Shown here one piece after another: positions 1 to 64,000 of a stretch of 64,000 nt of DNA. Each line of letters starts with the position of its first letter. Positions within the stretch are counted from its first letter, which is position 1. The notes under the pieces are model-generated. The model searched no databases. It saw nothing but the letters and a program-made list of their open reading frames with translations, and was not told the DNA's origin. Both the position numbers and the translations under genes were made by a program. The stretch covers positions 30,971,282-31,035,281 of the forward strand of contig OY979718.1 of assembly GCA_963855995.1 (NCBI GenBank). Reading direction: 5' to 3'. Origin of the DNA: Muricea muricata. Lineage: Eukaryota > Cnidaria > Anthozoa > Malacalcyonacea > Plexauridae.

Positions 1-2379
1 TCTTGGTCAATCAGCTCTCGTATACGTTTAAGAGCACCAATGCCAGAAGAGATCTTTTTGGAAATGACCTCGACATGGTCTCTCCATGTAAGATTTTCAT
101 CTAAAGTCATTCCTAGGGTTTTTGCGGACTTAACTTGTTTGACTGGTGCATTATTAACAGTTACACAAAGCTCAGGGTCATCAAAGGTTGCTAATTCGTT
201 GACGCGAACCGATAACCATGAACTCTGTTTTAGCAATGTTTAAACTTAACTTATTAGCTATTAACCACCTGTTTAGACTTTGCAGTTCAAAATTTATAAG
301 GTGTTCGAGATCAGAAAGAGAATTACTGCTAAAGCTAATGTTGGTATCGTCAGCAAACATCCTTGGGATACCCTCATTCAGGCAGTTCGGCAGGTCATTG
401 ATATAGACCAAAAACAGGAGAGGCCCAATAATAGAACCTTGGGGGACTCCCTTCGTTATAAAAGAGCTATTTGAAAACTGGCCATTGACGAAGCACCTCT
501 GCCTGCGATCAGTTAGATATGATCGAAACCAAGCTAGCGTCAAGTCATCAACACCGCAAGCTCTAAGCTTGGAGAAAAGTACTTCATGGTCAATAGTGTC
601 AAAGGCCTTTTTTAAATCGATGAAAACTACACCGTTCAAGAGACCCCTGTCAATATTGACACACCAATTATTGGTTGATTCCAGCAATGAGGTAAGGGTG
701 CTATATGTGGGTCTAAAACCAGATTGGTAAGAATTAATTAACCGATTGGATGTTAAATAAGTGTAGAACTGGTCATAAACAAGTCTGCCAAACACCTTAG
801 CAATCGCGGATATAATTGAAATCGGTCGATAGTTGCTAAGATCACCCTTTTCTCCGCTTTTAAAAATAGGTAACACTCTAGCCATCTTCCAATCGTCTGG
901 GTAAATTCCCATAGAGAGAGAACAATTGAAAATAGCCGTCAGAGATGGGGACAAGATCTCAGCAGCAATTTTCAAAACCCTAACAGGAATATCATCGGGG
1001 CCCGTTGCTTTACTGGAATTTGCCGCTTTAAGAGTTTCGATTACCGTCTCCACATTTATTTGAGCAAAGGAAAATGAGCTGTTGACAGGATAAAGGTAAG
1101 AGATAGGATTTATATCAGAATGAGGTAACTCATTAGCTAAACTGTCACCTATCGTTGTAAAATGAGTATTGAATGCGTTAGCTATATCATATGGATTTGT
1201 AATCTCAGTATCATCTTGCTTGATACTTTTTACATTAACAGGCTCATGTACTTTGCGCGAAGAGAGTTCGTTAATCAGTTTCCAGGTTTTCTTGGGATCA
1301 CTTTTAGCTGAATTAATACGAGCCAAAAAGAAATCACGCTTGGTCTTTTTAATGAGCTTATTGACTTCATTACGAGTTTTTTTATATTTAGACCAAATTA
1401 CGTCATTAGGATTTTTATCGAAACGTTTTTTTAAAGAATCTCTCTCGCGCAACTTACTAATTAATGATGAGTTGATCCAGGGCGATTTGTTACATCTAAG
1501 CCTCTTTTTCTTAATCGGAGCATGAATATCCAACAAAGTCGAAAATTTTGTAAACCACGCCGACCACATATCATTCGGATTGGCCAAAGAGTGTATATCG
1601 GACCAATTTATTTCGCGAAGGTCATTTAAAAATTCATCATCGTTAAAATTTTTAAACTGCCTCTTAGTGACCGAGTTATTTGCATCAATGACTCGCCAAT
1701 TAGATTTTCGAATCATATAAATCAGAGAATGGTCACTAATACCCAATGAATGTACCCCTGACACTCTGACTTTATCAGGAAAATTGGTAAAACAAAGATC
1801 AATGAGTGATTTGGATGTGTTAGTAATTCTCGTAGGCTCAGATATAACCTGAGATAGGTTAAAAATATTGCAAATATTGAGAAGGTTAGTAGTATTACAA
1901 TCGGGTCTCTCAGATGAGACATCACAATTAATATCCCCGAGTAGATATAATTCACCGTTTTCAGCATCAATCTTGTCGATTATATCATGAAAAGCAGTAA
2001 AGGCAATCGCAGGGGAATTTGGAGGTCTATACCAAGTTGCCACCAAGAACGGCCTTGAACGAGGTTTACTGATCTCAATAGCAAGCAGTTCAAGATTTTC
2101 ACTTTGTAAATCGTTTCGAAGTCTGAAGTTTAAATTATTTTTAATAAAAATACAGACACCACCGCCATGACGGCCGTTAAGAGTACGATCTCTTCTGGCA
2201 ATGTCAAAGCCTGATATATGAATCTCATTAGAGGTTATTGTAGAATCCAGCTTAGTTTCATTAATAGCAAGAATATCAATTTTATGTAAACTAAGAAAGA
2301 TCCTTAGTTGGTCAATGTGTGCAACTAAACTATTTATATTTAAACATGCAATAACAAGACCTCGTTTACTTAAGATATG
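1..2379 (-). pseudogene. LINE ORF2: endonuclease-reverse transcriptase (frameshifted)
   Basis: The product nicks target DNA and copies the element RNA into the nick (target-primed reverse transcription). The frame is open from an in-frame stop at 2380-2382 down to 181. The N-terminal endonuclease shows LNINSL, INETKLD, YRPPNSP, GDINCD and SDHSLIY. The reverse transcriptase has SNYRPIS, the DLKKAFDTIDHE Asp motif, GVPQGSIIGPLLF and the catalytic FADD. No in-frame ATG lies between 2379 and about 2046, so the start is probably further upstream or lost. At about 181 a one-base gain shifts the frame, and the thumb-like tail (KSAKTLGMTLDENLTW) continues in another frame to the window edge. It is a recent but inactive copy. 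Confidence 0.88.
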
Positions 2380-2445
2380 TTAAAGAGAATGAATATGAGA
2401 ATGTTTAGAAGGACTAAAATTGGCCGACTCCCGACAGGCAAAGTC

Positions 2446-2660
2446 CTACTTGGAAGTAATAAATTGGCTAAGGTTTTTAGCTACGTAAGAGGTTCCTTTT
2501 CGATTCAGGTGTAAACCTCTTGAATTCAGACAGCTAGAATTAATTGACGAGTGGTTAATAAACTTCCATTTGTTCTTTGAACATAAAGAATTTATCAGTT
2601 TATTAGCTTCAGCTGCTTTGGCAGCTAATTGTGGATTGTCTGTTCGTAGTATTAAATCCC
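2446..2660 (-). pseudogene. LINE ORF1 C-terminal end (SGNH-hydrolase-like)
   Basis: Only the last 70 or so residues of ORF1 remain, ending with a stop at 2446. The sequence contains SCLNSRGLHLNRKGTSYVA. This matches the C-terminal end of the esterase (SGNH-hydrolase) ORF1 of CR1/L2-type LINEs, with the L-H-L-N-x-x-G block that holds the catalytic His. The equivalent tail in the second LINE of this window (near 22100) reads LHLNKQGSAELAKN, which supports the assignment. ORF2 opens about 65 bp downstream. The upstream part of ORF1 was lost at the junction with the DIRS sequence near 2660. Confidence 0.75.
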
Positions 2661-3545
2661 AAGCTAATAAAACGTTGCACAGTATTACAAACATTGTCAG
2701 CACAGTCAGAGAATAGTTTACCTTGCAAGTAGAAGTCGTCAATGTAACGCTATTAATATATCTGAGTTGACGAAGCGCCGCCAAAACTGGTTTCATGACC
2801 TTTGTGAAAATACGGGGGCAACTAGAAAGTCCCATAGGTAAAACAGTAAACTGGTATAAACTACCGTTCCAAAAAAAACTTTAAAATTTTTTATGCTCAA
2901 AGGCAACCGGAATGGTACAATATGCATGTGGAAGATCAATAGTCGCCATGTAAGCCCCAGGTGTAACAAGACTGAGAATGGAAGCCAAAGTATCCATTTT
3001 AAAATGTCTATAAAAAACAGCTTTGTTACAATTCTTGAAATTGAAAATTAGCCGATGAGATCCATCAGGTTTCAGAACGACAAATATGGGGGAGATACAC
3101 TCGCCTAAGCTCATGGTGTGAAGACACAATAACAACCAAGTCTAAAATTTCAGTAACTTCCGTTTAAATAACGTGTTTATCTGCAGCACTAAATTCTCTA
3201 TGTCCCCCGAAGGAGTAATTAGCGGGACTGTCGGTAAATTCAATATGACAATGTGCGACAGAATCTAAAATTTCAGGATCAGACGTAATTTGTCTCCAGA
3301 CATGCAAACAGTTTCGAGTATTGCCAGCCGTAAAAGGTGGTTGCTGAGCGATTAAAGAACGAATATGATCTAATTCAACATACCAGTTGGTTGTAGACTT
3401 CTGGTTGGATTTCTTTTCTGGCTGGGGCAGACTTTGAAAATTCTGACGTTGACTAGACGAGGTATAGGTAAATCCACGGCCACGAGATCCCCTTCCACGA
3501 AAGAGGAAATTACTGCGAGAGCCACGTGGTTGATATGGATGATAA
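2661..3545 (-). pseudogene. DIRS-like retrotransposon: ORF1 tail and reverse transcriptase fragment
   Basis: Read on the minus strand from 3545, the sequence first gives an Arg/Gly/Ser-rich ORF1 tail (SRSNFLFRGRGSRGRGFTY). The start of a reverse transcriptase follows: KPDGSHRLIFNF, FKMDTLASIL, MATIDLPHAY (motif A), MGLSSCPRIFTKVMKP (motif B) and YIDDFYLQG (catalytic motif C). Several frame changes (near 3135, 2860 and 2750) mark it as dead. The RT style (GLSSCPRIFTK, YIDD) is that of DIRS/tyrosine-recombinase retroelements rather than LINEs. It is cut at 2660 by the LINE and separated from the rest of ORF1 by the CACTA-like element beginning at 3546. Confidence 0.8.
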
Positions 3546-3577
3546 CGCTGTTAATTTGAAGGTGTTAAAATAGCACC
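3546..3577 (+). repeat. CACTA-like element left terminal inverted repeat
   Basis: This 32-bp terminus pairs with 10462-10493 in inverted orientation, with a single mismatch (CG versus CA in the first two bases). The repeat stops matching after the AGCACC at its inner end. Confidence 0.9.
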
Positions 3578-3760
3578 TTCGTGGGTGCTATATTAGCACC
3601 TACTGGTGGTGTTAAATAACGGGTGTTATTTTAGCACCCATTTGGGTGCCAATTCAGCACAACGAGGTTTTCAGTTAACACCCATTCTTCCCAATTGAAG
3701 TGCTAAAATGGCACCCTTTACAGTGTCAAATCGAGAGTGTCAAATTAGCACTACACGAAA
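3578..3760. repeat. left subterminal repeats of the CACTA-like element
   Basis: Short units of the form GTGCTA(t/a)..TTAGCACC recur in both orientations just inside the left terminus. Such subterminal arrays are where CACTA transposase-accessory proteins bind in plants. A binding role here is inferred. Confidence 0.6.
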
Positions 3761-4690
3761 TTCAAATTATTCAAAATGGCGAATGAAATGCTATTCTTAG
3801 CGCTTGATACAGAAGCCTTATCGGTAATTTTAAATCTATTTGAGGGACAAATAACAACTGCCTCCTATAAAAATGTAACAGTTCTGCTATTTTAGGCTTG
3901 AAAAGAATTAAAATGACTTTTCAAGTTTCAGCAGGTAAAAATTTTTGTTGCGTTAATTATATTTCTCTGTTGCAATACCACAAAGGCATTTACCTTTATA
4001 TCATAGTTGCCACCACATTACCTGCAATACGGCCTTCAACCAAGTCCCTAGCCTATAAAAGGCAGCAACGGGTGAAATTTTCAAATTGTAAATTATGATA
4101 ATGCAGACCTAAACCATGTTTTGACTGAGTGTTTAGAAATTTTGAGTCTGTTCTTTTAACCGCTCTTAAGCCAATAATTTACCAGAAATCTGAAACATAT
4201 ATTCTTCTTGTATAAGCACGTTTTTCACTGTTGCTACCACGTTGATAATGGCTTGGTTAAAGGACAGACAGATCTGAAACATGACAAGATTATAAAATGA
4301 TGTGGCAGCATTGGGTCATTCCATTCACTATAGGCATCACCCCCCCCTTCCCAATAATGGGTCTGGATATCCAGTGTGGGAGGAAAGGGAGCAAGTCAAG
4401 GAATTTAAAAAAACTGCAAGAAAAATAATATCAAAGAGAGAAAAAATAGTATCCAATGAGAGTTAGTACATATATCCTATGGGATAACTTACAAAAATAG
4501 CATGCATATATCTCATAGGGACTGTGAAAGGGCTCCTCGTGGGGGTTGCTTGTGTTAATGGAATGGCCCATTCTATTTTCAATTTAAAGCTACTTGTAAC
4601 TATTATTATTATTAAAGTTCAATTTCTTATCGCAAGCAAACATATTTTGCCTGACATCTGAAGGGCTTGATTTCACTCAACGGCAAATGA
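3761..4690. other. CACTA-like element interior without recognisable gene
   Basis: AT-rich sequence holding only short ORFs, including one of 66 codons at 3898-4098 that I do not recognise, and a C-rich run near 4337. It lies downstream of the minus-strand transposase relic and may be its 3' flank. Confidence 0.5.
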
Positions 4691-5792
4691 CTAGTAAAAT
4701 CTTGAGACTTGAGCATAAAATACTTTAGTGTACTCTTGGATAGGTGCATCAATTTTGTACGCCTGATAATGTTCATCAAACATTAATGTGTCCTTTTTTG
4801 AAACAACAAACATTGCTTTATCGACATTGCTGTTGACTACACAAATTTGTTTCATTTTCCAAAACTGAGGAAATTCATCATTGTCATGACCAATATGAAG
4901 GATGGCACCAATCTTGTAATTTGTCCCAGAAACTGAAACCCACCCAACTCTACAGAAGATCAATTCTAAACCATCTTTATTCTAAACTTGAAGCCTAAAG
5001 TTTGGCATGCATTTAGAAATTTGCAATGTCTAACAGGGAATTGGCTGTCAATTTAGAATGTTGCGGGGGGGGGAGGAATTTCCCTATCCCCTCCCATATT
5101 TCCTTCCCACAAAATTCCTATTAAGCTAAGTCCAGGCATGAACAATGAAATTACATTCACCAGTACTTTTACTTACAAGATTAAATTCGTCTTTGCAGTA
5201 TCTACACAGAAGAGGTTCCTTGTAAATATCTTTAAACGGGTTGGCAATTGAATTGTCTTCGTCGAACAACTCATTCAGTCCATGAACAGTGTTGATGTCA
5301 ATTCCAGCCTTCTGTAGACAGCTCGTGACTCCTGATCGTAAAAAATCAACACTAGCTCGAGTTACCTGGGTAGCATTATCAACAAAGAAATCAACAACTG
5401 TTTGAAGGACGCGAGTTGTTTCCTTAAATTTTAGTATACACAAAGCGTTCGTTTTTGATAAGTCGATTTCTCGGTCAAAGTTGTCTTCTTGCCCTTCTGC
5501 CTCTATTTGAACGCCGATTTCATTTATGACGTCGTCCTCATTGTGGTCCTGGTTTAAATCTTGGCGATTCCCTTCAATTCCATCCTTTGCTGTGACAATG
5601 TCATTCTTGCGAATAAGGTGATTGCGAAACGACCAGAAATTTTTGTATGTCTTTGCACAACCATTCAGACCACAAACCACGTGGTAATTCGGCTCATTTC
5701 TGTGTATACGACCGATATGTGTTAACAGTAACTGTATGGTCTGCAAATCTGTCAACAAATTCCCGACATACATTACATAGGTAGCGTTCCAT
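4691..5792 (-). pseudogene. Zinc-finger/Tnp2-type transposase, catalytic core deleted
   Basis: The minus-strand gene begins at the ATG at 5792. A C2H2-like finger (MERYLCNVCREFVDRFADH) is followed, after a frameshift near 5730, by LTHIGRIHRNEP and a second finger-like block (CGLNGCAKTYKNFWSFRNH). An acidic linker and NPFKDIYKEPLLCRYCK come next. The exon ends at a good donor (CTT|GTAAGT, about 5177). The next recognisable exon, opening after a TTCTGTAG acceptor near 4954, encodes a C-terminal domain (GAILHIGHDNDEFPQFWKM ... HYQAYKI). In related cnidarian transposases several hundred residues of Tnp2 core lie between these parts. Here that core is missing, so the copy cannot encode a working transposase. 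Family recognition is from memory. Confidence 0.62.
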
Positions 5793-6268
5793 TTTAACAA
5801 AACATTATAAATTGTACTTCAACAAATTTACAGGTCAAAAAGATCGAAAAAATTGCCAGTGCAACGTGTGTATAATAATGTTTATTAGCAATTATGCACC
5901 ATGAGGGCAATATGGACACTTTAGGGGGCACTTAGGGACACTCCAGTGAATTCCAAATCAGTGATGGGGTACCGTCGCGCCACATATGGAAATATTGCAC
6001 CACGTGATCGCAAAACGATAAGCTTGTAATCCCGCGAGGTGTAAATTTCTATTCTTTTCGCTGTTGTGTTCGCTGTTTAAAGTCGTTGAGATTTATAAGA
6101 GTTATATTGTCGAGAAAAATTATTTTGGAAAGATTCATTGGTGGTGCGTTCCCGTTAAAGCATAATAATTTGTTTATAGTTAGCGTCGGTAAGTATTCTT
6201 TAATTAATGTTCGCTTGGCTAATTTGTGTCAATGGCTGTGCTCAATTTGTATTTGTCCTATTTCAGAA
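5793..6268. promoter_or_regulatory. divergent intergenic region between transposase relic and SAMD3-like gene
   Basis: The roughly 475-bp gap separates a minus-strand start at 5792 from the first supported coding exon of a plus-strand gene at 6269. A shared bidirectional promoter is the simplest arrangement. No specific promoter motif is proved. Confidence 0.4.
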
Positions 6269-9200
6269 AATGAATAATTCTTTGATGAGTGCTGTTCGTC
6301 AAGCAGGGGTGAAAGACAATGTAATTGAAATACTTGAGGAAGAAGAGGTGAGAAATAAAATTGTTTCAAAAATTCAGTTATCTTTTTGATAAACATTCTT
6401 CAAAATGTCAATATAATATCGTGATTGTAGCAAATACAGAAGTATGATGTGATCTAATTGTCTGTTTCTTACTTTTTATATCAGACCTTTTATCACAAAA
6501 ATGTAAGAAAAACCCTTCCATGTAATAATCGAAAAACTAATTTCTTAAAATGAGCTTAGATGCACGATGGATTACAAGCAGGGCGCTTCGACATTTACAA
6601 GCTCTCTTGAAGTCCTTCAGGGCACGCCACTGCGTCCTCGACTGCGTCAGCACCATACTGTAAGAACATTCATCACCATTCATACCGCGATTATTAGGAG
6701 CAGAAGCTACTGAGTTCAACAACGATTAGGAACGAATTTAGTGCTTAAATAAAGTCTAGGATATAGTGAGTTGTTTTCACATTGGCCTAAAATTATTAGT
6801 TGTTCTAGGTTATTGAAAACAGCATGCAGCAATGTTGTTGGGGCAACATCTTCATTGCCAGCAATATTGAACCTGAATCAGGTCTAATAATGCAAGACAA
6901 TAATTTTGAAAACCGTAAAAAATGTTGCCCAGTTGCCCTCACAGCATTGCTCCGGTCTTCAACAACTTATAAATTTTTGCCATATACAATAAATTGGTTC
7001 ATATTTTTGTTTTAGTTTGACAAACATGATATACTAAGAGACACGTCAGATGACCTTCTAAAGGCTTGCAATATAAAAGGGGGACAAATTGTTTGCAATC
7101 GTAATGCTTTGGAAGCAGTCAGTGACAGACTGCAGTGCATCTCAGGTAAAATGCAGCATGTAGTTTGAATTTTTTTCAACTGAGAACACTTGTTTTGTAT
7201 TGATAGAATTAATAAGGAGACTACAATTATTTAATTTGCCATAATGTCAATACTCTGTAATGATATTATTAAAAATAATCACATGAGAATATTGCACAAT
7301 TAATGATTAACACTAATTGTAATTTTAATAGATGGGGCAAATTCTTGCCCCAGTGTTAATCCCTAATTGCACTATCCTGTGTGATTACCCTATACTAAGC
7401 TTAAAGGGAAATCAAAATGTTATAATTACTTTTTGCTTGCCTAAAGCCAGACAATTTTATTTCCCCACTTACCTTACTTTGTAGTGAGGGTAGATGTGAT
7501 ATATTAGCCCTGACTATATTTTAATCAAAACTTATTCCCGTTATCACCACAATTGATTTTCAAATTTTGTATTTGTTAATTAGGTTGTGCTCGAGAATGA
7601 AGGCTGCAAATGTGATGATTTGTTAGTGCTTTCCAAGCCAAACCAACCTTCATCAGACTTAGCATTATCCAGTACATCTACTATGCACAGCACAAGCAAA
7701 CTTTTAGAGAGTCCACTTAGGCAGAGTACCCCTGTTTCATCACCTTCTGCAAAACAATGTATTCCCCCCAGATATTCCATCTCCTGAGCCACTAACTTCA
7801 CCTGGCTTTGCCATTAAAGAGAAAAAGACTCCTAATGTAAATTGGATAAAGGATTTTAAGCTTCCAGCAACAGTGAGTTTTTAATTAGAGTAACAAGAGC
7901 TTCTCATGATGGTGATTCAAAAGTATCCCTTTTTAGCTGATTCTATTGGAGCTGGCACTGTGAGTTACTTTTGTGTTCTGTATGATTTGTGTAATATTTA
8001 GTGCAATAGCCTGTTGTGCCATACTTACTGTATCATTCTGATGTCTTCCATCAGGTTAGAAAATGCATTGTAGTTGTTCATTAAAAGGTATTCCTGAATG
8101 TTAGATAGGTTATTGTGACTTGAACATTAATTGATTAATAAGACTGTTCAAATAAATTCCATGTGTCTTATTTAATTGATCAAGTCTTTTTTAAAGGAGA
8201 ATACCTATCCCAAACCTTATCTTATTATGATATCACTTATTCAACTTTTCAATAAACTTGTTCAACTATTTTAACAAAATGTTAGGGCTCCTGGTGTAGA
8301 GCCATCACAAATCGTTTAAAAAACCTAAAACGAAAAAGAATTTCCAGTTCCGTCCAGACAAGGAAAAGTGCAAGTTTACCTTTAAATTTACCTTCACCTT
8401 GAAATTTAGTGAAAGAACTTATGGAATTAACCTATCCATATCGGTGCCAAATGATTCTGAATGAGCCAAAGAAGGTAGATGTTCTTCTGGAAAATACCCA
8501 GCATTTCAGCTGATTTCAGAGGTATTTATATTTATCATGAAAACAATTAAAGACTAATAGCATTGTGCTAAGGATTCATGTGAAGTTTCAATTGCAGGCC
8601 TTATATTGTGTACATAATTCAGGAAATTATTGTTTTCCAAAGTTTTCCAGCTCGGTTGGGTCCGGTAAAAAATCTGGGTGGCAACACCTTGACATTAATG
8701 CTACATGTTAACTACATGTATTAGCGCAAAATAGATATATTACCGAAGGTCATCATGAAAAGCATCGAAGATGACCTTCTACATAATTATGTATTTTGGC
8801 AGAGCAGTTGCCTCTACTGTTAAACTGTGTTGCATTTTTTAAAACACTGTGACGTAAGCACTGCTGAAGTCTATTGGAGTTGTATTTGTAGCTGTAAACG
8901 CTAATAATGTGATTGTTTCTTATCAGGTAAAGGCTGAATTTGGCCGGATTTTGGCTGACAAAAAGAAAGTGAAGGGCATGGTAGAAAATTTTAAGGAGCT
9001 TCAGAAAAAGACTAATCACTTGGGCTTGTGGTTCATCAAAGAAGAGTTTCGTAGCATTAGTTTCATCGATGAATCGTGCACTGAGAGAGGATCCTGACAA
9101 AGAGAATGGTATGTGATCATCTATCTGATTTTGGGTTGTTTTAAGTGCCATGTATTTTTCATAGAAATATCGTGATAATACTATTGAACAGAGAATCCTT

Positions 9201-10103
9201 TTCAAATTTAAACTTTTCCTTCCCTGTTGTGTATTTCACCTGTGTGATAAATGCTGTTGTTTAATGTGTAAACATTCTTTGGCTTTATGACTATTTTATT
9301 GTGTAAAATGACTTTGTGGCCATTTGTTAAGAGAATCGTAGAGTTTAAGTGTTTAGCATGAGCCCTTTGCTAAAGCCCGTAGAGAATTCCATTATTAGTA
9401 ACCACAGACTAAGAGTGTTTACTAACTGGGATGCATTTGTATCAATGATTTATAATTGCATATGAAATTAAGATGCAGCTGTAAGTCGATAACATAAGAT
9501 ACTGATAGTGTTTTCTGATAGCTAGAATTGTGATCCTATACTTGTTTTATATATTTACATGTGCAATTTATAGCTTATTAATTTCTCTTGACAGCTACAA
9601 AAGGCACAGTTATTGCTTTAGTACTGCAAGAAATACTAAAAGAGAGAAGTGCAGAATGTCTATTTCTGAAAATTTGTTCTGTAAGTGTTACTCATACACA
9701 GTCTTGCCTAAAATGTTATTCAAGCATTTCCACGACAAACTCAACTTGTTGATAAAGTATAAAAAGAAAAATATTCACTTTTCTGTGTTAGGAAGATGAA
9801 TCAATTGATAATGAAATCTCAAGAACATCCTGTCCAAGGTTTCTTGCATCAGGAGACCTGGCAAGTCTCAGTCCACTGCTAATTGCCGTGGAAAGTCAAG
9901 TTTTGCTAAATCTGGACCAATGCAATATTCCACTTGCGGTAGTATTATTGATTGGAGCATTCTACGTATTGAATATGGAGTACACACTTAGTGTGTCGAA
10001 TGTCTATGCCTTTTTGGAAGCTGTTCTTCTGAACAACCAACAACAAGCGAAAAAAAGAGTTTCAGTGCAAAAACTTATTAAAGAATTAGAACTTGTATGC
10101 TAA
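6269..10103 (+). pseudogene. SAMD3-like multi-exon gene (sterile-alpha-motif-type N terminus)
   Basis: The exon chain can be followed by splice signals. Exon 1, after TATTTCAG near 6268, starts MNNSLMSAVRQAGVKDNVIE and ends at EEE|GTGAGA. Exon 2 (about 7015-7146) reads FDKHDILRDTSDDLLKACNI; together they resemble a SAM fold. Exon 3 (from about 7585) is Ser/Pro-rich and shifts frame in a C run near 7770, then gives IKEKKTPNVNWIKDF. Later pieces lie near 8410-8520, 8926-9096 (VKAEFGRILADKKKVKGMV) and 9594-9680. The last exon (about 9793-10103) ends in CNIPLAVVLLIGAFYVLNME, and an AATAAA follows at about 10128. The layout resembles the large fish/cnidarian 'sterile alpha motif domain-containing protein 3-like' family, whose molecular role I do not know. 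It is likely decayed because of the exon 3 frameshift. Confidence 0.58.
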
Positions 10104-10125
10104 ATAGTAATCTAAATTTTAACGA

Positions 10126-10133
10126 CGAAATAA
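10126..10133 (+). terminator. probable polyadenylation signal of the SAMD3-like gene
   Basis: An AATAAA lies about 25 bp after the stop codon of the last exon, before the right subterminal repeats begin. Confidence 0.5.
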
Positions 10134-10239
10134 ATATTTTTAAACTTAGTCTTTGATGCTATTTTTGTGTGGGGAACAGTTTAAAGTGTGCAAAGACAAC
10201 AAATTATTTAGTACCTTGGCTATAAGCGGTAAACAACGG

Positions 10240-10461
10240 GTAATAATTGCTATTTTGACACTATGATGGAGTGCTATTTTGACACCAAGATATAGTGCTA
10301 TTTTGACACCAAGAGGAAGTGCTGTTTTGACACCAAAAATGGTGCTATTTTGGCCCCAAAGAAGGTGCTAAATTGACATCTCTGCTGGAGCTAATTTGAC
10401 ACCAGATGTGGTGGTGTCCAAAAAGGTGTTATTCTGTACCTTTTTATTTGACACCATTTTT
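10240..10461. repeat. right subterminal repeats of the CACTA-like element
   Basis: At least seven copies of a unit close to GTGCTATTTTGACACC follow each other at roughly 20-30 bp spacing, mostly in one orientation. The last copies run into the right terminus. They mirror the left subterminal cluster. Confidence 0.75.
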
Positions 10462-10493
10462 GGTGCTATTTTAACACCTTCAAATTAACAGTG
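10462..10493 (-). repeat. CACTA-like element right terminal inverted repeat
   Basis: Reverse-complemented, this begins CACTG, the canonical CACTA terminus, and matches 3546-3577. The neighbouring triplet TGA is the proposed target duplication. Confidence 0.9.
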
Positions 10494-11369
10494 TGATGCT
10501 TGGGGAAACTTCAACACACTTTTAACTTTGTTAACTCATTAATCTCTTTCACACGCTTAGCAGTATCTCCACCAAACAAAAATTCGTCGGCAGGGCTGGC
10601 GGAGCTACATAAGCCTTTAGCAAACTCAGGTTTAAACTGGGGTCTCATAGCCTCGCGTCGTCGCAAGTTTAAGTCGTAATTCGCAGTCATCACTAAGGTT
10701 ATACCGTCAAGACACGTGGTCAAGATATCTTTACTCGACTTTAATTTTGAGCTAAAAGAACATTCGCCACCTCAAGTTGACAGATAATTGCACCTAATAG
10801 GCAGTCTGAATAGTTTGAAATTTGACATCAGTCACACGAGCTTTCCCGGGAATTTCATTCCATATGCTCTGTTCACATTTTGGCAGCCGAATATTAACAT
10901 TTTCTGGTTTATTAAGCCGCTTCATAATTGCTTTTGATTGCTCCTGAGTGATTCTTTGCAATCGTAATTTGTTAACAATACCGGCGATTTTCTCATTAAT
11001 TTTTGGGCCTTTAACCTCGTCGTCAAGGTCCATTTGGCTTGCATATTGCAAAACATCAACATCATGCTCATTCAAATTGTCAGGAGAAATTTCTGAACTA
11101 TCGCCCGATGCAATATGATCAATATCGGCTAAAATGTTTACATCATTGGGGTTGTCGTTACAGTCGTCAAATTCGAACTGTTGTGTAAAAGTTTGAAAAT
11201 TACTATTCAAGCGATTAATGCTAGTTAAAAGTGCTTGACCTAGCGAACCACGTTCGCTGGTAATGCCGTGTTCACTGTTGTCCCAAAATGATAGGAGATC
11301 GCTCGCTGGCTGATCTGCAGGCTTTATTAGATTTTGTGTGCTCGCACAGGAGTCACCAGCCTTTGACAT
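10494..11369 (-). pseudogene. DIRS-like retrotransposon ORF1 (Gag-like), N-terminal part
   Basis: The minus-strand ORF starts at 11369 (MSKAGDSCASTQNL). An acidic stretch follows, then KLRLQRITQEQSKAIMKRL and LPKCEQSIWNEIPGKARVTD. After one or more frameshifts between 10795 and 10735 the match continues as DGITLVMTANYDLNLRRREAM, FAKGLCSSASPADEFLFGG and KRVKEINELTK. This order is that of the Gag-like ORF1 of cnidarian DIRS elements, which binds RNA in the retroelement particle. A stop after KLKVC precedes the CACTA-like insertion. The Arg/Gly-rich ORF1 tail resumes on the other side at 3545. The family call is from memory. Confidence 0.66.
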
Positions 11370-12116
11370 TATCTATAGTGACAAAAATGAAAACGGGCAT
11401 GAGACATGCAACAAATCAGCAGTCCCATGAAGGAACGTTGTGAGAAGAAATCCGTGCCAACCCAGGTCATGAAAAAATAAAACATTCTACATGACAGACA
11501 ACGAATCAAGGAGGGAAAAGACATACCTTATTCCACGGAAACTCATAAAAGAAAAACGCTGCCAAGACTTGAAAGAGACACACCTGTAAGAGCGCTAAAT
11601 CTACACGTCTACTCCGCATGGCTTCGCCTGGTTCAATGATGATACGTCACTCCCGGTGAGCTTGCGTTCGTTCTTCATGTCAGTCCGCCGGTTACGATTT
11701 ATGGGATAGCACACCAATAACGCAATAATGTCTATAACACCATTAAAACATCATTAATATTCAATCACGTCGTTGCTTTTTTCCACGTGCATATGCTTTT
11801 ATACCCAATAAATTACTCAACATTCTAAAAGCCCGGGGATGGATTTGATATCGGCCTCAGGGAAATATGGGGTATAATAGAAGAGCAAAGCAATGCAAAT
11901 GAACATGAATTATTATAGAGCGACACATGAACTTTATATAATGACACATGTGCATTATACTGTATAATGCACATGTGTCATTGCATAAAATTTTTCATCT
12001 CATTTTTTATGAGTACATGTACTTTGTACATAAACCCAAACTAAAACACACAACGATATGACTTTTAATTCAACACTTCACAACAACATACTATTTTAAT
12101 TAGACAAAAGTAGAAA
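11370..12116. other. DIRS 5' flank and non-coding sequence
   Basis: No gene is recognised. The part next to 11369 is probably the DIRS leader or terminal repeat. It contains a near-perfect palindrome at 11939-11981, and at about 11710-11760 a few stray units of the CACCAATAACG-type minisatellite that is expanded at 12845. Confidence 0.4.
11939..11981. repeat. 20-bp-arm palindrome (hairpin)
   Basis: Arms of 20 bp (AATGACACATGTGCATTATA and its exact complement) are separated by three bases. A direct repeat of the GACACATG core lies just upstream near 11931. Confidence 0.9.
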
Positions 12117-12369
12117 CTATTTAGAAAAATTGAAGGTACGGTTATTGAATACAGATCCCGATATAGAAACATTTGTAACACCGCTATCACTAACATCAGG
12201 CTTCGACGAAATCATACTACGCATTAAGTCATCAGTTCCTTCAAAATCAATCAATTCAAGATCTTTGAGAATGTCTGACGAACTTTCTTGTACTGACTCG
12301 CTTAAACTTAGTTTATTTACAAAGGTTCCTTCACTTTTGCCGATATCAATACTTGCACTCTGTAATCTG
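12117..12369 (-). pseudogene. orphan terminal exon, unknown protein
   Basis: On the minus strand, a TTTTCAG acceptor at about 12370 opens a frame of about 80 codons. It is rich in Ser and Asp (LSESVQESSSDILKDLEL, DVSDSGVTNVSISG) and ends at a TAG near 12117. Composition and boundaries look like the last exon of a spliced gene. No upstream exon was found, because the sequence beyond is repetitive. I do not recognise it. Confidence 0.35.
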
Positions 12370-12771
12370 AAAAGGCGAGTGTATTACTGACATTCATTTG
12401 TTGTTCATATGGCTGGGTTCCGATAGCATTTCACGAGCAAATAATAAATGAAGTTGACATAGTAATCAGTTGAAAGCGTCTCCCTGATTTAATCCAAGAT
12501 AACAATGAGTTATTGTCGTAACTGTGCTTTAGGTAGCGTTTTACCATATACGAAACACTGCATGTGTAAAAGCTATTCATTCTTTGAAATCAATAGAATA
12601 CTATTTTGGCTGATTTGAATTTGAAAGGGTGCCAATAACTGAACAAGTCTACTCTTTTTGTCACACCTAACCTTTATGGTAGAATAATTTACTGATTACT
12701 CTCAAGTCGGTCTCAATGTCTATTGGATTTTAATGAGTGTTTTAAGCCACTCAAAACACTCATAGGTATTT

Positions 12772-12824
12772 TTTTATGTGATATAAAACGCTGGACTGCG
12801 TCTCGCGTTTTATATCACATAAAA
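12772..12824. repeat. inverted repeat with 19-bp arms
   Basis: TTTTATGTGATATAAAACG at 12772 is mirrored by its complement at 12806-12824, with a 15-bp spacer (CTGGACTGCGTCTCG). The surrounding sequence carries further ACTC/GAGT echoes, so it may be a MITE core. Confidence 0.8.
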
Positions 12825-12844
12825 CATTTCCCACTCGTGTTTTA

Positions 12845-12992
12845 AATATTACATAACGTCCATAACACCAATAACGCCATAACGTCTATAACACCAATAA
12901 CGCCATAACGTCTATAACACCAATAACTTCTATAACACCAATAACATCCATAACGTCTATAACACCAATAACGTCTATAAGACCAATAACGT
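12845..12992. repeat. 18-bp minisatellite, left block
   Basis: About eight units close to ATAACACCAATAACGTCT are built of two related 9-bp halves. The block ends directly in the (ATT)n tract. The same repeat in the same orientation resumes at 23970, so both are probably parts of one array separated by the material between. Confidence 0.85.
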
Positions 12993-14983
<1,991 letters not shown>

Positions 14984-15141
14984 GGCATATTTTTTTTTTA
15001 AGCTATATGGTGTAATATAATTGCATGTAATTTCTGATAATCTTTATTTTCTATATTATGTCATATATCAAGTAGCCAATTGTAAATTACCTTTTAAAAG
15101 TGAGATTTGCAGTTGTAAGTATATAAAATTAAATAAAGTTT

Positions 15142-15143
<2 letters not shown>
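14984..15143 (+). other. 3' untranslated tail of the RLE element
   Basis: AT-rich tail after the stop, with an AATAAA at about 15131 a few bases before the next (ATT)n tract. The element thus ends directly in ATT repeats. Confidence 0.6.

Positions 15144-15231
<88 letters not shown>
15144..15231. repeat. (ATT)n microsatellite, second tract
   Basis: About 29 ATT units between the 3' end of one RLE element and the start of the Dong/R4-like element. Confidence 0.95.
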
Positions 15232-15233
<2 letters not shown>

Positions 15234-15237
15234 ATCG

Positions 15238-18200
15238 ATGGCGGGGGAAACAATGGCGGGGGAAACAAGTCGGGGAAAAAAGGGTTTAAAACGCTTAAAA
15301 TGGACTGAACAAATGAATATTGACTGTTTGGATTGTAAAAGAAAAGCCCAAGACCTGATTGCATCTGAAAATCCTCCTGTGAACGAAAATGGGAGACGAA
15401 AAGGGTATAACAAAGTTATGAAAGAGTTATGGGAAGCAATGGGATATGAAAACCTAGGTTTAACAAGCCAGAACCTGAGAGATCAAGCAGCGAGATTGGA
15501 AAAAATGACAAGCGATACGTCGGGACAGAGTCGTAGCAACGAGACAGAGGACATAACTAACTTGAATAGTCGTAAGCGAAGCGCAAAAGCACTACGTGGA
15601 AGAGATATTGCCATTTTTCAAACTACGGCAGCCATAGAAACGACAGCCGAGCATGCAGACTCGCTAAGTTGTGGAAATTTGCATGAAACGGTTAGTGACT
15701 TCAATGATGAATATAATAAAGAATTACAATGTCCAGGTCTGCCTAATGAGATCACAATTCAAACTGATGACCAAGGAGAGAATACCAAAGAACAATATCT
15801 ACCCGAGTACAGTGCAATAGGCATACCTACGTCAATTGAATGGGGAAAGAGTGACAATGGGTCTCCTATATTTATTCAAACGTCGACACTAATAAATGCG
15901 TATGATGAAATCATATTATGGAAAAAGAATGTTTTCTTGGTCCCTTATGGGAAAGTAGGACGAGACTTTATTGACCAATTGACAATACACATCAATCAAT
16001 GGAATAATAAATCAGACAAGCAACACATTGCTTTGAAAGCCTTTTTTGTATTGTTAGCTGTCGGGCTACAAAAGCCGGGGTTAAAATCTAAAGCGAAGGA
16101 CCATAAAGAATGCCTCAAAAGCCGTTTGTTATTGTGGAAAAATGGAGAGATCGACACTTTGATGAATGAAGGGAGGATGATTCAAAGTCGTATTGGAAAA
16201 GGAAAGAAATCTTCACCACCGAACAGGGCAAAAATATTCGCTAAACTCGTGATGGAAGGTCAAATAAATTCGGCAATGCGGTTTTTAAATGATGATACCT
16301 CTGGAGGCGTTTTACCGCTAACAGATGATGTTATGTTACAGCTACGAGAGAAATACCCAGAAACACAACCAATAAAATCGAAAGTTCTACTTCGTGGGCC
16401 AGTTCAAGATATCCCGGACAGTTTATTTCTGGAAATAAATGGAGAGATGGTGCGTGACGTAGCGTTAAAGACAAAAGGATCAGGGGGACCGTGTGGTGTT
16501 GATGCAAATGGATTTAAGCGGATCCTTGCGTGTAAATCGTTCAAGCATTCGTCGACAGCACTTTGTGAGGCTTTAGCGACTTTGACAAGGACTGTATGCA
16601 CAGAATATGTTGATCCATCATCATTAGAAGCATTAGTTGCAAGTCGTCTTATCCCTTTGGATAAGGGTGAAGGTTCTGTTAGACCCATTGGAGTGGGAGA
16701 AGTTGTACGCAGAATCATGAGCAAGTGTGTGATGAGGGTTGTCAAACCAGATGTGATTGATGCGAGTGGTTCGCTTCAAGTATGTGCAGGTCAAATGTCC
16801 GGAAGTGAAGCAGCTATTCATGCAATGTGCAACATTTTCGACACAGATGACACTGATGCAATCTTACTGATCGATGCTTCCAATGCATTCAACTCCTTGA
16901 ACAGAGTAGCTGCCCTCCACAATTTAAAGATTCTATGCCCGATTATTGCAACCTATGCGATAAACACATATAGACTACCAACAAGATTGTTCATAGTTGG
17001 TGGGCAGGAGTTAAAGTCATCCGAAGGTACAACGCAGGGCGACCCATTATCAATGGCTATTTATGCTATCAGTTTGCAACCACTCATTACACGCTTGCAT
17101 CTTACATCCTCCACGAAACAATGCTGGTTTGCTGATGATGCAAGTGGTGCAGGAATGGCTACCGAACTAAGGAAATGGTGGGATACATTGAGAGCAGATG
17201 GTCCTGAATATGGTTATAGCCCTAAAGATGACAAGTGTTGGTTGATAACAAAACCGGAGAAAGAAGAAATTGTAAGGGAAAAGTTTAAGGATACAGATAT
17301 AAATATCACAAAGGAGGGGAAGAAACACCTTGGAGCAGTAGTTGGATCAAGATCTTACTTGTCGGAATATGTCAATGAAAAAGTGGATGGATGGGTAAGC
17401 GAGATAATTAAGCTAGCTGAATTTGCAACGACACAGCCTCAAGCAAGTTATGCAGTCTATACCTTTGGGCTGAAACATCGATGGACGTATTATTATCGAA
17501 CACTACCTGATATCCAAGATCTATTGAAACCATTAGAAGATGCAATTGCAAATGTTTTTCTGCCAGCTCTACTCGAACACAATTGTTCCCCAATCGAAAG
17601 AGAAATTCTAGCCCTACCAGTTAGAAAAGGTGGTATTGGAGTAGCAAATCCATGCAACGAAGCACAGTTGGAGTATCAAGCGTCGAGAAAGATAACAGCG
17701 CCATTGGTAAAACGGATTGAATTACAAATGCATGAAATTCCTGATGATTCAGAAATACAAGTTTTAAAGCAAGATGTACGGAAAGAAAAGAGCGGTGTTT
17801 TAAGTGAGAGAGTAGAATCTGTCGTTGAAAATGCATCACCAAAGATGAAGCGAATGATAGAACTTGCATCAGAGAAAGGAGCCTCCTCTTGGTTGACAGT
17901 CATCCCAATGTCTGAAATGGACTTCACTTTAAATAAACGGGAATTTAGAGATGCTTTAAAGCTGAGATATAATTGGCCTATCAAAGATAACCCAACAAGA
18001 TGTGCTTGTGGAGATTTTTTTAACATTGACCATGCGATGATATGTAAGCAAGGTGGTTTTATTATTCAACGCCACAATGAATTACGCGATCTGGAGGCAG
18101 ACCTCTTGAATGTTGTCTGCAACGATGTTGAGATCGAGCCAGCACTGCAGGACGTAAGGGGTGAAACTCTGGCTCAAATACATCACAAGAAGCCAGACTA

Positions 18201-18636
18201 GATGTCCATGCACGAGGCTTTTGGGAAAGACAAAGATCTGCATTCTTTGATATCCGGGTATGTCACCCAAATGCGGAATCGTACCAAGAGTTCCCCAAAG
18301 CAAATTTACCGTATGCACGAAAATGAGAAGAAACGAATGTACAATCAACGTGTAACAGATATAGAACAAGGAACATTTACTCCGCTAGTTTTCACAACCA
18401 CTGGTGGAATGGGAGAAGAATGTAAAAAGTACCACAGTCGACTAGCAGAATTGATTGCCATGAAACAAGGAGAAAAGTATTCAAAGACAATAGCATGGAT
18501 AAGAGCGAAAATTTCGTTCTCCATAATTAGATCTGCTCTTTTATGCCTTAGAGGCACAAGACGACTGAAAAATAAGAAATGTAATATCAAGGAAATTGAC
18601 ATTGAGATAGAGACAGAAGTGGCAAGAATACTTTAG
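15238..18636 (+). pseudogene. Dong/R4-like ORF: reverse transcriptase and restriction-like endonuclease
   Basis: The first 987 codons are uninterrupted. The N terminus repeats MAGET twice and then shows an SANT/Myb-like block (LKWTEQMN ... [18 protein letters not shown]). The reverse transcriptase core has [13 protein letters not shown] (about residue 543), [14 protein letters not shown] (about 597) and catalytic [10 protein letters not shown] (about 631). A C-C-H-C knuckle ([15 protein letters not shown]) follows near residue 930. At about 18190 the frame shifts; the endonuclease motif [11 protein letters not shown] ... AFFDIRV is intact in the +1 frame over 18190-18290. A second shift then returns to the tail ([15 protein letters not shown] ... 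[19 protein letters not shown]), ending at 18636. All domains survive apart from this shift pair. Confidence 0.82.
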
Positions 18637-18820
18637 ATGCTATCCTTTGATTCTAAGAATTTCTAAGGATGTGTGTGTGTGTTTTTTTTTTAATATTTTT
18701 AACATAAATGACAAAATGATAAAGTTGACAATGAATCAGACAATTTTAATAGTATGGACTAACTAAAGATACCTTTTTAAAAATATGTACATATCTTATC
18801 GAGTTTTCAATAAAATTATT

Positions 18821-18830
<10 letters not shown>
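18637..18830 (+). other. 3' tail of the Dong/R4-like element
   Basis: Non-coding, with a short GT run near 18671, a T run and an AATAAA near 18809, ending in an A run and then ATT repeats. Confidence 0.6.

Positions 18831-18890
<60 letters not shown>
18831..18890. repeat. (ATT)n microsatellite, third tract
   Basis: About 20 ATT units between the Dong/R4-like element and the 3' end of the minus-strand LINE. Read on the minus strand it is (AAT)n, so it could also be that LINE's own 3' tail. Confidence 0.95.
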
Positions 18891-19137
18891 TAAAATTCTT
18901 TATACGCGGTAACTTATCAACCTATCTAAGCCGATATAGATAAAAAGAGGTACAATATTATTAATTAGATAACAAAAAAAGGTTGCTTTTCATAAGGCCG
19001 TGTAGAGATAATAAGATAAAAACGTTAAAATACAAGAATTAATGGCATGCATATTACATTAGAATTACTGAATATATAAAGCTAATAATAAATTGGTAAT
19101 GATAGAAGTAGGATACATAATTATATAGATTTAGCGT

Positions 19138-22063
19138 TTATAAATAACTTGAAAAGTTACTTACAAATGAAGGATTTTCATTGATGAAATCTTGTAAGTT
19201 ATGTTTGAATAACTTATCAGATATACTTAGATTCTTCAGATCAGTTTGCAGTTTATTCCAAGTTTTAGCAGCATGGTAGCTAAAACTTCGTTTCAATGTG
19301 TTTGTTCTAGGTTTTGCAAGTTTTAGCATAGCGCAATTACTACGTAAATTGTATTGGTTATTTACTGATAATTGGAACTGGTCAGAGATTGATATTGGAA
19401 CTTCATCTTTTAATATTTTGCGCATAAACAATAGCGTATCAGTCAATCGTAACTGATTAAGTGGTAGCCAATTTAGTTTTTTCAGAACATCCTTAGAACG
19501 AATTTTCCAATTATCTCCGGTGATGATTCTTGCTGCCCTATTTTGAAGTTTTTGAAGTTTCGACTGTAACTCTAGTTTGCAATTTTGCCATACCAGGGAG
19601 CCGTAATCAAAATATAGTTGAACAAAAGCGTTATAAACCTGGGTTAGGCACTTCTTAGGGAGATAAGGTTTGATTAATTTTATCGCTCCATTTCCGCGTG
19701 AAACTTTTTTGCTTATGCTATTAATTTGATTCTCCCACTTCAACTTACTCAATATCTCTCAACATACCTCAAGACTCTTTGATGTATGAACCCTGTTTAC
19801 AGTTTCACTACCAATTTTGATTATCGGGTCTTTCTCAATCTTATCTAGATTGTGACGAGAGCCAATAATCATATATTCTGTTTTGGAAACATTTAGCGTT
19901 AGTCTATTTGCTACTAACCAGCGATAAATATTATCAAGTTCGAAATTTAGTTGTGTCTCTAGTTTCTCTACAGATTTTGCTGATGTAGAAACATTAGTAT
20001 CATCTGCAAACATAGAGGGTTCTGCTTGACCAAGACAATTTGGCAGGTCATTGACGTATAACAGGAAAAGTAGAGGCCCTAAATTTGATCCCTGTGGAAC
20101 CCCACACTTAATTAATTTCCTAGATGATTTGACATTATTTACTTTACATGTTTGATATCTTTTGTCTAGATAAGATATAAACCAGTTTAGAGTACTCCAT
20201 GTAATTCCATAAAATTTTAACTTATCAATTAAGATTTTATGGTCAACGGTGTCAAATGCTTTCCGTAGATCTAAAAATAAAACTCCATTTATAAGACCTT
20301 TGTCAATATTCAAAAACCATTTATTTGTAGATTTTAGTAATGATGTTGTCGTTGAATGAGATTTTCGAAATCCAAATTGGTTATTTGTTAAGATATTGTT
20401 CTCATTTATATAAGAAATTAATTGATTATAAACAATTTTTTCCAAAATTTTTGCAATGGTCGATAAAACAGAAATCGGTCTATAATTGCTACAGTCCGAT
20501 TTGTCACCGTTTTTATATATGGGAGAAACAGTAGCATTTTTAAGATCTTCAGGGAAAATCCCTTGCCGCAAGGATCTGTTGAAAAGTTTTGTCAATGTAG
20601 GACAAATTACTTCAGCAGAACCCTTGACTAGTCTCGCATTGATCTTATCTGGACCGGTAGATTTTGAATTCTTTAAGTTACAAAGCAACTTTAAGGTGTC
20701 ATTTTCACTAACCTCATCAAAGGTAAAGGCATTGTGTGCATAATATTGCAAGTAATCAGCATAATTGTTTTGACTTTCTGGCAATTTTTCCGAAAGTGAC
20801 GGACCCACATTTACGAAAAAGGAATTCAAAGTTTCAGCAATATTTTTATCACCTGTAACAGTTTCTTCCTCTACTTCTAAAGAGGTTATATTAGTTGTTT
20901 TTGATCCTTTACCTCTAATGAGGTTGACACCTTTCCATAATTGCTTTGGATCGTTGCCATTGTTATTTATAGTATGTTGGAAATATCTTGACTTGGCTTT
21001 TTCTACTATTTTGTTGGTCTTATTTTGTGCTATTTTATACGCCTCGTAAGAATACCGAGATTTTGTCTGAATCGCTTTTTGTTTCAAATAGTCGCGATTA
21101 TTCATATGTTTCTTGATTTCATTAGTCAGCCATGGTGTGTGTTTACTTCTAACTTTACGCGTTCTCGGTGGAGCGTGTTTATCTGCAATAGAAGTAAACA
21201 CATTCTTCCAAATTTCCCACATTTTGTTTGGGTCTAACTCTTTTTCTGTGTTGGCCGAATTTAGTGTATCGTACAGAGATCCCTTCTAAATGCAAATTTG
21301 CTGTAGTTTTTAAAAGATCGTGATTCGACGATTTTGGGAGGCGATCTGTTTATTGCATCTTTTGTACATACATAAATCATATAGTGGTCTCTAATACCTA
21401 GACGAATCACTCCACTCGATTTCACTTTTTGTGGACTGTTGGTGATATATACATCAATTAATGATGTCGTGTCAGTTGTGATTCGTGTTGGTTCTGTTAT
21501 AATCTGTTCTAACTGATAGATATCCATGATATCTGTAAGTTGTCGACTATGGATATTCTTTTCAGTATCCAACAAAATACAATTTAAGTCGCCCATGGAT
21601 ATTCTTTTCCTTCTGCCTCTAGTTTACGAAGCATTGTTTCAAATTTCTCAAATATTTCAGTAGGACTATTTGGCGGCCTGTACCAACTAATAACGAAAAA
21701 TGGCCTGCTTTTTCGTCTTTTTATTTCCAAACATATTATTTCAAGGTCATCAGATCGCAGATTGGCGTTTATAGCCGTTTTGACATATAAAGCCACTCCA
21801 CCACCTGCTCGGTTTCGATCGGCCCGGAAAACATCGTAGCCATCTATTTTAATAAAGCCATCATCAATATTTTTACTTAGTCTAGTTTCATTAATGCTTA
21901 GAATGTGGCACGGCTTTTCTAATAGTATCGTTCTTAATTGGTCAATATGTTTAATTAAGCTTGCAATGTTTAAATGCATTATCGAAAAGCCTTTTAAATC
22001 TAGTTTATTTTCAACTTGACTAGTGTGTACAGTAAGGGGTTCCTCAGGGATTTTCTCTGCCAA
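19138..22063 (-). pseudogene. LINE ORF2: endonuclease-reverse transcriptase
   Basis: The ATG at 22063 lies 13 bp after the ORF1 stop. The endonuclease reads LNIASLIKHIDQLR, INETRLS, GGGVALYVK and YRPPNSP. Near 21590 the frame shifts into MGDLNCILLD ... TEPTRITTDTTSLID ... RDHYMIY; the usual SDH is RDH here, probably a disabling change. Another break near 21240 precedes the reverse transcriptase: SNYRPISVLS, LFLDLRKAFDTVDHK, GVPQGSNLGPLLFLLYVNDL and catalytic FADDTN. A last shift near 19755 leads into the C-terminal domain (NRAARIITG ... LNWLPLNQLRL), ending with a stop at 19138. The protein would prime cDNA synthesis at a nick. It resembles the LINE at 1-2379, but the two are clearly different families. 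Confidence 0.86.
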
Positions 22064-22076
22064 CTGCTCAGTAGAA

Positions 22077-23945
22077 TCAAAGATACTTCAGACAGTTTAT
22101 ATGATTAATAATGTTTTTGGCTAATTCTGCTGAACCTTGTTTATTTAGATGCAACCTATACAGATTGAGCTTATTTTTGTCAATATTTTCATTCCTAATT
22201 AGATAAAACATATTCTGTTCACTATACCTGAACAATTCTTTATTAACTGCCACTGCTTTCTTCATGAGCTCTTGATTGTCTTCTCGATGGATAATTTCGG
22301 AAACACTGATTGACATTTGAGGATGGTCTGATTTGATAGATTGACATAACTTTTTAATGTTCTTTGCAGTATCTTTAGCACTTTTTTTTTCAAGTCATTA
22401 GTGCCAACATGTAGAATAATGTTTTTAGGTTTCCTCTTTAGGGAAGGTTTTATGTAGTCGGTTAGATCCTCCACCGTTGAAAAGGACTTAATCTGGGTTT
22501 TGTCTTTAACTGATTTAGAAATCATGTCTGGACGGAGTCCCTTAATCATAGAATCTCCAACAATAATCGTCACTGGATTGTTATTATCGTCTTCATTTTT
22601 ATCTTTATTCTCCCGTCGAGACGGGCTGGATAAAATGTCTGTTGTATGCTTCTGAGTAGAGTTATATATGGTCATTTGAACTTTTTGATGTTGTTGCACT
22701 AGCATATGATTTCTTCGATTCTTTATGTCCCTGCTTTGATGGATTTAGCTTGTTTGTTGACTCATTATCGGGATTTACATCACTGTCACTTAAAACCTCA
22801 TATCGATTACGCATGGATATACCCCCCTTATCAGGATATTCACTCGTCATTACATTTAGATTATACGGCAATATATCAGGGTTACTTGGAGGTTTTTTAG
22901 TTTCGTCGAGGGTTTTGCGCTCATTTACGACTTGCCAAGGCTTTCCTCTTTCTACAGCATTTGCATTCGCAGTCAGCTGATTTTGGTCAAGCTGTATCAG
23001 CCGAAGAGCTGTTAGTAAACTTGCTTTTTCGTTTTTAAGATTCTCGTTAGTCAGACTTAAGTCCGCTATAGTGTTTTTCATACTTATGTTTTGTTCTCTG
23101 AGGTCGACATTGGTTTTGTATAAATCAAGTTTCTCTTTCTTTAGGTCATCAATTACATTTTCTAAAGCTACGATCGAATACAGTTTATTTTCTTTCATGT
23201 TATGAATCTCGGAAGTAAGATCATCTAGTTTATTTGCAACGTTGTCGGCAAATCTCTCCATCTTAGATTTCAGCGTGCAAATTTCGAATTCACAATTACA
23301 GTTTAAATTTGTGTTTCCCAAGATATTTTGAGACTTTGACACCGCGTGTATATTCTGTGACTCTTTATGCAAATTTAAAGTTGTTTTGCTTTTGGTTGAT
23401 TCTACTTTTGCATTTGGACTTTGGGATTGAGAAATAGCTTCATCGTTTTGATGGTGTTGACTTGAATGTTTTTCAGCAATTGCCCCATTTGTTGTTGACA
23501 TAAGAACTTCTTCAGTTACTGAGGCAGTTATTTTAGGCAACGTAACAGCGTTACAAGCACTCAAGTCGTCAATATCGACACGGGCTGACACGTTTTCGAT
23601 TTGCTTTACTAATTCGACTTCTGTAGGATTATCGGTTTTTGCTACTAATTCATGCTCCCCTTGCTTTAAGTTTAAGGAGTGTACTCGTCCAGTTAGATCT
23701 TCACCATTGTCTCCCTTGAAGTAGATATTTCCACTTTTTGAATGCCACGTTACCGATAATGGCTTTGAATCAAACTGCCATGTCCCGCCGCTGGGAGATC
23801 GCCAAGATGTACTTTCAGCTTTGTTCTCGTCTATTTCTGTGAGCACAAATGCTTTGAGATCTTCTAATGTACCAGTCCATTGCAATTTATTCTTTTTCAG
23901 GCTGAAATAGTTGTATAAAACGTTGGTAATAGTCGTAGAATTCAT
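22077..23945 (-). pseudogene. LINE ORF1 with SGNH-hydrolase domain
   Basis: The minus-strand ORF begins at 23945 (MNSTTITNVLYNYF). The N-terminal part contains a compact folded-looking block (WRSPSGGTWQFDSKPL ... VTWHSKSGNIYFKG), then linker and a coiled-coil-like segment (about residues 230-320, rich in Leu, Lys and Glu). After a shift near 22690 the esterase follows: IIVGDSMIKGL (Ser nucleophile block), ILHVGTNDL, and after another shift near 22330 IIHREDN and LYRLHLNKQG (catalytic Asp/His end). Such ORF1 proteins bind LINE RNA. The role of the hydrolase is not well understood. The two shifts make it a pseudogene. Confidence 0.78.
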
Positions 23946-23969
23946 TGCACCCGCGAAGGCTTGTCGTCA

Positions 23970-24385
23970 CGGGCTGTGACAATTCGGGTCTATAACACGA
24001 ATAACGCCATAACGTCTATAAGACCAATAACGCCAAAACGTCTATAACACCAATAACGTCTATAACACCAATAACGCCATAACGTCTATAACACCAATAC
24101 CGTCCATAACATGTACACCAATAACGTCCATAACACCAATAACGCCAAAACGTTTATGACACCAATAATGTCTATAACACCAATAACGTCCATAACACCA
24201 ATAATGCCATGACGTCTATAACACCAATGACGTCTATAACACGAATAACGCCATAACGTCTATAACACGAATAACGCCATAACGTCTATAACACCAATAA
24301 CGCCATAACGTCTATAACACCAATAACGTCCATAACACCAATAACGTCCATAACACCAATAACGCCAGAACGTCTATAACACATA
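23970..24385. repeat. 18-bp minisatellite, right block
   Basis: About 22 diverged units of ATAACACCAATAACGTCC type, in the same orientation as 12845-12992. Many copies alternate GTCT, GTCC and GCC variants. Confidence 0.9.
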
Positions 24386-24436
24386 TGGCATATATGCTGT
24401 ATAAATGACGTCATTGATCTATATTATAAATGACGT

Positions 24437-24893
24437 AATTATACATTTCGTCCGACTTCCGAAATTGGCAGAAGTCAATTCGTCAAAATTTAGTGAAAAT
24501 ACCCCTATAAGAGAAGGTGAGAATTTTTAATTAAGATTGTGCACTTTGAATGCTGTGATGACACTGAAACCTTTTCTCTAACGTTAGACAAATGAAGTTG
24601 CTGTGCTCGGCAAAATGCTCAAATTTTTTGTGGTATTAAGGTAAAAAATGACACCTAAGAGATAGCATAGTCCTCTCTGAAGCTCTGAACATGGATGTAT
24701 TTTGGGCTCTTCTCCGCATGCAGCTAGCCTGCCTAATGCAAAGCGGCATTTCCACGGACAAAATTTAGCAAGTTCTCGGTTTGGCAGGACATCAATCTAT
24801 CTTACTCTGCAGTTCCACCAATCTGCAAAATTGGATATTGTCCAATGATCGAAGGTTTCTGTACCAATTTTACCACTGTGTATACAGTGTTGC
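24437..24893 (+). repeat. cassette copy 1 (isolated, truncated)
   Basis: The end of segment D (CCGAAATTGGCAGAAG), the D-B intron and the first 220 bp of exon B (from 24671; MDVFWALLRMQLACLMQSG) are recognisable. The copy breaks off at 24893, about 40 bp before the TIR element at 24932. It lies 9 kb upstream of the main array and is in the same orientation. Confidence 0.85.
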
Positions 24894-24931
24894 AGTGTTG
24901 AGGCGTCCTCAACACTAGCTATAAGCGGAAT

Positions 24932-25013
24932 CACAGTACCGCCCGCGAGTAAGGGTAGCTCAACTCGCGTGTAGCGAGTTCGTGCGAGTCAAAGCGAGTG
25001 CGAGTTCCGACTA
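24932..25013 (+). repeat. left terminal inverted repeat of the second TIR element
   Basis: Matches the complement of about 32985-33067. The inner part is a cluster of GCGAGT/ACTCGC words. Confidence 0.8.
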
Positions 25014-25165
25014 ACCTGTGCTCCAGTCCATACACGGAAAAGTATGGACTATGCATTAATCTCAAATTTCCCGTGCAACGCTTCCGAGCAAGTTGAGGAC
25101 GTTTATTTAAAAATATGCAGAAATTTTAAATAATCAAAATTCTAATGCAATTTATCTAAATCAAC

Positions 25166-28100
25166 ATGGCGCCGCCGCGGAAAGGGGAAGGTGCGCGTAG
25201 TAAAACTATAATAAAGTTTACCTACGCAAAAGCTCATCATGAAGAATTGTCGAATTTGTGCAAGTGACCTACCTCACAAGAAAGATATGAATCTGGTGGA
25301 AGGCACGAGTGAATTTCGGTCGAAATTGTTTATGTTTGCCAGAAATGTAAAGCAAGTTTAAAGGCTTGGTTTGTATCGCGAGAAAAAATGTACAAGCTAG
25401 AGATGGAACTGAAGGAGCTACACATGAAAGCGGGGTATTTGCACGAAAATAATGATTTTCCTAATACTCTGGATTTGCGAAATCAAGATGAAACACAAGA
25501 CCAGCACACGAGAATCAATGCAGACAAGATATGTCATTTGCAAATGCAGACAAGATATGTCATTTGCAATCAACAACTTTGATGAAACAGTTGCGTTTGT
25601 TCTCGTTTGCTGGCCAACAGGTACCAGAAGTCGAAAACTCCCATCAAACTTAACTAAAAGGGCCATTTATTTACTCAGGATACATAACACAAACATGGCC
25701 AAATTTGCGTTGAAACATCCACTAATAAGAGCTCACTTGATTAAACGTATTGGGAAAGAAATAAACAAAGAGTGCCAGGGAATGTGCAGAGAGAGTGTAA
25801 AGGTTTCAATTGGTGATGAAATACCAGAAGACATAGCTCAACTAAGATGCAAAAGAAATAGATTGGATTAGCATTCTACACCTTTACCTGTATCCAAGAA
25901 ACGAAAACGGCAAGAAGGCAACACTGAAAGTGGTGGAAAAAAGGATGTTCGCAGTATATTCAAGAAAGCATCAAAGGAGGATATATCATCATTCAGTTTT
26001 GAGAAAGCTGAATTAGAGATGAAGGACCGGTGTGCCATGTTTTATACCATGTTAAAATCTGCATCAATGTCTCAATGAAAGTCGGATGATAGTGATGTTT
26101 ACTGGAAGACCTCTATTGTGATTGCAGCATCTGTATGTTTAAAGAATCGATCCCAGAGAATGACAGCTGTGCAATTGTTGATTTCATTGATAATTAACCA
26201 TTCGTCATATACTGTAAGTTTAAACACTGTATTTATAAGGTCTAGTAATTATTTATTCAGCTCCCTTGTTTTTGTTAAATTTTTACCTTAGTTACCAATC
26301 CCTGTATCAATTTAGTCATTTATTAATGGAAGATGTTCAGTGTATTTTGTCAAGGTGATACAGTAATATTATGGGGTATATAATGAGTGATAAGCTGCCA
26401 CTTCCTCTACAGTATATTTTCTAGATCTCTTTTTTAGCAAATGACTCCCTTCAATAGTTGAAGTGTGGCCTCTATTTCAGGCAAAACAGCATATCCGACA
26501 AAAATCTTTACCAGGAAATATTTTTGCTCATACTAAATTTTTTTCACTTACATATCTTCAGTCAACACTGGTTCAATTAAAGCAGATGAGACTGGCTGTT
26601 TCACATACGTTTTTCAATAAGGAATTACAAGAGTTTGGTTATGGTCATGATGCTTTTATAAAAGAAATGATGGACTTGGAGCAACAACAGTTAAAGCAAA
26701 CATTCCCTACTGAAAATGAAGAAACGGCTATGGCAAAAGAATGTGAAGCAAACGATGACAGCTCTTCATTGTCAGAAGCATTACAACGAATCCTTCGACA
26801 GCGTATTGGACTCATTGAAAACAATCTTGACACAGACCTTGAGATTGATTTTGCCTTGCCAGCCGTGAAAAAATGTATTCGTAAGTCTTCAATAAAGTTA
26901 ATGAAGTGATATATAAAGCCTTTTTGATAGATCAATGAAAAAATTCCTTTTACAATGATATTAGGAACTAGTATTTCTTTTTGTGCTGCTGTTATAGCCA
27001 TGTTAACTTAGTTACACAATTAAGTTATATTTAACAGGCTTTACCAAGTATAAGCCACTTTTGCCTGCTGACTTTGTTTCTATTTTCACCTGTCTTAAAA
27101 TAGCCAGCATATGTAAAGATTATACCTTCAGAGCCACAAATCTGTACTCTTTCATTTCTCGAGACTTATTACAAGCTTGTCAGGCCAATCCTAATATTAA
27201 CTATGCCTAAAAATGAGGCCATGGGGGAGAAGCAGTTAACAGTAAGGGCTATTGTCTCTACTAAAACATGAATTAATGTTTTTGCTTTAAGAATCCAGTC
27301 CAAAATCACAGAAACATGTAAAAAGGTTGGAAGAAAAAGATGCTGCCAAAGGATCTATACCCATGGAAACAGTTTATTCTAAAGGTTTCAAGGCATTTCA
27401 CTTTCTTAACAGTTCTCCTCACCTCTCTTTTCAAGTCGGGTTTTGTTTTTTTACACTTAACGTTCTTTAATTTTAGCTATGTTATGACAATGTGGACAAT
27501 CATATAAAGGTTCATGATATGACGGAATCTTATTAGAATATAGACACCCACGATTGCGCAGTTTCCTATGTTCCTAATCGTGTTAATAATAATACTTTTA
27601 GTATGGAAAGGCCTCGACAAACCCTGATGGATTTTGACAACGCTAATTTCTTGTGTAATGAAGACGATCACCAACTACAGCGCGAAAATTACATTGTTTT
27701 GGTATAGAAAGGATGATTGCCAGCGACATCAAATGCCTACATGCATCCTCTGCAAGACGTTGACACTAAACATATTATTCATTCACATTCCAGAGAGATG
27801 ACAAAAAAAATGTGATATGGTAGGTTTTATAAACTAGGTGCTAAGATTCAAAGTCTTATCTAATTCTTAAATTTATTTATTTAAACATTGATCGCTCATG
27901 AAATTGTGAAGTAGAATACTTGCACCAAGATGGTTGGAAAATCAACTGTCCAATAATGCAATCACCAATAATTTGATCGCCTTTAGACTGAAAAAGGTTG
28001 TAGTAACGAGATGGTAATATGTGGTAATATTAACGTGGTTTTCAGAAATGAAAAAGACTTTTAGTTAGCTGATGATTGGCTAAAAAACCACTGTATAAGA

Positions 28101-29863
28101 ACTTTCAATTAGTATTTTTCTATAAATAATACTACTTTTAAGTCTAACCTCAAGGCTCACTCAATTTGAAGAGATTTAATTATATTTTTTTTGTACTCAT
28201 TATACCATATTTTTCCACTTTAGCATCAATGTTAATTAGTCCCTTTTCACTGAGGTAGTCCTTCTCTACTGTAAATGTTCAATCGCATTATATACATTAC
28301 CGTATCACATTTTTTATATATATGCCATTAACAGGCTTACTATTTCTGTAGACGTTTCTTCACTTATTACATGCCAATGAAAATGATAAAGATGGAATAA
28401 ATGACATATTACAAACCTTACAACAGTATCAAGTCTATGTTGGTGATGGAGAGAAAAGAATTTATAACGAACAACTGGTCATTGGTGATCAGCTATCTGT
28501 CGAACGTGCAGCGAATGCCAAATTTAATTTGGTAAATCGTTTCAAGCCAGTGGAGAGGTTTGAAAACCTCGACTTTAAAATTGCTGAATTTCATTCTGAG
28601 ATAAAATTCATTCAGGTGAGAGTTAAGCAAATGCAATTACGACAAGGATATTATACGTATTCATAAAACAATGTATAAGAAATTGTTGTTACATGCTAAC
28701 TCGAATTTTCAATACTTCTTTTGTACAAACTGCAATCAGTCGGAATATAATTATAATGCTTTACTTTATTCGAATTTAGCTTTGCATGGATAACTTCTAC
28801 TCGAGTGGATGTGTTGACCGTTGCCCGTTGGGTAGTGATAAAGTTTTAATCAACGGGCGCAATGTTGTTACTAAGGTGAAAAGAAATTATGCTGCATCTA
28901 AGAGATTTTTATGTTTGGCTCTTGAATCTCGTGTGGTGGCAGCAGCAATGACTCTGTTGGGAATTGAAAGAATGGATGACTAACCAAAAACGTCCACAGT
29001 TCCTGAGCGTTTACAGCGTTTGGGAAAGAGTGAACGCAAAAACGTTTTAACTAACCTAGCGGCTAAAGTTGTTGATCAGTTTGTTTTTGCAAAAAAAAAA
29101 CTGTTGCGCGAATGTTACAAGCAAAAGAAGACTTGGAAGAAAAAAAGTTATCGTTGGTAGCTAACTGCTCATGATGGAAAGTTTCGATGCCAATAGCCAT
29201 CCTGCAGAAAAGCCTTTCGTTTCAACGGAAAGGAGAAGAGAAATCACGAGGCGAATGCACATGGCATTGTGAAAGTTAATGCACGCTTGGTGGTTGATAA
29301 TGATGATGATATGTATAACTATCAATGCTCGATATTAAAATACCAGATGCTGTTAAGAGATTTCCAAGATGGAGTATCTGAAGGAGATGGTGCTCGTATC
29401 CTACGTTGTTAGAAATTTTTACTGTTGTATCTTAAGGCCGACGGTCCCTCAAGTAGAAAATATTGTTTGGAAGGATTATATCTTTCGTTCCAGGTACATT
29501 GTTTGTTGTCAGCTGGAGAGTTTTACCGCGTCATTTGGAATAGAAGTATTAAAAGAAATCCGGATTCGGAGGAATCATTCCGATAGATTTAGCTATGGAA
29601 CATTACATTCATTTGGTAAAACTTCTGACGAGAAAACTAGGCCCTAACCAAACGAACAGGAATATTTTGCAACGCTACCTGAAGGCGCTTGGATTTACTG
29701 AGCCTTTGCTTGAAGATTTTGATGAGCACACTGGGATTATACGACGATTTGGACGACATACGAAGAAGGCTGTTTTACATGACAAGGCAAAGATTGTAGA
29801 AGAGCTCATAAGTTCGAAAGCTCTGGTTCCTCAATTACTTGCTGTTAGAAATTGCCACAAATA
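25166..29863 (+). pseudogene. DUF6589-type multi-exon gene, decayed
   Basis: The start is ATGGCGCCG at 25166 (MAPPRKGEGARSKTIIKF). A two-part Cys block follows in shifted frames (CRICASDLPHKKDM, then VYVCQKCKASLKAWF), like a zinc-binding N-terminal domain. Further pieces are ALKHPLIRAHLIKRIGKEIN (25701-25870), a segment at 26030-26215 ending in GTAAGT, an exon from about 26481 (MRLAVSHTFFNKELQEFGYG), 27476-27700 (DNVDNHIKVHDMTESY) and 28350-28615 (VIGDQLSVERAANAKFNLVN, the signature block, donor GTGAGA). Then come 28782-29160 (CMDNFYSSGCVDRCP), a C2H2 remnant near 29190, and 29380-29863 (DGARILRCWKF; MEHYIHLVKLLTRKLGPNQT). In-frame stops and shifts disable it. The function of DUF6589 proteins is unknown; recognition is from memory. 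Confidence 0.62.
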
Positions 29864-30318
29864 GACTTTTGCTTTTTAGGGCAATGCGCAAGTTTACAAG
29901 CAACATTTGATTCGTTCATTAAACGCAAATTTTAGATGTCCTTTTAAAATTGCTCACCTCTGAAAACCGGTCAACGCATGTCAAACCCGCACAAAATGTA
30001 AGTTATTGGGCAAAAAACAAACATGATCAGCTGAAGTTATTCTGATAAGTGCCAAATACAATCAAACTACTAAACTCTGGTAGTATTTCAATTCACAGAT
30101 CGAACACAAACAAAGCACGCTAGCGTCAGCAAATATTTAATGAATCATGTCTTTAACGATCATGAGACCAATACTATGGTTTACTTGTATTAGTATAGGC
30201 ATTATATGTGGACTACACGAGACTATCGGAACGTTTTTGCGATAAATACCGGTCACATGATTACTTCACTTTGGTAATGAGCATTTTTAAATCTTGGAAA
30301 ACCCATTTTTAATTGCAG

Positions 30319-31529
30319 GGGGCATAGTTGACTTCATGCATTGTGTCTGTTTGGGTGTAACGCGTCAATTTGTCAATTTATGGATGGATAGTCGACAGCA
30401 TGAAAACCGTTTCTACATTGGCAGAAGTGAAGAAAAGATTAATGCCCGACTACATTTAATTGAAGTTCCTGGGGAAATGAGCCGTGCACCAAGGTCAATT
30501 GGTGATAGAAATCACTGGAAAGCATCAGAGTGGAGAGCCTTTATCTTCTATAGTCTAGTTATTGTCCGTGGCATACTCCATTTAACATATCTGAAGCATT
30601 TTTTCTTGTTCGTATATGGTGTGTACTCTCTCCTTGATGATTCCATCACGGAAGATGCTATCAATTCTGCGGAAGCTTCTTTAACAAAATTTGTTATTGA
30701 TGTTGAGGAATTGTATGGCTTAACATATTGTACATTCAATGTCCATCAGTTAATTCATCTTGCACTGTCAGTTCGAGATTGTGGCCCTCTTTGGTCCACT
30801 GCAGCATTCATGTTTGTGTCCAGCAATCACACCTTGAAAAAGATGTTCCACGGTACGCAACACATTCCAAGGCAGATTGTAGAGACATACGTGATTACCA
30901 AAAGGATTCCTGTACTCGCCAAGCAATGTATCAACGAACAAAGCAGCCCTGCTGTTTCCCAACTGTTCCAGAAGCTAAGAGATGCTAAGTCTTTTGACAA
31001 TGATGTGTGTCTTTCAGAAGATGTTCGAGGTGTTGGCAAAGAAAGAGCTGTCCAGCTCACTGCATCACAAGTGCTTGCTGCGCAAGATTTGATTAGAGTG
31101 AAAGTGACAAAACGCAGTGGTTTGATGTTTTCGCGATTTGTTGCACATAAGGAGATGTACTCAAGTATAGAGTATGTTAGAGCAAAGAGGCATACAAACA
31201 GAAATACATTTGAGCATGGCCAGTATGCATATGGCATTATTTTAGGTCTTCTAATAATTAAGCCAGGGTGTTTATGTACTATAGAACAACTCCAATACTG
31301 CAATTGCCGTAGTTACAATGTTGTGTTGGTTCAACCAAAGATTGTGCGTGGTAGACCACTATACAGAGACTCTGACTTTAACGTAGAAAGCTTTTCCTTG
31401 ACAGAGCTAGAACATGCTAGTGTACAAATAGCAATTTATCCTAGTCAAATTAGGAAGAAATGTATTTTTCTGAAGTTGGAAGGTAAAAGATACTTTTGCC
31501 CACTTCCTTATCATATAAATGACAATTGA
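30319..31529 (+). pseudogene. Tnp2-type transposase, C-terminal exon
   Basis: A TTTTTAATTGCAG acceptor at 30318 opens an exon of about 400 codons without a stop, ending at 31529. It contains DFMHCVCLGVTRQFVNLWMD, KASEWRAFIFYSLVIVRGI, YLKHFFLFVYGVYSLLDDSI, a long helical stretch, FNVHQLIHLALSVRDCGPLW and HGTQHIPRQIVE. This order (D-x-MH...G, then NVH..LH, GPLW, HGTQ) is that of the second half of Tnp2/EnSpm-type transposases, whose RNase-H-like core cuts element ends. The N-terminal exons with zinc fingers and the first catalytic part are not found between 29864 and 30318. Either they were lost or this exon belonged to a longer spliced gene. The intact frame is notable next to the badly decayed DUF6589 gene. 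Confidence 0.72.
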
Positions 31530-32011
31530 TATTATTAGGATGTAAATAGATGTAATTATAGTATAATGAATAAATCCAACCACTTTACGAAAGGCAGTGC
31601 TGAATATGACAGCTCAAAAAGGCTGACAAACTTTTAGTGGCAACTTAATTTGATTATAGAAGAAAACAATTTAGAAAATACATGCACAAAGGATATACTT
31701 GAAAAACCAGCTATATAACTCATGAATTATATACCTCGTTCACATTATATAAAAATCCTAGCTACGTGAGAAGCAGTTTACTTTCTACAACTGCATAACA
31801 CATCTCAATGTTGCAAAAAAGAGCTTATCATATTAGTACTTTTCTTATAATATCTAAATGATAAACTAGACTTTGTGAATGTATTCTGCTCTACTGAGTT
31901 AACGTTTTTCTGTATCTACCACTTACAAATTTCTACAAGAAAAAAACCGTACATAAATATAGGTATGGTATTAGGAATTCTCTTGGTTTATAAGTCTGAA
32001 AATTTATATCC
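31530..32011. other. non-coding flank inside the second TIR element
   Basis: AT-rich sequence with an AATAAA near 31568 shortly after the transposase stop. Nothing else recognised. Confidence 0.4.
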
Positions 32012-32330
32012 TATAGAAATTTGAATACAAGAATTTAGGTCATACAGGAATTCTTACAGGAATATTTATATCCTATAGGAATTCCAGTAAAAGTATTTAA
32101 GTCCTTAGAAATTCTAATAGGAATTTTTGTGTCCTATAGGAATTCTAATACGAATCCTTATGTCCTATAGGAACTCTAGAAGGAATGTTTATGTCCTAAA
32201 GGAATTCTAATAGGAATGTTTCTGTCCTATAGGAACTCTAATAGGAATGTTTATGTCCTATAGAAATTCTCACAGGAATTTGAATTTCCTATAGGAATTC
32301 TTATAAGATCCTATAGGAATTTTTCGTAAG
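32012..32330. repeat. tandem repeat of about 31 bp
   Basis: About ten diverged units of the type TCCTATAGGAATTCTAATAG plus GAATGTTTATG. Each unit contains the near-palindrome CCTATAGG. Confidence 0.9.
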
Positions 32331-32984
32331 GGTATGCGTCCGTGTTTCGTTGTTACGTGGGCCGTTCCATCGATATTATCTTCAATTGGACTTAGTGCAT
32401 TAAGTCGCTTGAGTATATGAATAAGATGGTTCCCGTTTCAAAACATGTGCAAGCAGAACATGTAATGTAAGTTATATTTTGTGACTTTTCGCTTTATAGC
32501 ATTAATACGTTTTTACTCATAATTTGATACACTAATCTTAAGAGCTACAAGACGAGGTGTCAACGTGTTTCCATTGTAACTGTTAATCGCGAACTTGATG
32601 TCAATTCTTACAGCCGGAGCATATTCGACTATTAAAAGTTCCATATTTAAAATAATTTGGCCATATGACATTTGTCGATCCGATCATTCGCATTTTGCTG
32701 TAATTTTTATCGCTTTAACTGCTGCATGTTTCTAGTAATAATATATAGATCTATGGTAATATATCGCAGAAAATATGTCCCGTCATATGGCAGTCGTTTA
32801 TCAACACGCTATGATATCCATGATTTTACTACGCTCCATATGACTACTGCGTTTATATAACTTCGCATATAACTTCAATATATACAGGTTATCTGAGCCT
32901 TGTGAATCGCAACCACTCGAAAGTTTCGAGTCGCGAGTGCTTGCGAGTGAGACGAAATTCGAGTACTCGCGAGTAGCGAGTTGG
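32331..32984. other. right subterminal region of the second TIR element, no gene seen
   Basis: Only short unrecognised ORFs. GCGAGT-type words accumulate from about 32920. Confidence 0.45.
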
Positions 32985-33067
32985 AACGCATACTCGCTTT
33001 GACTCGCGCGCACTCGCGAGATCGCTACGCGCGAGTAAAGGTACCCTTACTTGCGGCTGGTACTGTA
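32985..33067 (-). repeat. right terminal inverted repeat of the second TIR element
   Basis: Complement of the left terminus at 24932-25013, ending GGTACTGTA. Confidence 0.8.
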
Positions 33068-33930
33068 ACTACTAATTTATTATTCACACGTATTAACGAT
33101 ATGCAAGTTTTGGACAAAAAGCAGCGTACTTTGCCCCGGGGAAGGACAGTTCAAAGATCAAACAAGGTGGAGCGACTTTGTGTTTGTGGATCTAAATCTA
33201 TGTAAAATTGTGAAACAAATATGGTACTTTTTTTATTTGGATTCTTAATTTAATGTTATGATATCTACGATTCCCCGACGATCGGTGAGTTTATATTTTT
33301 GTATTTATTACATTTGTAACGTATTAGTACAAAATGGCGTATATAATCGCAAATATCTAATAAGTAATTCTTGAACTTATTTGGTACAATAAAACTTGGT
33401 TGATTGTTTGGTTGGTTGGTTGTTTGATGTATTGAGTTATCATTGAACAACGCAAGTCACGTTCATGTCGGGGAGAAGAAATTGACGAGAAATGTTGGCC
33501 GTGCCGATGCATGGTTTTATTCGAATGCCGTAAACGTCGTGATTTGCAAGAATCGTCTTCATCGTGGAATTTTGTGCTGTATAAAAATCAAGTAAGATGT
33601 CAAGAAGCAAAAGGTATGATAAATTATAGAATTATTGGTTGCTTGGGCATTAAACTGTTTGCGATATGAATTTGATAGTTCCGAATGAAGAGTCAAAGGG
33701 TCGATCTCGATTGTATAATTTTAAAAATGTCAAGGGATAGTGAACATACGAATTCTAGAGGAGTATTAAGACATCGTGACCAAAGCATGTTAATTGAAGA
33801 AGTATTAGATGAAAAAAATCTATGCATCTAAAAATTCTAGAGCGGGATATCGCGGGGCCTTTATGCGTGTGCAAGGGCAAATCGAAAGTCTACGTTTATG
33901 ATAATATTAAGACATTTCATACATCACACA
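33068..33930. other. unassigned sequence before the array
   Basis: No recognised gene. A short ORF at about 33676-33831 (start MKSQRVDLDCI) and a possible splice donor near 33613 could be remnants of leading exons of the array's source gene. This is speculative. Confidence 0.3.
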
Positions 33931-34046
33931 TATCGAGATTGCTTAAGAACTGTTTTGTTTTGGGCCCGCAAACCACAATGATCACAAACGTCCGAAATTG
34001 GCAGAAACAGATTTATCAACATTTAGTGAAAATATCCCTATGAGAG
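33931..34046 (+). repeat. cassette segment D, first copy of the main array
   Basis: D begins after a degenerate acceptor (ACACA) and ends at GAGAAA|GTAAGG. The preceding C segment is absent. Confidence 0.8.
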
Positions 34047-34206
34047 AAAGTAAGGATTTTTTATCAAGAATGTGCGATTTGGATGCTGTGATTACACGGA
34101 AGCCTCTCATCTATGATGAGACAAATGACATAGTTGTTTTCGGATAAATGCTCAAATTTTTTGTGGTATAAAGGTGGAGAATGACACCTAAGGCATGATA
34201 GCACAA

Positions 34207-34608
34207 TCCTATCTGAACATCTGAACATGGACGTAACTTGGGCACTTCTCCGTATGCAGCTAGCCTGCCTAATGCAAAGTGGCGATTTCCCGCATAACAT
34301 GCTGAAATTTTCCGTCTTAGGAGGGTATCAATCTATCTTAAACCTTAATGCAGCTCTACAAGTCTGTAAAATTGGATATTGTCCCATAATCGAAGGTTCC
34401 TGTACCGATTTTACCACTGTGTATACAGTCTTGAAGCATGCACAAATTGTCAGTGATGTTTTGGAATGGCACGATTCTGTAATCACGATTGATGTAGCCT
34501 TCTACATCCAAGAAGAACAAGTTCAAATGAAGTTTCCCGAAGTATTTTCAAACAACGTGGTTTGTCTTGAAGGATTCAACATCGCACAAAACTACTTGTC
34601 TTTGCTGG
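34207..34608 (+). CDS. best-preserved exon B of the cassette (conserved uncharacterised domain)
   Basis: This exon is open for about 134 codons in the frame LSEHLNMDVTWALLRMQLA. It keeps all conserved blocks: VLGGYQSIL, CPIIEGSCTDFTTVYTVL, ITIDVAFYIQEEQVQMKFP and GFNIAQNYLSLLG, ending at a perfect donor (GCTGG|GTAAGAAC). The acceptor is degenerate (GCACAA). The conserved D in ITxDxAxY, the K/E-Q pair and the late His/Asn of GFxIA recur across copies. I know the domain only as an uncharacterised family and do not assign a reaction. Neighbouring C and D segments of the same copy carry stops (for example TGA before the C donor), so expression as a protein is uncertain. A spliced non-coding transcript is equally possible. 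Confidence 0.45.
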
Positions 34609-35019
34609 GTAAGAACTTTCGTTTTTTTGTATCGGCTTTAGGAAATATTTCAGTCAATAGTCTAGTGATGTTTATTACACTATCTGTTTTTAATGATTTT
34701 CAGTAACTTAACCTTTCCAGAACAAAGCAGCCAGGAGTCCAGTTTGTCCTCTGAATGTAGTTCGTCCTTGGATTCCAGTTCCGATGATCAATCGCTACCA
34801 TCAGAGATTTGAGTGAGAATATCGAGAAAAAAATGTGAAGTGCTACAAATGTAGTAAGTAGTAATAAAAGGTTGACGACAGTATTAAGATATTTAATACA
34901 TCACACAGGTCGAGAATGCTTAAGACATGCTTTGTTTGGGCAGCAAATTACAATGATCACACACGTCCAAAATTCGCAGAAGATGATTTGTAAACATTTA
35001 TTGACCTCTATAAGAGAAG
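34207..35019 (+). repeat. cassette copy 2
   Basis: Complete: B 34207-34608, C 34720-34853, D 34909-35019, with a 55-bp spacer between C and D and a clean GAAG|GTAAG donor after D. An insertion follows at about 35041. Confidence 0.9.
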
Positions 35020-35040
35020 GTAAGAATCTATTACTAGAAA

Positions 35041-35984
35041 TACATGCATGCAGCAACCCCTCGCCACTAAGAGCATGCAACTATATTTTCGGAATTACAT
35101 GAAGTACTTGCATAGGTTGTTGTCATAGCAACACGGTAATTGTTATTTTTTCTGTATATTTTTTCAAAATGACAAAATATTGAGTTTTTAATCCTTGTTT
35201 TATTGACAATTTTTTAAAATGGCACAACATTTGTCATCGGTATGTTATTACGCCTAATGTAAGCTTAAATTTGGTATAAAATACGACCTACTAATTACAT
35301 TTATTAGACGTTTTGAAATATTTATGAAACTAAATTTTTATCTACATAAACTTTGAGTTTGAAACAAAACCGTTTCAAGCCAACTTTGTATCTTCGCTCA
35401 TATTCTTTTACATGTAAAGTTCGTCAATATTTTGAAATACAGTAATAAGAAGACAGTCTTGCATTTACAAAACATAAACTTACTCTGGAATTTAAACAAT
35501 AAACAGTGAATAGACTGGAGGAGTACGGCTACGCCGGCCTTTATAAAGCACTAAAACACTAGTATAAATACGCATTATCAACAAACTTGCCTTGTTTTTC
35601 ACGCCGTAGTCAATTCTTGGCATTTCTCTGTATTTTCCCAGAATTAATCTCTCTTCAAGAGTCAATGACCACCCTTCGTTGGTTGTGAAAGTTGCCAAAT
35701 CTTTTTGCAAAAATACAAAATATTGTAGTGCAAAAAGCAAATTTAGATATTTGCTGTCAGTTGAATTCGTGATTAATCAATCAACAATAAATTTTAAATC
35801 TGGCCAATCAGTGTTAGCCATTCATGATAGTCCGCCATATTGTTGAGATCAGTGAGGACATACCACTTTTACTACCTATCACGAGCAACGACTTTCAACT
35901 CCGCTAATACGAAATTAGTAACCCTCGCCCCGGGCTTACGCCCGGAACGGCGCTTCGCGCCGTTGGCTCGGGGATTATGAAAGT
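35041..35984. mobile_element. insertion of about 0.94 kb in the D-B intron, class unknown
   Basis: The cassette intron breaks off near 35041 and resumes with GTGCACTTTAAATGCTGTG at 35985. The insert has no recognised gene; an 82-codon minus-strand ORF at 35492-35740 is unassigned. Its right end is GC-rich and holds two adjacent hairpins, CCGGGCTTACGCCCGG and AACGGCGCTTCGCGCCGTT (about 35931-35966). A terminal hairpin could suggest a Helitron-like or SINE-like end, but no diagnostic terminus is present. Confidence 0.5.
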
Positions 35985-36116
35985 GCACTTTAAATGCTGT
36001 GATGACACATGAGCCTCTCTTCTTTCTTGAGACAAATAACATAGTTCCTTTTGTAAAATCCTCAAATTTTTTGTGGTATAAATGTAAAATATGACACCTA
36101 AAAGATGACAGCACAG

Positions 36117-37577
36117 TTTTCTCTGAAGTTCTGAACATGGAATCAATTTGGGCGCTTTTATGCATGCAGCTACCCTGCTCAATGCAAAGTTGCATTTCCC
36201 CGGACAACATGCAGCAAGTTCCACGCTTAGAGGGATATCAGTTTATCTTGAACCCTGGAGTTCTACCAATCTGCAGAATTGGATATTGCACCATGATCGC
36301 AAGTTGCTATACCGATTTTACCACTGTATTCCGTCTTGAAGCATGCACAAATGGTTAGTGATATTTCGGAACAATAAAATTATGTAATCACGTTTGACGT
36401 GCCCTTCTGCTTCAACCCAAAACAAATTCAAATCAAGTTTCCCAAAGATTTTTCAATCATCATGGTTTGTCTTGGAGGATTCCACATCGCCTTCAACTAC
36501 CTGTCTTTGCTGGGTAAGAAGTTTCGTTATTTTTTATTGGCTTTAAGAATTATTTCGGCCCATGTTTTAGTGATTTTTATTACACCATCTGCTTTCAATT
36601 ATTTTCAAAAACTTAACCTTCCCAGATACAAAGCAGTCGGGAGTCCAGTTTGTCCTTAGAATGCAGTTCATCCTCAGGGTCCAGTTCCTAAGATCATTCA
36701 TTACCATCAGAGATTCGAGTGAGAAGATAAAGATAAAAAAGTGCGTAAAATGTAGTAAGTAGCAATAACAGGTTGACGATATAGTCCGGCAGATAAAAGC
36801 CGATATACTTGCTATATTGAGGGGCAATTCCATTTTGGTTTTATCTTGTTCTTTTTATATTTCTGAATGTTGGCCGCGTTGAAATTCCTTGTGGGCCCTT
36901 GCCAACTAGTTTTTTCCACGATATTACTATAAAACTGTATTACTGTCAAAAAAGGTGATATTCCAAGTTCAATTTTAGAAAAAATAACTTGCATCAACAG
37001 AAAGCTCGTAAAAAACTAAATATAAGACATTTTAGTGGCCACCTTGATTTTTCAAGTGGTTTTAAAGTTATTGATCCTTCAAACTACAAAAAAATGCCAA
37101 AATCGCGCAAAAAACCATAGCACTAGTATAAAAATATGCTTTCAAAGGCTGATAACTTACTTAGAATTGGAAAAATAAGGGTGGCCATTTAAATGTCTTA
37201 TATTTAGTTTTTTACGAGCTTTCTGTTGATGCAAGTTATTTTCTCTAAAATTTTACTTGAAATATCACCTTTTTTGACAGTAATACAGTTTTATAGTAAT
37301 ATCGTAAAAAAACGTGTTGGCAAGGGCCCACAAGAAATTTGAACGCGGCCAACCTTAAAGGAACAAGATAGAACCAAAATGGATTGCCCCTCGATATGGT
37401 AAGTAAAATTGCTTTTTGGTACCCCTATCTGCCGGACTAGTAATATTAATACCTTTCTTACATAAGATAGGTCGAGAATGCTTAAGATTTGCTCCGTTTT
37501 GGCCTCAAATCACAAAGATTTCAAATGTCCAAATTGGCAGAAATAGATTCATCAACATTTAGTGAAAATACCTTTAT
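36117..37577 (+). repeat. cassette copy 3 (with MITE in the C-D spacer)
   Basis: B 36117-36513 has a frame break near 36355; C 36626-36754; spacer split by the MITE at 36782-37439; D 37471-37577 lacks its donor. Confidence 0.85.
36782..37439. mobile_element. foldback MITE (658 bp), ends TAGTCCGGCAGATA
   Basis: The two halves are long inverted repeats of roughly 280 bp (TAGTCCGGCAGATA at the left, TATCTGCCGGACTA at the right), with many substitutions and a short unique centre. It interrupts the GACGATAATATTAAG spacer of copy 3, with TA on both sides. The TA duplication suggests mobilisation by a Tc1/mariner-type transposase. Confidence 0.85.
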
Positions 37578-37913
37578 GACAAAAGCTAAGCATTTTTTAC
37601 TAATAATGTGCAATTTGGATGCGGTAATAACACGGAAGCTTATGCACTAAAGTAACACAAATTAAATAGTTCCTTTCGGAAAAATGCTCAAATTTGTTGT
37701 GTTACAATTTAATAGATCAATTGCTTTTCGGTATGAAATAGATTGTCCGTTAAAAACACACAAAGAATAACGCAATGTTTATGTGGGAGAAATGGGTCAT
37801 GGTGATGAAGTACTCCAATATAAAAGAACTATTACATAGCATTACTTATGTAATCATAGACTCGTATACAGTAACCAGCGGGGTGCATACAGGCCCGCTT
37901 GTAAGCTGAGTGC

Positions 37914-38117
37914 CCTTGGGATTAAGATTCCCATCAGGCAATGTTAAAGGGGTTAAGATCCCCCCTAACATTAACCTGTCCAAGGGGTTAAGATCCCCTT
38001 GGACAGTCCCTAGAATTTGAACAAGGGGTTAAGATCCCCATAAGACAATGTTAGAGGGGTTAAGATCCCCTCTAACATTAACCTGCCCAAGGGGTTAAGA
38101 TCCCCTTGGACAGTTTT
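37914..38117. repeat. nested palindromic repeats (GGGGTTAAGATCCCC)
   Basis: Five strong copies of GGGGTTAAGATCCCC and one degenerate copy are each flanked by inverted arms (AATGTTAGA/TCTAACATT or GTCCAA/TTGGAC). A two-hairpin unit of about 67 bp is repeated with a 108-bp period. Confidence 0.9.
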
Positions 38118-39289
38118 TAGAACTATTTACACATATTGTAGTAACATTAAAGATGTGAGTCTATGGCCTGAACGTGATTATGGGAGCACTTCATCCCCAC
38201 AAATACACAGAATGTGTATTCCCCATAGACGAACAACCAACTCCCACAACAGCTGTAGTCATATAGAAGACAGCTTTTGCCAGGAAATGGTAAGACTTGC
38301 TGTTTAGGCATTACCATTGGTTTTATTACAGCTAGATCATCAGGGTGGCCGGGAAAAACCTGGGCACAGGAAACCTGGATGGGGCCAGATAAATACCAGC
38401 AGCTTCCCCACAAAGCTTCTATATTACAACTTAATGATGAAACCACTGGTAATACGGAAAACAGAGCTGACCATCCTAGCCTTTTTGAAATATTTGTTCA
38501 TCACTATTTAATCAGTTCAGCATGCTTTCAAGATTTTTTTTTTTTCGGCAGGAAGACAAACAGAAATGACCTTCTATCATCATTATTTTTTTCTTTCTTA
38601 TATACAGTATTTGTTCATTCTGTTTTAATCACTTTCACACGATTGCATGTGAGTTGTGTTTTATGGCAAGAATAAAAATAACTTGGCATATTAAGAACAT
38701 TGTTTTGCCCTGGTCTTCATTTTCAATATTTTTGGAAACTTTTGTCGTTAGTTTTACAGATCGACTGCGCCGTTAATCGAAAAAACTGAAGCTTGTACTT
38801 TCCAATTCTGAGCGGCGCGCGCAGACTGACAGCTAGCGACGCTTATGCAACTTAAGCAGGAACCAATTTGAAATAAATAAACTGTGTCAAAATTTAACTC
38901 TAGTAAGATGCCGAATGCCACTAGAAGTAAATTAATTTTTTGAAAGTAAACATTGAAATTTAAGCACAGTTGGAAGAAATAGATTTTCCTTTGTGTAAGC
39001 AGAAATTTTTTCCACTGGTCTTAATAACGGTATAGAATTTCTTGATATGTGTCTAATACAGATCTTGTGCTCAATATTTCTCAAGATATCTCATCTAGGA
39101 AAGCAATCATATTTGTATCGCATGTCTCAACCGCGTTAAAATATATTCAGCTGATTAGATCAGGTAGGATTACACAATAATCTCTCTTGGCAAGCCTTAT
39201 TTATGCTCGTGTTCTACCACAAATAACAAGTTGTGTGCATTTTGATTAGATTTTAAACGAAATATGCAATAAAAATTTTGGAATGCCCG
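38118..39289. other. unassigned part of the composite insertion
   Basis: Plus- and minus-strand ORFs of about 100-130 codons overlap at 38147-38675 but match nothing I know. The rest is AT-rich with no gene seen. Confidence 0.4.
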
Positions 39290-40004
39290 GAATACTTACG
39301 ATACCATATACAGCGCTAGCGCACATCATGATAGATGTAATATCAGATGCGACACTCAACTATGTGCCACAATCCCCTTCCGACGTTGGTGTTGTTGCAA
39401 AATCTGCTGTACCGTACTCGCCAGAGCGCAGGGAAGAAACCGCGTCAACAGCTAGTATACACGCAGGCTTGAAACGATGTTGGAGACACTATACAAGCTC
39501 TTTTACAGGACTGAGACGCGACGCTCGACGTTGGGTTTGAACAAGAATCTGCCGTGTTGACCGCGACCTCGTCTAGAACAGCTGGGCTGCTGCTGTAACA
39601 AACTTGCTGAGGCATCGTGGACATGGCTTTGACAGCGGCACGGGCCGCATTGGTTGCTATAACGGCTACCGATTCTTCCACGCTACGAGAAACAATTGGT
39701 CATATCTTATATGCGCCAAGTGGTCCTTGGAAAATAACGAAGATTGTGGGTTGTCAAGTTAAGGAAATGTCGACGTAGACGGCAAATTTGCGTTCTCTGC
39801 GGCGTCTACCGTTGGCCTCGAAGACGAAGTGACTGCGTGCTGTTGTAGCCGAGAGACTAAAGCATTCTTTTGTCCATGGTTAGGTAGTCCTCTCTCAGTA
39901 CATTGGCGTCGTAAACTCTCCGTATCACTATTGGCCGCCGTTGATCGAGGTCAATCATTGCGGTTAGAAATCCCTTTGGCGTTTTTACGACGAACAGGAG
40001 GCAT
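39290..40004 (-). pseudogene. SAP-domain protein relic, 5' part
   Basis: On the minus strand from the ATG at 40004 the frame reads MPPVRRKNAKGISNRND, then a stop, then a SAP-like motif (SLRRQCTERGLPNHGQKNAL plus VSRLQQHA). A Ser/Thr-rich linker follows, and in a shifted frame an Ala-rich helix (VIATNAARAAVKAMSTM). SAP motifs bind scaffold or other AT-rich DNA. In cnidarians this N-terminal layout, SAP then Ala-rich segment, is common in large repeated gene families near recombinase or transposon ORFs. At least two breaks are seen. The downstream part was not found. Confidence 0.5.
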
Positions 40005-40455
40005 TTCGATGAATAATAATTTGCGTGGAAATTCAAAATTATTGTAGCAGCTCCTATCTCTTGCGAGCTTTTACACAAATTAAAGATATGACTGGCGAGC
40101 ATGCATTGTTATCCTTACAAACGGACGGTTTTTATTGGCCGATCAGATCTCGGTCATATTATTCAGAATTCTCATTGGTTATTTAAGACAAGCTGGCATG
40201 ATGTGCACGTGCCCACAGCATGCATAGACCATGATTATTGAGCTGATGTTAAACAGCGATAACCTTTGATCCATGCGTGAAATATTCAAATCACACCTAA
40301 CAGAAACATGAGAACTTAGCACAGCCAATATGACTGCGTGAACAATATTCGAGGAACTTCCCTGCAATTATTCGCATTGCTCTATTAACTTTAATTTATA
40401 ATTTTGGTATTATAAATTGGCTTTAAAAAATGACACGTTAAAGATGATAACACAG

Positions 40456-41284
40456 TCATCTCTCAAGCTCTAAACACGGATGTAATTTAAGCGCTTCTCA
40501 TGCACCTAACTTTCGTAATGCAAATTAAGTGACATTTCCTTGGACAACATGTAGCAAGTTCCCGGTGGGAAGGACCTGTCTTATACTCTGCCGTTCTACC
40601 ATTGTGCAGAATTGGATAATGCCCTATGATTGAAAGTTCCTGTACCGATTTGACCGCTGTGTATGCAGTCTTAAAGAATCCACAAATGGTTGATGATGTC
40701 TTGGAACTGTATGATGCAGTAAACACGTTTGATATTGCCATCTTCTTCCAAGGAAACCAAATTCAAGTAAAGTTTCCCGAAGAATTTTCAAACACCGCGA
40801 TTCGTCATGGAGAATTACACATCGCACTGAACTACCTGTCTTTGCCGGGTAAGAAGTTATTTCTTATCTATCAGCTTTAAGAAATATTTCAGTCAATGGT
40901 TTAATGATATTTATTACATTATCTGTTTTCAATGATTTTCAGGAACTTAATCTTTCCAGACACAAACAAGTGAGGAGTCCTCGCTGTCCAGTTTCGAAGA
41001 TCATTCGTCACCATTAGAGACTTGAGCGAAAATATACAGAAAAAAATTGAGCAGTGCTTCAAATAAAGTAAGTAGTAATAACAGGTTGACAATAATATTA
41101 AGACTTTTCATACATCACACAGGTCGAGGTAGGAGTTTATTATTAAGAATGGGCACGCTAGATGCTGTGATGACACGGAAGCCCCTGTTCTTTGGTCAGA
41201 CAAATAACATAGTTATTTTCTGCAACATCCTAAAGTTTTTGTGGTATAAATGTAGAATATGACACCTAAATGATGACAGCAAAG
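40456..41284 (+). repeat. cassette copy 4 (segment D deleted)
   Basis: B 40456-40848, C 40960-41067. After the acceptor CACACAG the D segment is reduced to GTCGAG and joins intron sequence at once, a deletion shared with copies 6 and 21. Confidence 0.88.
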
Positions 41285-41600
41285 TCCTCTCTGAATATCT
41301 GAAAATAGATTTAATTTGGGCGCTTCTTCGCATGCAGTTAGGCTGCCTAATGCAAAGTGGAATCCCTCGGGCAACATGTGGAAAACTTTGGCTTAGGAGG
41401 ATATCAATCTATCTTAAACCCTGTAGTTCTACCAATCTGCAAAAGTGGATATTGTCGCATGATCGCAGGTTCCTGTACCGATTTTACCACGTGCACTGGG
41501 TATACAGTCTTGAAGAATGCCCAAATGGTTAGTGATGTTTTGGAACAGCTCGATGCTGTAATCACGTTTGATATAACCTTCTGCTTCAACGCAAAACAAA

Positions 41601-41888
41601 TAGACAAATTTGGCTAACGTTTGTTTATACCCAATTCACATTTTAAGATCACTCACATGCCTAGTTACTATTATATTAGCTTGCGGCAGCGCAATGGAGA
41701 ACAAAAGTAACTACGCATTTAGAAGTATGGACATGAGTGAATAACTCGTGTTCATCATTCGTATGCATGGTTACTTTTGTTCTAGTGTACTCTTACGCAA
41801 ACGAGAACAATGGTATCCAACCATGTCAATAATCCAAAGTTGGGAATTGGGTGGCAACGGCAAAAACATTGTTAGCCAAATTTGTCTA
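41601..41888. mobile_element. MITE (288 bp) with 18-bp perfect TIRs
   Basis: Ends TAGACAAATTTGGCTAAC and its exact complement. TA lies at both edges. The paralogous copy 22 (near 57840) lacks the insert, giving an empty-site reference. Confidence 0.9.
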
Positions 41889-42377
41889 TTGAATTGAAGT
41901 TTCCCGAATAATTTTGAAACACCGTGGTTAGTCTTCGAGGATTCCACATCGCCTTGAACTACCTGCCTTTGGTGGGTAAGAAGTTTTTTTTTTTGTATGT
42001 GTTGGCTTTAGGAAATATTTTGGTCTATGGTTTAATGATATTTTTTACATTATATGTTTTTAATGATTTTCAATAACTTACCTTCGCAGACACAAAGCAG
42101 TTTGGGGTCCAATTTTTCTTTGGAATACAGTTCGTCCTCGGATTCCAGTTATGAAGATCATTCGTTACCATCAGAGATTCGAGTGAGAATATACAGAAAA
42201 AAATTGTGAAGTGTCACAAATGTAGTAAGTAGTAATATCAGGTTAACGATAATATTAAGACCTTTCATACATCAAGCAGGTCGAGAATGCTTAAAACGTG
42301 CCTTGTTTGGGCTGCAAATCACAATGATCACAAGCGTTCGAAGTTGCCAGAAACAGATTCATAAATATTTATTTATA

Positions 42378-42798
42378 TATATTTATAAATATTTATATCA
42401 TTTAGCCTGTATTTGGATAAAGGCCGAGGTTATCGGTAATTAACTGACTTATTACACAATTGACAAGGTTCGAACAATGAACAAAGGAAAATTCAGTCTT
42501 TGTGTCTCTGTTAGATATTAGTGTAGAAGAGCAAAGCGTTTTAAGTAAGAATACTTCCGAATGTTATCACAAGGTCATAACATGAAAGTTGAAACGCGAA
42601 AAAAAAGAAAAGAAATTTAAGAAAATGGTCTACTGAGTTTATAAGTCAATATCTGTATATTGTTCTGGAGTTGGAAGACAATATCCATATATTGTTGTGT
42701 AAGTTTTGTATACAGTCGTACAAATAAAAATTGCATGCAATTATGCTAAATAAAGGTCTATGAACAACAAAAGAAACCACGTCAATCGTGTAATAAGT
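42378..42798. mobile_element. MITE-like insertion in cassette segment D
   Basis: Host sequence CAGATTCATAAATATTTA is interrupted and resumes with GTGAAAATACTCC. Inside, ACTTATTACACAATTGAC (42447-42464) is mirrored at 42781-42798 with one mismatch. The 70 bp left of that TIR is AT-rich and unexplained. Confidence 0.75.
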
Positions 42799-42975
42799 GA
42801 AAATACTCCTATAAGAGAAGGTAAGAATTTGTTATTAAGAATGTGCACTTTACATCCTGTAATGAAACGGAAGCCTATTCTCTAAGGTGACGCAAAGGAA
42901 ATAGTTGCTTTCGGCAAAATGCTCAAATTTGTTGTCATAAACTTAAAAAATGACTCGTAAAAGATGATAGCACAG

Positions 42976-44491
42976 TCATCTCTGAAGCTCTAAATATGGA
43001 TGTATTTGGGCGCTTCTTCTCATGCACCTACCCTTCCTAATGCAAAGTGGCATTTCCTCGGACAGCATGGAGCAAGTTCCCGCCGGGGAGGATATCAATC
43101 TATCTTATGCCCTGCCGTTCTACCATTGTGCAAAATTGGATATTGTCCGATGATTGAAGGTTCCTGTACCGATTTGACCACTGTGTATGCAGTCTTAAAA
43201 CATCCACAAATGGTTGATGATGTTTTGGAACTGTATTTAAGGGTTAGAGACTGTTAAGTTCGTGTTTTGTTTACGAATACACGCAGTACAATGAACGAAA
43301 AATTTTGTATACTGCACGAGGCCGCCGGGCCGAGTGTAGTTTACAAAATTTTGAGCTCATTGTACATTCAGCAAGCGCGTGTATTTGTAAACAAAACACG
43401 AACTTAACAGTCTCTACCACATTTGATATATGATCTGAGTTCACTGGTCGTGCTCGCAAGCAAAAGCCGTATGCTTTCGTTACCAAAACAAAGTAAAACA
43501 AATCCGATTTTAAAAACATTATACGTGAAAAAAGTACAACAAATTTGAAGCGAACAACCTTTAAAAGCTGAGTCAAGCAAATAAACACAACGATACGTCA
43601 AAAAATAGCCTGTTATATGAGCTTTCATGCGAGAGTTCACAGACGAAAAAATGAGAATAATCGGTGTTTACTAAGTTTAATTACCTCTGACGATAGAAAT
43701 TCTCAAGATTGTTTTCCTTTTTGGTCTTTATAGTAGAATTCATCGATACTTTCATCAACTTGTTAGCTTTATCCACTTGTAAATGCAGTTTTTTTGACGT
43801 TGTACTCCTACCCACTTTTAATACTGCACACTTTTCGTGCATTATTGTTATAACGTACTCAAACGACTCGTTGTTGCCAGGTAAACAAAACACACGTGAT
43901 CGATTTTGACCAATCGCGTGCGCGGATTTTGAACAGTGAACGAAGATCATATATTAAGGTGCAGTAAACGCGTTTGATATTGCCATCTTCTTCCAAGGAA
44001 AGCAAACTCAAGTACAGTTTCCCGAAGAATTTTCAAACACCGTGATTCGTCATGGAGAAATACACATTGCACTGAACTACCTGTCTTTGCTGGGTAAGAA
44101 GTTATTAAGAAATATTTCAGTCTATGACTTAATGATATTTATTACATTATCTGTTTTCAATGATTTTTAGGAACTTAATCTTTCCAGATACGAAGCAGTG
44201 AGGAGTCCTCGGTGTCCAGTTTCGAAGATCACTTGTCACCATTAGAGATTCGAGCGAGAAGATACTGAAAAAAATTGAGCAGTGCTTCAAATGAAGTAAG
44301 TATTAATGACAGGTTGACGATAATAATAAGACTTTTCATACATCACACAGGTCGAGATAAGGCTGTGATGCTGTGATGACACGGAAGCCTCTCTTCTATG
44401 GTGAGACGAATGACACAGTTGTTTTCGAAAAAATGCTCAAATTTTTTGTGGTATAAATGTAGAAAATGACACCTAAAAGATGACAGCACAG
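42976..44491 (+). repeat. cassette copy 6 (with TTAA-flanked insertion, D deleted)
   Basis: B 42976-44093 interrupted by the insertion at 43237-43957; C 44188-44295; D reduced to GTCGAG as in copies 4 and 21. Confidence 0.86.
43237..43957. mobile_element. TTAA-flanked insertion with long hairpin
   Basis: TTAA occurs at both edges (43237-43240 and 43954-43957). The left part is a foldback: AGAGACTGTTAAGTTCGTG at 43246 pairs with its complement ending at 43415, with arms of about 39 bp and further imperfect pairing inward. The right half (43416-43953) is unrelated, with an 89-codon minus-strand ORF of unknown nature. TTAA targets are typical of piggyBac and Kolobok groups, but the two outer ends are not mirror images. 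Confidence 0.65.
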
Positions 44492-45384
44492 TCCTCTCTC
44501 AGCTCTGAACATGGATTTAATTTGGGCACTTATTTTCATGCACCTAACCTTCCTAAAGCAAAGTGGCATTTCCCCGGAAAATATGGAGCTATCAATCTAT
44601 CTTATACCCTGCCGTTCTACCATTGTACAAAATTGGATATTGTCTTAGGATCGAAGGTCCTAGTACCGACTTGACCCCTGTGTATACAGTCTTGAAGCAT
44701 GCACAAATGGTTAGTGATCTTTTGGAACAGCACGATGCAGAAATGACGTTTGATCTTGCCATCTTCATCCACGCAAAACAAACAAAATGAAGTTTCACGA
44801 AGATTTTTCAAACACCGTAGTTTGTTATGAAGAATAACACATCGCAACGAGTAACCTGTCTTTGCTCGGTAAGAAGATTCGTTTTTATCTATCGCCTTTA
44901 GAAAATATTTCAGAACTTTCCAGATACAAAGTAGTCAGGAGTCTAACTTTTCCTCGGAGTCCAGCGCATCCACGGTGTCCAGTTTCGAAGATCATTCGTC
45001 ACCATTAGAGATTCGAGTGAGAAGATACAGAAAAAAATTGATCAGTGCTTCAAATGAAGTAAGTAGTAATAGCAGGCTGATGAGAATATTAAGACTTTTT
45101 TTAAACCAACCAGGTCGAGAATGCTTTAAAGGTGCTTTGTTTTGGCTGCAAAAAACAATTATCAAAAGCGTCCAAAATTGGCAGAAGATGATTTATCAAC
45201 ATTTAGTGCAAATACCTCTAAAAGAGAAGGTAAGAATTTATTATTAAGAATGTGCACTATAGATGCCGTGACGACACAAAGGCCCCTCTTCTACGTTAGA
45301 CAAATAAAATAGTTGCTTTCTTCAAAATGCTAAATTGTTTAAGGTATAGATGTAAAATATGACACTTAAAATATGACAGTAATG
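44492..45384 (+). repeat. cassette copy 7
   Basis: B 44492-44868 (with a loss around GGGAGGATATC), C 44924-45058, D 45114-45229. The frame through C, spacer and D is open in this copy (RVRRYRKKLISASNEVSS ... GRECFKGALFWLQ). Confidence 0.88.
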
Positions 45385-46357
45385 TCCTCTCTGAATCTGT
45401 GGAAATGGATTTAATTTGGGCGCTTCTTCGCATGCACCTACCATGTCTAATGAAAAGCAGCATTTCCCCGGACAACATGGTGAAAGTTCCCGGCCTGGGA
45501 GGATATCAATCTATCTTAAACCCTGCTGTTGTACCATTGTGGAAATTGGTTGTTGTCTTATGATCAAAGGATCGTGTACCGAATTCACCACTGTGTATAC
45601 AGTCTTGAAGCGTGCACAAAAGGTTAGCGACGTTTCGAACATCACCATGCAGGAATCACGTCTGATGTAGCAATCTTCATCCCAGCCAAAACAAACTCAA
45701 AGGAAGTTTCACGAAGAATTTTCAAACACCGTGGTTTGTCTTGAAGGATTACACATCGCACTTAACTACCTGTCTTTGCTGGGTAAGAAGTTTCGTTGTT
45801 ATGTATCAGATTTAAGAAACATTTCTGTTCATGGTCTTCTGATATATATTACACTACATGTTTTTAATGATTTTCAATAACTTACCCGTCGCAGATACAA
45901 ACCAGTCAGGAATCTAGTTTGTCCTCGGAATGCAATTCGTTCTCAAGGTCCAGCTCCGAAGATCATTCGTTACCATCAGAGATTCGAGTGAGAAGATACA
46001 GAAAAAAATTGTCAATTGCTTCAAATGTAGTACGTAGTAATAACAGGTTGACAATAATATTAAGACCTTTCATACATCACAAAAGTCGAGAATGCTTAAG
46101 ACATGCTTTGTTCGGGCTGCAAATCACAATCATCACAAACATACGAAATTGGCAGAAGCCGATTCATAAACATTTAATGAAAATACCTCTAAAAGAAAAC
46201 GTAAGAATTTATTATTATGAATGTCCGCTTTAGATGCTGTGATTAAGCGGAAGGGTCTCTTCTATGGTTAGACAAATGACACAGTATCTTTCGGCAAAAT
46301 GCTTAAATTTTTTGTCCTATAAGTGTAAAAAATGACACCTAAAAAATAACATCACAG
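45385..46357 (+). repeat. cassette copy 8
   Basis: B 45385-45782 with a shift near 45640, C 45895-46029, D 46086-46200. The acceptor before D is degenerate (AAAAG). Confidence 0.88.
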
Positions 46358-47305
46358 TCCCCTCTGAAGCTATAAACATGGATTTAATTTAGGTGCTTAT
46401 TTGCATGCAGCTTCCCTGCCTAACTAAAGTGGCATCTTCCAGGACAACATTGTGCAAGTGTCCGGCCTGGGAGGATGTCAATCTATCTTAAACCATGCTG
46501 TTCCACTATTCTAAAAAATTGTTATTGTCCAATGATCGAAGGTTCCTGTACCGATTTCACCACTTTGTATACAGTTTTGAAGCATGCACAAATGGTTAGT
46601 AATGTGAACCAACAAGATTATGTAATCACGTTTTATGTGGCATTCTATTTCAACCCAAAACAAATTCAAATGAAGTTTCCCAAAGAATATACTTAAACAA
46701 CGTGGTTTGTCTTGAAGGATTGTACATCACAGTGATCTGCCTGTCTTTGCTGGGTAAGAAGTTTCGTTTTTATGTTTCGGATTTAGGAAATATTTCTGTT
46801 CATGGTCAAGTGATATTTTTTATACTACCTGTTTTTAATGATTTCCAGTAACCAAACCTTTCCCGACACAAAGCAGTAAGGAGTCCAGTTTTTCCTCGGA
46901 ATCCAGGGCGTTTTCGGTGTTCAGCTCTGAACCCATTCTTCAGCATCAGAGATTCGAGCAAGAAGATACAGAAAAAAATTGAGAAGTAATAACAGGTTGA
47001 TCATAATATTAAGACCTTTAATGCGTCACACAGGTCGAGAATGCTTAAGACGTGCTTTGTTTGGGCTGCAAATCACAAAGATCGCAAACATTCAAAATTG
47101 GCTAAAACAGATTCATCAACATTTAGTGAAAAAACCCCTTTAAAAGAAGGTAAGAATTTATTACAAATAATGTGCACTTTAGATGCTGTGATGACAAGAA
47201 GGCCTCGTTTCTATGATTAGACAAATGACATACGTTTCTTCGGCAAAATGCTCCAATTTTTATCGGTTTAAATATAGAAAATGACACCTAAAAATGACAG
47301 CACAG
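46358..47305 (+). repeat. cassette copy 9 (pairs with copy 28)
   Basis: B 46358-46753, C about 46866-46990 lacking its 3' end and donor, D 47034-47149. It is very close to copy 28, including the CTAACTAAAGTGGCATC change and the same C truncation. Confidence 0.88.
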
Positions 47306-48211
47306 TTCTCACTGAGGCTTTGAACACGGATTTAATTTGGGTGCTTCTCTGCATGCAGCTATCCTGTCTAATGCAAAGTGGCATTTCTCCTCCCAACATG
47401 CAACAAGATCCCGGCCGGGTAAGGTATCTGTCTATCTTAAAAACTGCTGTTCTACAATTGTGCAAAATTGAATATTGTCCAAAGATCGAAGATTCTTGTA
47501 CCAATTTCACCACAGTGTGTACAGTGTAGAAGCATGCACAAATGGTTAGTGATGATTTGAAACAGTATGATGCAGTCATCACGTTGGATATCTCCATCTT
47601 CATCAAAGGAAAACAAATTCAAATGAAGTTTCCGAAAGAATTTTAAAACCCCGTGATTCGTCATGGAAGAGTGCACATAGCACTGAACTACAGTACCTGT
47701 CTTTGCTAGGTAACAAGTTTGGTTTTACCTATCGGTTTTAGGAAATATTTCAGTCTATGGTTTTTTTGATATTTATTACATTATAAGTTTTTAATGTTTT
47801 TCAGGAATTTAATCTTTTCATATACAAAGCAGTCAGGAGTCCAGCTTCTCCACCGAATGCAGCTCGTTCACGGAAACAAGTTCGGAAGATCATTCGTTAC
47901 AATCAGAAATTCGAGTCAGAAGATACAGAAAAAAATTTCAAGTGCTTCAAATGTAGTAAGTAGTTATGACAGGTTGACAAACATATTAAGACCTTTCAAA
48001 AATTATTGAGGTAAAGAATGCTTCAGACATGCTTTGTTTGGGCTACAAAGCACAATGATAAAAAACATCCGAAATTGGCAGAAGCGGATTTATAAACATT
48101 TAGTTAAAACACCTCTAAAGGAGAATGTAAGAATTTACTATTATGCATATGTGCATTTTGAATGTGTGATGACACGGAAGCCTCTCTTCTATGGTGAGAC
48201 AATTGACACAG
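47306..48211 (+). repeat. cassette copy 10 (pairs with copy 29)
   Basis: B 47306-47709 with donor changed to CTAG|GTAACA, C about 47822-47955, D 48011-48126. It shares the GTGTGTACAGTGTAGAAGC change with copy 29. Confidence 0.88.
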
Positions 48212-49142
48212 TGTTTTAGGCACTTATTAGCATGCACCTACCCTTCCTAAAGCAAAGTGGTATTTCCCAGGAAAACGTGGAGCAAGTTCCCGCCTTTGAG
48301 TATATCAATCCATTTTATACCCTGCCGTTCTAGCATCGTGCAAAATTAGATATTGTCTTAGGATCGAAGGTCTCTGTACCGATTTGACCCCTGTGTATAC
48401 AGTCTTGAAGCATGCACAAATGTTAGTGATCTTTTGGAACAGCGCGATGCAGAAATCACGATTGGTCTTACCCTCTTCACCCAGGCAAAACAAATTCAAA
48501 TGAAGTTTCACGAAGATTTTTCAATCACCGTAGTATGTTATGGAGAAGAACACATCGCAATGAGCTACCTGTCTTTGCTCGGTAAGAAGTTTCGTTTTTA
48601 ACTATCGCCTTCAGAAAATATTTCAATCTATGGTTTAATGATATTTATTGCATTATCTTTTTTCAATGATTTTCAGTAACTTAAACTTTCCAGACACAAA
48701 GCAGTCAGGGGTCTAACTTTCCCTCAGAATCCAGCGCATCCTCGGTGTCCAGTTTCGAAGATCATTCGTCACAATTAGAGATTCGAGTCAGAAGATACCG
48801 AAAAAATTGATCAGTGCTTCAAATGAAGTAAGTAGTAATAGAAGGCTGATGAGAATATTAAGACTTTTTATAACTCACGCAGGTCGAGAATGCTTAAAAG
48901 GTGGTTTGTTTTTGCTGCTAATGACAATGATAAAAAACGTCCAAAATTGGCAGAAGATGATTTATCAACATTTAGTGAAGATACCTCTAAAAGAGACGGT
49001 AAGAATTTTTTATTAAGAATGAGCACTTTAGATATCGTTAGGACACAGATGCCTCTCTTCTATGGTTAGACAAATATCATAGTTGTTTCCTGCAAAATCC
49101 TAAATGTTTTTTGTTGTAAGTGTAAGATATGACACCTAAAAG
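48212..49142 (+). repeat. cassette copy 11 (pairs with copy 30)
   Basis: The D-B intron and start of B are deleted (ACACAGTGTTTTAGGCACTT). B 48212-48581, C 48694-48827, D 48883-48998. Confidence 0.86.
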
Positions 49143-50100
49143 TCCTCTCTGAGGCTCTGAACATGGGTTTAATTTGGGCGATTCTTCGCATGCAGCTAGC
49201 CTGCCTAAAGTGGCATTCCCCCGAACAACATAGTGCAATTTTCCTGTTTGGGAGGATATCAATATATTTTAAAACTTGCTGTTCTACCATTATGAAAAAT
49301 TAGTTATTGTCCTATGATCGAAGGTTCCTGTACCACCGTGTAAACAGTCTTGAAGCATGCACAAATGGTTAGTGACGTTTTGAACAGCAGCATGCCGAAA
49401 TCGCGTCTGATGCACACATCTTCATGCCAGCCAAAAAAAAACTCAAATAAAGTTTCACGAAGAATTTTAAAACACCGTGGTTTGTCTTGAAGGATTAGAC
49501 ATCGCAGCGAACTACCTGTCTCTGCTGGGTAAGAAGTTTCGTTTATATGTATCGGATTTAGGAAATATTTCTGTTCATGGGCTAGTTATATTTATTACAC
49601 TAACGGTTTTTAATGATTTTCAGCAACTTAACCTTAGCAGATACAAAACAGTCAGGAGTCCATTTTTTTCTCGGAATCCTGGACGTCCTCAGGGTCCAGT
49701 TCAAAAGATCATTCGTCACCATCAGAGATTTGAGTGAGAATATACAGAAAAATTGTGAAGTGCTTCAAACGTAGAAAGTAGCAATAACATGTTGACGATA
49801 ATATTAAGACCTTTCATACATCAGACAGGTCGAGAATGCTTAAAATATTCTTTGTTTGTGCCCCAAATCACAATGATAAAAAATATCCGTCTTTGTAGAT
49901 GGAGATTTATAAACATTTAGTGAGAATACCTCTATAAGAGAAGGTAAGAATTTATTACTATGAATGTGAGCTTTAGATTCTGTCGTGACTTTGAAGCCTC
50001 TCTTCTATGGTGAGTCAAATAACATAGTTGTTTCTGGCAAAATGCTCTAATTTTTTGTGGTATAAATGTAGACAATGACACCTAAAGTATGATAGCACAC
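49143..50100 (+). repeat. cassette copy 12 (pairs with copy 24)
   Basis: B 49143-49528 with losses near 49205 and 49333, C 49641-49773 with donor changed to GAAAG, D 49829-49943. It shares TGTAAACAGTCTTG and other changes with copy 24. Confidence 0.87.
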
Positions 50101-50683
50101 TCCTATCTGAAGATCTGAACATGGACGTAACTTGGGCGCTTCTCCACTGAAGCTAGCCTGCCTAATACAAAGTGGAATTTCCCCGGAACACATGCAAAAA
50201 GTTTCTGTCTTAGGAAGGGATCAATCCATCTTAAACCTTGCAATTCTAAGAGCCTGTAAAATTGGATATGATACAATTTTATCATTAAGTTTCCTAAATT
50301 ATTTTCAAACAACGTGGTTTGTCTTGAAGGATTCCACATGGCACTGAACTACCTGTCTTTTCTGGGTAAGAACCTTTGTTTTTTTTGTATTGGCTTTAAT
50401 AAATATTTCAGTCTATGGTCTAGTGATATTTATTACACTATTTGTTTTTAATGATTTTTAGTAACTTAACCATCGCAGATACAAAACTGTTTGGAGTCAT
50501 ATTTATCCCCGGAATTTAGCGCGTCCTCAGTGTCCAGTTCCAAAGATCATTCGTCACCATCAGAGATTCAGGTCAGAAGTTACAGACAAAAATTGAGATG
50601 GACTTCATTTGAAGTAAGTAGCAATAACAGGTTTACGAAAATATTAAGACTTTTCATATATCAAACAGGTCGAGAATGCTTAA
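50101..50683 (+). repeat. cassette copy 13 (B internally deleted; pairs with copy 25)
   Basis: B 50101-50365 lacks about 130 bp of its centre (from CPMIEG to AKQIQ). C 50479-50613. D is cut after GTCGAGAATGCTTAA and fused to exon B of copy 14. Confidence 0.86.
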
Positions 50684-51585
50684 ACATGGATGTTACTCGG
50701 GCTTTTCCGCGCATGCAGCAAGCCTGGCTAATGCAAATTGTCATTTCCCCGGACAACATGCAGATAGTGTCCGGCTTAGGAGTTTATCAATCCATCTTAA
50801 ACCCCGCAGTTCTGAAAATCTCCAAAATTGGATATTGTACCATGATCGAAGTTTCCTGTACCGATTTTTCGGCTGTGTATACAGTCTTGAAGCTGGCGCA
50901 AATGGTTAGTGATGTTTTAGAACAGTATGATGTTGTAATCACGATTTATATTGTCATCTTTAACCAAGGAAAAAAAATCAAATGAAATTTCCCCAAGAAT
51001 TTTTAAACACTTTGATTCGTCATGGAGGATGACACTTCACCCTGAAATACGTTTCTTTGCTGGGCAAGAAGTTTCGTTTTTATCTATCAGCTTTAGGAAA
51101 TATTTCAGTGTATGTTTTAATGATATTTATTACATTATTTGTTTTTAATGATTTTCAGTAACTTAATCTTTCCAGATAGAAAGCAGTCAAGAGTCCAATT
51201 TGTTTTCGGAATGCAGTTCGTCCTCGGCTTCCAGTTCGTCCTCGGCTTCCAGTTCCCAAGACCATTGTGCTTCAAATGAAGTAAGTAGTAATAACAGGTT
51301 GACGATAATATTAAGACCTTTCATACATCGTACAGGTCAAGAATGCTTAAGACATGCTTTGTTTGGGCTGAAAATCACAATCGTCACAAACATCCAAAAT
51401 TGGCAGAAGAATACTTATAAACATTAAGTGAAAATACCTCTAAAAGAGAAGGCAGGAATTTATTATCATGAATGTCCGCTTTAGATGTTGGGATTACGCG
51501 GAAGCCTCCCTTCTATGGCGAGACAAATGACACAATTTTTTGTCGTTTGAATGTACAAAATTACACCTAATAGATAACAGCACAG
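50684..51585 (+). repeat. cassette copy 14 (pairs with copy 26)
   Basis: B 50684-51063 with donor GGGCAAG, C 51176-51280 shortened but with a duplicated Ser-codon run (TCGTCCTCGGCTTCCAGT twice), D 51336-51451. A frame of 164 codons (50491-50985) runs from C of copy 13 through the spacer into this B. Confidence 0.87.
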
Positions 51586-52560
51586 TCTTCTCTTAAGTTC
51601 TGATCATAGATTTAATTTGGGCACTTATTTGAATGCAGGTACACTGCCTAACTCCAAGTACGTGGCACTTCCCTGGACAACATTGTGAAAGTGTCCGGCC
51701 TGGGAGGATATCAATCTATTTTAGACCCTGCTGTTCCACAATTGGAAAAAATTTGCTATTGTCCTTTGATCGAATGTTCTTGCACAGATTTTGACCCACT
51801 TTGTATACAGCTTTGAGGCATGCACAAAGCGTTAGTGAAGTTTTGAACAGCGCGATGCCGAAATCACGCATGTTGTAGCCGCCTTCATGCAAGCCAAAAC
51901 AAACTCCAACGAAGTTTTACGATGAATTTTCAAAAACCGTGCTTTGTCTTGAAGGATCGCACATCGCAGTGAACTACCTGTCTTTGCTGGGTAAGAACCT
52001 TTGTTTTTTTGTATTGGCTCTAATAAATATTTCAGTCTATGGTCTAGTGATATTTATTACACTATTTGTTTTTAATGATTTTTAGTAACTTAACCATCGC
52101 AGATACAAAGCTGTTTGGAGTCATATTTATCCTCGGAATTTAGCGCGTCCTTGGTGTCCAGTTCCAAAGATCATTCGTCACCATCAGAGATTCAGGTCAG
52201 AAGTTACAGACAAAAATTGTGAAGTGTTTCAAATATAGTAAGTAGTAATAACAGGTTGAGAAACTTAGTAAGACCTTTCATACATCATACAGGTCAGGAA
52301 GGTAAGACACTTTGTTCGGGCTAGAAATCTTAATGACCACAAGCATTCGTCATTTCAGAAGGAGATTTATAAACATTCAGGGAAAATACCTCTATAAGAT
52401 AAGGTAAGAATTTATTATTTTGAATGTGCGCTTTAGATGCTGTGATAACTTGGAAGCCTCTCGTGTATGGTAAGACAAATAACACAGTTGTTTTGGGAAA
52501 AATTCTCAAATTTTCTGTGGTATAATTGTAGAGAATGACACCTAAAGCATGATAGCACAG
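51586..52560 (+). repeat. cassette copy 15
   Basis: B 51586-51990 with several shifts, C 52103-52237 (close to C of copy 13), D 52293-52403 with internal loss. Confidence 0.86.
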
Positions 52561-53346
52561 TCCTATCTGAAGATCTGAACATGGACGTAACTTGGGCGCT
52601 TCTCCCCATGAAGCTAGCATGCCTAATACAAAGTGGCATATCCACGGAAAACATGCAGAAAGTTTCCGGCTTTGGAAGAAATCAATCTATTTTAAACCGT
52701 GCAGTTCTAAGAGTTTGTAAATTTGGATATTGTCCAATTTTATCATTAAGTTTCATTAAGTATTGTCAAGACAGTAAGTCTTGAAGGATTTCATATCGTA
52801 CTGAACTACCTGCCTTTGCTGGGCAAGAAGCTTTGTTTTTTTTGTATCGGCTTCAGTAAACATTTCAGTCTATAGTCTAGTGATATTTATTACCCTATTT
52901 GTTTTTATGATTTTCAGTAACTTAAGGTTTTCAGATGCAAAGCAGCAAGGAGCCAGTTTGACCTCGGAAGGCTGTTCGTCCTCGGATTCCAGTTCCGATG
53001 ATCACTCGTTACCATGGGAGATTGGAGTGAGAAGATACACAGAAAAATTGCGAAGTGCTTCAAACGTAGTAAGTGGTAATAACCAGTTGAGTATAATATT
53101 AATACCTCTCATGCATCGCAAAGGTCAAGAATGCTTAAGACGTGCTTTGATTAGGCCCGCAAATCACAATGATAACAAACGTCCGAAATTGGCAGAAATA
53201 GATTCCTCAACATATATTGAAAATACCCCTATATATTACTAACAATGTGCACTTTGGATGCTGTGATGAGACGAAAGCCTCTCTTCTATGGCAAGAGATA
53301 TTTTTGTATAAATTTACTAAATGACACGTAAAAGATGACAGCCACG
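52561..53346 (+). repeat. cassette copy 16 (B internally deleted)
   Basis: B 52561-52822 carries the same type of central deletion as copies 13 and 25. C 52935-53068, D about 53124-53235 without donor. Confidence 0.86.
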
Positions 53347-54306
53347 TCCTCACTGAAGCACTGAACATAGATGTAATTTGTGCACCTCTTCGCATGCAGC
53401 TAGCCAGTGTAATGCAAAGTGGGATTTCCCCAGACAACATGCAGAAAGTTTTCGGCTTAGGAGTATATCAATCTACCTTAAACCCTGCTGTTCTACAAAT
53501 CTGCAAAGTTGGATATCGTCCCATGATCGAAGGTTCCTGTACCGATTTTACCGCTGTGTATTCAGTCTTAAAGCTTGCACAAATGATGTTTTGGTTTAGT
53601 GATGTTTTGGAAAAGTATGATGTTGTAATCACGTTTGATATTGCCATCTTTTTGTAAGAAAAACAAATTCAAATGAATTTTCTCCAAGAATTTAATTCAA
53701 CACCATGATTCGTCATGGAGGGTTATACATCGCCCTGGAATACCTTTCTTTCCTGGGTAAGAAGTTTCGTTTTTATCCATCCCATCGGATTTAGGAAATA
53801 TTTCGATTGATGTTTTAATGATATTTATTAAACTATCTGTTTTTAATGATTTTCCGTAACTTAATCCAATTTTTCCTCGGAATCCAGTTTGTCCTCGGAG
53901 TCCAATTCCGAAGATCATCCTATACCCATCAGAGACACGTGTGAGACGATACAGAAAAAAATTTTAAAGAGCTTCAAATGTAGTAAGTAGTAATAACAGG
54001 TTGACGATAATTTTGAGACCTTTCGTACATTATATAGGTAGAGAATGCTTAAGATGTACTTTGTTTGGGCTGCAAGTCACAATGACTACAAACGTTCGAA
54101 ATTGACAGAAAAAGATTCAATATTTAGTCAAAATACACCTATAAGAGAAGGTAGGAATTTGTTATTAAGAATGTGTACTTTAAATGCTGTGATGACACGA
54201 AAGCCTCTCTTCTATGGTTAGGCAATTAACATAGTTTTTTTTGGAAAAATGCTGAAATTTTTTGTGCAATAAATGTAAAAAAGACACCTAAAACATGACA
54301 GCACAG
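53347..54306 (+). repeat. cassette copy 17
   Basis: B 53347-53756 has a short in-frame-looking duplication (GATGTTTTGGTTTAGTGATG). C about 53866-53982 lost its acceptor region. D 54038-54150. Confidence 0.86.
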
Positions 54307-55107
54307 CTCTCTTTGAAACTCTGTACATGGATTTAATTTGGGCGCGTCCTTGCATGCAGCTACCCTTCCTAATGCAAAGTGCTATTTCCCCGGACAATAT
54401 CCAGCAAGTAATCACGTTTGGTATAGCCATCTTTATGCTAGGAAAAAAATTCAAATGAAGTTTTCCGAAGAATTTTTAAACACCGTGGTTTGTCTATGAG
54501 CATTCCACATCGCACTGAACTACCAGTCGTTGCTGGGTAAGAAGTTTCGTTTTTTATCGCTTTTAAGACATATTTCAGTCTATGCTCTAGTGATATATGT
54601 TACACTATGTGTTTTTAATTATTTCCAGTAACCTAACCTTTCCAGATACAAAGAAATCAGGTGTCCAGTTTCTCCTCGGAATCCAAGGTGTCCTCGGGGT
54701 CCAGCTGCGAGGATCATTCGTCACCATCAGTGATTCGAGTGAGAAGATACAGAAAAAAATTGAGAAGCGCTTCAACTGAGGTAAGTAGTAATTAGAGGTT
54801 GATGATAATATTAAGACTTTTCATACACCACACAGGTCGAGAATGCTTAAGACGTGCCTTGTTTGGGCTGCAAATCAGAATCATCACAAACATCCGAAAT
54901 TGGCGGAGGCAGATTTATGAACATTTAGTTAAAATATCTCTAAAAGAAAAGGTAAGAATTTATTATTATGAATGTGCGCTTTAGATGCTGCGATTACGTG
55001 AAAGCCTCTCTTCTATGGTCAGACATATGACACAGTTTTTTTCGGCAAAATGCTTAAATTTTTGTCGTATAAATGTAGAAAATGACATGTACAAGATAAC
55101 AGCACAG
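54307..55107 (+). repeat. cassette copy 18 (B internally deleted)
   Basis: B 54307-54536 lacks the central third (CAGCAA joins GTAATCACG). C 54646-54780, D 54836-54951 with an open frame to AAAG|GTAAG. Confidence 0.86.
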
Positions 55108-56098
55108 TCCTCTCTGAAGCTTTGAGCGTGGATTTAATTCAGGTACTTATTTGGATGCAGCTACCCTGCCTAACTAAAGTGGAATTTCCCCGGACAGCAT
55201 TGTGCAAGCGTCCAGCCAGGGCGGATATCAATCTCATAAACTCTGCATTTCTACCATTGTGCATAATTGGATATTCTCCTATGATTGAAGGTTCTTGTCC
55301 GCTGCACCGATTTGACCACTATATATATACAGTCTTAAAGCATTCACATATGGTTAGTGACGTTTTGGAACAACACTATTTAGTAGTCACGTCTGATGCT
55401 GCGATCTTCATCCTAGCCAAAACAAACTCAAATCAAGTTTCACGAAGATTTTTCAAGCACCGTGCTTTGTTTTGGAGGATAACGCATCACAGTGAGCTAC
55501 CTGTCTTTGCTGGGTAAGAAGTTTCATTTTTATCCATTAGCTTTAGGAAATATTTCAGTATATGGCTTAATGATATTTGTTAAATTATCTTTTTTCAATG
55601 ATTTTCAGTAACTTAAACATTCCAGATACAAAGCAGTCAGGACTCCAGCTTGTCTTTGAAATCCAGCGTGTCCTCAGTGTCCAGTTTCGAATATCGTTCT
55701 TAACCATTGGAGATTCGAGTGAGAAGATATAGAAAAAAATTGAGCAATGCTTCAATTGAAGTAAGTAGTAATTTTATAACAGGTTGACCATAATGTTAAG
55801 ACTTTTCATACATCACACAGGTGGAGAATCCTTAAAAGGTGTTTTGTTTGGGCTGCATTTAACAATGATCACGTGCACAAACGTCCAAAATTGGCAGAGG
55901 AAGAGTTATCAACATTTAGTGAAAATACCTCTATAAGACAAGGTAAGAGTTTATTATTAAGAATGAGCACTTTAGATGCTGTGATGACGCGACAGCCTCT
56001 CTTCTATGGTTAGACAAATAACATAGTTGTTTTCGGAAAAATCCTAAATGTTTTGTGGTATAAATGTAGAATATGACATCTAAAAGATGAGAGCAAAG
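55108..56098 (+). repeat. cassette copy 19
   Basis: B 55108-55513 reads open for 131 codons, but with two compensating shifts relative to the consensus. C 55626-55760, D 55821-55942. Confidence 0.86.
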
Positions 56099-56719
56099 TC
56101 GTCTCTGAAGCTGCGAACATGGATTTAATTTGAGCGCCTCTTCGCATGCACCTACCCTGTTTAATGAAATGTGGCATTTTCCAGGACAACATGGTGCAAG
56201 TTCCCGGCCTGGGAGGATATCAATCCATCTTAAAGCCTGCTGTTCTACCATTGTGAAAAATTTGTTATCGTTCAATGATCGAAGTTTTCCTGTGAATGCA
56301 GTTCTTCATCGGACTCCAGTTATGAAGATCATTCGTTACAAGCAGAGATTCGAGTGAGAATATACAGAAAAATTTGTGAAGTGCTTCAAATGTAGTAAGC
56401 AGCAATAACAGCTTGACGATAATATTAAGACCTTTCATACTTCAGACAGGTCGAGAATGCTTAAGATCTTCTCTGTTTGGGCCCCAAATCACAATGATCA
56501 CAAATATTCAAATTGGCAGAAGCAGATTCATCAACATTTAGTGAAAATACCCCTATACGAGAATGTAAGAATTTGATACTAATAATGTGCAGTTTGGATG
56601 CTGTAATGACACGGAAGCCTATGCCCTAAGGAGGCACAAATGAAATAGTTGCTTTCGGCATAATGCTCAAATTTTTTGTTCTAAATTTAAAAAATGACAC
56701 TTAAAAGATGATAGCACAG
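56099..56719 (+). repeat. cassette copy 20 (B fused to C)
   Basis: The second half of B, the B-C intron and the start of C are deleted. B 56099-56290 joins C at about 56293-56394. D 56450-56564. Confidence 0.85.
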
Positions 56720-57525
56720 TCGTCTCTGAAGCTCTAAACATGGATGTAATTTGGGCGCTTCTTATGCACCTAACCTTTATAATGCAAAGTGGCACTTCCT
56801 CGGACAACATGGAGCAAGTTCAGGCCGGGGAGGATATCAATCTATAGCCTGCCGTTCTACCATGGTGCAAAATTTGATATTGTCTTATGATTGAAGATTC
56901 CTGTACCGATTTGAGCACTGTGTATGCAGTCTTAAAGCATCCACAAATGCTTAGTGATGTTTTGGAACTGTATGATGCAGTGAACACATATTGCCATCAT
57001 CTTCCAAGGAAACCAAATTCAAGTAAAGTTTCCCGATGAACTTTCAAACACCGTGATTCGTTATGGAGAATTACACATCGTACTGAGCTACCTGTCTTTG
57101 CTGTGTAAGAAGTTCGTTTTTATCCATCAGCTTTAAGAAATATTTCAGTCTATGGTTTAATGATATTTATGACATTACCTGTCTTCAATGATTTTCAAGA
57201 ACTTAATCTTTCCTGATACAAAGCAGTAAGGAGTCCTCGGTGTCCAGTGTCGAAGATCATTCGTCACCATTAGGGATTCGAGCGAGAAGTACAGAAAAAA
57301 ATTGAGCAGTGCTTCAAATGAAGTATCTAGCAATAACAGGTTGACGTTAATATTAATACTTTTTATACATCACACAGGTCGAGGTAAGAATTTATTATTA
57401 AGAATGAGCACGTTAGGTGCTGTGATGACACGAAAGCCTCTCTACTTTTGTCAGACAAATAACATAGTTATTTTGTGCAAAATCTTAAATTTTTTGTGGT
57501 ATAAATGTAGAATATGACACCTAAA
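56720..57525 (+). repeat. cassette copy 21 (D deleted; pairs with copy 4)
   Basis: B 56720-57104, C about 57215-57322, D reduced to GTCGAG. It matches copies 4 and 6 in the shape of this deletion. Confidence 0.87.
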
Positions 57526-58505
57526 ATTCCTATCTTGATTTCTGGAAATAGATTCAAATTGGGGCTTCTTTGCATGCAGCTAGCCTGCTTAATGCAAAGT
57601 GGCATTTCCCCGGACAACATGCGGAAAACTTTGCCTTAGGAGGATATCAATCTATCTTAAACTCTGTAGTTCTACCAATCTGCAAAAGTGGATATTGTCC
57701 CATGATCGTAGGTTCATGTACCGATTTTACCACGTGCACTGTGTATACAGTCTTGAAGAATGCACAAATAGTTAGTGATATTTTGGAAATGCTGGACGCT
57801 GTAATCACGTTTGATGTAGCCTTCTGCTTCAACGCACAACAAATTTAAATGAAGTTTCCCGAAAAATTTGGAAACACCGTGGTAAGTCTTCGAGGAATCC
57901 ACATCGCCTTGAACTACATGCCTTTTGTGGGTAAGAAGTTTCTTTTTTATGTGTTGGCTTTAGGAAATACTTTGGTCTATGGTTTAATGATATTTTTTAT
58001 ATTATCTGTTTTTAATGATTTTCAATAACTTAACCTTCGAAGTTACAAAGCAGTTTGGAGTACAGTTCTTCCTCGGAATGCAGTTCGTCCTCGGATTCCA
58101 GTTATGAAGATCATTCGTTACCACCAGAGATTCGAGTGAGAAGATACAGAAAAAAATTGTGAAGGGCTACAAATATAGTAAGTAGTAATATCAGGTAAAC
58201 GATAATATTAACACCTTTCATACATCACACAGGTCGAGAATGCTTAAAACGTGCTTTGTTTTGGCTTCAAATCACAATGATCACAAACGCTCAAAATTGG
58301 CAGAAAGGGATTCACCAGCATTTGGTTAAAACACCCCTATAAGAGAAGGTAAGAATTTATTACTAATAATAAGCTTTCTGAATTCTGAGATGACACGAAA
58401 GCCTCTTTTCTATATTGCGACAAATGACATATTGTTTTCGTGAAATTGCTGTTATTTTTTTGTTGAATAAAGAAAGAGAATTATACCTAAAAGATGACAG
58501 CAGAG
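57526..58505 (+). repeat. cassette copy 22 (pairs with copy 5, lacks its MITE)
   Basis: B about 57526-57930 shares the ACCACGTGCACTG insertion with copy 5 but has an uninterrupted ACAACAAATTTAAATGAAG where copy 5 carries the MITE. C 58043-58177, D 58233-58348. Confidence 0.87.
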
Positions 58506-58707
58506 TTGTCTCTGAAGCTCTGAACATGGATTTAATAAAGGCACTTCTTTGCATGCAACTACCCTGGCTAATGTGAACTGTTCTTTTCCCGGACAACATG
58601 CAGTAAGTTCCCGGCCGGGCAAGATGTCGACCCATCTTAAACCCTGAAGTTCCACAAATCTGCAAAATTGGATATTGTCCTATGATCGAAGGTTACTGTA
58701 CCGATTA
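58506..58707 (+). repeat. cassette copy 23 (first half of B only)
   Basis: B starts at 58506 and stops at TACTGTACCGATTA, joining directly to D-B intron sequence (TTAAGAATGAGC). C and D are missing. Confidence 0.86.
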
Positions 58708-58849
58708 TTAAGAATGAGCATTTTAGATGCCATGATGACACGGATGTCTCTCTTCTATGGTTAGACAAATAACATTATTGTTTTCTGCAAAATCCTAAAT
58801 GTTTTGTGGTATAAGTGTAAGATATGACACCTAATAGATGGCAGAAAAG

Positions 58850-59819
58850 TCTTTTCTGATGCTCTGAACATGGACTTAATTTGGGCGATTCTTCGCATGC
58901 AGCTAGTCTGCCTAATGCAAAGTGGCATTTCCCCGAACAACATGGTGCAAGTTTCCGGTTTGGGAGGATATGAATCTATCTTAAACCCTGCTGTTCTACC
59001 ACTGTGAAAAATTAGTTATTGTCCTATGATCAAAGGTTCCTGTACCTCCGTGTAAACAGTCTTGAAGCATGCAAAAATTGTTAGTGACGTTTTGAACAGC
59101 ACCATGCAGAAATCGCGTCTGATGCAGACATCATCATCCCAACCAAAACAAACTCAAATGAAGTTTCACGAAGAATTTTCAAACACCGTGGTTTGTCTAG
59201 AAGGATTAGACATCGGAGTGAACTACCTGTTTCTGCTGGGTAAGAAGTTTCGTTTATATGTATCGCATTTAGGAAATATTTCTGTTCATGGTCTAGTTAT
59301 ATTTATTACACTAACGGTTTTGCATGATTTTCTTATCTTATAGTAACTTAACCTTAGCAGATACAAAGCAGTCAGGAGTCCAGTTTTTCCTCGCAATCCA
59401 GGGCGTCCTCAGGGTCCAGTTCAAAAGATCATTCATCACCATCAGAGATTTGAGTGAGAGTATACAGAAAAATTGTGAAGTGCGTCAAATGTAGGAAGTA
59501 GCAATAACATGTTGACGATAAGATTGAGACCTTTCATACATCAGACAAGTCGAGAATGCTTAAAATAATCTTTGTTTGGGCCCCAAATCACAATGATCAC
59601 AAATATATGCATATTGGATGGAGATTTATAAACTTTTCGTGAGAATACCTCTATAAGAGAAGGTAAGAATTTATTACTATGAATGTGAGCTTTAGATTCT
59701 GTGATGATTGTGTAGCCTCTCTTCTATGGTGAGTCAAATAACATAGTTGTTTTCGGCGAAATGCTCAAATTTTTTGTGGTATAAATGTAGAGAATGACAC
59801 CTAAAGCATGATAGCACAG
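58850..59819 (+). repeat. cassette copy 24 (pairs with copy 12)
   Basis: B 58850-59239, C 59361-59493 with donor changed to GGAAG, D 59549-59662. Confidence 0.87.
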
Positions 59820-60466
59820 TCCTATCTGAAGATTTGAACATGGACGTAACTTGGGCACTTCCCCACTGAAGCTATATAGCCTGCCTAATACAAAGTGGAA
59901 TTTCTCTGGAACACATGCAGGAAGTTTCTGGCTTAGGAAGGAATCAATCCATCTTAAACCTTGCAGTTCTAAAAGTCTGTAAAATTGGATATGGTACAAT
60001 TTTATCATTAAGTTTTCCGAATTATTTTCAAACAATGTGGCTTGTCTTGAAGGATTCCACATGGCACTGAATTACCTGTCTTCGTGGGGTAGGAAGCTTT
60101 GTTTTTTGTATTGGCTTTGATAAATATTTCAGTCAATAGTCAAGTGATATTTATTACACTATCTGTTTTTAATGATTTTCAGTAACTTAACCATTGCAGA
60201 TACAAATCTGTTTAGAGTCATATTTATCCTCGGAATGCAGCGCGTTCTCGGTGTCCAGTTTCAAAGATCATTCGTCACCATCAGAGATTCGGGACAGAAG
60301 TTACAGAAAAAAATTGAGACGGACTTCAATTGAAGTAGAAATAACAGGTTGACGAAAATATTAAGACTTTTCATATATCAAACAGGTCGAGAATGCTTAA
60401 AAGTGCTTTGTTTGAGCTGCAAATCACATAGAAATAGAAAATTACTACTAGAAAATGAGAGCACAG
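59820..60466 (+). repeat. cassette copy 25 (pairs with copy 13)
   Basis: B 59820-60088 with the central deletion of copy 13, C 60200-60334, D from 60386 cut short near 60430. Confidence 0.86.
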
Positions 60467-61208
60467 TCCGCTCTGAAGATCTGAACATATATGTTACTTG
60501 GGCTTTTCCGCGCATGCAGCAAGCCTGGCTAATGCAAATTGTCATTTCAACGGACAACATGCAGATAGTTTCCGGCTTAGGGGTATATCAATCCATCTTA
60601 AACCCTGCAACTCTGAAAATCTCCAAAATTGGATATTGTACCATGTTGGAAGTTCCCTGTACCGAATTTTCGGCTGTGTATAAAGTCTTGAAGCTGGCGC
60701 AATGGTTAGTGATGTTTTAGAACAGTATGATGTTGTAATCACGTTTGATATTGTCATCTTCTTTCAAGGAAAAAAAATCAAATGAAGTTTCCCCAAGAAT
60801 TTTTAAATACCTTGATTCGTCATGGAGGATGACACATCACCCTGAAATACGTTTCTTTGCTGGGCAAGAAGTTTCGTTTTTATCTATCAGCTTTAGGAAA
60901 TATTTCAGTGTATGATTTAATGATGTTTATTACATTAATTGTTTTTAATGATTTTCAGTCACTTAATCTTTCCAGATAGAAAGCAGTCAAGCGTCCAATT
61001 TGTTTTCGGATTGCGGTTCGTCCTCGGTTTCCAGTCCCCAAGAACATTCGGTTCCTATCAGAGATTCGAGTGAGAAGATACCGAAAAAAATTGTGCCTCA
61101 AATGACGTAAGTAGTAATAACAGGTTGACGATAATATTAAGACCTTTCATACATCTTACAAGTCAAGAATGCTTAAGACATGCTTTGTTTGGGCTGAAAA
61201 TCACAATA
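60467..61208 (+). repeat. cassette copy 26 (pairs with copy 14)
   Basis: B 60467-60863 with the same CGCGCATGCAGCAAGCCTGG change and GGGCAAG donor as copy 14. C 60976-61106. D from 61172 is cut near 61208. Confidence 0.87.
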
Positions 61209-61919
61209 ATAACGTTTGATGTAGCTTTCTGCTTCCAAGCAAAGCAAATTCAAATTTAAGTGATCCAAAGGATTTTAAAACACCGTGGTTTGTCTTGGAG
61301 GATTCCACATCGCACTGAACTAGCTACCTGTTATTCTGGGCAAGAAGTTTTTGTTTTATGTATTGGCTTTAGGAAATATTTCTGTCCATGATTTAACGAT
61401 ATTTATTACTGTCTGTTTATCTTTTTTTTAACGATTTTCAGAGACTTAACATTTCCAAATACATAGCGGTCAGGAGTCAAGTTCGTCTTCGGATTCATCG
61501 CTTCATCGGTGTCCAGTTTCAAAGATCATTCGTCACCATCAGAGATTCGAGTGAGAGGATACAAAAAGATATTCAGAAGTACTTCAACTGAAAGAGGTAG
61601 TAATAGCAGGTTGACGATAATCTTAAAACTTTCATAAATCACACAGGTCAAGGATGTTTAAGACATGCTTTGTTCGGGCTGCAAATCACAATCATCACAA
61701 AAATACGAAATTAGGAGAAGCAGATTTATAAACATTTAATGAAAATACCTCTAAAAGAAAACGTAAGAATTTATTATTATGAATGTCCGCTTTAGATGCT
61801 GTGATTACGCGGAAGGGTCTCTTCTATGGTTAGACAAATGACACAGTATCTTTCGGCAAAGTGCTTAAATTTTTTGTCGTATAAGTGTAGAAAATGACAC
61901 CTAAAAAATAACAGCACAG
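61209..61919 (+). repeat. cassette copy 27 (second half of B only)
   Basis: D of copy 26 joins the middle of a B exon (AACGTTTGATGTAGC), which runs to about 61338. C about 61459-61597, D 61647-61762. Confidence 0.85.
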
Positions 61920-62865
61920 TCTTCCGTGAAGCTATAAACATGGATTTAATTTAGGTGCTTATTTGCATGCAGCTTCCCTGCCTAACTAAAGTGGCATCTC
62001 CCCGGACAACATTGTGCAAGTGTCCGGCCTGGGAGGATGTCAATCTATCTTAAACCCTGCTGTTCCACTATTCTGAAAAAATTGTTATTGTCTAATGATC
62101 GAAGGTTCCTGTACCGATTTGACCACTTTGTATACAGTTTTGAAGCATGCACAAATGGTTAGTGATGTTGCGGACCAACAAGATTATGTAATCACGTTTT
62201 ATGTGGCATTCTATTTCAACCCAAAACAAATTCAAATGAAGTTTCCCAAAGAATATACTTCCACTCCGTGGTTTGTCTTGAAGGATTGTACATCACAGAG
62301 AGCTGCCTGTCTTTGCTGGGTAAGAAGTTTCGTTTTTATGTTTCGGACTTAGGAAATATTTCTGCTCATGGTCAAGTGATTTTAATGATTTTCAGTTACC
62401 AAACCTTTCCGGACACAAAGAAGTCAGGAGTCCAGTTTTTCTCTCGGAATCCAGGGCGTTTTCGGTGTTCAGCTCTGAAGACCATTCTTCAGCATCAGAG
62501 ATTCGAATAAGAAGATACAGAAAAAAATTGAGAAGTTCTTGAGAAGTAATAAAAGGTTGACCATAATAATAAGACCTTTTATGCGTCACACAGGTCGAGA
62601 ATGCTTAAGACGTGCTTTGTTTGGGCTGCAAATCACAAAGATCGCAAACAGTCGAAATTGGCTGAAACAGATTCATCAACATTTAGTGAAAATACCCCTA
62701 TAAAAGAAGGTAAGAATTTATTACAAATAATGTGCACTTTAGATGCTGTGATGACACGATAGCCTCGTTTCTATGATTAGACAAATGACATACGTTTCTT
62801 CGGCAAAATGCTCCAATTTTTATCGGTTTGAATATAGAAAATGACACCTAAAAATGACAGCACAG
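61920..62865 (+). repeat. cassette copy 28 (pairs with copy 9)
   Basis: B 61920-62319, C about 62413-62541 truncated as in copy 9, D 62594-62709. Confidence 0.88.
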
Positions 62866-63774
62866 TTCTCGCTGAAGCTCTGAACACGGATTTAATTTGG
62901 TTGCTCCTTTGCATGCAGCTACCCTGTCATTAGCACAGTGGCATTTCTCCGCCCAACATGCCACAAGTTCCCGGCCGGGGAAGGTATCTGTCTATCTTAA
63001 AAACTGCTGTTCTACAATTGTGCAAAATTGAATATTGTCTAAAGATCGAAGATTCTTGTACCAATTCCACCACTGTGTGTACAGTGTAGAAGCATGCACA
63101 AATGGTTAGTGATGATTTGAGACAGTATGATGCAGTCATCACGTTTGACATCTCCATCTTAATCCAAGGAAAACAAATTCAAATGAAATTTCCCAAAGAA
63201 TTTTAAAACCCCGTGATTCGTCATGGAGGAGTACACATAGCACTGAACTACAGTACCTGTCTTTGCTAGGTAACAAGTTTGGTTTTACATTTCGGCTTTA
63301 GGAAATATTTCAGTCTATGGTTTTATAATATTTATTACATTATCAGTTTTTAATATTTTTCAGGAATTTAAACTTTCATTATACAAAGCAGTCAGGAGTC
63401 CAGCTTCTCCACCGAATGCAGCTCGTCCACGGAAACAAGTTCCCAAGATCATTCGTTACCATCAGAAACTCGAGTGAGAAGATACAGAAAAAAATTTCAA
63501 GTGCTTCAAATGTAGTAAGTAGTAATGACAGGTTGACAAACACATTAAGACCTTTCAAAAATTATAAAGGTAAAGAATGCTTCAGACATGCTTTGTTTCG
63601 GCTGCAAAGCACAATGATAAAAAACATCCGAAATTGGCAGAAGCGGATTTATAAACATTTAGTTAAAACACCTCTAAAGGAGAATGTAAGAATTTATTAT
63701 TATGAATGTGCATTTTGGATGATGTGATGAAACGGAAGCCTCTCTTCTATGGTGAGACAATTGACACAGTTGTT
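62866..63774 (+). repeat. cassette copy 29 (pairs with copy 10)
   Basis: B 62866-63269, C about 63381-63514, D 63570-63685 with the TAAAGGTAAAGAATGC acceptor change seen in copy 10. Confidence 0.88.
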
Positions 63775-64000
63775 TTAGGCACTTATTTGCATGCACCTAC
63801 CCTTCCTAAAGCAAAGTGGTATTTCCCAGGAAAACGTGGAGCAAGTTCTCGCCGTTGAGTATATCAATCTATTTTATACCCTGCCGTTCTAGCATTGTGC
63901 AAAATTAGATATTGTCCTAGGATCGAAGGTCTCTCTACCGATTTGACCCCTGTGCGTACAGTCTTGAAGCATGCACAAATGTTAGTGATCTTCTGGAACA
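63775..64000 (+). repeat. cassette copy 30 (runs off the window; pairs with copy 11)
   Basis: It starts with the same intron deletion as copy 11 (TTGTTTTAGGCACTTATT) and continues as exon B to the window end, so the array extends further. Confidence 0.86.

Follow-up and report, generated by a model that had tools for sequence, protein, structure and literature searches.

Satellites made from segments of transposon ORFs and from the central parts of DNA transposons have been described, and unequal crossing-over has been named as a route by which they expand (according to sections of PMC9659126 and PMC12628747). In Drosophila melanogaster, the Su(Ste) repeats join parts of a gene and parts of a transposon in tandem (a section of PMC7874207). 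The array described here, from the cnidarian Muricea muricata, resembles both. Like the transposon-derived satellites in those sections of PMC9659126 and PMC12628747, it is tandem and diverged, and its monomer holds a piece of a transposon ORF; unlike them, the monomer also includes host sequence resembling an exon and a short part of a second repeat, measures ~1 kb and was matched on one contig. As in Su(Ste), a frame-broken part derived from a gene is joined to transposon sequence in tandem, but here the transposon part is an ORF fragment rather than a promoter insertion, and whereas Su(Ste) has transcription, piRNA and a target gene, our array is known from DNA sequence alone (same section of PMC7874207). 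Among the literature matches listed, none was an exon-, intron- or gene-part-bearing satellite like this one, which does not prove its absence from print. This particular mosaic is new, and its kind is already known. To the reading of the array as a chimeric satellite of gene and transposon origin, most likely non-coding and decaying, we assign a probability of about 0.87.

The window, that is, the whole stretch of 64,000 nucleotides that was analysed, is C3:30971282-31035281, on a contig of 60.66 Mb in an assembly of 453 Mb and 74 contigs. A profile of the unit was seeded with 11 complete units and rebuilt from the 48 hits that it gave; with it, 29 units of ~974 bp each are found head to tail at window positions 33901-64000, all on the + strand, the last cut by the window end. 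The initial annotation had proposed a thirty-kilobase tandem array of about 29 direct copies, and this description holds. Unit hits occupy 24,328 of these 30,100 bases and whole-unit hits reach E values down to 0, which excludes chance for the array. Six stretches of 266-2690 bp are free of unit sequence, all of them within the first 10 kb of the array. The array and its surroundings are as follows.

33901..64000, + strand: the tandem array, 29 units of ~974 bp (profile search)
33901..34876, + strand: unit 1, the fullest copy, with 971 of 973 model columns and a stop-free B region
24455..24912, + strand: stray partial unit outside the array, covering model positions 86-540 (profile search)
36778..37440, no strand: foldback/MITE-like stretch without unit sequence inside the array, carrying long inverted repeats (248 bp, 88%)
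C3 29.113-29.216 Mb, minus strand; C3 30.639-30.664 Mb; C3 31.005-31.068 Mb, which includes the window's array: runs of units

The array, a long head-to-tail series of one monomer as in satellite DNA, continues for ~33 kb beyond the window, to about C3:31068008. When one unit was used for a DNA search, runs of units were placed on C3 alone, at no fewer than three sites (these being lower bounds). The ends of the arrays at 30.639-30.664 and 31.005-31.068 Mb are part of a segmental duplication, 95-97% identical. The ~974-bp segment now sits in three places within 2 Mb of C3.

The part of the unit that had been called exon B comes from a transposon in the same genome. Unit positions 286-716 (431 bp) match five places on contigs C1 and C2 (L017-L021) at 86.1-86.8% identity, and these five copies are 97.7-99.8% identical to each other over their shared pieces. 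In L018 the transposon is 7419 bp long, with terminal inverted repeats starting GTCAGGGAGCAGA. The three copies that were compared at both ends are flanked by TA left and right; L021, compared on one side, has TT as its left flank. B lies inside an uninterrupted ORF of 1237 codons in L018, and the open frames around it in the other four copies are 1151, 746, 344 and 193 aa long (the 193-aa one being a partial match). In unit 1 it is placed as follows.

34188..34622, + strand, ends approximate: the 'exon B' in unit 1, a fragment with its match in the 1237-aa ORF of the transposon

A protein search returned many further relatives of B, with identities between 80% and 25% and with long open frames in several cases, and the B protein presumably resembles uncharacterised cnidarian proteins. 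Pfam scans of unit-1 B, the B consensus, one C-D frame, the transposon's 1237-aa ORF and the C7 frames gave nothing above the cut-offs, and because the scan of the 1237-aa ORF gave no match we leave the transposon's superfamily unnamed. A sequence search of the PDB gave a best E of only 0.067, scans of viral and of prokaryote genome contigs with six peptide patterns each found no close relatives of B, and a literature search for DUF6589 with transposon found no paper.

L018 also accounts for both proposed splice borders of B. The GCACAG before B is GGTACAG in L018, where it forms codons within ...D-D-G-T-V-L..., and the proposed donor after B, cut between CTGG and GTAAGAAG, reads L-L-G-K-K-F there and continues in frame. 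The transposon frame reads through both borders, and so these are codons, and B ends at a cut rather than at the end of an exon.

The remainder of the unit has a different source. It matches L024 on contig C7, L025 at C3:18.97 Mb and, in part, L022 and L023, two of four matched places on C1. One open frame of 118 aa up to its stop (125 aa from the preceding stop) covers C, D and the beginning of the 'D-B intron' in L024; the same frame is interrupted by stops in L025. C-D is homologous to this exon-like C7 frame. The initial annotation's tandem satellite with gene-derived sequence and mostly broken frames stands; its 'intact intron-exon layout' does not, the B borders being codons in L018 and the 'donors' of C and D lying inside the one L024 frame.

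34671..35041, + strand: 'C' and 'D' of units 1-2 (unit ~763-973, then 1-169), with the CCAG ending at 34720

The 118-aa frame starts 653 bp downstream of where a 738-codon ORF ends, at C7:13.827-13.831 Mb. In the last 400 bases of that ORF, six of eight donor-like GTs are in phase 0, as is the acceptor preceding the 118-aa frame, so that this frame is probably the last exon of the gene to which the 738-codon ORF belongs, bearing in mind that the donor-like sites sit in a short repeated motif. L025 has both the end of the 738-codon ORF and the 118-aa frame, and two more open frames, both akin to the beginning of the 738-aa protein, are found no more than 10 kb away from it. To judge from these homologues, 'C' and 'D' are probably the relic of one coding exon with its acceptor, not two exons. 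The frames of C and D could not be fixed by codon-usage scoring.

A third component occupies the first half of the 'B-C intron'. Unit positions 725-773 match a stretch of L024 that lies in an interspersed repeat, found in at least 15 other places (40 of 2408 candidates scored), and about 50 bp of the unit is sequence of this repeat.

34623..34670, + strand: interspersed-repeat tail of unit 1 (unit ~717-765), ends approximate

With at least three sources, the monomer is not a satellite born from one gene, as had been suggested. At each of the three joints the unit and both of its sources share short sequence, CT, TTCG and TATTT-TTAC (microhomology). In L024 the repeat tail lies ~350 bp past the end of the exon-side match, and the simplest guess from this spacing is that the transposon slice replaced the interval between the two.

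How well the splice-like borders are kept was compared with the rest of the unit. Counted over alignable units, the border dinucleotide is retained before B in 19/23, after B in 22/26, before C in 19/25, after C in 21/24 and after D in 21/23; 14 units align at all five borders, and 5 of these have lost none of the dinucleotides. Pooled, this is 102/121 or 84%, whereas GT and AG dinucleotides over the whole unit are kept in 75%. The excess is mild (about 2.4 standard deviations), and the motifs had been chosen by eye. When conservation is measured in short windows, the donors of D and B are among the best-kept 6% of the unit, the B acceptor and the C donor are unremarkable and the C acceptor falls below average. 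By the refuting test of the initial annotation, the borders are no more than slightly better conserved than the unit as a whole. The homologues differ from site to site as well: the acceptor before C is CCAG in 4/4, the C donor is GT in 3/4 and GTAAG in 1/4, and the D donor, in the two homologues covering the site, is GT in 1/2 (L025, GTGTT) and GTAAG in 0/2, all counts in which L022 and L023 are near-identical and hence not independent. Two of the five borders, both of B, are codons, although the border dinucleotides are slightly over-kept. The acceptor before C, the one border kept in all the homologues, is plausibly the sole true splice site of the five.

Substitutions between units were analysed in 21 of the 29 units, after eight duplicates had been dropped. 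Observed/expected ratios in B are 1.04 for synonymous, 1.05 for nonsynonymous and 0.84 for stop changes, giving a nonsynonymous/synonymous ratio of 1.01, and the codon positions of B behave alike (p = 0.53). B has gapless columns in 4 of 30 units (the stray copy included), and one of those four is stop-free. The copies of B thus diverge without detected protein constraint. The path from consensus B to L018 is constrained (dN 0.107, dS 0.324, dN/dS 0.33), a path that covers the transposon's own branch too. In C the codon positions do differ (p = 0.019), and the difference is in line with the frame spliced from B, but this stretch is of low complexity.

One result departs from this pattern. In the C-D frame across D, 5 new stops were observed against 23.4 expected (ratio 0.21), a value matched by 0.18% of 1670 overlapping 45-codon windows on both strands. 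Nonsynonymous change in this frame at D is not reduced (ratio 1.01) and the consensus itself carries a stop there, so constraint on the C-D frame at D is hard to believe. In frame +2 of exon D the ratio is 0.78 and 14% of windows are equally low, which is within noise. Neither B nor the C-D frame of D shows purifying selection between the repeats, with the stop deficit as the exception. This deficit is without an explanation, and it counts against the satellite reading. On the same side stand the slightly over-kept border dinucleotides, the open frame of the spliced consensus D-B-C, the codon-position difference in C, the shorter open frames around B outside L018, the stops of the C-D frame in L025 and the TT flank of L021.

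The units differ from the consensus by 10-16% each and from one another by 21.9% on average, and this divergence is no lower between adjacent units than between units far apart. Superimposed on this are blocks of much closer units, as in a satellite undergoing homogenisation or block turnover: units 8-10 differ from units 27-29 by 4-6% and units 11-13 from units 23-25 by 7-9% per unit, against the 21.9% overall.

45085..48849, + strand: units 7-10; 45654-48441 is 90.7% identical to 61208-64000
48854..51303, + strand: units 11-13; nearest relatives are units 23-25 at 58705-61129

Single units also resemble each other, with 9.7% between units 4 and 21, 10-12% between unit 6 and units 10 and 29, and 11-13% among units 3, 5 and 20. 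Mean column identity over the 29 units is 0.855 in B, 0.864 in C, 0.881 in D, 0.869 and 0.878 in the introns and 0.929 in the 22-column C-D link. CpG sites are more diverged (0.215 vs 0.133 overall), the pattern expected of methylated DNA.

Other readings of the array can be weighed against these data. Its units could once have been repeated exons of one long translated protein, now a decayed multi-domain gene. When the consensus D-B-C is spliced at the proposed sites, the frame is open up to a TAG, the lengths between the borders (399 nt for B, 135 nt for C) are both multiples of three, and the stop deficit at D could be a trace of translation, though in a frame other than the one that splices to B. 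However, the borders of B are interior codons of an intronless transposon ORF, C and D are one frame in L024, and B has neither the codon-position bias nor the nonsynonymous shortage expected of selected repeated exons; we consider a decayed gene very improbable, and the least probable of the readings discussed here. A centromeric or pericentromeric satellite specific to this chromosome is scarcely better favoured. The arrays are matched on C3 alone, at 29.11-31.07 Mb of 60.66 Mb and near the midpoint, but they are short and diverged, the array in the window is interrupted and the other contigs are without a match.

Slightly less improbable, yet still doubtful, is a transcribed regulatory array, for example a piRNA source directed against the parent transposon, which by analogy would have a build comparable to that of Su(Ste). 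The parent transposon looks recent, its copies being 97.7-99.8% alike, and the array carries many same-strand pieces of its ORF, with exact 20-mers shared with the transposon starting at 80 array positions and exact 28-mers at 16. Within the unit, though, these pieces are sense-oriented, they have diverged from the transposon, and B is without detected constraint. On a similarly slim chance, the array might be a chromosome-specific chimeric satellite that is transcribed into long RNA feeding transposon silencing or that marks a centromeric region of this one chromosome. If so, a working 3' splice acceptor would stand beside many same-strand copies of the ORF piece of a recently active transposon, and the shortage of stops would be a trace of that RNA being read.

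Under the preferred reading, that of a chimeric satellite, the founder segment would have combined three things: a copy of the apparent last exon of a host gene with its 3' flank, the best-preserved relative of which lies on C7; a 431-bp slice of the ORF of a terminal-inverted-repeat DNA transposon; and ~50 bp of the interspersed repeat. These would have been joined at short microhomologies, and the resulting ~974-bp segment would then have been amplified head to tail. The copies would later have drifted while blocks of units were duplicated by unequal exchange or replication slippage, and other DNA would have been inserted near the start of the array. The founder segment was not found. The exon-like borders would then be codons of two source frames together with one inherited acceptor, and the array most likely does nothing as a protein or as a gene.

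At this locus the main components of a satellite monomer can clearly be followed back to sources within one genome, namely the exon-like frame on C7, the transposon with its near-identical copies and the interspersed repeat, and the joints show microhomology. A warning goes with it: GT and AG motifs that recur in a tandem array resembling a gene can be source-ORF codons rather than splice sites.

New stop codons are scarce among the diverged satellite units in the C-D frame, the reading frame of unit parts C and D: 5 were counted in unit columns 10-147 on the + strand, against 23.4 expected. Nonsynonymous changes are not in short supply in this stop-poor stretch.

Selected features of the window
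33910-34047, + strand: stop-poor C-D stretch in an example copy (unit columns 10-147), from stop counts
24933-33066, coding pieces on + strand: candidate DNA transposon, 8.1 kb, from matching terminal inverted repeats and weak Pfam matches
181-2379, - strand: long open frame, reverse transcriptase domain match
15133-18201, + strand: long open frame, reverse transcriptase domain match
19759-21285, - strand: long open frame, reverse transcriptase domain match

The same satellite array end is present in both copies of a segmental duplication on the contig carrying the window (30.661-30.665 and 31.064-31.068 Mb; 95-97% identical), which lie about 403 kb apart.

Upstream of the array, the 8.1-kb element is likely a DNA transposon: its terminal inverted repeats match each other (start, ACAGTACC), and its + strand carries matches, all below Pfam cut-offs, to DUF6589 (28352-28666, E 5.7e-6; 29553-29864, E 0.004) and DUF4218 (30291-31529, E 0.0018). 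The three reverse transcriptase frames, one of which additionally contains an endonuclease domain, are probably non-LTR retrotransposons. Simple repeats include a 932-bp TAT triplet run (12994-13925; 310.7 copies, 99% matches) and an adjoining minisatellite at 12852-12996; units of its ATAACACC type turn up again at 23988-24382.

The 7.4-kb transposon family that supplies unit part B (five dispersed copies, L017-L021) has two reading frames in L018, an ORF of 1237 aa and another of 288 aa; L018 had no Pfam match above cut-off. The copies are 97.7-99.8% alike, and the family, probably an unclassified one, has probably been active recently.
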